A stretch of 64,000 nt of DNA from Ceratorhiza oryzae-sativae (lineage: Eukaryota > Basidiomycota > Agaricomycetes > Cantharellales > Ceratobasidiaceae): contig JARWMV010000053.1 in the NCBI GenBank assembly GCA_030998015.1, positions 1-64,000 on the forward strand. The letters are read 5' to 3'. This document shows, in pieces, positions 1 through 64,000 of this stretch. Position numbers and translations under genes: made by a program. The notes beneath the pieces were generated by a model that saw only the letters and a list, made by a program, of their open reading frames with translations, was not told the DNA's origin and ran no database searches. The stretch's first letter is position 1; the number at the start of each line of letters is the position of its first letter.

Positions 1-331
1 CCCAAGCGTAGCGAGGATCAAGGCTGACGCGGAGGAACGGATGGGAGGGCACTCCTCGGAGATGCGTCACAAGGGAAAGACATACAAGGACAAACAAGAA
101 AACAAACAAGTCACGTGACATGAAGTGAACATGTGTCCCAAGCAGACGAAGAAAACAACAAAGGTCACGTGACCCAGACAATGTCACATGAAATGGCCAC
201 TATCCCCTAACTACTGGAGGGGTCGGAGAGGGGGCACCGACCGAAGTGGGGGAGCGGAGGCCCGAGTGTAGCGAGGATCAAGGCCAACGCGGAGGAACGA
301 ATGGGAGGGCACCCCTCGGAGATGCGTCATC
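1..331. repeat. Direct repeat of about 70 bp in the Rep upstream region
   Basis: Positions 1-70 and 262-331 are near-identical; both contain GTAGCGAGGATCAAGGC and GGAGATGCGTCA. They are offset by about 261 bp, so this is either a tandem unit of that length or a duplicated block. The corresponding region of Ty3-A copy 2 (about 52770-52860) shows only one recognisable unit. Between the units lie several CACGTG or CATGTG palindromes. Confidence 0.75.
204..222. other. Conserved hairpin with 9-nt loop, candidate Rep origin
   Basis: The arms CCCCT (204-208) and AGGGG (218-222) enclose the 9-nt loop AACTACTGG. The same hairpin, identical in arms and loop on the opposite strand, lies at 52877-52895 in Ty3-A copy 2, although that region has otherwise lost CpGs. 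G-rich runs follow directly. CRESS replication origins are hairpins with a 9-nt loop between divergent genes, so position and shape fit. The loop is not a canonical nonanucleotide ending in TATTAC, so the role is inferred. Confidence 0.4.
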
Positions 332-634
332 ACCGAAATAAGGTCATGTGATCACAACAAACGCAAGACGTAGTCATGTGATGACCAAAACGGACCTTGC
401 AGCTTATATAGACAAGCACAAGGCCCGAGATATCCCGCACTCTCATGCTCTTTTCCCAGTCCCCAAACACCTCTAAAACTGTAAACAATGCTAAGCGGAA
501 ATGGATCAAACGCGGCAACACCCCAGCCAAGTGGATCAAGTGAAGGGCAGAGGTCGGCGTCGCCATCGCCAACGCCCTCGGTATCAAGCCAAGCCCCCTC
601 ACCCGCTTCTATGCAGCCTACGCCGACGGATTGA

Positions 635-1774
635 GGGTCTGAAGAGCTGACCGAAACCACGCCAGCCCCTCGGTTCCACGTCCAGACCAGGGCGGTGCTG
701 CTGACCTGGTCAAAGCTACGCGATCAGCCCTCAAGTGGGCTCGTCGCCCGATACGAGGCGTTCTGCTGCCAACGGCCAAATCATTGGGCGACTCTGGCGG
801 TGGTGGAACGCCACAACCCCGAGGAACTGAACTACGACCCGGCCCAGCCCCTCCATGTCCATGCCCTCTCCATCAGTCAGGAGCGGAAGGGCGGCTGGAA
901 CACCCAGAACACCTGGTTCTGGGACTTCGAGGGGCAACACCCCAACATCCTGCTGAAGGACCTCAAGGACGGACCAGGAGGCAACCCTGCAAGGGAGGCT
1001 TTCAACTACCTCTGGAAGGATGTCGGAGCTAACGGCGAGGAGGTAGAGGAGCTGATGGCGGGGGACCTGACCTTGGAAAGGTTGGAGGAAATCCTGGTGA
1101 AGGGAAAGGGCAGGAAAAGGTTGAGAGCGGAGGCGGACCTGGAGGACAGGGCGGAGATTGTTGCCTCGATGACAAAAAAAGAGTACTACCAGGCATTCAA
1201 GCGCCTGCGCCCCCTCCAGATGGTGACAACGTGGAACTCAGTACGAGCATATGCTGAGTACACGTATAAGGAGGACCAGGGATGCATGCCTGCAATCCCG
1301 GTAGAGTTGGAAGCCCCAGAAGACCGGGCGCACATCGACAGGGCGGACCGATGGTTTGCGGAAGAGGCTGAGAAGAGAGGGAGGGGCGTGCACCATCGCA
1401 TCCTGGTGATCGAAGGCAAAACAGGAACTGGGAAGACGGCGTATGCGCGATCCAAGGGCTCCCATAGCCGGATGTGCAATGTCTGGAACGTGAGGAATCT
1501 GTCGGAGGACGCCGACATCTGGATCCTGGATGACATGGTCCAGTCAAATGGGAAGTACTCGCTCAAAGCCCTGAGCCAGTACAAGGCAGACTTCACAGGC
1601 AGATATGCTCATGTGAAGTCAATAAAGGTATGGCCGACAGTGATCCTGGGGAATAGCCAGTCGGCCATAATGAAGTGTTGGACAGACATAGAGGGGGAAG
1701 AAGGGGACCTATGGGTATCCAAAAACATAGACTGGGTATACTCAGGAGGGAAGCCATTTTTTGTTTTTCCTTAA
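635..1774 (+). CDS. CRESS-DNA-virus-like replication initiator (Rep) carried by a retrotransposon
   Basis: This ORF encodes a Rep-like protein with an HUH endonuclease domain followed by a superfamily 3 helicase. Using residue 1 at the GTG at 695, the visible motifs are: motif I LLTW (2-5), the HUH motif HVHALSI (54-60), and a YxxK motif YLWKD with candidate catalytic Tyr105. The helicase follows with Walker A GKTGTGKT (241-248), Walker B IWILDD and motif C VILGN. The family nicks origin DNA and drives rolling-circle replication of geminivirus-like genomes. An in-frame stop at 632-634 separates the ORF from an upstream ATG at 611, and I see no ATG between that stop and motif I. Expression therefore needs a non-ATG start, an unseen upstream exon, or the copy is defective. 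It lies in sense orientation upstream of the polypurine tract and LTR. It resembles endogenous geminivirus-like reps known in some fungi, but here it is retrotransposon cargo. Confidence 0.8.
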   Translation, partial: GSEELTETTPAPRFHVQTRAVLLTWSKLRDQPSSGLVARYEAFCCQRPNHWATLAVVERHNPEELNYDPAQPLHVHALSISQERKGGWNTQNTWFWDFEGQHPNILLKDLKDGPGGNPAREAFNYLWKDVGANGEEVEELMAGDLTLERLEEILVKGKGRKRLRAEADLEDRAEIVASMTKKEYYQAFKRLRPLQMVTTWNSVRAYAEYTYKEDQGCMPAIPVELEAPEDRAHIDRADRWFAEEAEKRGRGVHHRILVIEGKTGTGKTAYARSKGSHSRMCNVWNVRNLSEDADIWILDDMVQSNGKYSLKALSQYKADFTGRYAHVKSIKVWPTVILGNSQSAIMKCWTDIEGEEGDLWVSKNIDWVYSGGKPFFVFP

Positions 1775-1870
1775 AAAATAAAAATAAATTATCTTTGTAT
1801 AAGCTGTTTTATTCTCAGACCATGTGTCGAGAAGTCAGCTTAAACAAGGAAATAAGCAAGGAGAAAGTAA

Positions 1871-1980
1871 TCGCATGTAGTGTAGAGGTTAAGGGGTCTA
1901 GCCTGACTCATCATCTCCTAGCTGAGCAATTACACATTGAACGGAAGGTCGTTGGTTCAAGTCCAGCGCCCTTAACCTCC
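1871..1980 (+). other. tRNA-like sequence with Pol III boxes
   Basis: Just after the Rep stop, TAGTGTAGAGG (1878-1888) fits the A-box pattern and GGTTCAAGTCC (1954-1964) fits the B box inside a good T-arm (GTTGG, 7-nt loop, CCAGC). GAGGTTAAGGG near 1884-1894 and CCCTTAACCTC near 1969-1979 form an 11-bp inverted repeat. The same block follows Rep in Ty3-A copy 2 (about 35020-35130). No proper acceptor and anticodon arms can be folded, so it is better read as a tRNA relic or structural element than a functional tRNA. Confidence 0.4.
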
Positions 1981-2057
1981 TCAATATATGAGATACCTTT
2001 TAGAAACTTTTAGAACCCAGAAAAGAAACATGCCTCAAGATCCCCCAAGACATGTCC

Positions 2058-2071
2058 AAAGGGGGGGATAA
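2058..2071 (+). other. Polypurine tract of Ty3-A copy 1
   Basis: AAAGGGGGGGATAA directly precedes the LTR start TGTTATGACC. This is the expected primer site for plus-strand DNA synthesis and places Rep inside the retrotransposon. The equivalent tract in copy 2 is at 34941-34955 on the minus strand. Confidence 0.8.
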
Positions 2072-2653
2072 TGTTATGACCTGCCTAGCAGACATAACCT
2101 AACAACCGAATATTGTACAGATTTATGGCATTTTTCCCGAAGTGGAACAAACCATAAACGGGATCACGTGATCTCGGCGCTTACCCAACGATTAAGTGCC
2201 GGTGGTTACCCTGAACTCGCTCCAGCGTTTCTCTCCCATGTTACCTGGAGCGAGGAGCAAGTTGTCACGTGACCTCGGCGCTTATCCAGCAATTAAGCAC
2301 CGGGTGCTTAAGTCCAAAAAAAGGTCACATGACCCTTGGACCTCACGTGGCTCTATAAGATTCGGAGCCACACAAACTTAGGATAAACAATTACCTAAGA
2401 CCTAGTACTATATAGAACCTATAACTGCTGTAGATGGTGCTTAGGAAAGGGGGGCCACCACAGCAACCACAGTCACATGTATATAAGGGGAGTAAAGCAA
2501 GACTGAACACCTCAGCTTGCTTTATCTTGTCAACCACCATAGACCATTGCAAACACTGTAACTAGAACACTCAATACATACCGCATAGCACCAAACCGTC
2601 AACGCAGCCACTACTTAAGTGCTCCACAAGGGAGCCTCCAGAGGGTCATGACA
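2072..2653 (+). repeat. 3' LTR of Ty3-A copy 1
   Basis: The LTR starts TGTTATGACC and ends GGGTCATGACA, giving TG...CA termini and 582 bp. It aligns along its length with the two 556-bp LTRs at 34385-34940 and 62269-62824. U3 carries several CACGTG-type palindromes, including GATCACGTGATC, TGTCACGTGACC and GGTCACATGACC. A TATATAAG box (near 2480) is followed about 28 nt later by AGCTTGCTTTAT, the probable start of the transcript and self-priming segment. The CpG content is clearly higher than in the copy 2 LTRs. Confidence 0.9.
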
Positions 2654-2687
2654 AAAACCAAAGGTCGAATCAGCGCAAATTGCAGCG

Positions 2688-3257
2688 ATGTTTGTAGCAA
2701 CAGAGGACATACCAGTCATGCCTACACTATATGCACTACCTGTAGTCAACAAGGAGACTGCAGTGCATTACTGGCTGCTTGATTCGGGCGCGTCTTGCCA
2801 TATGACACCCCAGCATGACTGGTTCTCAACTTACCAATCCCTTGTGCTGCCAGTCCCAGTTCAAGTGGGTGATGGAACCAAAATCTACACAATTGGCATT
2901 GGCCGAATTCTTGTTACGCTGTGAAATTGCAAAGGCCATGAGATGAACACATGTATTGAAGCTGCACTGCACATACCTGATTTGAATGCAAGTCTGATGT
3001 CAGTGACTCAGCTCAACAAGAAAAGGACGAATGTCCTATTCCAGAGGGGTATTGGTGTGATCATGATTAGCCAGGATGGCCAAGGTGATGAAATTGGATG
3101 GGCGAAACAGTCAGGTCAACTATACAAGGTCCAAGCAAGGGTCACACATACTGATTCGACTGCATATACAGCTGTTGTTGAGGCTGACAGCCAGAACGAT
3201 GAGGGTGACCTTCAAGCCCAGGAATTCATCGCATATACTGCAACCACTGTTGCATGA
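2688..3257 (+). pseudogene. Copia protease region
   Basis: The segment 2688-2924 contains LDSGASCHMT, the aspartic protease active-site signature of Ty1/copia polyproteins, followed by DWFSTY. It continues in 2943-3257 with IPDLNASLMSV, typical of the region between protease and integrase. A stop at about 2922 breaks the frame. Confidence 0.75.
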
Positions 3258-3990
3258 GCGGACCTGCCGACCTGGCATTGCTGTTTTGGCCACCTGAACT
3301 ACAAGTACGTTCTCAATATGGTCAGGAAGGGCACCATCAAAGGGATGGATATTGTGGGGAGTCGCTCACCTCCCAAGTCAAAGTGCAGGCCATGCCTACA
3401 GGGCAAGCAGACCTGCACACTGTTCCTGCCATCCCAATCTCATACCTCCAAGGTACTCAAGCTTATGCACAGTGACTTGCATGGCCTGCTACCTGTCCAA
3501 GCTATTGGAGGATTCCGATATTTTGCCATTGCAATCGATGACAAATCCCACAAAATTTTCATCCATTTATTGCAGAACAAAAGCAATTATCCAGCTCAAT
3601 TTAAGGAGTTGAAAGTGTCAGTTGAAAATCTTACTGGCAAGAAGATTAAACACTTACAGATGGACAGTGGCAGCGAATATGTTTCCAATGCCTTCGAGGC
3701 ATTCTTATGAGCAGAGGGTATCCAGCACCAGAAGACCGAGGCCGATTTGTCAGCGAGTAATGGTGTAGCTGAGTGAGCTATTCAAACCCTGAACGACTGT
3801 CAGCGCGCAATGTGATTCAATGCGCATTTACCTGAGAAATTTTGGGGTTATGTGATTCTGCATGCAGCTCACCTATGAAACATCATGCCTAAGCAACGCC
3901 TAGATGGCCAAACACTGAACGAAGATTTCAGCAGCAAAATCCCAAATGTGTTAGGCTTACGTACCTTTGGGTGCAAGGCCTGGGCCTGAG
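3258..3990 (+). pseudogene. Copia integrase region
   Basis: The stretch 3318-3710 keeps LMHSDLHGLLP, the first catalytic Asp region of copia integrases, and LQMDSGSEYVSNAF, the second Asp region. It then ends at a stop. Downstream, about 3770-3990, the frame is broken, but pieces resembling the third motif and the TPYE-type tail region can be followed. An N-terminal zinc-finger remnant with CRPC lies near 3385. Confidence 0.7.
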
Positions 3991-4205
3991 TACCTGATAA
4001 GATGCGCACAAAGCTCCAAGCACGATCTATCGAATGCAATTACCTCGGATTTGCCCCTAATCGAAAGGCGCATGTACTTGTTCAGCACTCAACCAGCTGT
4101 ATCCTCACATCATGTGACATGGTCTTTGACAAAGGCATGGATAGTTGACAATGCATAGTTATCAAGGACCATGACAAGGGTCCAAGTGACAACGAAGAAG
4201 GCAAA

Positions 4206-5467
4206 TTGGGAGAAATACCACCAATACAAATCAAAATTGAATTGCCCAAAGTACCTGATAAACCGCCCGAACCGTCAGAGTCAACGCATACACCTGAAAT
4301 GCCTGAAGACATACCTTCTGAAAGCTCAGACTCGGAACCCAAGATCCAGGAAGTTGTGGCACTACAGCCTGATCCGCCACCACCATGTCAATCTACACAT
4401 GATCGCAGACCACCTGAGTGTTATGGAGCGCAAGTGGGCACTCTAGCGCAGTCAGACAAATATCGGAGGGAGGAGGCACTTACTGCGATGATGGAATTGC
4501 CACCTCAAACATTCAAGGAAGCAATGAGCTGCCCAGATGCAAATTTGTGGCTTGAAGCAATTACCAAGGAGCTCAAGTCGATTGAGCAGCATGAAGTGTG
4601 GATGCTCGTAAACTGTCCAATCAATAAAAATATCGTTAAATGCCAATGGGTATTCGACTATAAGTGTGGCCCCGATGGTGAAATCATTTGCTACAAGGCT
4701 AGGTTAGTCACAAAGGGGTTTTCCCAATGCCCAGGAGTTGATTTTGTTGAAATATCATTGCCCGTTGCTGCTACCAATTCTTTATGAGCTCTCTTAAGTA
4801 TTGTTGCCACCCTTGATCTTGAACTTCTCCAAATTGATGTTAAAATGGCATTTTTGCATGGCAATCTTGATGAGGAGATCTATATGGAGCAGCCACCAGG
4901 CTCTGCTGAAGGTTCGCAATCAGTCTGGAAGCTCAACAAGGCCATATACGGGCTTAAACAGGCAGCCCAAGCTTTCTATATGCACCTCAAGAAGATCCTT
5001 GAAGATATTGGTTTCCATCGATGCGATACCAATCATTTGGTATTTTGGCTACGCAAAGGCGACAATTTAGTGATTATACTAAGCCATGTCGACGATATGC
5101 TTTTGGCAGGATCATCTATAACCTTCCTTGATAAAATTAAGGCTAAAATCACTCAATCACTTGAGATCGTCAACCTAGGCAAAGCAAAAATGTTTGTAGG
5201 CATCGAAATCAATTGCAATCAGAGCGCTGGCACACTCAAAATCTCCCAACATTGTTACATTAACAATATTCTCACTCAATTCAATGTGTCTGATTGCAAA
5301 TCTTGCTATACACCGATGGCTGAATCCCCAAATCTTCCAAAACTCAAAGCGCCGTCAATCAATCGTACTCACTACCAGCAGCTTATTGGATCACTGATGT
5401 ATGCTATGATCTGTATGTGACCCAACATTGCCTATGCTACTGGTATTCTTGCACAGCACTCTGTAAA
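4206..5467 (+). pseudogene. Copia reverse transcriptase region
   Basis: The ORF at 4206-4787 holds WLEAITKELKSIEQHEVW and CQWVFDYKCGPDG, the conserved start of copia RT. The ORF at 4845-5420 holds MAFLHGNLDEEIYMEQPPG, YGLKQAAQAFY and the catalytic VDDM. Stops at about 4786 and 5418 break it. The rest of the RT/RNase H region resumes after the solo LTR at 5473-5994. Confidence 0.85.
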
Positions 5468-5472
5468 CCCTG

Positions 5473-5994
5473 TGTCATGGCCTAGACCATGACATGGATT
5501 TTATTATGATTTTCCTATATTTTATAAATCTCTCTTTTTCATATTTTTGGACAAGTCCTGTTTAATTGGATATATGCATAGAATTACTTACATGATCATG
5601 TGACCTTGTTGTTGTTTACATTCTGTTTGTACCTTCTGGAATATTCTGTTACATGGCACCATTCTTACATCGTACAATAGTTGTCTCACACCATATGTGT
5701 ATTTGATATAGCTCATCGTATGAATATATAAGGGAGAGTCTGAGAGCCTTAAGCCTCAGAACTCAACCTCCTGTCATATCCCCTCTACTACCTGTGACTT
5801 ATAGTCCATAGTCCCTGCCCAGTCCTCTTAAGGACAAGTGCACTTACTTCAACCTCTGCATCTTATTGCACCCTCACTCCTTGTCGCATGTCTTCCCCTT
5901 GACGTTGTGACTTAGACCTCCAGCACTGTCACCTATAGGTCTCCCATCGTCCCCTTAGACATTTGGGTTATCCCTTCTGGTCGTAGCTCTGACA
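5473..5994 (+). repeat. Solo LTR in the copia RT (LTR-D family)
   Basis: The 522-bp LTR starts TGTCATGGCC and ends GCTCTGACA. It is flanked by the 5-bp duplication CCCTG at 5468-5472 and 5995-5999. A TATA-like TATATAAGG occurs near 5727, followed by a segment (GAGAGTCTGAGAGCC) shared with the solo LTR at 46773-47316 on the opposite strand. No internal element sequence remains, as expected after LTR-LTR recombination. Confidence 0.9.
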
Positions 5995-5999
5995 CCCTG

Positions 6000-6558
6000 G
6001 CGAAGAGCACTGGAACTCTGGAAAACGAGTTCTGCGTTATCTCAAAGGCTCAGCTGATCTGGGTATTGTTTACCATCAATCTAGTGACTTACGGCTACTT
6101 GGTTATGTCGATGCTGACTACACTGGCAGCAAGCATACAAGCCACTCTACCACTGGTTGGGTGTTCCTACATGCTGGCAGAGTTATTGCTTATTCATCTA
6201 GGAAACAACTGATGATCTCTCTTTTGAGTACTGAAGCTGAATATGTTGCTGATGCTAGTGCTGGATGTGAACTTCTATGGATTCAACAATTTTTATCTGA
6301 ACTTGGTTTTCTGCCTGAGGGTGTGACTCCTTTGCTCTCAGACAATCAATCTGCAATGGCACTCACCAGGAATCCCATCAACCATCAGACTACAAAACAT
6401 ATTTGCATCAAATATCATTTTATTCATGAGGTAATCGCTTTCAAAGAACTTGACCTCCAGTACATCCCTACCAAAGAACAGGTTGCAGATGTGCTTACTA
6501 AGCCACTTGCCTGCCTCAAGTTCACTCGGTTCATGTCTGCAATGGGAATGTTTTGATA
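6000..6558 (+). pseudogene. Copia RNase H region
   Basis: From 6000 the RT/RNase H reading continues (SKHTSHSTTGWVF-type region), then the ORF 6161-6556 holds ISLLSTEAEYVADASAG, LLSDNQSAMALTRNP and ADVLTKPL. These are the hallmark copia RNase H motifs ending the polyprotein. The stop at 6554-6556 is the natural-looking end. Confidence 0.85.
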
Positions 6559-6618
6559 TTTTCTTTTCTGTTTTTCTTTCTTTTCACCTTCACATTCACA
6601 CATAAGATTGAGTGGGCA

Positions 6619-7800
6619 TGTTGAATTTACAATCATATCCGTTCATGTATGCAGTGTGTTTGTACCTGTTTGTCCATTTCTGATGTTATGTGTGCACCAG
6701 TGAAAATTTTCTTTCCTTAGTTCTCTACCTTCATAGTTGAGCTAAGGTACAGTTTTTTTCCTCTTTCTTTTCTTCATTTATTTCTCATTCTCACTGTCCC
6801 TTGTAGTACATTTGTATCTAGGTACAGTAAATACAAAGTTCTCTACCTTTGTAGTTGAGCTAAGTACATTTGTATCTAGCTTGTGTAAAACCTCCCTGCG
6901 TGAGAAGGTCTGGTACTGTGGGTTGAGCGAGCCTCTTGGGATGACGTACCAATGGTACTCTCAGATAAGAAACACCAAGTCCTCTACAAGTTCAGCTGTA
7001 CACTCAGGATTGAATCCCATGCCTCAGAGCACCAGAAGATAGGCTATAAGGCCACAGGCAAGTGCAATTGTCCACAAGTGCAGCTCAGTCGAAAAACGCA
7101 CTCGTGTGCATCGTGGGAAGGTGGCGATAATGATTCGCCCTAGACCAGATACCTCAACGCTTGTGCAGAGGGTTTTCTCAGATACCAAAGGCTCAGGTAG
7201 CCTAGTAAGGTCGAAATACAGTGCTACAACCTGTAGGAGGGCTTGTACTAAAACTGACAGACACAGTAAGGGGGATGCAGAGGTATTTTGACCTGCGGAG
7301 CAGGCTCGAGATCCTTTGGTATATGTATTCACAGTAGCATACAATTGAAACCTAGTACATAAGCAAAAACCATACAAAAGAGGAAATACAACAAAGAAAC
7401 AAGGCAGTCAGAATCTTGGCATTGCCCAATTGAGAAACAGGCCATATGGGCCATGGTATAAGTCCGGGGTAAGGCCGATTGGTGTGGCTCACAACACCCT
7501 TGTTGAATGAACCCATGCTCACATAGATATTATATCAATATTGTTCCTATCTCACTCCATCTGTTGTCCAATATTCCTGTGTTAACTCCATACATAGATA
7601 CATTAGTTAGATACACCCATGTATTCTCCTTTGTATTCTCCATTGTCTGGTATATAACTGAATGAACTTGTCACTTCAAATCATCAGTGACATTTACCCC
7701 CATTTACTTGTGTGCTTCATTCACTGAGTTCAATCGCTTTAATCACTGTGCTAAGTACAATTGAAGCATATCCTGCTTGGTTAGCATCAATAACCCTAGT
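6619..7800 (+). repeat. Probable copia LTR and 3' flank, boundaries uncertain
   Basis: TGTTGAATTTACAATC at 6619 follows a purine-rich stretch about 60 bp after the RNase H stop, the usual place for a copia 3' LTR. A second TGTTGAATGAACCC occurs at 7502, followed by a TATATAAC box near 7651. Either may be the true LTR start. A 30-bp motif (AGTTCTCTACC...GAGCTAAG) is duplicated at about 6718 and 6837. No gene is seen in this stretch. Confidence 0.35.
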
Positions 7801-7887
7801 TTCAGATGATATAGCATGTGGTATACAGCCTGCCTTTCGCTCCTCCACCACAAGTCTCCCTTAAATCTTCTGCCCACTAGCACACCT

Positions 7888-8828
7888 CATCAGCAAAAAT
7901 GAAATTTCCTTTAAAGGCCCTCAAAGATGTTTAAAGACCTTAAAGACACTAAAGACACCAAATATGTATACCCCCTTTTAAAGCTCTTTCAAAACATGGC
8001 CTATCTTGAGATGTCTTTGAGTGTCTTTGAATGTCTTGAGGTGTCTTTAAGCATCTTTGAGTGTCTTGAACACCAACTGGGATCCCTCAAGTCAGTATAC
8101 TTAATCTTGGAATGCTTTGCAATACCTTGCAAGCACACAATAACAGCTTGAAACCAATTTCAAACAACCCTGGGCTTGACTTATGTAATCATGCTGACTT
8201 GCTGACACTGACTTGCTGACACAGCAAGTCTCAGCTTTTAGTTGTGATGTAGCACATGCATGAGAAGGGCACACTACTCATCACTCAGGGGTATTTTATA
8301 GCATATAGTGGCTTTGGCAACAAGGGGACACAAAATGGATGGTTGGATGAGGAGATTGATCATTCTGATGACAGATTTGGGGTATACTTACCTTATTTGG
8401 CAAATTTGAAATTTCCCCAAAAAGGAAAGTTGTAGCCACAAAAATTACAAAAATCATTAATTTTTTGGATTTCCATATATGGTAAATTTGAAATTAGCCA
8501 AAAGAGGAGTAATCACAACCTGTTATAGATAGTCAGGATATTGTGGTCCATTCACCTGAAGACACTTGACCTCTGTAAAGACACTCAAAGACACTCAAAG
8601 ACACTCAAAGAAACTCAAAGATGCTCAAAGACACCTAAAGACATTCAAAGACACTCAAAGACACTTCAAGACATTTGACCAAATTTCAAGACATCCAAAA
8701 CATGGCATGTATTGCAGTATCTTTAAAGCTATTTCAACAACTCACAGAGTCTTTGCTTGTCTTTCAAGCTCTGTTATTACATATTGTTTTCCCAAAGCTC
8801 TTGCATGGAAAAACCATTTTTGCTGATG
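7888..8828. mobile_element. Non-autonomous CATCAG element, copy 1
   Basis: The 941-bp element has terminal inverted repeats CATCAGCAAAAATG and a 2-bp duplication CT at 7886-7887 and 8829-8830. Near each end are arrays of a 12-bp unit (AAAGACACTCAA and variants), densest at 8575-8680. It contains no credible gene. It is almost identical, in inverted orientation, to the copy at 10679-11618, so it moved recently. Short subterminal repeats and a 2-3-bp duplication recall CACTA-class elements, but the termini are not CACTA. Confidence 0.85.
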
Positions 8829-10678
8829 CTCAGACTGCTTGTCTGTCATGTTCTCACACATCACACTGTGGGGCCTAGCCCTGAAACAATGCTAAATAAA
8901 TCTAACCTAAAAAACAACAAGATTGGTATTGGTGGTGTGGGGGTTTTATGTATGAGCAAGGCATGGTTTGGTGTGCAGCTCTAACAGAGGAGAGAAAGCA
9001 TGATGATCCTCAACCAAGTTGCCACCTCGATGAGGCTTGACACATTGTCATTGGTGAGCCTTCCTTAATTGTGGAATGTGTTGGCCAATCTAACGAACAG
9101 AATCAGTATATCAAGCCACCATGTGTGGAGAAGTCAGTGGTCGATGATGGAGAGGGGACCACAGATAGACCATTTCTGCACAGACTTTGTTTTCCCCTTC
9201 CAGTACTTGTTCAGCAACATTGTTGCAAGTCTTGGATGTGACTGACCACAAGCTAGACATGGGGGTGTATCATCCAATGGCATTGTGAGAGCACTAAATT
9301 GTGAATATGCACGAACAAGCCACGAATTGGTCAGTGAGGGTTTGGCCCACAGTTCTCCAAGAAGAAACAATGCCACATGCAGAGTGCAACAAAACCACTG
9401 GTGCCAAGATCCACCAGTCTCCTCTCAGCCCCCACAAAACACTCAGACAATATGCCAATAAAATAGCATAGTCCTCAACAGTGCCATGATGCAGCCTGCC
9501 TAAATATCCAAATGAAAGCAATGTCACACAAACACAGTTTGCTGTCTATTCCTCTACACATGATGTGTTGTGCCAACCAAGATATGAATTTTGTTTTAGG
9601 TGTCTTGAAGATCTCCTCAATTGGTCGACGAGCAGTGTGGACGATGCAAAGAAAACAATGTCACTTGTTCCTGGGTACTCAGTCCCAGACCATCTGGACA
9701 GTCACCTCCATTGCCCTTGTGAGTGTCCATGACTCCGAGATGACAGCTACACTCACAAACTCACAGGTATGTCGCATACCTTGAGACTCAAGTTGGCAAG
9801 CTTGAGAAAAAGCTGTGCAAGGTCAGTGGGTTTCCTCACTGTGTCCGATGACAACATACTGATTCTTGGAAGATCTTGCCTGGGATAAATCTTAACCAAG
9901 AGCTTGAGACCCTGGCAGGGGCTCCTCCTTGCGTTGCCCAACCCACTGTCCAATTGAGTCTCACACTGGCTGTGGCCTCTTTGTCTAACACCCCAACTTT
10001 ACCTGCTTCACCCCTGTGTGTTCAGCCTGAGGATTCACATGGCATCTTGGTGGTGGCTGAACTGCTCAAGCAGGTCTGGCTCATGGTCAAGTCAGACCCA
10101 GATCTTGGTTATAGCCAACACAACCCATCTCTGCACAAGGATATGTACTGGTCCAAGACAGCATCGACGAGACCAAAGGAACCATGTTATCACAGCCAAT
10201 CAAGTGGAGAAATCCTTCTTCAGGATGCAAAAGAGCTCAAGCAAGAGTATGAGGAGCTATTGTTGAGCACATACAAGGAGAGATCTGCACCAAGCCAGCA
10301 TGTGTCCAATCCACCTGCTTTCTGGACAAGTACTGGTTACCCACAGATTGATAACCTGTTGAACATATTTCCATCCATGCTGTTTCCTCACCTGAAGCCT
10401 CTGCGAGTTCGTATTTGCCAGCGGCAGCCCAAGTTTTGACAGCCCACTCCTCTGGAACAGCAGGCATTGGCAAGATATGTATAGACAACAGGCCTTCCAA
10501 GTTTGACCAAAGTGAATGCCAAACCTCACTTCAGTGAAGTTGTGCTCCCTGCCCCTGCTCTCCTACAGTCCCTTGTTGACCTGTTTTTCATCCATGCAAA
10601 TGTGTTCACCACTATCCTGCACTGACAATCATTTGAAGAAGAGTTGGCACAAGGTACTCACCTGCTGCAAGTGTGACA
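8829..10678. other. Unassigned segment between two CATCAG elements
   Basis: No protein family is recognised here. The longest open frame, 9876-10439 (+, 187 codons), has low-complexity composition and no motif I know. It is kept only as an unexplained frame. The two flanking CATCAG elements have different duplications (CT and CA), so this segment is not obviously a composite transposon. Confidence 0.5.
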
Positions 10679-11618
10679 CATCAGCAAAAATGGTTTTTCC
10701 ATGCAAGAGCTTTGGGAAAACAATATGTAATAACAGAGCTTGAAAGACAAGCAAAGACTCTGTGAGTTGTTGAAATAGCTTTAAAGATACTGCAATACAT
10801 GCCATGTTTTGGATGTCTTGAAATTTGGTCAAATGTCTTGAAGTGTCTTTGAGTGTCTTTGAATGTCTTTAGGTGTCTTTGAGCATCTTTGAGTTTCTTT
10901 GAGTGTCTTTGAGTGTCTTTGAGTGTCTTTACAGAGGTCAAGTGTCTTCAGGTGAATGGACCACAATATCCTGACTATCTATAACAGGTTGTGATTACTC
11001 CTCTTTTGGCTAATTTCAAATTTACCATATATGGAAATCCAAAAAATTAATGATTTTTGTAATTTTTGTGGCTACAACTTTCCTTTTTGGGGAAATTTCA
11101 AATTTGCCAAAAAGGTAAGTATACCCCAAATCTGTCATCAGAATGATCAATCTCCTCATCCAACCATCCATTTTGTGTCCCCTTGTTGCCAAAGCCACTA
11201 TATGCTATAAAATACCCCTGAGTGATGAGTAGTGTGCCCTTCTCATGCATGTGCTACATCACAACTAAAAGCTGAGACTTGCTGTGTCAGCAAGTCAGTG
11301 TCAGCAAGTCAGCATGATTACATAAGTCAAGCCCAGGGTTGTTTGAAATTGGTTTCAAGCTGTTATTGTGTGCTTGCAAGGTATTGCAAAGCATTCCAAG
11401 ATTAAGTATACTGACTTGAGGGATCCCAGTTGGTGTTCAAGACACTCAAAGATGCTTAAAGACACCTCAAGACATTCAAAGACACTCAAAGACATCTCAA
11501 GATAGGCCATGTTTTGAAAGAGCTTTAAAAGGGGGTATACATATTTGGTGTCTTTAGTGTCTTTAAGGTCTTTAAACATCTTTGAGGGCCTTTAAAGGAA
11601 ATTTCATTTTTGCTGATG
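10679..11618. mobile_element. Non-autonomous CATCAG element, copy 2 (inverted)
   Basis: The 940-bp element has the same termini as copy 1 and a 2-bp duplication CA at 10677-10678 and 11619-11620. Its sequence is the reverse complement of 7888-8828 with almost no differences; two chance frames of 86 and 74 codons are identical in both. The 12-bp arrays lie at 10840-10930 and 11440-11500. Confidence 0.85.
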
Positions 11619-14600
11619 CAGTGCCAAGCTCAGGATAAGAAAAATGAGATAATGAGCAGTTTCAATAATTTCAGCTTGGCAGTCAACCAGATAAGAGGGG
11701 CTGGAACATTTGCACACCTTGTGCTGATGGTGTGTGCATGTGCCAGTAAATGGAGCTTGGATCCAAGGTCTTAGCCAGTGTGTTAGAGGGCAATGCAACT
11801 GAGGGTGACGCTAAACTGGTGTCGCTGAGCGCTGGGTATCTGTTCTTTCAATAGGTGGATCTGAGGTGCCAGACCTGGTGTGTGCAGGTGGGATTGTGAA
11901 ATATGTAGTTATATTTTGTGAGTGTCTCTTCACTGTTGTGGGGTGCCAAATTCAATTTTTGACTGATTCACTGCGCTCTTGGCAGCGTACCCCCAAGCAC
12001 CTTTCACAGCTTATAGCACCTATATCATGGGTGGGATTCGGATCCTGTTCATTCATGATATCAGGGTGCTCAGAAAGACAGGTGGAAATGAGATCCAGAT
12101 CAAGCTATAAAATAGTCTACTTTGGTGAGTTGAATCCTTTGAGGTTGGATTGGGGTTGAGTATCCAGGGGCATGGGAGAGCCTGGGAGAGAGCTGATTTG
12201 TACTTTCCGAGTAATGTGTCGAGCTGGGGGTGATCATGTGTGATCCATGCATATTTATTCATCCTCTGGGAACAACGCAGGAACACGTCAGGAAAAAAGC
12301 CCCAGGCAAATTTGGGCAAATTACATCCAATTTGCCCATTTTCCCAGTTTGCCTTCCCCCAGGTGAAACACACTGTTATTTACCCTGGTTTGCACAATTT
12401 GCCATGGGTAAACAGGGCAAATTTGTAGAGATTACACAGCCCAGGCAGTTACATGATGTAACCAACCCAGTTTGCCACACCAGGTCAAATTTGCCCCAGG
12501 GCTTTTTCCCAACATGACAACTCACCTTTCATGGGATTACCAGGTATCATTCAGACACTCATCTGGATGGTGTCTGAATGCATCAACATGTCACTTGTTT
12601 CATGGTTGCACATCTTCCAACACTTGCAAACCACTGTTTGGGCTGTATTACCTCCAGGCACCATGGTGTAGGTTGTGCAATGTGGCCAAGGTGGGGCTAT
12701 TCTATATCAGACATGACATTGCAGACTTGATGCAAATCTTTTCAGGCTGCTGTTGGGCACGAGGCCACCACAGGTTGTCAGGTCTCCATACTGTCTGAGT
12801 GGTTGGTTTGTTTAGTTGGCAACCTTGATGCAGGAGGTGGCACACACCACAGGGGCTATGATGAACTGAACTTGGATGTGGAGAATGCTCCTCATGCTCA
12901 ATGTTGGCACACTCAGGCACATTCACTGCAACTTCTGGTCCCTCACAAGACTTCATTGACATTTGTTGTGTACTAAGCAAATGGCAACATAGCTTGTACT
13001 AGGTGTGGTGTGTTGGGAGTGCACCAAGCAGTCACACCAGCTCCACTCCAGGGGGTGGCTAGGCTTTTGAGAACAGCTATGGAAGAGTAACTAGACTGGC
13101 ATCAGTGTATAAGATGCATGTAGATTGTGTATCATGTTTGGTCACTCAACCAATTACAGTCCTGTGCTGGCCATTTGCCATGAATGTCTGGCCAAACAAA
13201 CTGCTGTTGCAAGGAGCCAGTGCAAGGTGAAATTGCTGTAGCTCAGATGAGTTAGTGAGCTATGACAACAGCTACTTGATGAGGATCAACAAGCACAGAC
13301 AGGTGCCAAATATGCCAGAATTGGTGTTACAATGGGTTCCACCAAGTGTTCACAGCCAACCATTTGTGGCTGGTAGCAAGCTATGGGCAGCGATTGAGAG
13401 TTTGGCTAGATGTCCCAGTGAGTGGGTCAAGAGTGTTGGCCAGCCAGACAAGCCTATGCATTGTGAGAAGAACAACCAGCACACATGTCAGCAATCCAGC
13501 ATCAAGGCTTTGTCAGCAGCTGGTCCCCTGTTCCTGCATCCACCTGATGTGTGAGCCCTGATCTAACAAGGACATCGCCACTCCCTGCTGTTTCCTGCCA
13601 ACTCCAGCAACAAGTCAAACTATCCCTCCTCATCACCTGTGTTGGGATGCAGACATGTCAGGTCCCTCAACCGTGTTGCTTGTTTTGGCCAACCTGGACA
13701 CAATCTGTGAGGCAGGTCCTGTCATCTGGGCCATATTGCTTACCAGCATCCTATAGCATGTACATGCAACTCAGGATTGCCACTGGCCCTTTTGCCATGT
13801 GCCAGCCTCCTGTCTGCTGCTGACAGCCTAATCATCTTGTGATCCACTGGCTTCATCAACTGTTGTGCTCTGTGTTGCTTCCAAATCCACACATGCAATC
13901 ATTTCAATTACCATGATACTCTGGCCTGCCATGCTGTTGTGAACTTGACTCTGAGCCCAGGGAACTGGTTCCCATGGAAACCAGCATGTTGTAACAGGGA
14001 CCAAGCTCACACCAGCAAATAGATACTGAGTATGTCCATGTTCAGATTTCCTTTCTGCTGAAGATGGTGCCTATGACTGAACCTTCCCTAGTGAGTGTGT
14101 GATTCTCCACACTGGTCTCTGCATTACATTTGCAAACCCCATGCACCCACCAATACACACTGACCATCCCATTTGTCCCTGCAACAACACCAAGGACATG
14201 TGTGTATTGGCTGTGTTAAAGCAAGAGGAACGTGAGAGCTGGGCAAACCAAGGATCCTTTACCTTTTTGATGGGCTGGTGCGCCAAGCAAAGTTAGTTTG
14301 CTGATTATTGGCTCAAAGAGTGCACAAGCTGATGACGTGACACACCATGGAGTGGCCATCAGGCAGGATGGTCAGGCAGCAAAATATGTAGCACAGTTCA
14401 TGTTGATTGTCAAACTCCTCTTTTGAAGGTGGCGACCTATGAATTAGCCTGTTGCCCACTAAATCACTCCATGAACTGTCAGACAATATCTTCATGGGAG
14501 AGGGGTTTGGATTGATATATGTCACAGCATGCCAGCTGTTGGTTCGCATACCACATTCAGCAAGGCTATTGCGCTTGCTGCAGCTGCTGTCAAAGTGCTT

Positions 14601-14968
14601 GGACGATGTGGAGGGGAGATAGCAATGTATGTTCATTGTGATGCTTATCTTGTCCTTCATGCTAAATTCTGATATGCATGATTGACAGGGCAGTGCTGAG
14701 TTGAGGTTGTGCAACCTGCATGCATCAGAGGTGTCAACATAGAAGCAAATTTGGTAGCTAATGTTTGACTTGAATGACTGGTGCTTGACATTTGTGGATG
14801 CATAATCCCTCTTACAAAGCCAGGTCACTGCTGCAATGGCCTGACTCAATTTTGTGAGAGAACCATGTGCCAGTATGTGAACCTCATTCCTATGGGATCC
14901 TAGGTCTCATCCAAATTGTTTCCATACAGGTATTGGTTGATTCCTTGACAGATGATACAGTTAGACTA
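11619..14968. other. Region without recognisable genes
   Basis: Apart from the MITE at 12291-12510, I see no gene or named repeat in this 3.3-kb AT-balanced stretch. Frames are short and overlap on both strands; the longest is 14313-14849 on the minus strand, 178 codons, rich in Ser, Cys and Asn. It resembles no family I know. The density of TG and CA dinucleotides and scarcity of CG suggest old, decayed repeat sequence. Confidence 0.5.
12291..12510. mobile_element. MITE of about 220 bp with long inverted termini
   Basis: The left end GGAAAAAAGCCCCAGGC and the right end, read inverted as GGGAAAAAGCCCTGGGGC, form imperfect terminal repeats. The similarity continues inwards through CAAATTTG. 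The flanks AACACGTCA and AACATGACA match at 7 of 9 positions, which would fit a 9-bp Mutator-type duplication. It has no coding capacity. Confidence 0.55.
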
Positions 14969-15229
14969 CACTAGGCAACAAAAGATTTGCAGGCATGTGA
15001 CAAGCATTCCACAGACGAGCACTGCTCACAAATGTGGAACTGTAAAAATAAAACAAAAATACATTTGAATGTGTGCATACATATACATTGTACATGTGAA
15101 TTGTTGCAAGAAATCATCCATGAATGAATGAGGTGTGAAATGAACACACCAAAATAGCCCTGCAAATCTTTTGTGGCTTGCATTTGCCAACAACCACTCA
15201 TTGCTGTGAATTATTGTGAGACCATTAAA

Positions 15230-16660
15230 TACATGAGTATGGGCACTAACACGAATTCTGTAGGGTATGCACAGGGTCAGGAACACATCTCCCACCACTA
15301 AAGCTAGGATTGTCACTTTGATTGAGTCTACTCACAAAACCTGTGCTGAAGTGGGCCAGGAGGTTGCCCAGGATGGAACAACTGTGTCCTGGATATACAA
15401 ATGATACCACAAGTCACACAATTTCACAGCTGTGTCCCTTTGGAGTGACTGTCCATGCAAATTGACCAAATCCCAAGGAGTGCTTGCTGTCAACAATGAC
15501 AAGTCAGGCGATGAAGAAAATAAGAAAAGAACTTGTATATGACAAGAGGTCAAGTTCTTGAGGAGTCCTCTGTGAACTTGACCTGGTTTATATACATGAT
15601 ATGAGCCACATCATAACAAACAAGTCCATACAGTGAGTCATGACCAATAAGAGATAGAAGCAACTGTGGAGCTGCAGAATTTCACATCACAGTTGAAATG
15701 CATCTTGGTGATCAGTCTGAAACATCCTTTGAGCCACATGACACAGATATACCATAAAAGGCAAGTATGTTTTGAAAATGATCTCATAAAATGTAATAAA
15801 TCAAGAAAATATTATAGGATAGATATATGCATGTCAGTTCATGACACTTGCTGCCTACAAGCTCACAAAGGGTACAGCCCCCAGCACTGCCAAGCTACAG
15901 CACCAGCTTTTCCCCCATGTCTCTGCCAAAACTGTCCAGAGAAGGGTGAAAGATGAAGGACTTGAGTGCTTCAGATGCTGAAATGTACCTTACCTGAAGC
16001 CTAGCCATATTTCAGGGTGTCTAGGATGGGGTATAGACCATCTTCTCTGGACACCAGATAACTGGCCTGTTGTTATCTTTTCTGATGCCTCTCAGTTCAA
16101 GTTGTTTGGGTCTGATGGGGCTCCAAAGTGTTGGGGAAGCGTGGCCAAGCACTAGACCCATGTTACACCAATAAGGAGGTGGCTCATGGCAGGGACAGTG
16201 TCATGACCTGGGGCTGTGTCACACAGCACAGTGTTGGGTGAATTGAACACATCACAGACCAGATGACATCTGCAGGATATGTCAAACTCCTAAATGAACA
16301 GTTACTTGGGTCCCTCAGTGACCATAATCTTGAACCTCAAGATGTTTTATTCCAGTGCAACCAAGATAGGAAGCAGTGGACAAAACTAGTCCAAGAATTT
16401 CTTGAGCAGCATGGGATTGATTCCCTTCCATGGCCAGCTTGCAGCCCTGATATGAACATCATTGAGAATCTTTGGGATCATCTGGACTGGCAAGTGCATG
16501 CACAAGTGCCTTGACCCAGCAATGCCAAGGAGTTATGGCAATACATACAAGAAGAGTGGTACAAAATCAATCAAAAATATATTGAACATCTATATGAGTC
16601 ACTACCTACAAGAGTGCAGAAGATGGTTGATGTGAAGGGGGGGAGTACTGAATATTAATA
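15230..16660 (+). pseudogene. Tc1/mariner transposase, decayed
   Basis: An N-terminal helix-turn-helix remnant with ARIVTLIEST-like sequence lies near 15305. It is followed, after the solo LTR, by VVIFSDASQFKLFGSDG (first catalytic Asp region, near 16070), a WGCVT segment near 16210, and WPACSPDMNIIENLWDHLD (third catalytic residue region, near 16440). The final frame ends near GGSTEY. Several stops and frameshifts break it, and a 359-bp LTR is inserted at 15488. It is not functional. Confidence 0.75.
15488..15846 (-). repeat. Solo LTR of the Ty3-B family
   Basis: The 359-bp LTR begins TGTCAACAATGAC on the plus strand and ends GTTCATGACA. It is flanked by the 5-bp duplication CTTGC at 15483-15487 and 15847-15851. 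It aligns along its full length with the two 370-bp LTRs at 35767-36136 and 51449-51818. It is inserted in the Tc1-like relic, so Ty3-B was active after that element had landed. Confidence 0.93.
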
Positions 16661-17097
16661 TAGTATTTTTGTGCATACCACAACTCAGAGATTTGGATCC
16701 CTGTTTCCAAAAGTGGTGGTAGGCCACAAAGGATTTGCAGGGCAATTTCAGTGTGTTCATTTCATACCTCATTCATTCATGGCCATTTTCTCTTGAGGAT
16801 CCAAATGTACAATGTATATGTATGCATGCATTCAAATATATTTTTGTTTTATTTTTACAGTTCCACATTCGTGAGCGGCGCTCGTTCGCGGAACACTTGT
16901 CATGTGCCTGCAAATCTTTTGTGGCCTAGTGTATCATCACAGATACGTATTTGCGTAGACAGAAATAGTAATTGTACACCATGTCGAATCTATAGCCTTG
17001 TCAATTACCATGTTGGTCGACAATATGCAATCAAAAGTACAACACGTGCAAGCCGCATGTGCGGCTTTCGACCACCACCCAGGTAGCACACGGACCA

Positions 17098-20000
17098 TGC
17101 CCCCCGACTCCAATCCATTCGATAAATTCAAGAGACTACTCGAATCCAGGAATCGTGTACGCGAATGTCTATGTAGCCGTTACTACGTGCAACTCTGACG
17201 AGACTGGTGTAGCCACGACCTCCTGAACCCACAGGTGCACATGCAACGCGGCAGGGTGTCCGAAAGGCCCTTCGAACGTTTGCTTTCGATGCGTTTGCAT
17301 CGTTTAGTGCCAAAACCTTGGAATTACTGAATCCCGAGGGATCTGAGGAGATCGCAGCTCCGACGCCTGAGCAGGCGCCTAATACCCATAACCCCGACCC
17401 CTCGTCGCACACATCTCCGTTGGTCCAGATGGACTCCTCGGGGAGGTTGTGGGAAGGATTAAAACTATTTGCTGGAGCGCTGCTGCATTGCGGCGACGAG
17501 TTTGGCCCTCTGAAGACTGCCATCGACGGGTTTGTTGCCTGCGCCGAAATCTTTCAGGTAATCCACCAAACAGAACCCGTACTTATCCTTTACATGCTGA
17601 CTGGTATGAACGCACATTTCTCCAGGTTTCAGGAGAAATGCAGGAAGAGTACGACTTGCTCCGGAAGACACTCGACTGGCACTTTCATGATCTTGCGGAG
17701 CAATTCGGCGGCAAGACACCACCCAGCATTCGACCCAGCATTATCAATCTAGCGAGGTATGAAATGTGCCTCATGGATGGGGTATCATGGTTCTGACCGA
17801 CTGCAAAGTGGATTGCAGCGTGAAATCGGCTACGTGCGTCTCAAGCAGCAAGGAGGCGGCTCTCAAGGATACGCACAAGCTCAAGCCGATATCGAAGACG
17901 TGATGAGGTCATACCGGCGTATCCAGAGCCTTGTGAACAGGCTGCTGGTGAGTATGCGAATCGCTTGCGCCAACAAGAACTCATCTGGCTGGATAGCTGA
18001 ACGCTAATGTCAACATCTGGCTCGGCCTGGAAAGAGTAGCAATAGTATGATCACCCGCATCCCAAATTGTAGACTGGATTGCTCATAAACTGATCCAACA
18101 GAGATCGAATCTGGACAGGTTGTCACCGTCTCATGCAGCCTATTACAACTCTAATGAGGCGAAGCAAATCAACCGCGATGAATGCACGCCAGACACCCGT
18201 CTGCAGGTGCTGGAGCGATTCAGAGCCTGGCGCGATGATAGACTGGGCGAAAAAATATACTGGCTAAATGGAATGGCTGGGACCGGAAAGACTACCGTCA
18301 CGTTCACCCTATGCAAACAGCTCGAGGCTGAAAAAAGGCTAGCCGCCAACTTCTTCTGCTCACGACGACTTCCCACGTGCTGCGAGGCACGATTCATTTT
18401 GCCGACAATCGCGTACCAGCTGGCCCAATTTTCGTACCCATTCAAATGTGCCCTATCACAAGTATTAGATCAAGATCCTGACGTGCACACTCGCGAGATT
18501 GCGACGCAATTCAACACATTGTTGTTTCAGCCACTGAAAAAGATCAATCCGTCAATCCCGGAGGACCTCCTGATCGTGATCGAGGGTCTGGATGAATGCA
18601 ACGATACCTCTTCCGTCGGGGATATCCTAGACCTGCTACTCGAGAATGCGAAAGAGCTCCCAGTCAGGTTCTTTCTGACCGGCAGGCCAGAACCCGAGAT
18701 ACGTCGTCGGATGTGTAACAGGGGTGGGGATCGCGAACGATCCGAGCTTCACCTGCACGACATTAGTCGATCCATCGTTCAGGACGATATCCACAAGTTT
18801 CTCGCAGCCGGGCTGAGACACGCAAATGTCTCGACCAGTGACCTTGCGATATTGGTGGAGCGATCCGACGGATTATTCATTTACGCAGCTACAATTGTGC
18901 GTTACCTTTCCAGCGGTGGCCCTGGGAGAGCACAGCAACGACTCGAGCAAGTTTTGACTGCGGCTCCAGCAGCCAAAGGTCCTGATGCTGCCATCAACGC
19001 ACTATACAGCTTGATACTCGAACATGCGATTCACAATCCTGATCTGGAGGAGCACGAGCAAGATGAGATGCTAGCGATCGTTCATACGGTGATATGCACA
19101 CAGGAACCACCGACTGCACATACCATTTCGCTCATTCTCGGACTGAAAGGCGCTGAGGGTGTGCTGGTTGCGATTGATCCACTACGATCAGTGTTGAATA
19201 TCCAGCGGGATAATGGGGTCATCACGACCCTACACAAGTCGTTTTCGGATTATCTGTTTGACAAGAGTCGGTCCAACCACTTCTGGTGTGACGCAGCGAA
19301 ACATAACGCCAAAATTGCGTTGGGGCTCATGAGGGTTATTCAAGCCGTGGATCCGCCTTTCAATATCTGCCACCTAACGTCGTCATATGTTCTAGACAAG
19401 CACGTTCCCAATCTGTCGGAAACAATCAAAGAGTGCATCTCTGAACGATTGGTTTATGCTTGCCGAACTTGGGGTACATACGTGCAACGGGCAGAGCCTG
19501 CGCAGGGTCTTTCAGCCTCTGTTGAAAAGGTGCTATCGAGCCGGCTGCTTCTGTGCACGGAAGTCCTTAATTTGACAGGCAATCTAAGAGATAGTGAAGC
19601 CGGCTCACTGAAGGGTCTTTGCGAATGGACAAAGGTATGCAGCGCCATTGTACATCACGCATCGTGCACTCACAACGGATCAGAGGCTACCCAAGTCTCA
19701 ACAAGCCGAGCTTATTCATGAGCTTGCGGTGGATGCCTGCCAATTCATCGAAGCGTTTGCGTCTGGCGATGCCACACAAAGTACACCACACATATATGTG
19801 TCCGCCCTACGTCTTTGGCCCGCAGGACGACCAGTTTCTAGATGCTATTCTCAGCACATCCAGCCTACTTCGTCTGTGGTTTCAAAATCATCGGGCATGG
19901 CTTACACCGCTGATGCCGGCAAGAGCAAGTCATCGGCATCCTCGATTTGGAGCACATCAAGCGAGCTATGCGCCGTAACAATGGCACCTGCCGGTCAGAT

Positions 20001-21939
20001 GATTGCCGCATGTGACCGAGATGGCCTCATATCTATGTGGGACACTGAGAGTAGAAATCGAATAACCGGTCTCATGAACTCGGGCGGTCGGCCAAGCAAT
20101 TGTATTGCGTTGTCTCCGGATGGCAAGCGCTTGGCATGCGGATTTGACGACTGTACCATCCGCATCTGGAACGGCCTCAAACAGAGCGAAGCGAGAAGCC
20201 CACTGCGCGGCCATACGAGCGCCGTCTGGTGTGTGGAATACTCGCCCGATGGCGCACATATCGCTTCTGGATCGGCCGACTGCACTATCCGCATCTGGAG
20301 CTCGTCGGGTGGCACCAAAGCAAAGGTCGTGCTGGAAGGGCACACTGGTGGCGTAAACTCGATAGCCTACTCTCCCAGCGGCAAGCATGTCGTATCTGGC
20401 TCGGACGACGGGACGGTCGGCATATGGGGCGTAAGCAAGAAACAGACGAGTGCTAATCAGCTAAAAGGTCACTCGGGTCGTGTTCGAACGGTGACATACT
20501 CGCCCGATGGTCAACGCGTCGCTTCTGGTGCCGAAGACTACACCATACGCATTTGGGATCCACAAAATGGTAGACAAGTTGGTGAACCACTCGAGGGGCA
20601 CACGTCTATTATCCACTGCGTGTTGTACTCTTCAGACAGCAGCCTCATCGTCTCTGGCTCGTACGATCGCACTGTCCGAGTCTGGGACGCTCGTTCTGGG
20701 CAGACTGTTGCGGGTCCGTTCACTGGGCATACGAGCTGGGTGTACTCTGCGGCGTTCATGGCTGGCAGCGCTCGAGTTGTGTCGTGTTCGAGTGACGGTA
20801 CGATCCGTGAATGGGACTTGGAGGATGTATACGCGCGTGCTAGTCGTTCAGATAAGCCAATCGGACGGCTGTGGTCAGTCGCGTTCTCCCCGGACAGCAG
20901 TTGCATCGTGTCTGCTGGAGAGGACGGCACTGTGCGAGTGTGGGATGTGGGCACGGGGACGATGAGATATAATGCACTCACGGGACACCCTATGGCTGTT
21001 AATTCCGTTGCGTGCTCTCCATGTGGTGGTTATATCGCCTCTGGGTCCGATGATCTCACCATTCGCATGTGGGATGCAAGGACTGGGCAGCTTAGAGGCC
21101 AGCCGCTCAACGGCCACACTAACGATGTCAACTCGGTGGCGTTCTCTCCCGACGGCAGTCGACTCGCATCTGGCTCCGGCGACGGGACCATCCGAGTCTG
21201 GGATGTGCAGTCTGGCTCTGTCGTGGCAGGTCCATTCACCGGTCTCACTCATTGGATTCGGTCGGTGGCATACTCACCCGACGGCACTCGCATCGTCTCG
21301 TGTTCTATAGACAAGACTGTGAGGGTATGGGACGCACAGACTGGAGCAATTGTTGCTGGCCCGTTCAGCTGCTCTTCAAGTTCTGTAATGTACTCGTCCG
21401 ATGGCACTCGGATCTTGTGCTCTTCCGGGTTTGATGTGGTCGTCCTGGATGCGCTGACTGGACATGTGGTACGTTCATGCGCAGGACATACGGGCAGGGT
21501 TCTATCGGCGGTGTTCTCCTCTGACAATCGTCACATCATTTCTGGGTCACATGACCGTACCATTTGTGTATGGGATGCGCAGACAGGTCAACCTGTCAAC
21601 GGCCCGTTTCATGCACATACCCACTGGGTGACGTCATTAGCGTGCTCACCTGACGGGCGTCTTGTTGCTTCGTGCTCCGAAGATGGCACAATCCGCATCT
21701 GGGACACGCACATGCTCACGTCGCCCCCACCACCAGACAACAGCTGGTGGACCGTGAACGAGGATGGCTGGGTCGTGGGTCACGACTCGCGTCTGCTGGT
21801 GTGGGTTCCGCGAGCCCTACGGAAAGGACTGAAGTGGCCGCAGAAGGTGGCACTAATATCTGATTCGAGCCAGTGGCAGCTGGATCTTACCGAAACGCAT
21901 TTGGGTACCGAGTGGTCCAATTGCTACGTGGACGCGTAG
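17098..21939 (+). CDS. NACHT-WD40 protein, HET-E-like (fungal NLR)
   Basis: This STAND/NLR-type protein resembles the vegetative-incompatibility proteins HET-E/HET-D, intracellular receptors that trigger cell death on non-self contact in ascomycetes; the ligand here is unknown. The likely ATG is 17098. Inferred exons are 17098 to about 17154, about 17246-17557, 17626-17756, about 17820-17947, about 18002-18048, about 18074-19634 and 19684-21939, with GT-AG junctions. The N-terminal helical part includes RKALRTFAFDAF. The NACHT domain has Walker A NGMAGTGKTT and a Walker B region VIEGLDEC. The last exon carries about 14 WD40 repeats, most ending SGS.D.TIRIWD, with one degenerate repeat near 21360-21460. 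No stops occur in the coding exons. The Tc1 relic and its solo LTR lie just upstream, leaving a promoter of about 165 bp before foreign DNA. Exon 1 and the small exon at 18002 are the least certain parts. Confidence 0.85.
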
Positions 21940-22788
21940 AATACGAGTCATCAGTTGGCAAACTACAGGACAGGTACAAGCAGGGAGTGTGATTTTCTTT
22001 GTGATTTTTTGTGTGATTTTCTATGTAATATTCTTGGCGTATGTCGTCCGAAGTTGTGGACATGAACGAAGGTCAAAGCATGATATTTGTCAGGGTATAA
22101 TCAGAAATACACGACCAGGCAGGATGGAATCTACAGGCAGGTATTTGTGCTAGAATATGATTCTGAAAGATAGAATATTGTCACAGAAGCGAAATGTAGA
22201 AAAGATCACTTCATGACTAAATGTACAATGGCTAAGCGAGCGGTGCGTCTAAATGCGCAAGGCTGCCACGCAGCACGAAGACTCACTGTAGGAAGTGCGT
22301 GGATCTCATCAAAGTCCCCTGGACTACGACGTCCTCCCTTGGCGTCCCTAAGGGACGCCGGGGAGATCCCGTCAAAAAATCAGTCCATAGGGATCCATTT
22401 TTGACAGGCCGAGCCGTGGGCTCGCGAAAGCAAATTGGACGACCAGGGACGCCGTGGACGGCTTTAAGTCCCTCGGCTCCGGCGGTCTGGACTCGAGGGC
22501 GGCCAGGTCCTCTAAGGAGTCCAAAGCATATATAGAGGTCGAACGAAAGATGATATATAGCGATAACTTTAGAGCGAGAACTACACGTGTGGGAGAGCTA
22601 AACAACACACGGAAAATATAAAGAAAAGGGGAAGAGCAAAATAGCTCAACGTTTGATACAGCGGAGTCATGTGTCATATGGGCGAAAGAATAGGGGGACA
22701 GTGCGTAGACGGCGAAAGTGAACTCGAAATACAAGAAATAAAAGTACGAATTGTGACATGCGAGAGCAAAGGAGCGAGTGCTGCTGTT
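21940..22788. other. Intergenic stretch with two hairpins
   Basis: No gene is seen. GGCGTCCCTAAGGGACGCC (near 22340-22358) is a perfect palindromic hairpin, and GTCAAAAAAT/ATTTTTGAC arms enclose about 16 bp near 22371-22405. GGGACGCC recurs near 22446. A TATATA stretch lies near 22525. These may be subterminal structures of the transposon that carries the Tnp2 gene, but no terminal repeat could be assigned. Confidence 0.4.
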
Positions 22789-25700
22789 TCAGTACAGCTC
22801 GGGGTTTAATGCGGGATCGGGGATGCCGTCGTCGTTGTTGAACTGGGTGCGCGCACCTCGACTCCGGTCCAGAATCGCCCATGTATTTCGACCGCCGACC
22901 TTTATCCTTCCGACGGCAGCATGTACCGTTCCAAGATTGATGATATGGGCAGTCTCGAGTCGGTTATACGTAACGAGGGGGTTTTCGGGAAGTGTCGCAT
23001 CGAGACCGCGTGTGTCGCTGCACTCTTCAACGAGAGCCAGTAGATAAGGTTTCCGAACTTCCACCCTATCTTGATGTTAGCGTACTACAAAAGTTTCAAA
23101 AAATATAGACTCACGGGCGGTTTTGCTTGTATTCGACGTAGAATATATCTTTGACTCGGCCGTAGTGGAGCACGCGATGTGCCTGGTCCTCGAGGTGGTT
23201 GAAGCGATAGTTTTCATCTGGCAACAGCTCGTACTAGCCAGATTTGTGTATTAGTACTGCAAACGCAAGAAGGATAGGTGCATGCAAAATACGCACGCGT
23301 ATGAATGAGTTATCGCGAGACTTTGGGGAGGCCTGAATCAGACGGGCCGCACGAACTCGGTCCCCCATACTTGTCATGCGAAATCTGCCATGACGAACAA
23401 GGGTGTCCCAGTCAACCTTGTCGTGCAACTCCTGGTACGTGACCCTACGGCCTTTCTCCTCAGCAAGTCCGAAGTATCTGGTAATCCTTCTCTTGAGTCG
23501 ATTGCTGGCCGGATAAGGTCGATCCACCGGCTGTCCAAGCGCGAAGTTGCGGTCTACAAAGCGTTCGTATGCCTGAGGAAATTCGTAAGAACTAAGATGT
23601 GGGTAACTCACTCGCATCATATATTATTTCTTTTGAAGATATTAACTCCTCATCATCGGGATCTGTACGAGTGGGTGGCTGTACGAGTGACGGCATGTTA
23701 TGTATATGCGCTACGATTTGCATCTGCGCACGCCGTCGAATGTAGTTGTCGAGAAACTCGTATGGTCGGACACGATTCAAGAGGGCCGGTCTAAGCAAAA
23801 ATCCACAAAATCGCTCCATTACGAAGGACCATGTAGCCGAAAGTGGACCGGTTCGGCGGATATAATGCGGTATGTGCAGGAGCGCGTGAATCGTCAGAAC
23901 GCAAGCCGGGAGCCGATTGTGGTCGTATTGATAGTAAAGCCTATTGGCAATGATACAGCGAATTAATTGGAATCGTCGTTGCGTTGCTTACCTTTCATAT
24001 TCTTGACCCCATTCTTGAACTTTTACTTCAAGCTCATCCACCTGTGCAAGTGATATCTCGAGTTCAAGGCACAAAAGGATGATCTCACGCATCGCCAGAA
24101 AATGCCTTGAATAAGTATGTTAGTGCAGTCGTTAAGCATATATGAAACGGACTTACTCATAGTACTCATCGGGGAGTACTCCATTCAGTAAAACCGGCGC
24201 GAGGTATGTAAACCAGAATGACTGTGCTTCAGCTGTGTACAGTTTGAAGTCTTTATCAATATTGGGTATCGAACTGACAAACTGCGACGGTATCGTCTTT
24301 GCCGCCGCTACAGTCCGTTCTCCAATCAGCTTCCATGTGTCATTACCTAGAACATAAGGCTCGTTGCCCTGCGTGATCCACTTGAATATCCCCTTCCAGT
24401 GCTTAACCATATTGACGACCAAGTTTTCGAATATGAGATGCATCATCTCGTACGGTGCGCAGCTCGAAAGGTCGATCGACTTGAGGCTCGCGAGCACAGG
24501 CTTCCCGTGAAGTCCACATTCCTGTGAGAGTCGGGTGCGTTCTGGGGAGTCAGGAAGCCTAGCAAGCCGATCGAAGTAGTACAAGAAATTGTCATGTGTG
24601 CGCATGAAAAGATTCAGCTCGTCGGGGGACACCACCTCAACGTGCTCCGCCTCGGGGGCTTTAGGGGGGGTCAAAGGAACATAATACGTCACCGTCTGAC
24701 CGTGGTATGCTGTACCTGATATGAGACATGTTCGGCATGGGGTCATGGCATTGTGCCCCCTAAGTAAGAGTAGCTTCGAAATTGCCGGGATGTCGCCGAA
24801 TAGAATAATAAGAAAGGCTCGTAACTTGAACGGAAGAACATCACCCTGTACAAGGTCTATTCCGACTGCCACTTTAATCACGTCGACACCATCGGCGAGC
24901 TGCAAAAGCTCCTCGACGAGGGGAACGAGGAACGAGTTTATATCCTTGCACTCTGTAGGCCCGGGAATGACACTAACACAGATGACGTTCTCGAGACGGG
25001 TCCGAATTGAGGTATGAAGGTTGTAGTTGACCAGTATGAGTGGCCACGCGGTCGAGTTCCCCTTGTGTCGTCGTCGCTTGAACATAGAAAAGCCATCAGT
25101 CCCCAGTCCAAGTGCAATATCATCGGGACTATCGAAATACCGATAGTTCTCATCCGGTTTGACTCGAGTCTGCCGCAGTGTCCGATATATCTCCCCGTCC
25201 AAGACGTCTGAGGTTATGTCGGGGTGGGTGGCTTGATGCAACTCGTGTTTGGCGCGATGCCCCATGTTCATGACGGAACGGGCATTCTGAAAGAGGGCGA
25301 TTAGCTGCGGAATAAGGGGGGTATACATGAAAGTACGCCTGGGTTTTCCATTGCTAAATCGGGGTTCTTGGCAGTATGGGCAAACTTCAAGGTCTCGGTG
25401 CTTGCCGACGTAGCACACGCAAGATTGAATACACATGTCGTACGGGCGAGACTCCAAGCCCGAGAGTATCTTGAGGCGGCGCCAGGCAACGAAATCGCTG
25501 GGTAGTCCAAGCTCCTCGCAGGCGTGTAAGCGCAGGCCCTCGTACGTTGCCTGTGAGAAGTGCGAGCGGAGATGGGCGGCCAGGAACTTGAGGGTCTTGC
25601 GGTCCGTCTCGGTCAAGTCACGGTTGTCTAAATGGATGAGTTAGATTTGAACAAAACCGATTCGAATAAACACAGCTTACACATCTCAATCCATTCTTCG

Positions 25701-28700
25701 AATGCAATATTGCCAATGTACTGTCGTAGAAACGCCCATAACTCCTCTTCAGTCATTTCCAGCTCGTTATCGGCATCCAAACCAAGCGGCCCATCGTGTT
25801 CGTGGAACTCGGGGTCTAGCTCGAGACTACCTTCGGATGAGGTGTCAACGTCATGCTCAAAAGCCTGTGGTTCATCCTCGCTCTCCCAATCCTCGATTAT
25901 CACTGGATGATTTTGATATACAGGCAGCGGCCCAGCTACTTCTAATAGGTGTAGGAGAGTTAGCTCGCTATCACTGGTAGGAAATGTTGATTTGGCTTAC
26001 CAGGGGGGGGAATGAACAGATCGTCGACCTCCTCATCCTCATCATCCTCATCCTTGAAATCCATGTTATCCTCTGGGAGTAGAATGGTATAGTAGGTGAG
26101 TTAGCTAGTCGAGACTCACAAAATCTTGTACTCACGAATATCCTCGTCCTCCATTGCAATTATGGCCGCCAAATCAATACCGTGACGGAGACCTGCGTTG
26201 GCAGGGGCGGGGTTATCTTCACTGAAAGCTGGGCCTCCGGGAGCGTCGTCGTCGCCAGGAGCTATGCCAGGGTCAAGTGCTGGGCCATGCATTTCATCGT
26301 CTTCGTCGCTACCAAGGCCCTGTTCGGGCGCTAGGCCGTTATCATGTTGGACCCGCCGCTGGGCACGGGCAACGTCAATACGAGCAACCAGTCGAGCCCG
26401 ATTCTCGGCCTTGTGCAGCCGAACTTCCCGGTCAGTGGCAAAATCTCGGAGGCAGCAAGGGCAGCATCAGGAAAACGAGCCGCGTCTAATTAGCTCTAAA
26501 CAGCGCGTTGAGCTGGTCGAGGGCCCCGAAATGAAACCTGCAATCGTTAGCGCTCTTGAGAGCTCATAAGAGCTCGACCGGCATGGGGTAGAATCGGACT
26601 CCGATGTCAGTTAGTTGGCAATTGAGTGATATCAGCTTACCTTGGCAGATAACGCCAACAGTGGTCATAAATGGAACATTTTATAGATACAGTTCATACG
26701 TGCGTGATATCGCAGCCTCGCCTATCGGCAGATTAATCATGGCTGTGCATGCCTCCACATGCCACACCTACTGCACTTGTTCGCTAGAGTGGGGCCGACT
26801 TGATCTGTTGGCCTGAACATAGCCATTCCGCCCATGTGAAGTCACCCACGGAGGTGGTGGCAATGTTTACTTGGTCGCCCATCTTGTACACGGGGGTAGT
26901 TTTGCTTTGCGCATCTACTGGCACTAAAACCATTCAAAACGCCCCGCTAGTTCCAGATATTGATGAATAATGCAAATAACTTTATTCACTGCCACAAAAT
27001 CACTAGCCAATAGGAGACTTCGACACGCATATATGGATATCACTCAATTTCCAACTAACTGACATCGGAGTCCGATTCTACCCCATGCCGGTCGAGCTCT
27101 TATGAGCTCTCAAGAGCGCTAACGATTGCAGGTTTCATTTCGGGGCCCTCGACCAGCTCAACGCGCTGTTTAGAGCTAATGAGACCAAGGGGTAGCAAAG
27201 AAAAAAATTCTTGCCCGAGGTCGGTTTTTGAAAAAACGTGGATGAGCTCAACCCACCCACCCCCCTTATGTATTATGTCATACGTTTGTATTCAAATTAG
27301 GTATATAATCACGTGATATAGTCCACCAGATCCAAATCAGACACAAAACGATTGAAGGGGTGCTATACTTAAAGTGAAACATATAAGCGAAGCGAAAACA
27401 CAACAGACAACACTAGTGAAAGTTTTGCTCAATCTAGTCTTTGACGCTTCATACCCAACAGACGACTATTACCATGCTCGCCGCAATTCCAGTCCTTTGG
27501 CACGTATGAGAAGTTATAGCATTCGAGGTGGAACTATAGTATATCATCAGATCGCATGTAATAATTCAGCTCCAGTATCTCCTTACCCATTTGGTCTCGC
27601 ATTGTCTGTTATTACACATCATTACCTGGGGTTCTGTACCCGGTACTTTGCTCATTTGTATCTCCTCTTCAGTCACTCTTGTATTGCATGGGTAACAAGC
27701 TGTAATTTCGTTCACTATTGGGCGCTGTCGTACTGTACGACCGGAACGGCTCGATAATGTCGTTGTGAAAAGGGAGGCTGGGTTATGCGAAGCGTCTTTG
27801 CACAAATTAGATTGTCTCAATAACGCGATTATGAACACACAAACGAATCCCGCACCGTTTATATCGTCTATTTCCATATCACAGTCATCCACTGTATCTA
27901 TATCATTGCCCGAATCATCATTTTGAGATACGAGTTCATTGGGAATGTCGATGAGTAGTGACAAATCGTGATTTTTTGGAAGATCAACCGAGCTATTGGC
28001 TTTCATGAGAAAGACTCTGCGCTATTACTCTGATTATCGCTTACCGTAGCACCATACGTGAGCTATGAGCTTCTGAGATAGCTATCTCTTGCGCATGTCC
28101 TTTTCCCTTTGGGAGCCGAGTTGGTATACGTCGCTGGTCCCAAACTCCCCTCATTGACGCGAGCTCCGATGCTGAGAGCTCTGAATTCTTCAAGTAAAGG
28201 CTTTTATCGGCAAGAGGGTGGCAAGAGCTCAAGTGAGCTTCTAGGTTATATCGCCAGACCGCTGGTGATGTCTGTGAGCAAAGGTCACAAAAAAGCGGGA
28301 CATTTGAGCACGGGGAAGTTGATTTTGATTGCGACGCCGCCTTGTAAGAAAACTTAGTCGCATAGGGACATCCATTCGATCTAGTCATATCTATCTGTGG
28401 ATTCGAGTCTTTACCTTTGCCATGCAAGAGATATGTTGGGCAAGTAGTAGAAGGCCGCAGACAGAAACCGCACGGTTCGGTTGCCCGATTGACTGATGTG
28501 TCAAATAGAATATGTGCACCCATGTGCTCCAATACCTGCTGAGCCTTGGATCGATTTAGCAAGATGGTCGGCGTAGTACAAGCTGGACAAGCGTTATGAT
28601 CTTTTGGGCCATTCGGATTATGAGTATCTACTTCCTTCTCATACAAGAAGCACGCTTTCCCTATAGGATACATGCAACGGTCAGACATAGCATACTATAC

Positions 28701-31700
28701 ACATGACGATTCAACCTACCAGCATAAACATAAGGAAACCGCTCTGTTTGAACGACCTGAGGTAGTTCTGCGAAGTCCTGGAGTGACAGGCGGTCCGCTA
28801 GTAAATGAGTAATACCCAGAAGGTCGTTCGTGCTGAAAACATATGTCGCATGGCCTGACTCAGAGGTGAAAAGAGCAGGGTTGACAGGCTGTATGAAGCG
28901 ACCAGGTATTTTGAATGATGGTCCGTATTGCTGTGTCCACTGCCAGTCCATTTGGGCCGCTTCATTGTCGGATAAATCAGGCATACTACAGGGCGATAGA
29001 CAAATAATTTGAACAGTCGCATCGGCTAGCTTTTCGCCTAAGCGAGTACTGGTCATTTCAAGCACAGAAATGCCGTCAAACTGAAGCCGATTGACTTGTA
29101 ACAAAGCTAGAAATACATGCATCTCACATTGGAGTAATGCGGCTGCAGGATCGTTTACATGTAGAGCAGGTTCTCCGAGAGCAGTGTCGTGGTCGATAAT
29201 ACTGCATATATCCACACTTTTAGTGGAATTAGTGTACTTCGATAGCCCAGCAACTCGACTTAGGCGGTCAGTTGAGTTTCGCTTTGAGTTAAAAAACACC
29301 TGGCTAATCGCACGAGCTTTGTGAACTAATTCGCCATTATTCAGTGTCAGGTATGGCGATGGCAACCCAGGAGTTTCCAATGCGATTTCAGCGCCAGCAA
29401 GATCTTCTAAGTCAAGGTGCGAAGGATCAACTGGGATTGGCGGCAAGTTGTCATTCAAAGAGTCTTCAGCATAATCCATATCAGAAGCATCAACTACCAG
29501 CGGAATAGGATCGTGTGAGCGATTCAACACTAACACTCCAGAAGGCGACAGTATATCTACTGAGCCATGTCCTGAAAGCGCGACGAGTGTGTCTTCGATG
29601 AGTGTTGCCATCGTGTTGGGTAGTAATCTGCTTAGTGATTGCCGTCCTTTTCGCCAGGTAGTCAGCGGGTGTACATTCTCGACGCACACATTGCCTTTCC
29701 AGACGCTTGGACTGATATGATCAATAACCGCCGTGATAGTGGCGGCAGATGAGTCAATAGGACGGAGTTTTAGACGCCTCGGCGCATGATCCCATTCCGG
29801 GTGTTCAGCTAGGATGTTGGCACATGTAGTTGCGTTGGAGAGTCGACTAGCTAGCTGCAATGTATCTGCGTTTGTATCATTCCCGAACATTGTGCGAACA
29901 ATGCCAAAAGCGCTTTCAAGGCAGTCAGTACCAAGTAGTATCAACCAGAAAGAGCCTTTTGGGTCTTTAACCTTCGATTTGGCAAAGCATATATAAGCGT
30001 TCTTGATCATAATCATTATATCCCCATAGAGCTGAAGCGGCATGAACCGAGTGGCTTTAGTAGACCGAGTATGCAACCAGAGCATAAGGTGTGCAGCAGC
30101 GGATAACTGCTCAAGCTGCTCAGATAGAGTCAGCGATATATCGATATATGGTTTGATAATCAGGTCCATAAGAACACCCAGGATATTCAATGCGCGCTGG
30201 CTTCGCGCATAAGACGGTTTTGCGTTATCGTCTGGAGGGCTAATACTTGAAACACTTTTGAGTAGCTGAACAGCGAGGGCAACATCCTGCTTTTTTTTTT
30301 TTTTTTTAAATCATGTATATTATAGTCGTTTCAAGGCCAGGCCTTACGGTGCGACTTTCTATCTACGGTTTAAGTAACGGTACGAAGAAGAAAAGGAAGT
30401 TAACATCCTGCTTATCATCTGGACATAGCATATAGTCAATTCGGGTTTTAGGAACACCGCTATCACCAAGATGTAACCGTAGAACAGCCGGCGTTATATG
30501 AACGCCATCGATAAAAGTCCCAAGTGATCCAATGAGAAGATTCCTAAGTCGCTTGAAGATATGCTTATAGTCCTTGTTGCCTGTAAGATCATCTTCCCCA
30601 ACTAAGGTATTGAATAGCTGTAGCCCAGAGAGAAGGGGAAACAGAGTAGACGAAGGTTTGATAGGCTCGACCAAAGTAAGATCACAAAACGATGCGCCCC
30701 GGCACGCTTCTCCGTCAGAGGTGAGGGACACAAGTCGCCCAAGACCGAGCTTTGGCGCCAGCAGTTTACATACATGCATTGTAGTTCGGATAAGTTCTGT
30801 GTGCTCTCTAGACTTCTCACGCTTGCATGTCCCAGAGATAACAATAGGGCGGGCTGCATACAGTCGCTTATCTGGTGTAAGTAGTCCAATTGCAACAACA
30901 GTGCACTGTTCCGGTCAAAATCAATTAAGAGCATATACGTTTTATAGTAAGAGAAGGTACATACCTCCGATGAGATATGAACTTCCTTTTTATCGACTGC
31001 ATCAACAAGCTGCTCAAGTTCGCTAAATGAATCAATAGATAGAGCAATACGGTCGCCGTGTTCTCTGCAAATCCCAAGTACTTTCCCAGTCAACGCATCT
31101 AATCTTGGGCGTTCTTCAGTTTTTATTTTGTCAATCATCATGATGTAGTCGGGTTTGAGATTGTTACCAAGCAGATCAGTAGAATTACCAAAGGTTTCGT
31201 TGAGGTTGTGTTCTACATCACTTGCCGAAGACCCGAGAGATGATGCTCTCAGCACAGAAGACATCTTGTAATGTCGTATAGTCGATGGCGCCAGAAGCTC
31301 AAGTGTTCGATGTGCTATATTGGCTACCCGTACACCTCCCAGACGATAGAAAAGGAGGCACTTCATTTTTTCCTCTTCGGTAAATCCTTTTGGACGATAG
31401 AGGCCTTGGGCTGCCTTCCAGAAGCGTTCGATGATTCCTCTAATCCCTAGCTTATGCTTCACAGCAACTGCAACTAGCGCTCCTACTCGCTGCACGCTTC
31501 AATCTGTCCCAAGTGCTACAACAAACTTCTTGTGTTCTTCAAGGTTCTGGGTCCGCGAGATCAGTTTGCGAGCTTGAGATAGTTTATGGGATCGTAGGCT
31601 ATCGATTTGACTTGATTTCCGCCGAAGAAGTTCGTGTAATGAATGCATCGAGAGGTAGTTCCATGAAGTATTTTCATGCAATTCGATTGTTAGCCAGTCA

Positions 31701-32922
31701 CGAATTCCATGAAGTACCTGAGAGCCGTTCAAGGCGAGACAGGATTTGCATGCAGATACCCCAGTAGATGCATTACTAGATTTATATCCCGTGCAAGCAT
31801 TAGAGCAAAGGTTCATGCGCTGTTTGTGTACTTCAAACCCCCAAGGTAGGGCTAGTGAATCATGGAGAGCGTACGGATAATGTAAAAAAGGATTCTGGCC
31901 GCTTGAAAAGCTAAGAGGAATACCCTTGCATGCCGCCAAGGGTGTAGGTATGGCTGTATGCGTCGTTTTATTGATACTAGGAGCGTTGCAAGCACTTGCG
32001 AGATTAGGAGAAGCTTCGTTAGAAGATGTGAGGCAGAGTCTATTAGATAAATGCGGGGGTATCACTTCCACAACGTCCTCGTCACTATCTTCGATTTCGA
32101 TAGGTTGTGGTAAGCAAGATTCTTCGGGAACAAGTAGGAGGGGTTCTGAATCAGAAACTTTTAGCATTATGGGAGTTGACGGCATATGCATAGGTGTTGT
32201 TTCCTCCGGCGCTGTATGCTGCTCGATAGAGTTCCATGAAAGACTCGAAGACACTGGAGTGAGCGTTGGTGGTTTAAAAGTGGTAGTCTGTGTTGATCTC
32301 CTATTAGAGCTATTGAGTCGACCAAAGTGAAGAAGAGTAGTTTGGTCTTTTTGCTTCGCAAGCTTAGATCGTTTAGCCTGTGTACTCAGGCATTTCGCCT
32401 TTCCCTGATGTTCTATGAGGCCTAGTGGTCCTCGAAACGCAACATGCACTAGCTCCTCACATTCTGGACACATGACCTTCGTATCAGCTGCATACTTGGG
32501 TGTCTGATTGCCTACGCGTTAGTTGCGCGATGGGCAATTCAAGACCACTGCTTACTTTGCTAGACATTGTAACGCTGAAAAAGTTGGGGAGTTTCGCTAT
32601 CTAGGAGTGAGACTTCGCCAATGTTTGATCTAAAAATGATACACAGCAATGTTCCACCCTGATTCAAACGGCACAGGTACTACTCCGGTCATTTACGGCA
32701 CAGTTGCATCCTGTTTAACCGGTACTTTTGTTCGGTGGTTGATTTCGAATTATTTCCATAAAGAGTATTTCCATTTATGGGTTAAATTTATAGGTACAAA
32801 AAATTTTCAAAAATACAAAAACGCGACATCGGCCGACCCACCCACCCATACCTCGGGTCGGCGCTTATTTTAGCGCCACCCCTTGAATGAGACGCGGCTC
32901 GTTTTCCTGATGAGACGGGCAT
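22789..32922 (-). CDS. Tnp2-type (CACTA-class) transposase, split near its start codon
   Basis: This is a multi-exon transposase-like gene on the minus strand. The largest exon (24153 to about 25626) contains a Cys-rich segment (SCVCYVGKHRDLEVCPYCQEPRF) near 25420 and LGLGTDGFSMFKRRR, the region of the first catalytic Asp in the Tnp2 family. Later exons (about 23600-23819, 23234-23600, 22789-23064) give the C-terminal part, ending NPELY. Upstream exons lie at about 25680-25942, 26001-26072 and 26136-26462 and are acidic, with DEDDEDEEVDD. The start codon and three further codons (MPV plus one base) lie at 32915-32922, beyond an insertion at 26465-32912. Removing that insertion and one copy of its AG duplication brings the ATG into frame with a CPCCLRDF zinc-finger-like start. 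The gene is broken by the insertion; its exons are otherwise open. Confidence 0.7.
27566..32568 (-). pseudogene. Candidate P-element-like transposase, near-intact copy
   Basis: A small first exon MSSK (32568-32557) is followed by an intron, then CPECEELVHVAFRG...HQGKAKC, a C2HC-like zinc finger near 32470-32390. Next come a Ser-rich region with acidic IEDSDEDVVEV, a helical region (VGALVAVAVKHKLGIRG), DYIMMIDKIKTEERPRLDA, and further on GTDCLESAFGIVRTMFGND. That last pattern (D-LE-FG-R-N) recalls the C-terminal signature of P/THAP9 transposases. The family call is inference; the protein may instead belong to an unnamed fungal family. The C-terminal part has several CxxC pairs (CPAC, CGFC, CDLC) and a last exon with RSGRTVRQRP and CYPCN. 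Breaks seen are an in-frame TGA at about 31499 (Arg codon in copy 2) and a 109-bp retroposed insert at 30293. Confidence 0.6.
30293..30401 (-). mobile_element. Short poly(A)-tailed retroposed insert
   Basis: A 109-bp insert with a run of T at 30293-30307 (poly(A) on the minus strand) lies between two perfect copies of the 12-bp duplication AACATCCTGCTT (30281-30292 and 30402-30413). This is the hallmark of target-primed insertion by a LINE machinery. The body may be the 3' end of a LINE or a short retroposon. It interrupts the transposase coding region. Confidence 0.88.
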
Positions 32923-32929
32923 ACTGGAA

Positions 32930-33740
32930 TGTTGGAGAGCACATTGACACTGGGGTCATCTTATGCGGATGTGGTCGAAGGTGAGTGCGAACAACTAATT
33001 ATCGTAGAGTTTCACTTGAGCGCTGGGGGCAATCAAGCAGGCACAGCCACGCTCCCCCAACGATCGACACTACGACCACAACCTAGACTGCCAGCTACCC
33101 GCACAATCATTGCCTTGAGCAGCCCCCTTTGTCCGACCAGCCACTTTCTCTGCTATCAAAAACTAATAACCGTAAGTGTCTCTGGAAAACTTATGACTCG
33201 TGCTGATCAAACATGCCAAGTTCCCTCTGTTCATGGTGGCGCTAGGGGTACGAGACAATGTACGTATTTTCTGTACGTATTTCTACCACCCTTAGCAGTC
33301 GCTCACACCTCATGTCTGTCTAGAACACGTCAAACGTCCATTTGTTTGCCCCAACTGCAACAATCTGGCTGCTCATCTTGTCGACAGAGCATCTCCAAGA
33401 TCCCCGCAACCAACAGTCTGATGTCTGCTGGGACTGTTATGACGTCTAGTAAGTTTTTTTATGCTTGCATGCCATCACCAGAGCGCTCCGATTAATTCAA
33501 TTCCATCCCCTGTGCCCAAATCGATTATTGATTAACATAGTCCCAAGCCATGCCCTATACAACTGGTCAGTCCTTGTGTTGTAGAATAGAAACCTGGTGT
33601 ACAGGTTTGTCACTAAACTCACTGATCCCCCCACTGATCCTCCTTTATTTCCTTATGATTCTTCTTCAAGTGATTTACCCCTTGCTAATTGACCTTCACT
33701 CTTCCTGTCATTTGCTCTCACAAATCTTGATTTTGGACAA
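32930..33740 (+). other. Upstream region of Tnp2 gene with decayed coding pieces
   Basis: Candidate splice sites (AGGTGAGTGC near 32971, CCGTAAGTGT near 33170) and a zinc-ribbon-like FVCPNCNNLAAHL (near 33340) followed, after a frameshift, by SDVCWDCYDV suggest the remains of a plus-strand gene. No family is recognised and no continuous frame remains. Confidence 0.4.
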
Positions 33741-34260
33741 CATTTGTTCATATCACAGCTTATGATGAAATCTTCACCAGGGACTATGCTTCATGGAACC
33801 AAGGTGAGTGTCTATTTGTTGTGTAACACATGTATTGTACTCCCCTTCATCTTGCCAGATGCAGATGTCTCATGGCAGCTCTTGGGACCTCATCTACTGA
33901 GACATCAAGCTGGACAACTTCATTATGGGTGGCCTGCTTGTGGGATATAGTGCTTGTTCTACTGTGCTCACAAACTGGAATTGCTCAAAACACAAATTGA
34001 ATTTGAGACATTCAACTGCCTGCACAGTACCAACTAGGCTGCTGCTCCTGTAAGTACTTTAACTGTTCAGGCCATGCATATCTAACATTGCTTGTTAGGT
34101 CAATGTTATTGACATTGGTCTGGCCAGGAAGTATCACAACCCAAAGACCCACCTCCATATCCTGTACAGGGAGGACATAGGCCCAGTTAGGGTGATGTGA
34201 TTGGTGCTGGTATGTACTCCGATCCATATACTCATTCTATCTCATTCTATACTAACAGTT
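33740..34260 (+). pseudogene. Casein-kinase-I-like pseudogene fragment
   Basis: DIKLDNFIMG near 33905-33935 matches the CK1 catalytic loop (DIKPDNFLMG in the family), but the codon before it is a TGA stop where the family has Arg. After an intron-like gap, VIDIGLARKYHNPKTH near 34103-34150 and HILYRED match the CK1 activation segment. The upstream exon at about 33743-33804 ends at a GTGAGT donor. The Ty3-A copy 2 insertion at 34385 cuts off whatever followed. I could not trace a continuation after 62824. Confidence 0.6.
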
Positions 34261-34384
34261 TTTGCTTGCAGAGTAAGCACACTGTGACAACCCATGTCCC
34301 TTGCATGTGCCCCAGTGCAGGATGGTGTTGGGTGCCTTGAGCACTGCAACATCACATTGCCTTCTGGCATGATTGGTATGTAGG

Positions 34385-34940
34385 TGTTGTGACCCTCTGG
34401 ACGCTTCCTTGTGAAGCACTTAAGTAGTGGCTGTGTTGACAGTTTGATGTTATGTGGTATGTATTGAGTGTTCTAGTTACAGTGTTTGCTATGGTCTATG
34501 GTGGTTGACAAGATAAAGCAAGCTGAGATGTCCAGTCTTGCTTTATCCTTCTTATATATGCCTGTGGCTGCGGTGGCTGTGGATGTATTATTTAAGCACA
34601 ATCTGCAGTAGGTACAGGTTATATACAGTACTATGGGTTAGGTAGTTGTTTATCTTAAGTTTGTGCAGCTCCAAATCTTATAGAGCTGTGTGAGGTCAAA
34701 GGGGTAAGCACTGAGGTCACATGATCCTGCTGTAAGTGCCAAGATCACATGATAACTTGCTCCTTGCTCCAAGTAACAATGGAGAGAAATGCTGGAGCAA
34801 GTTCAGGGTAACCACTGTAAGCACTGGTTAAGCACCAAGGTCATGTGACCTTGTTTATGGCTTGTTCTGCTTAGGAAAAAATGCCATAAATCTGTAAAAT
34901 ATTTGGTTACTCTGTTATGTCTGTTTGATGGGTCATAACA
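34385..34940 (-). repeat. 3' LTR of Ty3-A copy 2
   Basis: On the minus strand it starts TGTTATGACCC and ends GGGTCACAACA. The polypurine tract GGGGGGATAA directly precedes it (34941-34955). It differs from the 5' LTR mainly by C/T and G/A transitions, many at former CpGs. Confidence 0.95.
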
Positions 34941-35019
34941 TTATCCCCCCCTTTGGCCATGTCTTGGGGGACCTCAAGACATGATTTAGATCCTTTATGC
35001 AAAAGGAATCTCATCCACT

Positions 35020-35130
35020 GAGGAGGTTAAGGGCACTGGACTTGAACCAACAACCTTTCGGCTGATTCAGTATTGTTCGATGAGGTGAGGCTGAGTCAGG
35101 CTAGACCCCTTAACCTCTATGTTACATGAG
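35020..35130 (-). other. tRNA-like sequence, copy 2
   Basis: The B box GGTTCAAGTCC (minus strand, 35038-35048) lies in a block bounded by GAGGTTAAGGG and CCCTTAACCTC arms, as in copy 1. The A box is degraded. Its conserved place between Rep and the polypurine tract in both copies argues that it belongs to the element. Confidence 0.4.
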
Positions 35131-35284
35131 ATTGTTTTTTCTTTCTTTGTTGTGGAGGTTATCCAGGGGTGGGGAGTTGTCTGCTTCTTCTCAGAATGCC
35201 CCAACTGTTTTGGATGGGTGTAGCAGAAGTTGTTCCTTCATTTCCCTTTGGTTCTTAAGGTGTTGTACAATACAATAAATTACT

Positions 35285-35761
35285 CTAAGGGAATACAAAG
35301 AATGGTTTTCCTCCTGAGTACACCCATTCTACATTTTTCGATACCCATAAGTCCCCCTCTTCCCCCTCTATGTCTGACCAACACTTCATGATTGCTGATC
35401 AGCTATTTCCCAGAATAACTGTTGGCCATACCTTCATTGATTTCATGTGCATGTACCTGCCTGTGAAGTCCACCTCATACTGGCTCAGGGCCTTGAGCGA
35501 GTACTTCCTGTTTGACTGGACCATGTCGTCCAGGATCCAAATGTCAGTGTCTTCTGACAAGTTCCCCACATTCCACACATTGCATATTTGGCTGTGACAG
35601 CCCTTGGATTGTGCGTATGCTGTTTTCCCCATCCCAGTCTCTCCTTCTATCACCAGGATGCGATGGCGCACCCCTCTTCCCCTCTTCTTGACTTCCTTGG
35701 CAAACCATCTGTCTGCTTGGTCAATGTGCTCCCAGTCTTCCAGGACCTCTAACTCCACAGG
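35285..35761 (-). pseudogene. Rep-like gene of Ty3-A copy 2, C-terminal (helicase) part
   Basis: This is the SF3 helicase half of the Rep gene: Walker A with GETGMGKT near 35640, Walker B DIWILDDM near 35525, and motif C VILGN near 35410. A stop at 35399-35401 breaks the frame, after which recognisable C-terminal sequence continues to about 35285. The N-terminal half lies at 51824-52505; Ty3-B separates them with the duplication GATTG. Many former CpGs are TpG or CpA compared with copy 1. Confidence 0.85.
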
Positions 35762-35766
35762 GATTG

Positions 35767-36136
35767 TGTTGACAACAACAAGTCAGGCAATGAGGAAAAT
35801 AGAGAGAAAGAACTTGTATTTGACAAGAGGTCAAGTTCTTGAGGAGTCCTCAGTGAACTTGACCTGGTTTATATACATAGTACAAGCCACATCATAACAA
35901 ACAAGTCTGTACAGTGAGTCATGACCAATAAGAGATAGAAGCAATAGAAGCAACTGTGGAACTGTGGAATTTCACATCAAAGTTGAAATACATCTTGGTT
36001 ATTGGTCTGGACCATCTCCTGAATCACATGACACAGATATACCATAAAAGGCAAGTATGTTTTGAAAATGATCTCATAAAATGTAGTAAATCAAGAAAAT
36101 ATTATAGAGTGGATATATGCATGTCAGTTCATGACA
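35767..36136 (-). repeat. 3' LTR of Ty3-B
   Basis: On the minus strand it starts TGTCATGAAC and ends TTGTTGTCAACA. The polypurine run GAAGGGGGGAAG (about 36137-36148) precedes it. A full-length relative is the solo LTR at 15488-15846. Confidence 0.95.
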
Positions 36137-36290
36137 CTTCCCCCCTTCAAGGCACAGGGGTTGTGGGGTGCCTTTGGATGTGTCTTGACATAGTCAGCCA
36201 GTAGTTCTGGTGCATTTACCAGGTCGTTGTAGGTTAACCATTGTTGCTCGTCATAACCAAGCCATTTGACATAGTATTTGAAGATGTTAG
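36137..36290 (-). pseudogene. Ty3-B chromodomain, C-terminal remainder
   Basis: YYVKWLGYDEQQWLTYNDL is the core of a chromodomain, a histone-methyl-lysine reader that directs chromoviruses to heterochromatin. The N-terminal part (EFEVEQIIKSQ) lies at about 41880 in the integrase ORF. The 8-bp-TSD transposon at 36291-41850 separates them. The polypurine tract follows the end of this frame. Confidence 0.8.
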
Positions 36291-39200
36291 CAAGGGGTAG
36301 TGCTGAAATAAGTGCCCACCTGAGGTCTAGGTGGGTGGGTCCACTGAGGACCTGCCAATGAGTTTTTTCAGAATTTTTGTACCATATAAATATCACTTTT
36401 ATGGAACTATAAGATGTAATTACCGATTGATAACCAATTGCTAAACAAAGGTATTAATTCAACCACATGGCACACTATTGCGATACAATGGAGTAGTAAT
36501 AGATTTTTACAAAGGGATGGTGAAATCCACAGGTGTGGCTTGGGGCAGTTGCTTAAGGTATACTCAAGAGATGACAGGATGTCAGATTAAGTTTCCCCAT
36601 CTTGCTGGGTGTAAAAATGCCTGACAAAGTTAGTAACTCTCCTGACATCCTGAGGATCATTGATATATGTATATCAGAGCCCTAAATACACAGCCGACAC
36701 AAAGGTCCAGTGTCTGGATTGTAACGAGCTAGTTCATGTTTTGTTTCGTGGTCCTGTGGGCCTTGTTGAACATTGAGGGAAAGCTAAATGCCTGCTTGCA
36801 CAAGCTAAACAGTCCAAGGCAGAGAAAGACAAGAATCAGTCAACTCTGCTTTGTTTTGGAATTTCTTCTAGTACTAGAACTTTGGACACAGCCCACAGCT
36901 TGGTCTCTTCACTGCCAAAGCTTTCAACAGCTAATTCTACATTATCACTTAGCAGCTCTGGCATCAATCATTTGTCTGAGGAGCAGCGTTTGTGCTCTGA
37001 TGTCTTGCCCATGGATGGGCTATATGCTTCAGACACTATGCTACAGGATTCACACTTGGTAACGCCTCCCTTGACACACACTATTGAACTTGAAGACAGC
37101 GACGAAGAGATTATAGAAATAATGCTGCCACCTGTGACAGTGCTGAATAGCCCTGGTGCAAATGCTAGAACGATCTGAATGGCAGTTTCGCAGCCTTCCA
37201 ACACTATAAGCACCCATGCAGGTACTGTAGCTGCACATACACACTTTCCCTGCTCTTCATTCAGATGTAGGGGTATTACGTTTAGTTTTGCAAGTGGACA
37301 GAATCCCTTTTTGCATTATCCATACACTCTATGTGCTAGTCTCACTTTACCTTGGGGTTTTGAGGTTTGTAATCAACATATGACACTTTGTGCCAATGCT
37401 TGCACAAGTTTCTCTTCTGGCACACTAGCTCCTGGGTTGCTCACATGCGCTCCATGTGAAGCTTTGAATGGTTCTCAAGTACTTCAGGGAATCCAAGACC
37501 GCCTGACCACTGGAGGCCATGAGAACTCGTCCTGGCACTACCTATCAATGCATTCCTTACACAAGCTCCTTCAACAAAAAGCTAATCAGATTGATAGCTT
37601 TTGATCAAACAAACTGACTCAGGCTCATAAACTTGCATTGTGTGTACAGAATCTAGATGAACACAAGAAGTTCCTGGTAGCAATAGGAGCTGATCGTAGT
37701 GTACAGAGGGTAGGGGTGCTAGTTGCCATCGCAGTCAAGCATAAACTAGGAGTTAGAGGCATTATTGAACGCTTCTGGAAGGCAGCTAAGGGGCTTTATC
37801 ATCCAAAAGGATACTCTGATGAGGAGAAGATGAAGAGCCTTCTATTTTACCAATTAGGAGGTGTCCAAGTTGCCGATATTGCTCATCAAACTCTTGCACT
37901 CCCAGGAACATCGACCGTACACCAATATAAATTATCCTCAATGCTCAAGGCTTCTCCACAGAAACCTGCACCAAATGAGGTCAAACACAACCTCAATGAA
38001 AACTTTTGTGACCTTGCTTGTTTACTTGGCACTGAATCAGCCCCTGATTATATCCTCATGCTTGATGAGCTTAAGGTGGAGGAGCGACCCCGTTTAGATG
38101 CGGTAACTGGGAAAGTACTTGGAATATGCAGGGAACACAGAGACTGTGTCTCTTTATCAATAGATTCAGTACGGGAGCTTGAGCAGCTAGCTACTGCTGT
38201 CGATAACAAGGAAATCCATATTGCAACTGAGGTAATGTTATACCTGAGCAATCATGCGTTAAAGATCTAACCACCATTATTGACAGTGTACTGTTGCAGC
38301 AATTGGGCTGCTGACATCAGACAAGCGAATGTATGCAGCACATCCTATCATGATATCAGGGACATGCAAGCATGAAAAAGCAAGTGAACATACAAAGCTT
38401 ATCAGCACAGTTATTCAAGTCTGTAAGCGACTTGCTCCAAAACTTGGCCTTGGAGATCTTCTGTCTATCACGTCTGATGGCGAGGCATGCTGAGGGGCGT
38501 CAATCTCTGAACTCACTCTAGCTGAACCAATTCAACCTACTTCGGTGCTGTTTCCACTTCTCTCTGGGCTATGCTTATTCAATATGTTGGTTGGTGAACA
38601 TGAGCTTACAGGCAACAAAGATTATAAACATATCTTTAAGCGCTTGAGGAATCTTCTCATTGGCACACTAGGGACTTTTATTGATGGCATTCATGTTACT
38701 ACAGCAGTCTTACACCTGCATCTTTGTGACGGCAGTGTTTCAAAGACCCAAATTGACTATATGCTATGCCCTGACGACAAACAAGATGTCACACTTGCTG
38801 TTCAGCTCCTCCAGAGTGTTGCTAATCTACCTCCACCTGCCCAAGATGACAAACCAGCTTATGCACAAAGTAGGCGTGCATTGAACATACTGGGATTACT
38901 TGTAGATCTGATTATCAAGCTGTATACTGACATATCTTTGTCTCTTTCTACACAGCTAGAGAAACTCTCTTCCACAGTGCATTTGGTACTATGGCTATAT
39001 ACCTGCTCTTCTAAGTCTGCTCGCTTTTTGCCACTTCAGCTCTATGGAGACATAATGGTTATGATCAAGAACGCTTATATATGTTTTGCTAAAGCTAAAG
39101 TTAAGAATCCCCAGGGCTCATTCTGGTTGACGCTTCTGGGTATGGACTGCTTGGAAGCTGCTTTTGGGATTGTTAGAACAATGATCAGGAATGATGCAAA

Positions 39201-41850
39201 TGCTGATGTATTACAGCTGGCTAGTTGACTCTCTAGTGCAACAACCTGTGCTAATATCCTAGCTGAGCATCCTGAGTGGGATCGCGCACCCTGCTGTCTG
39301 AAGCTTCGCTCAGTTGACTCGTCTAGCATATCTGATACACCTACAGTAGACCACATAAGCCCAAGTGTCTGGAAGGGTGATTTATGTGTTGAAAATGTCC
39401 ACCCTCTTGCATGCTGGTGGAAAGGTCAACAGATACTTGGCAAACTCCTACCTGTTGCAATCGCATCTATTATAGAGGAAGACTTAGCAAAACTGGTGAG
39501 TAACGCTTCAGTGGACATCCTTGCGCCATTTGGTGAGCTTGTGATGAATTGTTCATGTGGGCCTGAGTCTCTAGAGATGGAGGTATCAGATGTTGACTAT
39601 GCTGGAGACCATGCTAGCAGCTCTTTGCCAACGCCTGTAGATCCTTCTCATCTCAATCTAGAAGATCTGGCTGGTACTGAACACACTGAAGAAACACCTG
39701 GTGCACCTTCGCCCTATCTCAAGCTGGATAATGGAGAAACAGTCCACAAAGCTTGGGTAATCAGCCAGCTTTTTTTCAACTCCAGGCGAAATTCCACTGA
39801 TTGCCTCAGCCGTGTTGCTGGATTATCCAAGTACGTGGTTTCAGCCAAGAGAACCAATTCATCTGGTATTATCAACCATGATTCAGCACTGGGAGAGCCT
39901 GTGCTCCATGTCAACGATCCTGCAGCCACCTTGCTTTGCTGTGGATCACATATATTTTTGGCTATCTTACAAATCAATCGACTTCAGTATGATGATATCT
40001 CGGTTCTCGAAATGACAACAGCTCGTTTGGGCAAGGCCATTGCTGATGCGACAGCTCAGATACTTTGTCTGGCTCTGTTTAGCATTTCTGTTTCTCAGGT
40101 GGCAAGTTCTGAGATAGACTGGAAGTGGACGCATAAATATGGTGCAGTGATCAAGATACCTGGTTGATTTATACAGCCAGTCAACCCTGCACTACTAGCC
40201 TCTGATACATGCACTGCTACGTATGTTTTCAGTACTAATGATCTCCTGGGAATTACTGCCTTGCTTGCCGACCAGTTATCGCCTAGAGATCTTTTGGAGC
40301 TCCCTCAAGTTGCTCAAACTGATTGTTTCCCTTACCTTCATGCCGGTTAGTCTCACTTCTATCAGAGCTTATGCATTATCTCAACTTTGTTGATACATTA
40401 CAGGTAAAGCATGCTTTGAGTATGAGCAAGAGGCAGACACTCATGATCCTAGTTGCACTCATGATCATAGTGCTTGCCCATCATGTATTTCTCCTGCTGT
40501 TCAGCTGAATTGGTCTAAGCCCCCACAAGTTCTTGAACACATGGGTGCTCACATCTTATTTGACACACTAGTTAACTGAGCTACTCAACCATGCAGGTTT
40601 TGCTTGCAGCCCTCTGCAAGCTGTCTGATCTTTTTGCTTCATAGGAAGGGCAAAGAAGCGAGCCTACAGATTGATCTGGCTTGGTCAAAGAGCTGCCCTT
40701 ATGCAACAAGGTTCTCTTACGAAGCTGCATCCCAGTCTAAACCAGCCTCCCCATGCTCAAATGTACCCCTGGTCTGCGATCTTTGCTCTCAAGATTCGCC
40801 TGCAATCTGGAGGTACAATTTTGAGGAGCACCTCAGAATTAGCCATCCTTTGGCTAATCAGAGCACATACATTGACCTATTTCGACTTTCAGAGTCAGAA
40901 ATTGCTGCCATGCAAATCACTTGGGATTGGTGTCAAACAGCCCCTTGACTTGCTTGAGGTAGGGTGGCTGGCCCTGAACTGGCAATATCCGAAGTGCACA
41001 GCTCTCACATGGTCTTACAGTCAGTAGGAATCAACCAGCTGTATGTCTATTACCTGATCAAAATAAGCAGAATGATTGAGCTGCCGAAAAGGGATGAACA
41101 AGTCACTGACAACCTGGATCAAGACCTGAATCATGAAAGTGCCACTTCAAGTGATGACGATGAAATACTGGATAAATACAGCATGGAAATCGATACAATA
41201 GATGGTATGTGCAGCCAACTCAGATCTTGTCATGTTTTAACTGGCTCCTACCATAAGATCCTATATCTATGTCGACCTCACTCTTTACTACAACTATAGT
41301 ATCAAATCGCAGCAGGCGCACAAGGAAACAATGACCCATATTGGATGAAATCACTGCATGTTATATGTGCAACATTAAGGTTACAGAGGAAGAGATTAAA
41401 GCAAACAAATTACCAGGCGCTGTTCCACAGGTGATGATGTGCAGTAACAGACACTGCAAAACAAAATGGGTATGTTTTTCAATAAGTGATGTATACTTAA
41501 TTCTGATAAGCTCTCAGTTTCATTTTGGTTGCTACAACTTCTCGTATGTTCCGAAGGATTGGGATTGCAGCGAGCATGGCAGTAATCATTCAACAGCTCA
41601 TAAACATTGAAAGATTGCTTAACACAACATCTTTTATTGCTTTTATTCTTTATGCATGGATTACTCTCTATGTACTATATGACACAGTTTTCTTTTAACT
41701 TGTGGTGCCATGGATAGTTGTCATGTGCATATATACCCGATTTGGACAGATTTATATGACATAATCTATCAGGGGGTGGGTGGGTGCTCTTAGCAGCTGA
41801 CTTCTCAAAATCCGACCTCATGCAGGAATTTTTTTTTCCACCACCCCTTG
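36291..41850 (+). mobile_element. 8-bp-TSD DNA transposon, copy 2 (inverted relative to copy 1)
   Basis: The ends CAAGGGGTAGTGC (36291) and inverted CAAGGGGTGGTGG (ending 41850) match the ends of 27186-32885. The flanks are GATGTTAG (36283-36290) and GACATTAG (41851-41858). These differ only by C-to-T and G-to-A changes at one CpG, so the original 8-bp duplication was probably GACGTTAG. The element is inserted in the Ty3-B chromodomain. Confidence 0.85.
36680..41600 (+). pseudogene. Candidate P-element-like transposase, decayed copy
   Basis: It aligns piece by piece with the gene at 27566-32568. Pieces include a zinc-finger start VQCLDCNELVHVLFRG near 36710, VGVLVAIAVKHKLGVRG near 37715, DYILMLDELKVEERPRLDA near 38050, GMDCLEAAFGIVRTMIRND near 39140, and a Cys-rich C-terminus (CDLC, CYMCN near 41365). 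In-frame stops occur near 36779, 37603, 38491, 39226 and 40166, and several are TGA in place of CGA. It lacks the 109-bp retroposed insert of the other copy. It is not functional. Confidence 0.65.
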
Positions 41851-41858
41851 GACATTAG

Positions 41859-42933
41859 ACCTTTTGTTGTATTGTGACTTTATGATCTGTTCCACTTCAA
41901 ATTCTTCTTCCCCTTCAGGAGTTACCACTGGTGGTGGTGGGGGAACCTGGCACCCATAAGGGTCGTCTTTATATTTAGTCAGGAGTGAAACATGAAATAC
42001 TGGGTGTATTTTCATGGTTATTGGCAAATCCAGTTTGAAGGCATGAGTGCCATGTTGTGCTACCACCTTGAATGGTCCAACTCTTTTGTGGGCCAGTTTC
42101 CTGGAGGCCTGTTGAGTCCTTATATTCCTGGTGTTGAGCCAGACTTTGTCTCCAACCTTGATAGCCTCTGGGGTCTGATGCTTCTGGTTGTAATATTCTT
42201 TGATCCTCTGGTTCAATATTTCCAATGCAGCCTTCAGTTCATCATGGCCCTTTTGAAGCCATTCTGCATGATTGTCTGCTACAGGAAGTTCTTGTTCCTC
42301 CTTGTCCCCAACTGCCAGCCTTGGATGGAAACCATAGTTGGCAAAGAATGGTGATTTGCCAGTTGAAGCATTGATGCCATTGTTGTAGGCAAATTCAGCC
42401 AAGGGTAAGAGTGAGACCCAGTTGTCTTGCCGATCTGATATGTAGTGTCTGAGGTACCCTTCTACTACTTGATTAGCCCTTTCAGACTGGCCATCTGTTT
42501 GGGGGTGATATGCTGTGGAGTAGGACAGTTTTGTATCCAACTGTTTGTAAAGGTGCCTTAAGAACTTGGATGCAAAGTTGGGGCCCCAGTCTGAAATAGT
42601 TTTCCTTGGCAACCCATGAAGTTTCCATATGTAAGTTAGGAACAGGTTTGTGCAATCCATGGCACTGGCTTCTGATTGACATGGAATAAAGTGGACCATT
42701 TTTGTCAGGTGGTCGACCACTGTAAATATGGCGTTGAACCCTTCTGACAGGGGTAACCCAGTGATTAGGTCATATGTGATTTCCTCCCAGGGCTTTTCCA
42801 GTGCAGGTATTGGGTTTAGAAGCCCTGGGGGAACTTGGTTGCTGTGTTTGTTCCTGATACAGGATTCACAATGTGTGACATATTCATTGACTGATTTTTT
42901 CATTGATGACAATGTATATTTGCGGTTTAACAA
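41859..42933 (-). pseudogene. Ty3-B integrase with GPY/F region
   Basis: The open frame begins at CESCIRNKH (zinc-finger end). It keeps the first Asp region ITYDLITGLPLSEG, the second in TISDWGPNFASKF and the Glu region QTDGQSERANQVVEGYL, so the D, D and E positions are all present. KRVGPFKV is the GPY/F module and EFEVEQIIKSQ begins the chromodomain. The frame then runs into the transposon at 41850. The upstream zinc-finger part (about 42934-43200) is out of frame. Confidence 0.85.
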
Positions 42934-43199
42934 TTAATATGTTCTGAACTGCCCTGGGTGTCCTGCTGCTGGGTTATCATGATGACTTTCGATGACCATC
43001 CTGCAAAGTTCCTTGTTATTTGGGACGTAGATTCAGCCCTTGTGTTGTAAAAGTCCTTCATCCCATTCCCAATTTTTGACCTTCTCATTATCATCTAAGG
43101 CTTTCAGCACTTTTGATAGGTGTTCGTCCCCTGGGATTGCATCCCTAATGAGTTGTTCCAGGTTGTGGTCTGGTGTGATTGCTTGTAACCACAAAGATT

Positions 43200-45030
43200 T
43201 TAGTTCCAAAAATTGGTTTGTGCAAGCAGAGCTTGGCTCTCACCCCCCTCTTTAGGGATGTGCCTTGACAGCCTAAAGAGTATGTCTGCCTGGCCATTCT
43301 TTGCCCCTTCAATGTATAGGATCTTGAATTTGAACCTGGACAGGAACTCATGCCATCGTGTGACTCAGCCATTCAGTGGCTGATTTGTTTTCCAATATTC
43401 CAAATTTTTGTGATCACAAACAATGTTTACTGGGTGTTCGGCCCCTTCTAGCAAGTGACACCAGTGTTTGAGGGCCTTTATAATTGCCAGCATTTCTGTT
43501 ATGGATCACTAACATTTTTCTATTAATTTAGTCTGCTCTGCCAACCTCAAGCGATGCCTCTGTAATTAAATTGTGAAATACTTGAATTTGTATGCACTCT
43601 CAATTGTACTATTTTCCGTTCCATTAAATAGTAAAAATTTCCCGCTCTCCAACGCATATTTTATTAAGTTTTTACGATAAGATCTCAGAGAGATACAGAG
43701 GTTGCGATATTTCCTCTTATCAGGAGATATTGATTACAACATCGCACCGCTCATATCTCGGCAACCGCTTACCCTATCAAAGCGATCTTGTGCTCTATCG
43801 ATAGCTAATCTTCGGCGGTATCTGCTGCCCGAAGATCGTCGCGATCCACCGGATCCTCGCGCCGGAATGGCCCGAAGATCATTAGAATCTTACTGGACCA
43901 TCAGTCAAGATCTAATGACTCCAGTGAGTCAGGAGAGCTTCCCAAATTGATCCAGAAGCTTCTCTGACTCACCTTATGACTCACTGAGATGTAGCCTCCG
44001 TTCATTACATGTATATACTATGATAATATGATCTACAAGCCAATAGCAGGTCTCAGATGCATCAATGTCTTCGATCCACACCCTGTCTTTACTCTCTTAT
44101 CCTATACTGGGCTAGGGTGTACCCCAAGTATAGCAGTACTCTCTTTTGATGATCGCACTGGCATGCATGCATCTATTTGGCTCTGGAATGCCCTCCTCAG
44201 GGTATAAAAGGACCTCCTCTGAGGCCCTTCCAGACCACCTCCTTCCCTCCTCTACTCAACCCAGACCAGTTATTGGTTTCTTTTTCTCTTTCTATTTTTC
44301 TATTGTCTGTGTGTGATTTCTTATATAACTAGTACTGAGGAATAAAGTACCATATTAGTTATATACTGTCTGAGTCATTGTATCTTATATACAGAGATAT
44401 ATAAGGATACAATATTGCCTGATTGAGCATGACATAAAGTACCAGCTATTAGAGGAAATCTAAGTACCTGTAGCTGAGGAAGTACATGCATTAGGCAGCC
44501 CACCATCTATCCTATAAGCTATCACTTAAGCCTAGTATTAAGATTAGTATCAGTTAGTCCAAGCGACTAGGGCTGAACTACATTTAAGATATCTAAGGGA
44601 ACCTGACCATAGTAGTCTTGCTCTTTATACCTATAAATTAGTCAGTTTACACTGTGAAAGATTAAGACTACCTTGAGTGTTACTTGATTGCATTGCAACT
44701 ACTTTGAGCCTTCTTACTCTAGTCTAAGAAGTATTGAGTATGATTAGTGTATACTAACATATCTACATTTGCTTAAGCTCTAGATATTCAAGTGTACCCT
44801 GACCCGTAACAATTTCTTTGTTGTAGATATCATAGTTCCTTTCTGCTGGGACCATGGCTTTGGAATAGTAGGAGATTGGGTGGAGCATTCCATCTTCTCC
44901 ATATTGTAGCAGTACAGCACCTGTAGTGTAGCCCGAGGTGTCTGTTTCCAGGATGAATGGTTTACTGGGCTCTGGCTGAATTAGGAGAGGGGCTTCCTTT
45001 AGTTTTTGCTTTAGTAAGTTCCATGCTCAA
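43200..45030 (-). pseudogene. Ty3-B RNase H, split by a solo LTR
   Basis: FILETDTSGYTTGAVL (near 44960) is the RNase H start with its first catalytic Asp. It continues to the insertion point near 44817 and resumes at 43496 with [11 protein letters not shown] and [13 protein letters not shown] interrupts it near 43370. Confidence 0.8.
43497..44811. repeat. 1.3-kb solo LTR (LTR-C family), copy 1
   Basis: The plus strand begins TGTTATGGATCAC and ends GACCCGTAACA, giving TG...CA termini. The perfect 5-bp duplication ATTTC flanks it (43492-43496 and 44812-44816). No coding frame is seen. A CpG-richer core lies at about 43690-43880, including CGATCCACCGGATCC. A TATA-like GGTATAAAAGG occurs near 44200. 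It could be a solo LTR or an LTR-shaped non-autonomous element. A second copy lies at 55114-57374. Confidence 0.85.
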
Positions 45031-46145
45031 TCCCTTTCTTCTGTCCATTCCCACTTTACGTCCTTCTTGACTAATTCATAAAGGCATTTTGTAATTTTTG
45101 AAAAGTCTTTTATGAAGTGTCTTAACCAGTTTGCAAATCCCAGCCCTTCCAGGACTTCAGTTGGGTTGGTCAGAGTTGGCCATTCGACAGCCTTTTCGAC
45201 CTTGGCAGGGTCTACTTTAATTCCCTGGGGGGTCACTACTATTCCCAGGTAATTGACTTCAGTGATGTCAAAAACACACTTCTCTAAGGCACAGTATAAG
45301 CCAGCTTTTTGAAGACAGTGCAAGACTTCTCTGACATGTTTGTCATGCTCCTCTTGGTTTTTGGAGAACACTAGTATGTCGTCCATATATATTACAACAT
45401 AGATGCCCTCAATGTCTTGGAATTCTTCTTGGATCATAGCCATAAAGGTCCTGGGTGTGTTCTTTTGGCTGAATTGCATGACTAAGGGCTTGTACAGCCC
45501 ATGCTTGGTTTTGAAGGCAGCTTTCCATTCGTCTCCTTCTTGAATCTGTATGAGATTGAAACCCCACTTTAAATCAAACTTGGTGAATATCTTTGCCCCA
45601 TGCAAGGTTTCCACAATATCATTGATGCATGGGAGTGGGTATACATTGGAGACTGTCATTTCATTTAGCTGCTGGTAGTTGATGCACATGTGCAATTTCC
45701 CATTCTTCTTTTTAACAAATATGACTGGGGATGCCATCAGTGACCTTGAGGGTCTAATGTGCCCTGCTTTCAATTGCTGGTCTAAGGTCTTGTGTAATTC
45801 CATGTCTTCCTTGACGCCCACACTGTATATGGGACCATGCCTTGGCTTAGCATCCAGTTTTAGGTCTATCTGCATATCCCACTTTCTATGAGGTGGTAAT
45901 GGCTGGACATTGTCCTCTTCAGCAAATATTTTCCTGAATTCTTTATATTTTGCTGGAAGTGAGTCTAAAGAGTCCAACTGGAGCTCTTTGGGCTCATTTG
46001 CTTGCACATGTAGTGGTTTGGTAATGCAATGCTTTAGGCATATTGGCAAGTTGAATTTCATGTCCTTTCCATCCCAATCAATGTTGGGATTATGGAATTT
46101 GAGCCATGACATGCCCAGGACTAAATCATTTTTGCCAACATTCAC
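45027..46145 (-). pseudogene. Ty3-B reverse transcriptase
   Basis: This is a 372-codon open frame with VIFVKKKNGKLHMCINYQQLN, FTKFDLKWGFNLIQI and VVIYMDDILVFS (catalytic YMDD), the conserved blocks of Ty3/gypsy RT. It begins at MSWLKFHNPNIDW, just after the protease. Upstream and downstream frames are broken, so the polyprotein is not intact. Confidence 0.9.
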
Positions 46146-46166
46146 AACATAGGCACCAAGAGATTC

Positions 46167-46541
46167 TCAGTGCTCCTGGATACACAACTCAAAGGTGCAA
46201 TAGTGGGTCATGGACCCAGAGTCAATCTCCCTTCCATTGATTACTTGTAGTTTTTTTGGTGTTTTTAGGGAGACAGTAGGGATACGATATTGTTTAACAA
46301 GGTCTTCATGTATAAATACTGATGTGGCCCCTGAATCAATCATGGCCCATCCATTGAACTTTTTCATATTGTATGCGGACTTGTGTTCAGGGGTTATGCG
46401 CAGAGGGAATGCATGAAAGAAAAACTGAAGTTGTGATTGGTTTCCTAATGACATACATTCCATTTCTATATTTTTATTTTCATTCTGCACTTTTTGTAAC
46501 ATAGCGCCCAAGACCGCCCCCCTGGCACAGTTTGAGCTCAT
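46167..46541 (-). pseudogene. Ty3-B aspartic protease
   Basis: GWAMIDSGATSVFIHEDLV contains the DSGA active site of retroviral-type proteases. It follows the gag zinc knuckle and precedes RT. A stop near 46169 separates it from the RT frame. Confidence 0.8.
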
Positions 46542-48479
46542 TCTTTTACCAACTCCTTGTCAGTTGTTTCTACATCCTCGACCACTGCCTCGTATCCTGA
46601 CATTTTGGCCAAGGGGCATTTGGCAGTGATATGACTGCACCCTCCACAGTTGTAGCAAGTATTTGTACCCTTTCCTTTTCCTGCACTATCTAGGTCCATC
46701 GCGTCTGGGTCATTTGCCTTGGGGGCCACTGGCAGGTGATTATCCTTCTTTATATCCTTGAAGGATTCTTGGTGTCAAGGCCAGAGCCTTAGACAGGGGC
46801 AAATACCTCAAAGGGTAACACCCGACTCTACTGCAATAAATACAGAGAGTCAACCCGCAATGTCTAAGGGACATGCAGGGAAGGAGGAAGGGTAGAAGGT
46901 GATGAGACACCAAGGGTAATGGTTATTCAGAGATGCACTTGTACTTAAGAGTACTGGGCAGAGACTGTTATGGTTTGGTGACCACACAGGTAGAGGGGAT
47001 GACAGGACAAGAGGTCGAGTTCTGAGGCTTAAGGCTCTCAGACTCTCCCTTATATATTCAGCTAGCTACCATGTACAAGTTCCCATACAGCACAGAGGTG
47101 AGATACAACTGCGAGAGAGTAACTGAGATGAGACAAATACAGTGTTAGAGCAAGCTGAGATGAAAATACTCAAAATAAGCGCCGTGGTACTATTACATAA
47201 TGTGGCGACGCATATATTGTAAAAAATAGAATAAACTTGACTTAGAGAAAAATATAAAAAGATGAAAAATGAAAATAAGATATAATAAATGGTGCTCATG
47301 ACGTTGGGTCATGACACTTGGACATTGGAGTTACTACCATCATAACGGACAGTGGGGACTGTGAAACCTCTGGCATTGGGCCCAATGGCCATGATTTGGC
47401 CCTTTACCACCCTGCCATCCTTGATTTTGTATATTCACTCCTCACTCTTGAACTTTTCTTTTGGGGGGCCACTTTGGGAGGCTGTTGGCAGTTTACTGGA
47501 TGAGGCGTTGTTGCTGCTAGACTTGTTGCCTCCATGGGACGTCCTCTTGCTACCAAACAAGATAAGGTGACAGTCGATTTCCAGGGCCCACTGGGTGAGC
47601 TGGGTGAATGTCTTTGTGCAGGGATCATAATTTTGGGCCACCATGCTGTCTGTTACATCCAAGGATAGACCATCATAGAATTGGTCACACATAGCCATGT
47701 CATTGTAGTTGAGCCCTGTTGAGTATAAGTTGAACAGGGTGAGACAGTCTTGAACTGTCTTGGTTTGTTTCAGTTTCTGCCATTTATCATGGTTATTTTC
47801 AGTGCAGTTCAAGTCCCCATAATGGGTGGTGAATTCTTGCCAAAAACAGGTTGGCATTGTGAAGCCATGGGATTGTGGTTCCAGGATTTAGGATTTTGAA
47901 TTCCTCATATGAGTTGACCCATTCAGCTGCAGACCCTTCAAGGTAAGATGTGATAAAGGCAACCACTTGGTTGGCTGAGTGCCCACTCATATTTGTATTG
48001 ATGTATCAAGCACATGCAATTCTGAATGAAATAGTGTCCTCACACTTTGTGCCATTGAACTTTTGAGGGGCAGCCATTTTAACTTTTGTGGTGGACCCAC
48101 TAGTGGTAGTGGTGGTGGTCAGTGGTGGCTGGGTCGTGCTGGAGGAGGGTTGTACTTGGGTGGTACCTGAGCCCCCTGAGGAGGTGTGAATTTGCGCTTC
48201 AATGTGTGTAATGGTGGTTTGGAGGATTGCTAACATGCCAACTAGGTTGTTGATGTTGGTGGCCAGCCCAGCCACATTGGTGTCTATCTTTGTTTGGTTT
48301 GTTGTAAGTTTTGCTTCAAGCAAGTCCATGTAGGTTTTATTGTTATGTTCGACATCTCCAATATCATTTTGGAGGTTGTTGGTTTGTTCTTGCAGTTCAT
48401 CCATTGACTGAAGCATATAGATCACCTTTTCTCTGTTGGACATGTTTGCCCAAGCAGGGGCAGGGGTTTGAGACACCAT
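46538..48479 (-). pseudogene. Ty3-B gag, with zinc knuckle and solo LTR insertion
   Basis: The first piece (48479-48006) starts MVSQTPAPAWANM and contains a helical coiled region (LEAKLTTNQTKIDTNVAGL). It is followed by capsid-like pieces at 47799-47990 and 47435-47857 (FWQEFTTHYGD, DGLSLDVTDSM). The last piece (46729-46538) has the zinc knuckle CYNCGGCSHITAKC. Frameshifts separate the pieces, and a solo LTR is inserted between 46773 and 47316. Confidence 0.8.
46773..47316 (-). repeat. Solo LTR in Ty3-B gag (LTR-D family)
   Basis: The 544-bp LTR has termini TGTCAAGGCC and GGTCATGACA on the plus strand and the duplication CTTGG (46768-46772 and 47317-47321). On the minus strand it carries TATATAAGGGAGAG and adjacent sequence shared with the solo LTR at 5473-5994, though the flanking U3 parts differ. 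Confidence 0.92.
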
Positions 48480-48502
48480 TTCAGGAAGAACTCAGGTAAA
48501 TT

Positions 48503-49650
48503 TTAGAGGCAACAGAGGTGATAAGGAATTACAGGGAACTGAGGGCTATTCTGGTAGTAGAGGATTTCTGTACCCTGCACAAATCTATATATTTCAAAGT
48601 TTTTGACGCCTCCAAATCTCAACCACATATCGTCCAAATCCCAACTTTTTGTGTCTTGGCAGCAATACAGGGGTTCCACCCTCTTCAGTTTAGTTTGATC
48701 CCAGAGGAGTGCCTCCTTGGGGAAGATTGATTTGGGCTGCCTGAAGGGGTGCTTCTTCCTGAATTGGCGAGCCCATGCCACTTAGAAAAGTAGGGTGAGG
48801 GAGGTCTGAAGGCATTGAGAAGACAGGGAAGGTGTACTTGTGGGGTGCAGTTGTTTCTCAGACTAGTGTTTCTAGTCTGATGTGGTCATGGAGGAGGGAT
48901 AGGTAGTCCTCCTGATGTTTGCGCAACCACTTGGTTAGGTATGCACAACGGGCCTTGGCTTCATGAAGTTTTTCACAAGTTTCTTCGTACTTATTTCAGT
49001 AATAATGATACCTGTCTTGGAAGTTTTCAATGGTGTTTAACAGGTGACGAAGAAGTTGTTGGCCAAGGTTCTCCAGCTTATAGCTGGTTGCGGGGGATGG
49101 TGTAATAGTATAAAAATTTGTCCTTCTTAGGACAGTAGGGGCAGCACGCAGGGAAGGTGGCTCTGTTTGCCTGATGGCAAATTTTGCACTCAGGGGCACC
49201 TGGCTCAGTAACAAAGGCTTGTTGGGCTCATCCAACTTTCTGGGGATGGACTTTGACAATTTTCACTCAGTTAAAGTCAATGTGCCCAGCCTCTTCAAGG
49301 ATGTCTTTGACTGAGTTGAGGGTGAAGCAATGGATAGACAGGTGTCTGAACCACCCACACAATTGGCAGCATTGTTCTTCTGTAAAAGGTTGTGCCACTT
49401 GAAGGGTGTGTGTTATGTCAGAGACATACTTGAGCAAGAGCAAGATAGAGCAAGAAAAGAAGATAGACCCTTTCCCAAGTCTATTGGAATAGGAAGGTGA
49501 CCTCCATTGCTCAGCTACTTAAGGGCAATGAGCGACCCCACCTCTTGTTGATGAAAGAGATTAGAGAACCGAAGCTTGTTACAACGTGTGGGGGACCCAA
49601 CCTTTGGTCAGTGAGCAGCTGCATCTGTGAAGACTGGTAGTGCTTCAACT
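48503..49650 (-). other. Ty3-B region upstream of gag with Cys clusters
   Basis: Before gag, broken minus-strand frames show two Cys clusters: CCQLCGWFRHLSIHC near 49350, and CKICHQ followed by CCPYC near 49180-49130. The latter lies upstream of TIPRNQL. A further Trp-rich frame lies at 48503-48781. They may be remains of an extra ORF or of a longer gag leader. No family is recognised. Confidence 0.35.
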
Positions 49651-49656
49651 GATATA

Positions 49657-51275
49657 CAGTGGGCCTCAAATCAAATGAGACACCTGACTGTCTTGACTTA
49701 ACACTGCTGCAATGGGCTGTGTAGGCTGATTTGTACTTAGAGGTCATAGTAGAATATGTTTGAAACCAGCCTAAGAGTATGTACACAAGTTCTTGTGCTG
49801 ATAGCTCAAGTCTATAGCAGTGAAGGCACAGAAGAGTGTTTTTGTTTGTCCCATTAGATTTGAGGATGACAAAGCAAAAATGCATGCAGACTTGACTCTA
49901 GCACAGAACACACAATTATATTATGACAACACATAGAACAACTAATAACAAGTATTTCCACCCTTTGCAGCAATCAACTCCTCCACCCAGTAGATCATAG
50001 AATCATACAGTTTATCAATATAAGACTGAGGAATACATGCCCACTCCTCCTGAAGGATCTCCCACAATTCATTGGCATTTCGGGGCAAATGAGTGCGCAT
50101 GCACACCTGACAATCCAAGTAGTCCCATACATTCTCGATCAGGTTCATATCGGGGCTGCAGGCTGGCCAAGGAAGGAGAGAGAGACGATGGTTGGTGATC
50201 CAGTCACGTGTATGCGCGGCTGTGTGCTTTGGATTGTTGTTGTGCTGGAAGATAGCACAACGAGGGGAAATTGAATGGTCGCATAGGGTTCCCATGAGCT
50301 CATTGGCCAAGATCTCGGTGTAGCACACCACCATAAGCCATCCATCAATACAATACAGACAGCCCACCCCATCTGCTGTAATACACCCCCACACCATGAT
50401 GCTCCCACCCCCATGTTTGACCACCTTTCGAGTATAGCGTGGGTCAAGGGAGAGCCCTGGGCACCTCCAGCAATGTAGAGGGCCATCGCTGCCAACTATG
50501 TTGAATTTCAACTTGTCTGAAAAAACAACCCAGCACCAATCGCAGGCTGACCAAGTTGCATGGTCTTGAGCCCACTCATGATGAGTCTTGAGGTGCCGTT
50601 TGGTCAGCAAAGGGACACACCAACAGGTGTAGTTCTTGATGCCAAGCTCACGAAGGCAGCGACAAACAGTCTCAGTTGAGACATGGGGTAAGTATTTGCG
50701 GCGGAGCTGGGCTGCCATAGCCAACCGATTGCAAGACAGCGAAAGTGCAGCAAATTTTGCATTGGCAAGCTGCAATTTGTGGGGGCGGCCAGAGCAGGAC
50801 TGGTTTGAGTAGTAGCTACAAGTCTTGTTTGTAATTTGAGCAGGTACGACCGACAGTTGACATGGGAACACCAAGCTTGGCAGCAATAAGACAGATAGTT
50901 AAGCCAGTCTCATGGAGGGCAAGGATCTGAGCATGGACTTCAGGAGAGTGTTGCAGATGACAAGAAGGCATTTGAAGATGAGTTTGGAGAGCATACAGCC
51001 ATTTCGTTGTGCCTTAAATGAAGAGCAAGGAAGCTGAGGATAGGAGAGTGGCAAATAATTGCCCAGCCACAAATCAAATGGGACAATGAAAACGCTTATT
51101 CCCCCTATTCCTCCTCAACGTCATCCTCAAATGATGCAGTAACTTATGACACTGTAGACATCAGGTATACGAACAACTTTTATTATTCTACGTCAGTACA
51201 AATCAGCCTACACAGCCTGTCACAGCAGCGTTAAGTCGAGACAGTCACGTGTCTCATTTGATTTGAGGCCCACTG
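49657..51275 (-). mobile_element. Tc1/mariner element in Ty3-B
   Basis: The termini CAGTGGGCCTCAAATCAAAT and its inverted copy are flanked by TA (49655-49656 and 51276-51277). The total length of 1619 bp is usual for Tc1-like elements. It lies between the Ty3-B primer site and gag. Its terminal repeats extend imperfectly for roughly 80 bp. Confidence 0.93.
49942..50975 (-). pseudogene. Tc1 transposase, frameshifted and with altered catalytic residue
   Basis: The main frame (50886-49942) covers the DDE domain: VVFSDKLKFN (first Asp), FQHNNNPKHTA and WPACSPDMNLIENVWDYLD (third position Glu). The second motif normally reads QQDNDPKHT, so the catalytic Asp is Asn here, consistent with a G-to-A change. 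The helix-turn-helix start (AQILALHETGLTICLIAAKLG, from the ATG near 50970) lies in another frame, so a frameshift near 50880 also breaks the gene. It is very probably inactive. Confidence 0.85.
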
Positions 51276-51432
51276 TAGGTATGTGAGGTTTCACAGAGGC
51301 ATGTATAGGGCAACGATGTCTCGTGGCTGTGGATAGGTGGAGTGGGATTGGGGAAGGCAACAGAGAGTTATCTCAAGATGACGCCAATGGCGTTCAAGAT
51401 GTATCCCAGACGACACTGAGACTTATGATTGA

Positions 51433-51446
51433 CAAGAACTTGACCT
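51433..51446 (-). other. Ty3-B self-priming primer binding site
   Basis: Next to the 5' LTR, CAAGAACTTGACCT (plus strand) is the exact reverse complement of AGGTCAAGTTCTTG at 51510-51523 in the LTR, about 27 nt after the TATA box at 51551-51557. A transcript starting there could fold back and prime itself as in Tf1. No tRNA-type site starting TGG is seen. Confidence 0.65.
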
Positions 51447-51448
51447 GA

Positions 51449-51818
51449 TGTTGATGATGACAAGTCAGGCAACAAGGAAAATAGAGAGAAAGAACTTGTA
51501 TTTGATGAGAGGTCAAGTTCTTGAGGAGTCCTCAGCAAACTTGACCTGGTTTATATACATAGTACGAGCCACATCATAACAAACAAGTCTGAACAGTGAG
51601 TCATGACTGATAAGAGATAGAAGCAATAGAAGCAACTGTGGAACTGCAGAATTTCACATCAAAGTTGAAATACATCTTGGTTATTGGTCTGGACCATCTC
51701 CTGAATCACATGACACAGATATACCATAAAAGGCAAGTATGTTTTGAAAATGATCTCATAAAATGTAGTAAATCAAGAAAATATTATAGAGTGGATATAT
51801 GCATGTCAGTTCATGACA
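51449..51818 (-). repeat. 5' LTR of Ty3-B
   Basis: This 370-bp LTR is in the same orientation as that at 35767-36136. Its plus-strand start is TGTTGATGATGAC and its end GTTCATGACA. The TATA box is at 51551-51557 on the minus strand. Confidence 0.95.
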
Positions 51819-51823
51819 GATTG

Positions 51824-52505
51824 CAGGCATGCGACCCCAGTCTTCCTTGTACATGTACTTGGCATATGCTTGTACTGAGTTCCATGTTGTCACCATCTGG
51901 AGGGGGCGGAGGTGCTTGAATGCCTGGTAGTACTCCTGTTTTGTTGCCAAGGCAACAATCTCCATCCCATCCTCCAAGTCTGACTCCATCCTTGACTGTT
52001 TTCCACCCTTTCCCTTCACCAAGATCTCCTCCAACCTTTCCAAGGTCAGGTCCCCTGCCATCAAGTCCTCTATCTCCTCGCTGTTAGCTCTGACATCCTT
52101 CCAGAGATAGTTGAAGGTGTCCCTTGCTGGGTTGCCTCCTGGCCCGTCCTTGAGGTCTTTGGGCCATATGTTAGGGTGTTGCCCCTTGAAGTCCCAGAAC
52201 CCCATGTTCTGGGTGTTCCACCCGCCCTTCCATTCCTGACTGATGGAGAGGGCATGGACATGCAGGGGCTGGGTCGGGTTGTAGTTCAGCTCCTCTGGGT
52301 TGTGCCATTTGACCACAGCTAAAGTCACCCAGTGATTGGGCTGGTGGTGGCAGAACACCTTGTATTGGGCAGCGAGCCCACTTGAGGGCTGATCATGTAG
52401 CTTCAACCAGGTCAGGAGCACTGCCCCGGTCTGGATGCAGAATTGGGGGGCTGGTGTGGTTTTGGTCAGCTCTTCAGACCCGCAATCCATCAGCATAAGC
52501 TGCAT
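51824..52505 (-). pseudogene. Rep-like gene of Ty3-A copy 2, N-terminal (HUH) part
   Basis: This starts at an ATG at 52505 and carries motif I VLLTW, the HUH motif LHVHALSIS near 52265, and NYLWKD, a YxxK motif with candidate catalytic Tyr, near 52100. It runs into Ty3-B at 51818; the helicase half continues at 35761. Frames are open up to the insertion. It is in the same orientation as gag-pol. A further short upstream frame (52671-52474) precedes it in an overlapping frame and has a counterpart before Rep in copy 1. Confidence 0.87.
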
Positions 52506-53090
52506 AGAAGTGGGTGAGGGGGCTCAGCTTGATTCCGAGGGCACCAGCAATGGTGATGCCAACCTCTGCCCTGCGCTTGATTTGTTTGGCTGGGGTGTTC
52601 CCACATTTGAGCCATCTTTGCTTAGCATCGTTGGTATTTTTAGAGGTAGATGCATCTTGTGGGGAGGGCATGAGATGATAGCCCCTTTTACCCCCAAGGG
52701 TGTCCCCTAGATATACCTTCTCTGGTTGTTGTGGTCATGTGGTTCCCTGATGTAGGCTTGTGCTGGTTATGACACATCTCTGAGGGGTGCCCTTCCTGTG
52801 TTCCCCTGCATCAGCCTTATTCCTCACTACACTCAGGGCCTCTGCTCCTCCACCTTGGTTGGTGCCCCCTCTCCAACCCCTCCAGTAGTTAGGGGATAGT
52901 GTATATTCACATGACTAGGCTAGGTCATGTGATTTCAGTGCTTTGTTGTTTGTTTTCTGGCAGATGGTCACATGTCTGTTTGTGTCACCTGACCAGGCTT
53001 TGTTTTGATGTTTGTGCAAGTTATCATGTTGCACTGTGATTTTTTAATGTCTGTGGTTTTGCTGTTTCCCTTCCTCATCTCGTCTTTACT
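52506..53090. promoter_or_regulatory. Divergent intergenic region with conserved hairpin (Ty3-A copy 2)
   Basis: This region separates Rep (minus) from ORF Y (plus). The hairpin CCCCT-CCAGTAGTT-AGGGG lies at 52877-52895 and is identical in arms and loop to 204-222. TCACATGAC/GTCATGTGA-type palindromes recur (about 52909-52931 and 52965-52990). The arrangement resembles the divergent-gene/origin region of CRESS viruses; the function is inferred. Confidence 0.5.
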
Positions 53091-53624
53091 ATGTGTGTTA
53101 CTACCCTCAACTATGATCCCCTTGACTGCACCTGCTGGTCTCTCCCTGAGGGGGAGTACTGTGCCTACTGCAACACCGTGTGCAACGCCTCCCTTGATGA
53201 CTTCTATGGAGGTGTCAGGGACTGGTTCTTCCTTGGGGTGCCAGGTACATATGCCCCTTCTTTGTCAGTCTCACGTTACTTACTTGCTTCTGTAGAAGAG
53301 ACCATACTCCTCAATGGTTGGGCCCATGAGGCCACCCTTGAGCACGTCTGGGTGCTTGTTGATCAGTACTACCAGTCCTTTGAGGAGCAGTCTCACCAGG
53401 CCACTCTTGCTGAATTCTTTGAGGAGGGCTCTGCCCCCTTGTTTGATGAGGCTTCGCCCTTTGTGGCATCTGGTTCTGGGTGTTTCCAGAATTACATGGC
53501 TGACTTCCTGGGGGGGGAGGCCCCTTGGTTGTGGCCCACCACCTGGTCAGTTGTTCAGACCAATAAGAAGGATAAAAAGGGCAAGAAGCCCTATACCTGG
53601 CCCCTCAAGGGCAAACGTAAATAG
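53091..53624 (+). CDS. ORF Y: antisense accessory protein of Ty3-A, unknown
   Basis: This is a 177-codon open frame on the strand opposite to gag-pol and Rep, divergent from Rep across the hairpin region. The N-terminus is Cys-rich (CTCWSLPEGEYCAYCNTVC), possibly a zinc site. The C-terminus is lysine-rich (NKKDKKGKKPYTW...KGKRK), a possible nuclear signal. The middle is acidic and aromatic. No family is recognised; its place matches that of a second CRESS-virus gene, but nothing in it looks like a capsid protein. It is intact, unlike most frames in this element. Confidence 0.55.
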   Translation: MCVTTLNYDPLDCTCWSLPEGEYCAYCNTVCNASLDDFYGGVRDWFFLGVPGTYAPSLSVSRYLLASVEETILLNGWAHEATLEHVWVLVDQYYQSFEEQSHQATLAEFFEEGSAPLFDEASPFVASGSGCFQNYMADFLGGEAPWLWPTTWSVVQTNKKDKKGKKPYTWPLKGKRK

Positions 53625-53702
53625 AGAGTAAAATGTATTAGGTTTGATATGTAAAATAAAAACTCTTATACATTTGAGAAAAATCTGTGAGAAGCAAAGT
53701 GG

Positions 53703-54632
53703 TCATATGGGGGCTGGTTCCAACAGTGGCACCTCCTCCAGAGCTTTGACAAGCTTATTTTCCCACTGGTCCCAGTCCTGTTTGGCTCCCTCAACAGCTG
53801 GGTCCGGGGTGGGTTCCTTTATTGCTGGCTTTGCTTCTTCCTCAGCAACAACCAGTGATTCTAGGCTCAACATAAGGCTTGTCATGTCTGTGTTGTAATT
53901 GGTGTTTTTGTTTGGGTGCACCTTCACCCAATTTTGGAAGTTGCTCATGTTTGCCTGCTTTGTCCTGATAGCAGTAAACATTTCATCAGTGGTAGTTGCT
54001 TCAAGCAGTCCCACATATGGTGCAGCCAGTGTCAACTTCCACTCTTCCAACAATGCCTTGGCCTGGCACTCCACCTCCCAGTCCCCCCCATCTGCCATTT
54101 GGCCTGAGGCCCTCCTCTGTTGTCTTGCTGCTGCGGCCACCACGTCGACTGTTGGTCCCATGATATCATCAATGATGTACATCAGCATTCTTAGCAAGGT
54201 GTTTCTTGTTGTTGGCTTCCAGCTTCCATGCCATATCAGGACCCCTAACCTGGGATCCAGGTACTTGTCATCGTCGATCCAGTTCCTTTCATCCCTTAAC
54301 TTCTTTGGGATGTACACTAGGTTAGCCCCTGGCAACAGTCGCTTGGTGTACCTCTGGGTGTTGTCCACACTAGAGCAATACATCCCTAGTTTAGGATGAT
54401 TTTCCCTGCCAGGGTAGGGTGCTGGCCACCTAGTGGTGGGTGGCTGCCAAAGTGGGGCCACCTGATTTTCAATGAGTGGTATGTAACGGTTGGGATGTGC
54501 AACTGGGTGAGTGATGAAAGGCATGTTTTGAGACTTTGCAGGTGTATTGTGGTGCAAGTGTGGTGGTAGAGCGGGCTCTGGCCTTTCTTGGGTATCCTGG
54601 ATGGCTCTTTTTAAAGCTTTCCAGATCCTCAT
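53703..54632 (-). CDS. ORF X: accessory protein after the chromodomain, unknown
   Basis: This is a 309-codon open frame directly after the integrase/chromodomain ORF. Its ATG (54632-54630) overlaps the preceding TGA (54631-54629) as ATGA, which would suit termination-reinitiation. Visible features are a Pro-rich N-terminus, PGANLVYIPKKLRDERNWIDDDKYLDPRLG, a likely helical segment LLRMLMYIIDDIMG, and acidic C-terminal stretches. No signal peptide or membrane segment typical of an envelope protein is seen. It is convergent with ORF Y, with 78 bp between their ends. No family is recognised. Confidence 0.55.
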   Translation of the reverse strand: MRIWKALKRAIQDTQERPEPALPPHLHHNTPAKSQNMPFITHPVAHPNRYIPLIENQVAPLWQPPTTRWPAPYPGRENHPKLGMYCSSVDNTQRYTKRLLPGANLVYIPKKLRDERNWIDDDKYLDPRLGVLIWHGSWKPTTRNTLLRMLMYIIDDIMGPTVDVVAAAARQQRRASGQMADGGDWEVECQAKALLEEWKLTLAAPYVGLLEATTTDEMFTAIRTKQANMSNFQNWVKVHPNKNTNYNTDMTSLMLSLESLVVAEEEAKPAIKEPTPDPAVEGAKQDWDQWENKLVKALEEVPLLEPAPI

Positions 54633-55132
54633 TTGGTTCTCTTTGGCCTGCCTTTTGAGTCATCTGAGGATTGACTTGTCTTGACTGGCATTGGTGCATC
54701 TGGTAAGCACCTTTGCAAGTCATTTAGAACCTCTTTTATGTCAGCAAACTTGCTGGCACATTCCATTGTGTGTTCTATTGGGTCATAGCCCTTCCATCTG
54801 ATTTGGTAAAACAGCTTGCCATTCCACCATTCATAATTTGCAATGTGGTCCACCTCATACTCCTCCTCTCCTTCTTCCATTATGATTGGTGGTGGTTTGG
54901 CCTGCCTTCTTTGGAAGTCTTTATCTTCTGTGAATGGCAAGAGGAGATTCACATGGAATATGTTGTGTATGCATATGGTTTTAGGTAGGTCCAGGTGATA
55001 CACATGGGATGAGATCTTCTCTGTGATTTCAAAAGGGCCCCCTTTTTGGTTGTCCAATTTCTTGGAGGGTCTCTTGGACGAGAGGTTAGTTAGGAGCAGC
55101 CAAACCTTGTCTCCATTATGGATCACTAACAC
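54629..55132 (-). pseudogene. Ty3-A integrase C-terminus with GPY/F and chromodomain
   Basis: GDKVWLLLTNL and KGGPFEIT form the GPY/F module. EEYEVDHIANYEWWNGKLFYQIRWKGYD is a well-kept chromodomain, followed by a basic tail ending KGRPKRTK. The rest of the integrase lies beyond the solo LTR at 55114-57374. Confidence 0.9.
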
Positions 55133-57374
55133 TTTTCTATTATTTTAGTCTGCTTTGCCAACCTCAAGCAATGCCTCTGTAATTTTCTTGATATTAAATG
55201 AATTTGTATGTGTCTGAATTGGTACTATTTGTGTTCCATTAAATAGTACAAAATCTCTTCTTTCCAACGCATATTTTATCGTGATTTTATCTTAAGAACT
55301 CAGAGAGATATAGAGGTTGCGATATTTCCTCTTATCAGGAGATATTGATTACAACATCGCACCGCTCATATCTCGGCAACCGCTTACGCTATCAAAGCGA
55401 TCTTATGCTCTATCGATAGCTAATCTTCGGCGGTACCTGCTGCCCGAAGATCGTCGCGATCCACTGGATCCTCGCGCCGGAATGGCCCGATGATCATTAG
55501 AATCTTACTGGACCATCAATCAAGATCGAATGACTCCAGTGAGTCAGGAGATCCTTCCAAATTGATCCAGAAGCTTCTCTGACTCACTTTATGACTCACT
55601 GAGATGTAGCCTCCATTAATTACATGTATATACTATGATAATATGATCTACAAGCCAATAGCAGGTCTCAGATGCATCAATGCCTTCAATCCACACCCTG
55701 TCTTTACTCTCATATCCTATACTGGGCTAGGGTGTACCCCAAGTATAGCAGTACCCTCTTTTGATGATCGCACTGGCATGCATGCATCTATTTGGCTCTG
55801 GAATGCCCTCCTCAGGGTATAAAAGGTCCTCCTCTGAGGCCCTTCCAGACCACCCCCATCAGCAAAAATGGTTTTTCCATGCAAGAGCTTTGGGAAAACA
55901 ATATGTAATAACAGAGCTTGAAAGACAAGCAAAGACTCTGTGAGTTGTTGAAATAGCTTTAAATATACTGCAATACATGCCCATGTTTTGGATGTCTTGA
56001 AATTTGGTCAAATGTCTTGAAGTGTCTTTGAGTGTCTTTGAATGTCTTTAGGTGTCTTTGAGTGTCTTTGAGTGTCTTTGAGTGTCTTTGAGTGTCTTTG
56101 AGTGTCTTTGAGTGTCTTTATAGAGGTCAAGTGTCTTCAGGTGAATGGACCACAATATCCTGACTATCTATAACAGGTTGTGATTACTCCTCTTTTGGCT
56201 AATTTCAAATTTACCATGTATGGAAATCCAAAAAATTAATGATTTTTGTAATTTTTGTGGCTACAACTTTCCTTTTTGGGGAAATTTCAAATTTGCCAAA
56301 TAAGGTAAGTATACCCCAAATCTGTCATCAGAATGATCAATCTCCTCATCCAACCATCCATTTTGTGTCCCCTTGTTGCCAAAGCCACTATATGCTATAA
56401 AATACCCCTTAGTGATGAGTAGTGTGCCCTTCTCATGCATGTGCTACATCACAACTAAAAGCTGAGACTTGCTGTGTCAGCAAGTCAGTGTCAGCAAGTC
56501 AGCATGATTACATAAGTCAAGCCCAGGGTTGTTTGAAATTGGTTTCAAGCTGTTATTGTGTGCTTGCAAGGTATTGCAAAGCATTCCAAGATTAAGTATA
56601 CTGACTTGAGGGATCCCAGTTGGTTTTCAAGACACTCAAAGATGCTTAAAGACACCTCAAGACATTCAAAGACACTCAAAGACATCTCAAGATAGGCCAT
56701 GTTTTGAAAGAGCTTTAAAAGGGGGTATATGTATTTGGTGTCTTTAGTGTCTTTAAGGTCTTTAAACATCTTGGAGGGCCTTTAAAGGAAATTTCATTTT
56801 TGCTGATGCCTCCTCTACTCAACCCAGACTGGTTATTGGTTTCTTTTCTCTTTCTATTTTTCTCTTGTCTGTGTGTGATTTCTTATATAACTAGTACTGA
56901 GGAATAAAGTACCATATTAGTTATATACTGTCTGATTCATTGTATCTTATATACAGAGATATATAAGGATACAATGTTGCCTGATTGAGTGTGACATTAA
57001 GTACCAGCTATTAGAGGAAATCTAAGTACCTGTAGCTGAGGAAGTACATGCATTAGGCAGCCCACCATCTATCCTATAAGCTATTGCTTAAAGTCTAGTA
57101 TTAAGATTAGTATCAGTTAGTCCAAGTGACTAGGGCTGAACTACATTTAAGATATCTAAGGGAACCTGACCATAGTAGTCTTGCTCTTTATACCTATAAA
57201 TTAGTCAGTTTACACTGTGAAAGATTAAGACTACCTTGAGTGTTACTTGATTGCATTGCAACTACTTTGAGCCTTCTTACTCTAGTCTAAGAAGTATTGA
57301 GTATGATTAGTGTATACTAACATATCTACATTTGCTTAAGCTCTAGATATCCAAGTGTACCCTGACCCGTAACA
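55114..57374. repeat. Solo LTR (LTR-C family), copy 2, with nested CATCAG element
   Basis: It aligns with 43497-44811 over its full length once the nested element 55857-56808 is removed. The right end is GACCCGTAACA; the left end reads CATTATGG where copy 1 has TGTTATGG. The flanks GTCTC (55109-55113) and GGCTC (57375-57379) match at four of five positions. It interrupts the Ty3-A integrase. Confidence 0.85.
55857..56808. mobile_element. Non-autonomous CATCAG element, copy 3
   Basis: The 952-bp element has the same termini as the copies at 7888 and 10679 and a 2-bp duplication CC (55855-55856 and 56809-56810). Comparison with the uninterrupted LTR-C copy near 44245 supports the insertion point. 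It is 12 bp longer than copy 2, which equals one unit of its 12-bp array; six GAGTGTCTTT units run in a row near 56058-56120. Confidence 0.9.
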
Positions 57375-57379
57375 GGCTC

Positions 57380-59375
57380 CTACCTTGAATTCCTTCCCTT
57401 TCTTTTCCATTTGTTGGTGTAATTCCATTGAGGCTCTTGCCTCATCCCATACCTTTTCCATTTGATTATGCATGCTGTCTGCAGTGGGTGCCTCAGACGG
57501 TTCTTCCCCCTCTCAGACAACCCATCTTGGTTTTTTTCCATATACTGTTTCAAACAGGGTTTGTCCTGTTGTAGCGTTTATGTGGTTGTTATGGCAGAAT
57601 TTGGCAATGGGTAACCATTTTACCCAATCATCTTGTCTATAATTGCAGAAGGTTCTTAAGAACCCTTCTACCCATTGATTTGTTCTTTCCGACAGTCCAT
57701 CCAGAAATGGATGGAAGGCAGTGGAGAATCTGGGCTTTGTCCCAATTCCCTTGTATAGGGCCTTTAGGAATTGGCTGTTAAAGGTTGGCCCTCAGTCTGA
57801 GACAGTGGTTTCTGGTGTCCTGTGATGTCTCCATACCTCCCTTATGAATATTTCTGCCAGTTCTTCTGCATTGGTGCTCTCCAGACATGGTACAAAATGG
57901 GCCTGCTGGGAGAAGCAATCTACAACTGTCAAGATGCTGTTGTACCCTTTTGAGACAGGTAATTTGACAATGAAATCATATGCAACATCTGCCCATGGTT
58001 TCCACAGGATTGGTAAGGGCTTCAGGGGAGCGCCTTGTTTGTGTCCTTTGCTCCTTTGACATGTTTCACAAGATTCCACATATTGGTTTACGTTTACTTG
58101 GGCCTTCATTCCTGGCCAGTAGTAATCCCTTGATAGTAACTCTAGTGTTCGGGCTTGTCCCTGATGACCCACCACAGGGGTATCATGGCACTCCTCAAGG
58201 AGGCTCAACCTCAAGTCCTTGTCATCTGGGATGTAGAGCCTATTGTCATACCTTAATAGGCCCTCCTTCATTTCATACTGTCTAAATTCCTTTTGTACTG
58301 AGGGCAGTAGTTGTTCTTTATTTGCCACACTCAGCCTTAAGGATCTGATAGATTCATCTTCTTCCTGAGCTTCTTTAAGCTCCTCCCAGAAGTTCCCCTG
58401 TACCTCTGCCTTGAAACCTATGAACCTTTCTTCTGGAATCATGATCTGTGGTTCCATAGGGGTGTCCCCATGGTCACTCCTCCTGGAAAGGGCATCTGGC
58501 TTCTGTGAGAGTTTCCCTGGTCTATACACAATCTGAAAATTGAAGGGTGCCAGAGTGAGATACCATCTGGCATGCCTTCTATTCCACATCTGGGCATTTT
58601 GCCAGTACTGGAGGTTCCTATGGTCGGTGTATATCACAATAGATTCCTCTGTCCCTTCTAAGTATAACCTCCAGTGCTCTAAGGACCTAACAATTGCAAG
58701 CAACTCCTTGTCGTAGGTGTCATAATTTTTCTCTGGTGGGGTGAAGCTCTTCGATAGGAAGGCAATTGGATGCAATTGGTTGTCATCACCCTTTTGGCTT
58801 AGTACTGCCCCCATGGCCACTCCTGAGGTGTCTGTTTCCAGTATGTATGGCTTGTTTGGGTTTGGGTGGATTAAGACCAGTTCTCTTGCTACTGCTTCTT
58901 TAATAGCTTCAAATGCTTCTTGTTGTTTTCCCTCCCACAGGAATTTGATGTCCTTTTGAGTGAGATCTGTGAGGGGTTTGGCTAAGGTGCTAAACTTCTC
59001 TATCCACCTTCTATAGAACCCCATGAAGCCTAGGAATGCTTGGACTTCTTTTACTCTTTTAGGTTCTGGCCATTCCAGGACTGCCTTTACCTTTACCTTT
59101 TCCATTGATATCCCTTCTGGGGATATGACAATTCCAATGAAGCTTACCTCCTTCACAAAGAACTGACACTTGTGTGGTTTGAGGAAGAGGTGGTTTTCCC
59201 TCATTCTTCTTAACACTTCCCTGACATGTTGTACATGTTCTTCCCTGTTTCTGGAAAACACTAGTACATCGTCCATGTAGATTACCATGTAATCATCTAT
59301 TATGTCACAGAACTTTTCCATCATGAACCTTGTAAAGGTTCTTGGTCCTTCTTTTACTCCAAATGGCATGACCAA
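57380..59375 (-). pseudogene. Ty3-A RT (3' part), RNase H and integrase core
   Basis: The open frame 59375-57792 starts MVMPFGVKEGPRTFTRFM. It contains MVIYMDDVLVFS (RT catalytic), ETDTSGVAMGAVL (RNase H), the zinc-binding CETCQRSKGHK and integrase first-Asp region VAYDFIVKLPVSKG. It reaches the second catalytic Asp in TTVSD, then a TGA at about 57792. Beyond the stop, sequence with the third-residue region DGLSERTNQWVEGFL continues to the LTR-C insertion at 57374. Confidence 0.9.
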
Positions 59376-59456
59376 GCATTTGAACTGGCCTTCTCCTGTC
59401 CTGAAAGCTGTTTTCCATTCGTCTCCCTCTTTTACCCTGATATTGTTGAATCCCCA

Positions 59457-59762
59457 TCAAACATCCATTTTTGAATAGATGGTTGTGTCCTTCAGTCTCT
59501 CAATCAATTCTATTTGAATTGGAAGTGGAAACCTGTCTGGCTTGGTGATGTCATTCATCTTATGGTAGTCGACTACCAACCTAAGCCCTCCATCTGCTTT
59601 GTTTATGTAGAAACAGGGTGCAGCTACAACTGACTGGCTGGGCCTTATTTTTCTGTTTCTTAGTTCCTCCTCTAGGTACTCCCTGAGTGCCTTTGTTTCT
59701 GCTGGCAACATACTGTACCTCTTTGCAGGCTTTGGCAGCTCTGCTCCCTCGATCAGGTCCAT
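59457..59762 (-). pseudogene. Ty3-A reverse transcriptase, 5' part
   Basis: LREYLEEELRNRKIRPSQS and LRLVVDYHKMNDITKPDRFPLP are early RT blocks, ending at KMDV where a stop interrupts FDxxxGFNNI (near 59455). The RT continues after about 80 bp in the frame starting at 59375. Confidence 0.88.
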
Positions 59763-59798
59763 TTTGAAGTCCAGGTTTCCTCAGTGGGGTGGAAGTTC

Positions 59799-60296
59799 TC
59801 AGAAACCTTCTTCCCCAAACAGGTCTTCAAAATCCCTAAATTCTTCTGGGATTTGTAGGCTTTCACTTGCTGCCCTTGCCTTGATTTCATCTGGGTATGA
59901 GATGGTAAGGTCTTTCCAATCTATGATAGGTTCTGCCTCCTCAAGCCATTCTTTCCCTAGGACTATGTCTGTGTTGCCTAGGGTCATTACATAAAGGGAG
60001 CATTTCAGTGTCTTCCCTTCCACTTCAATATTTAGTTCTGCCCTTTCTTCTATGGCATCCTTGATTTCATTTCTATCAATGGCCATGATTGATTTCTTGT
60101 GTTTGAGGGGAGTGGTCTGGATCCCTTTTTCCCTTGAATAGGCCTTATCAATGAAGTTGGTTGAAGATCCTGAGTCAATCAGTGTCTTTGCTGGTTCCAT
60201 GATTCCCTCTACTGTAGTGTATATTATTGATTGATTACTAGATTTCTTGAGGTAACATACATCTGCGGTAGGGGTTATATCAGGGTCCTCCAACAT
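59799..60296 (-). pseudogene. Ty3-A aspartic protease region
   Basis: TLIDSGSSTNFIDKAY carries the DSGS active site, followed by NTDIVLGKEWLEEAEPIIDW, typical of the protease-RT linker in Ty3/gypsy elements. A stop lies after DLFGEEGF. Confidence 0.85.
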
Positions 60297-60400
60297 GGAA
60301 GTGGTAGGACCAATTAGTTTTCTGACTTGGAGCTGCTTTCTTCTTCAACTTGTCTGCTGGCCTTCCCTTGTATCTTAGCTTTGTCATAGGTCCACTGGCC

Positions 60401-62148
60401 TCAGCAGTCCTTCAGGACATGCCCTGATTTACCACATTTGATACAGAGTCCTTCTTTCCTTTGCCTGTCTTTTTCACTGTTTGGTATTCTTACCACGTTG
60501 TTAGTTTGGGTTTTCCCCCATTTGCCACTGGTCCCTGAAGGCTTGTTCCCCCCTTGTTTGTATTTTGCTGGTGCCCAGGTTGAATTTGATGAGTTGCTGG
60601 TCCTTGCATTCATTTTCTGGTTTGCAAACTGCATGTCATCCATTTTGCAGGCAAAGTTGATTAGTTGATCTAGGGTATATGATGGACCTTCAGCCTCATT
60701 TGCCAGTACTTCAATCCTTACGATCTCTTGTCGTACTTTGGGTTTTAACCCTTCCCTGAATTGGTCCTTGAGGGCTTCCTGGTTCCAGTCTACCTCTTGG
60801 ATCAGGATCCAGAATTGGGTAGCATAATCCAATGCACTCTTGGTTTGTGTTAATTTCCTTAGCTTCTGGATGGTCTTTTCTTTTATGACTGGGTCATTAA
60901 AGGCATCCAGGAATCCCTTCCTGAAATCCTTCCAGGATGCAAGGATCCCTGTGCATTTGCCTGCTAGTAGTTTCCAGCAGTAAGGTTGTGCCCAGTTTGC
61001 TGCTTCCCGTCCTCCATGTTCATTAACACAGCAGATATCTTTTTTTGGTTGTCAAAGGCTGATTCGTCATAGTCAGCAAAGAAAAGTTCCATGCCGATTA
61101 TGAAGTTCTCTGCTTCCTTCCCCTTTTTCCCATTAAATTTGCTGGGTCTCCCTAGTCGCACCTCCTTAGGAGTGTGGTTTGCAGCAAGGGTAGGTTGGTT
61201 TGCTTGGGATGGAGGTTCTGTTTGGGGTCTTATTGTGGACTTGGCCTGGAAGGTTCTTCCCAGAAAGGGTGTTCATACCAGGGAGGCTGAGGGGGATTGT
61301 GAGGGGCTTCCTATGACTACCCTAGTTCTTCCTGTGGTCTCTTCTGTCCTTTCCCTCAGCCTTCCTGCTTCAGTTGTTTTCTGGAGCTCATTTCCTAGAT
61401 TGGTTACCTGTTGTTCTAGTGCGGTCAGGATCTCCCCTGTGTTTTCAGTTTTCTTCTCTAAGCTTTCAAGCTTTCGCTCTTGCATTCCCAGTACCTGGTT
61501 CATTTCCATGGAGATGTCCTTTAATTCTTTTATCAGGTTCCCCATTTCTGCTTTTAGGTTGTCCTGGTTCTTTGCCACATAGAGGACATTTCTGTTGGAT
61601 GTTTCCATTGATCTTACCATCCAGTCCACATTTCCTTCTTGCTGTGTTAGTGATATTTGACACTGATTTATACTCATGATTGCCTTTTCTAGTTCCCTAT
61701 GGTTATTGTCTCTAAGTTCCTTGAGCCCCACCCTGATGGTGGTGGCAATGGTGTGAATAGGGTTGGCAGTGGTTACAGCTCCAGAACCTGGCTGGGGTTG
61801 TGTCCTTGCCTCTTCTGCCAAGGCCATGCCTTGTTTGTATATGGTTCGGGTGATATCTTCTACCTCATCCCTCTCTGGATTTGAGATATCTTCTGGGTCT
61901 GGATTTATCAGGAGAATTGGTGGTTGAGGGCTGCAGAGCAGTATTCCCCCTATTTGCCCTCCCAGGATGGGGGCCCAAGTGGGGTTAGGTTGAGCCACTG
62001 GTCGTGGATTTTGTTGCAACCCCCCTGGCATTCCTTGGAGGGTTTCATCTGGGTTACCTTCAGCTTCTGGGGGAGTAACAGGTTTGGGTGATTGTGGTCT
62101 ACTATTTGCCACTCTGCTTTGAGATCGAGTTTGTGGTCTCTGTGACAT
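60401..62148 (-). pseudogene. Ty3-A gag
   Basis: The first frame (62148-61273, 291 codons, start MSQRPQTRSQSRV) has a Pro-rich N-terminus and a coiled-coil region (LEKKTENTGEILTALEQQVTNLGNEL). The capsid region continues at 61161-60964 (RPSKFNGKKGKEAENFIIGME) and 60832-60401 (YATQFWILIQEVDW, FREGLKPKVRQEI). It ends in the zinc knuckle CIKCGKSGHVLKDC. Two frameshifts or stops separate the pieces. Confidence 0.85.
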
Positions 62149-62254
62149 AGTTTCTTTGTGTTCTCTTATGAATCACAGGAGTTAGCTGGTTTCTCATGTA
62201 CTCAGCCCTTAGTATCTGTGTAGTATACTTATGTTTGCCACTAGTTAAGTTAAG

Positions 62255-62266
62255 AGCTTGCTTTAT
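62255..62266 (-). other. Ty3-A self-priming primer binding site
   Basis: AGCTTGCTTTAT (plus strand, two bases from the LTR edge) is the exact reverse complement of ATAAAGCAAGCT at 62397-62408 in the 5' LTR. The LTR segment lies 28 nt after the TATA box (62436-62442). This matches self-priming as in Tf1 rather than tRNA priming. Confidence 0.65.
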
Positions 62267-62268
62267 AA

Positions 62269-62824
62269 TGTTGTGACCCTCTGGACACTTCCTTGCAAAG
62301 CACTTAAGTAGTGGCTGCATTGACAGTTTGATGTTATGTGGTATGTATTGAGTGTTCTAGTTACAGTGTTTGCTATGGTCTATGGTGGTTGACTAGATAA
62401 AGCAAGCTGAGGCGTCCAGTCTTGCTTTATCCTTCTTATATACACCTGTGGCTGCGGTGGCTGTGGATGTATTATTTAAGCACAATCTGCAGTAGGTACA
62501 GGTTATATACAGTACTATGGGTTAGGTAATTGTTTATCTTAAGTTTGTGCAGCTCCAAATCTTATAGAGCTGTGCAAGGTCTGAGGGGTAAGCACTGAGG
62601 TCACATGATCCTGCTGTAAGCGCCAAGATCATGTGACAACTTGCTCCTCGCTCCAAGTAACAATGGAGAGAAATGCTGGAGCAAGTTCAGGGTAACCACC
62701 ATAAGCACCAGTTAAGCACCAAGGTCACATGACCTTGTTTATGGCTTGTTCTGCTTAGAAAAAAATGCCATAAATCTGTAAAATATTCGGTTACTCTGTT
62801 ATGTCCGTTTGACAGGTCATAACA
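62269..62824 (-). repeat. 5' LTR of Ty3-A copy 2
   Basis: This 556-bp LTR starts on the minus strand TGTTATGACCTG and ends GGGTCACAACA, with GTAGG outside. It carries a TATA box and GTCACATGACC/ATCATGTGAC palindromes in U3. Confidence 0.95.
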
Positions 62825-62829
62825 GTAGG

Positions 62830-63324
62830 GCACCCTCCTCATCACTACTATAGCACTTGTCATCATCAGTTTCACATTATACACTAGCTAAGCTTGTTGT
62901 TCTTTCTGTACTTTTTCATAATGCCCAACTGTTCTGCATCCCCTTGCACCTTTGCATGTACCTTAAATATTTTCAATTCATAAACTCATTTACATACGTT
63001 ATTGAGAATACAATATGCAAACCATAGATGGAGTTGCCTGCTAGACCTGAGCAAGCTTGAATCATATATGCATTGGCATAATAAATTGCTTAACTCACTG
63101 TGGGTCTTGTACACCAGCCCCAATATTTGGATGTCTAGACGTCCTGCTCAAGATCTCATTTGCCTAATCAGTAATTGGCCTCAGCACTTCACACCTGGTC
63201 CCTGACCTATGGACTTGTTTCAGGTCCTTTTCATGCTTTTATTTATGACTGCCTTTGCCAGTGTTTGTTCACCACCCCTCCCTTCAACCTTTTTCAGCTT
63301 TCTGTCACTCTCACTGTGGTAACT
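62830..63324. other. Stretch without recognisable gene
   Basis: This stretch between Ty3-A and the downstream pseudogene shows no motif, repeat or convincing frame. Confidence 0.5.
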
Positions 63325-64000
63325 ATGCCAGAGAATGATTTTTCCCTCCTCAGGGAAGCGATAGCAGCTGAAGGTAAGCCTCACATTTGTTGCCATATGT
63401 TTGCCTTGACTTAACACTAACCACCCACCTGTCTAGCTGGCTTGGACATTCAAAAGTTGAACGGCAAGTGGGTGTTGAAGCGAGTCAACAAAGCCATTAC
63501 CAGCCTTGTGCCTACATGACCGATCAAGATTAAAGTTGATAAGAAGCCCCTGGGTGGACCTGGAAGGGGCGAGAAGTGGGGATATAATCTCCAAAATAAA
63601 CTTGAACTGAGCGATGAGGATTACAGCTTGTTATATGTATGTATGTCTTCTCGTGCTGCGTTTCACTCAATCTAACATATTTTATTTGTAGGACAACCAC
63701 AAGACTGTTATTAGGAGTACGTTTGGAATCAACAAGACCCAGCCCATCACAAAACAACCAAAAGGAGCTTTGAGAGATGCGATTGAAACGGTATGTGACA
63801 AGAAATTATACTGTTTATTGTAGCTGTAACGCCCTCTCCAGATTTATACAATGCACCCCAAGTTGGAGGCATTCCGCAAGCTCAAGCATTGGGCCCTGAC
63901 CATGTTCTTCAATGTCATTCTTTGAAGAATGGCTAGTCAGTGGAAGAAGAAGTACGGTGACCCAATGAGGATCAAGGCTTGAAAGCAGAAAGCCACTGCT
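63325..64000 (+). pseudogene. Multi-exon gene remnant of unknown function
   Basis: Four exon-like pieces joined by GT-AG introns read on the plus strand: 63325-63373 (MPENDFSLLREAIAAE), 63437 to about 63636 (LNGKWVLKRVNKAITSLVPT, then a TGA, then KIKVDKKPLGGPGRGEKWGY), about 63692-63790 (TVIRSTFGINKTQPITK) and from about 63841 (MHPKLEAFRKLKHWAL). A second TGA lies near 63925, followed by MASQWKKKYGDPMRIKA. The two stops fit CGA-to-TGA decay. No family is recognised; the gene continues or ends near the window edge. Confidence 0.5.

What the first reader, a model, noticed from the sequence alone, without database searches (positions are those of the whole stretch)
34385..62824. A Ty3/gypsy retrotransposon family that carries a CRESS-virus-like Rep gene
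Two 556-bp LTRs with a shared 5-bp duplication (GTAGG) bracket gag, pol, a chromodomain and, before the polypurine tract, a Rep with HUH, YxxK and SF3 helicase motifs in the same orientation as pol. LTR retrotransposons replicate through RNA and double-stranded cDNA. A rolling-circle initiator on board could act on extrachromosomal DNA circles, or could be passive cargo. Endogenous geminivirus-like reps in fungi are known, but I know of no described LTR element that carries one as a stable module.
Basis: partly seen in the sequence, partly recalled or inferred. Interest (0 to 1): 0.95.

Follow-up and report, generated by a model that had tools for sequence, protein, structure and literature searches.

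The report
Retrotransposon with built-in viral Rep
In a genome that is likely fungal, a common "copy-and-paste" jumping gene carries, between its own genes and its far end, a gene predicted to encode the rolling-circle starter enzyme (Rep) of small circular DNA viruses; it sits at the same place in most copies checked and its protein sequence has been kept by selection, so the element would own tools for two ways of copying DNA.

Summary
Window 34385-62824 (minus strand) is a Ty3/gypsy element: two 556-bp LTRs, 5-bp duplication GTAGG, gag, pol, chromodomain, then a Rep-like gene before the polypurine tract (PPT). A second LTR element (35767-51818, duplication GATTG) is nested inside Rep; in the window's other copy (1-2653) no insertion splits Rep. 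The genome holds 142 exact PPT-LTR junctions; of the 100 places listed, 87 have Rep just upstream on the same strand, mostly at one distance; both controls 0 of 100. Of 24 compact two-ended elements 23 carry Rep; of 40 pol hits 37 do. Two Rep sublineages differ strongly at silent sites, little in protein: purifying selection. Named homologs are all from Ceratobasidium. A 12-nt primer site complementary to the LTR suggests Tf1-like self-priming. The Rep call rests on six collinear motifs and a weak geminivirus-domain match; Pfam cut-offs, PDB sequence search and AlphaFold gave no support. No canonical origin in the spans scanned and no rolling-circle trace was found, so action on extrachromosomal DNA is inference. 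Viral genes in LTR elements and Reps in other transposons are known; eight literature searches aimed at it listed no LTR element with Rep.

The parts
62269..62824 (-). 5' LTR, 556 bp (TGTTATGACC...GGGTCACAACA)
   Evidence: 94.4% identical to 34385-34940; GTAGG outside
62825..62829 (.). target-site duplication GTAGG (element 5' side)
62397..62408 (-). predicted self-primer AGCTTGCTTTAT in the LTR, starting 34 nt after the start of TATATAAG
   Evidence: exact reverse complement of the PBS, in both window LTRs
62255..62266 (-). predicted primer-binding site ATAAAGCAAGCT, 2 nt after the 5' LTR
   Evidence: LTR-PBS junction 20-mer found 74 times in the genome, control 0
61273..62148 (-). gag-position ORF, 291 aa
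   Evidence: ORF; no Pfam match over cut-off
59799..60296 (-). aspartic protease
   Evidence: Pfam RVP_2 1.8e-10
57792..59375 (-). reverse transcriptase (C-terminal part in this frame), RNase H, integrase zinc-binding domain
   Evidence: Pfam RVT_1 118-205/205, RT_RNaseH, Integrase_H2C2 over cut-offs
54629..55144 (-). integrase C-terminus: Tf2-1-like SH3 domain and chromodomain
   Evidence: SH3_Tf2-1 7e-17; Chromo 0.001, below cut-off
53703..54659 (-). ORF318, unknown protein between chromodomain and Rep module
   Evidence: 0-3 stops in each of 20 copies compared; no Pfam match
53040..53624 (+). antisense ORF (194 aa), divergent from Rep
   Evidence: 3 homologs, all Ceratobasidium; P0087 is RhiLY_09190 and the Rep homolog P0055 is RhiLY_09191, so likely neighbours
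52735..53039 (.). intergenic region with CACGTG-type boxes and a tandem unit present once or twice; likely two-way promoter
   Evidence: boxes of this type also in the LTR, one in Rep, none in RT, gag or ORF318; extra unit in 10 of 21 aligned copies
51819..52505 (-). Rep N-terminal part (HUH nuclease motifs and part of the middle region)
   Evidence: tblastn to P0001 residues 48-275; DNA probe: 172 candidates in the genome, 40 scored
35288..35766 (-). Rep C-terminal part (SF3 helicase: Walker A, B, motif C)
   Evidence: tblastn to P0001 residues 267-429
35767..51818 (.). nested LTR element inside Rep, ~359-bp LTR repeats, duplication GATTG at 35762-35766 and 51819-51823; no Rep of its own found
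   Evidence: tblastn of P0001 and P0008 against the window
34941..34954 (-). polypurine tract AAAGGGGGGGATAA
   Evidence: PPT-LTR 24-mer found 142 times, control 0
34385..34940 (-). 3' LTR, 556 bp
34380..34384 (.). target-site duplication GTAGG (element 3' side)
635..1774 (+). Rep of a second, B-type element, 379-residue stop-to-stop frame
   Evidence: all six motifs
2058..2071 (+). PPT of the second element
2072..2648 (+). 3' LTR of the second element (about 78-79% identical to the window LTRs)

Best explanation
This is a roughly 10-kb Ty3/gypsy LTR retrotransposon family, predicted to prime itself as Tf1 does, that carries as a standing gene a predicted CRESS-virus-type Rep (HUH nickase plus SF3 helicase), which would likely act on the element's own extrachromosomal DNA. 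Shown: LTRs, duplication, pol domains, a primer site complementary to the LTR, PPT, Rep at one place in most copies checked, and purifying selection on Rep between two sublineages. Inferred: Rep came from a geminivirus/genomovirus-like replicon before the Ceratobasidium lineages split; it is made from an internal two-way promoter that it shares with the antisense ORF; the enzyme nicks and unwinds double-stranded DNA forms of the element (linear cDNA or LTR circles) and so raises their number or keeps them available for integration. RNA-based copying by reverse transcriptase remains the route that spread the family. The 3' half with Rep has been swapped between elements, most simply by template switching (inferred).
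For: Place: 87 of 100 listed PPT junctions, 76 of 79 26-mer distances within 1074-1148 bp, controls 0 of 100 and 0 of 100; 23 of 24 compact elements; 20 of 20 Rep loci read followed by the same 3' segment, 17 with the chromodomain upstream in the stretch; 37 of 40 pol hits. Selection: transversions at fourfold sites 0.156 against 0.020 and 0.012 at codon positions 1 and 2 between sublineages (28 rows). Catalysis: HxH and YxxK kept in 29 of 29 rows that cover them, the Walker-A lysine in 28 of 29; six motifs in order, 0 of 20000 shuffles. Origin: Gemini_AL1_M at E 0.001 in P0008, profile positions 11-106 of 107, lying between motif III (131) and Walker A (270-277), which it runs into. Recombination: A-type ORF318 followed by B-type Rep (L035/L073; C253 and C26 by coordinates).
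Against: No Pfam match over cut-off for Rep; PF08283 and PF00799 searched over the whole genome do not find these loci (neither rang in the control genomes); no PDB sequence relative; both AlphaFold models failed (pLDDT 34 and 41). No nonanucleotide of the TANTATTAN type in the intergenic region (0 of 21) or 3' gap (0 of 29, 7 of them cut short). No shared-LTR tandem among 54 of the 74 PBS and 100 of the 142 PPT junctions and no exact LTR-LTR junction (one hit with 2 mismatches). Most A copies read carry stops or lost motif residues. No expression or circle data were on hand. In Ceratobasidium sp. AG-Ba the Rep's location inside LTR elements was not seen.
Confidence: 0.5

Rival explanations
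1. Rep is a weapon against competitors: it binds or cuts the origins of circular DNA mycoviruses (or hinders their Rep), so the element protects its host and itself.
For: Rep is conserved and virus-like; authors of the Pao-chuvirus study suggest an antiviral role for some captured viral genes (passage of PMC7642597).
Against: Nuclease motifs are kept, which a mere blocker would not need. No CRESS mycovirus relative turned up: protein searches, which need shared 5-residue words, gave only Ceratobasidium and unnamed or metagenome proteins, and the viral-contig scan gave none.
Confidence: 0.2
2. Rep works in integration or host replication: it nicks chromosomal targets or recruits host replication factors for cDNA completion, without any rolling circle.
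For: No origin motif in the spans scanned and no rolling-circle traces; Rep sits behind an integrase with a chromodomain-like end.
Against: Insertion hallmarks of the window copy look ordinary for an integrase (5-bp duplication, TG...CA ends); integrase itself is present.
Confidence: 0.15
3. Rep is passive cargo that is carried along by retrotransposition.
For: Many copies have stops or CpG-type losses; among A copies the codon pattern is nearly flat.
Against: Between sublineages fourfold-site transversions exceed second-position ones about 12-fold; two derivatives of 4.9 and 5.0 kb between exact junctions, about 4 kb shorter than the rest, still hold Rep (their interiors were not read).
Confidence: 0.1
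4. The protein is not a Rep but an unrelated P-loop protein with look-alike motifs.
For: No profile or structure match over curated cut-offs.
Against: All six motifs in order and spacing, 0 of 20000 shuffles; Gemini_AL1_M over almost its whole length at the right place in several homologs.
Confidence: 0.05

Closest known systems
Tf1/Tf2/Tj1 group of self-priming Ty3/gypsy elements (Schizosaccharomyces)
   Same: Tf2-1-like SH3 domain; PBS complementary to a stretch of the LTR at the likely RNA start, as described for Tj1 and Tf1 (passages of PMC4600332)
   Different: carries ORF318, an antisense ORF and Rep after pol, none of which is named in the Tj1 figure legend read
Terminons (rotifer Penelope-like retroelements with Rep)
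   Same: a retroelement that can hold a rolling-circle Rep; the review says this may point at circular intermediates (passages of PMC6431247)
   Different: Terminons are telomeric Penelope-like elements; here LTRs, integrase and a fixed Rep position
Geminivirus-like Rep transposon of Tuber melanosporum
   Same: a multicopy fungal mobile element with a geminivirus-like Rep (passages of PMC3198968)
   Different: described with terminal inverted repeats, transposase ORFs and no obvious target duplication; here an LTR retrotransposon
Anakin (mosquito Pao elements with chuvirus glycoprotein)
   Same: an LTR element with a captured virus gene, in many copies (passages of PMC7642597)
   Different: captured an envelope-type gene, not a DNA replication gene
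Geminivirus/genomovirus Rep
   Same: six motifs in order; Gemini_AL1_M similarity
   Different: very divergent, in a retrotransposon, no canonical origin found in the spans scanned

Membership tests
Ty3/gypsy LTR retrotransposon | two LTRs with target duplication | tested here: met
Ty3/gypsy LTR retrotransposon | PR-RT-RNaseH-integrase order | tested here: met
   ORF coordinates
Ty3/gypsy LTR retrotransposon | place in an RT tree | not tested
   no RT tree was built
Chromovirus | chromodomain at integrase end | tested here: inconclusive
   Chromo E 0.001, 19.5 bits, cut-off 25.1
Tf1-like self-priming element | PBS complementary to the start of the element RNA | tested here: inconclusive
   12 of 12 nt complementary in both window LTRs, 34 nt after the start of a TATA-like box; the RNA start itself was not observed
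CRESS-virus Rep | HUH motifs I-III and SF3 Walker A, B, motif C in order | tested here: met
   12 of 30 homologs of 360 aa or more fit the strict pattern, 18 do not
CRESS-virus Rep | match to a curated Rep profile over cut-off | tested here: not met
   best Gemini_AL1_M 19.5 bits, cut-off 24; so it is called Rep-like and not filed in a virus family
CRESS-virus Rep | HUH and SF3 folds | tested here: inconclusive
   AlphaFold pLDDT 34 and 41
CRESS-virus Rep | stem-loop origin with nonanucleotide | tested here: not met
   0 of 21 intergenic regions, 0 of 29 3' gaps, 7 of these cut short; coding regions and LTRs not scanned
CRESS-virus Rep | nicking, joining and helicase activity | not testable with these tools
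   needs purified protein
Terminon | Penelope-like RT, telomeric, no LTRs (in part recalled) | tested here: not met
   LTRs, Ty3-type RT-RNaseH-integrase domains present
Tuber Rep transposon | terminal inverted repeats and transposase | tested here: not met
   the element's ends are LTRs with a 5-bp duplication; pol domains found

The most novel reading that the evidence does not exclude
An LTR retrotransposon with two replication engines: it spreads through RNA and reverse transcriptase, and its own CRESS-type Rep runs rolling-circle amplification of its circular DNA between rounds, so that one element bridges retroelements and ssDNA replicons.
Probability: 0.25. Interest if true: 0.95.

Novelty: new variant of a known kind. 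Interest (0 to 1): 0.82.

Why it matters
LTR elements are known to capture envelope genes; a DNA-virus replication initiator kept under selection inside one suggests that extrachromosomal DNA of a retrotransposon can be a replicating stage, not only a by-product. It gives a direct, countable system (142 exact 3' junctions in one genome, Rep relatives in other Ceratobasidium) in which the old question whether LTR circles ever serve a purpose can be tested, and a route by which Rep genes of circular DNA viruses become endogenous.

Tried and rejected
Structure prediction of Rep from two family alignments failed (tickets and polls; 86, 89, 92, 96, 99, 102); no fold search was run on such models. 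PDB profile searches gave only chance-level matches. A viral-contig scan with the family alignment gave 90 pattern matches and no relative; a degenerate Walker-A scan gave 2 contigs, L076 and L077, which I did not study apart from their inclusion in the motif count. NCBIfam gave nothing of use. ARAGORN (bacterial code setting) and Rfam did not support a tRNA in the tRNA-like stretch before the PPT. My first dN/dS run wrongly put the B-type reference in group A, grouped correctly, replaces it. NG86 ratios (Rep N-part A-B 0.20, antisense ORF 0.27, ORF318 0.19 with a single B row) are affected by CpG decay (81% of Rep A-A differences lie in CpG/TpG/CpA context), so I rely on transversions; by that measure the antisense ORF signal is weak (fourfold 0.044, position 1 0.016, position 2 0.038; two B rows). 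I considered that Rep is a separate transposon sitting in two elements: rejected. Lower DNA identity of Rep than of RT looked like absence of selection at first; CpG context accounts for part of it (81% of A-A differences in Rep, 46% in RT).


Full report
What is there. The window is G000:C53:1-64000 of an unnamed 48.8-Mb genome in 253 contigs. Its Rep homologs with an organism name are all from Ceratobasidium; the others are unnamed, mostly metagenome, proteins (56 proteins, 86, partly the same). So the host is likely a Ceratobasidium-type fungus; this is inference. The outer element on the minus strand has 556-bp LTRs (94.4% identical), duplication GTAGG, gag-position ORF, protease, RT-RNaseH-integrase, Tf2-1-like SH3 domain and a weak chromodomain, then ORF318, an antisense ORF, Rep, PPT and the 3' LTR. 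It is enlarged by a nested LTR element that went into Rep with duplication GATTG (35767-51818) and by a ~952-bp repeat. The window's first 2.65 kb hold the 3' end of a second copy whose Rep is not split by an insertion.

Self-priming. Two bases after the 5' LTR lies ATAAAGCAAGCT, the exact reverse complement of AGCTTGCTTTAT at LTR position 417-428 in both window LTRs, 34 nt after the start of TATATAAG. This is the arrangement described for Tf1 and Tj1 (passages of PMC4600332). The exact 12-mer occurs in 16 of 20 Rep-locus stretches, not all in the family's own 3' LTR. The LTR-PBS 20-mer occurs 74 times in the genome (control 0). The RNA start was not observed.

Is Rep a stable module? Yes. (b) 142 exact PPT-LTR junctions exist; of the 100 places listed, 87 have a known Rep 0.3-2.5 kb upstream on the same strand (Rep places from the capped lists, so a lower bound); 76 of 79 26-mer distances are 1074-1148 bp, the others 1780-2457; opposite strand 0 of 100, downstream 0 of 100. 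Of the 13 without, the window's own is displaced by its nested element, five more have a listed Rep 7-21 kb upstream, seven have none listed within 30 kb. Conversely 79 of 91 exact Rep 26-mers in that range have an exact PPT 0.3-2.5 kb downstream, 12 do not. The 26-mer has 157 hits in the genome at up to 2 mismatches, control 0. (c) Of 54 PBS junctions in the comparable contigs (74 in all), 38 pair with a PPT within 40 kb; of the 24 pairs under 12 kb, 23 hold Rep (three of these, the rest from the 26-mer); the exception is C190. Two of the 23 are only 4.9 and 5.0 kb between junctions; their interiors were not read. (d) Of 40 pol hits: 10 have Rep by the window, loci read or coordinates; 29 were sampled at the expected offset, 22 gave Rep at once, 5 more hold it displaced (C232 and C241, L073 and L074, and C15 by coordinates only), 2 gave none in about 5.5 kb read each (L049/L063, L053/L065); 1 ran off its contig. 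So 37 of 40.

Two sublineages and exchange. A-type Rep is 88-92% and B-type mostly 83-86% identical to the window copy, B copies 93-95% to the B probe (top 40 of 173 candidates). Pol hits of both kinds are about 96% identical to the window (e.g. C233:1279752, whose Rep is L061, B-type). ORF318 is 90-93% in A loci and 72% and 68% in the two B loci seen (L034; L062). L035/L073 joins A-type ORF318 to B-type Rep, and C253 and C26 do so by coordinates. Hence the 3' half is exchanged. In the Rep tree (48 rows) the 20 A and 8 B rows of this genome form one supported group (100/100); the AG-Ba, other named Ceratobasidium and metagenome rows each form one group; rooting is at the midpoint only. Many rows are decayed copies with X at stops, and L024 is a long branch.

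Selection. Between A and B, transversions per site are 0.020, 0.012 and 0.085 at codon positions 1-3, 0.156 at fourfold sites; in the two shifted frames the excess moves with the true third position. Within A the pattern is nearly flat, with 94% transitions and 81% of differences in CpG/TpG/CpA context, i.e. decay after insertion; CpG-biased mutation is described in Rhizoctonia solani AG8 (passages of PMC4014442). HxH and YxxK are kept in 29 of 29 rows that cover them, the Walker-A lysine in 28 of 29 (L024 is scrambled there; L020 has an altered motif I). Other motif residues are lost in many A copies, typically D to N, T to M, S to L and G to R, as CpG decay would give; B copies keep the motifs better (mean off-majority 0.039 against 0.117 in A). 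Stops: 18 of the 20 A loci have at least one in frame against P0001, L026 and L032 none.

Is it a Rep? Motif I LTWSKL, II LHVHAL, III YLWKDVG, Walker A GETGTGKT, Walker B IWILDDM, motif C VILGNS stand in the order and roughly the spacing of geminivirus Rep (motif names and spacing recalled, not looked up). A strict pattern for all six hits 5 of 102 frames of 250 aa or more in the DNA held, all at Rep loci, 0 of 20000 shuffles of P0001, and 12 of 30 homologs of at least 360 aa; 18 do not fit, among them models with other N-termini or internal gaps in the alignment. Gemini_AL1_M matches 8 of 37 members weakly, best P0008 (E 0.001) and P0030 (0.0045), between motif III and Walker A and running into it, below Pfam's cut-off. 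Against: no match for the window frames, the whole-genome family searches miss these loci, no PDB relative, failed models. I hold the Rep call as very likely but not proven.

The antisense ORF. A 194-residue frame opposite to Rep has three homologs, all Ceratobasidium, at 35-43% identity; P0087 is RhiLY_09190 and P0055, a Rep homolog, is RhiLY_09191, so the pair is likely adjacent in AG-Ba. Most copies have one stop inside the window's frame, and selection on it by transversions is weak. Between it and Rep lies a ~300-bp region with CACGTG-type boxes; such boxes also occur in the LTR, one in Rep, none in RT, gag or ORF318. A shared two-way promoter is inferred.

Mechanism. Rep that keeps nuclease and helicase residues must, if active, work on DNA. 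In an LTR element the available DNA is linear cDNA and its circles. I therefore favour Rep acting on the element's extrachromosomal DNA. Results against a rolling circle: no nonanucleotide in the non-coding spans scanned, no tandem sharing an LTR among the junctions compared, no exact LTR-LTR junction (one hit with 2 mismatches). These do not exclude it, since chromosomal copies would come from integrase.

Novelty. Passages read show Reps in rotifer Terminons (PMC6431247), in a truffle transposon (PMC3198968), and envelope-type capture by LTR elements (PMC7642597). Eight full-text searches aimed at the question listed no LTR element with Rep by title or abstract start; several found more papers than they listed (for instance 292 found, 25 listed), and subscription papers are mostly not in that library. 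Two more searches were aimed at Terminons and self-priming. All other papers were seen as search listings only.

Noticed in passing
1-2653: 3' end of a second, B-type element on the + strand with a 379-residue Rep frame and an LTR about 78-79% identical to the other
   Followed up: yes
55857-56809, 7888-8828, 10679-11619: Three copies (98-100% identical) of a ~0.95-kb repeat with inverted ends CATCAGCAAAAAT...ATTTTTGCTGATG; looks like a young non-autonomous DNA transposon
   Followed up: partly
35767-51818: Nested LTR element with its own gag/RT/integrase-like ORFs (by eye), which itself holds a 1.3-kb stretch 93-97% identical to 55116-57374 of the outer element (43499-44811) and a Tc1/mariner-like ORF (49942-50886, by eye)
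   Followed up: no
28661-32473 and 37461-40257: Two copies, opposite in orientation, ~71-80% identical in pieces, of a large ORF-bearing repeat, perhaps a transposase gene
   Followed up: no
about 35040-35140 (-) and 1875-1980 (+): tRNA-like stretch between Rep and PPT (complementary ends GGTTAAGG/CCTTAACC and GGTTCAAGTCC), one of the better conserved parts of the gap between A and B; ARAGORN (bacterial setting) and Rfam negative
   Followed up: partly
P0022, P0048, P0050, P0056 (metagenome homologs): An in-frame insertion of about 24 residues between ...GLVAR and RFEAF that looks like an unspliced intron; if so, Rep mRNA would be spliced in that lineage
   Followed up: no
about 34955-34985 (-): Short inverted repeat CATGTCTTG...CAAGACATG just before the PPT, varying at one or two pairs between copies
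   Followed up: no
L013-L032, LTR positions 119-237: Some LTRs carry extra tandem copies of this internal segment
   Followed up: no
L076, L077: Two viral contigs matching a degenerate Walker-A pattern; not studied
   Followed up: no
2652-3710: Copia-like gag-pre-integrase/integrase frames directly beside the second element (by eye)
   Followed up: no
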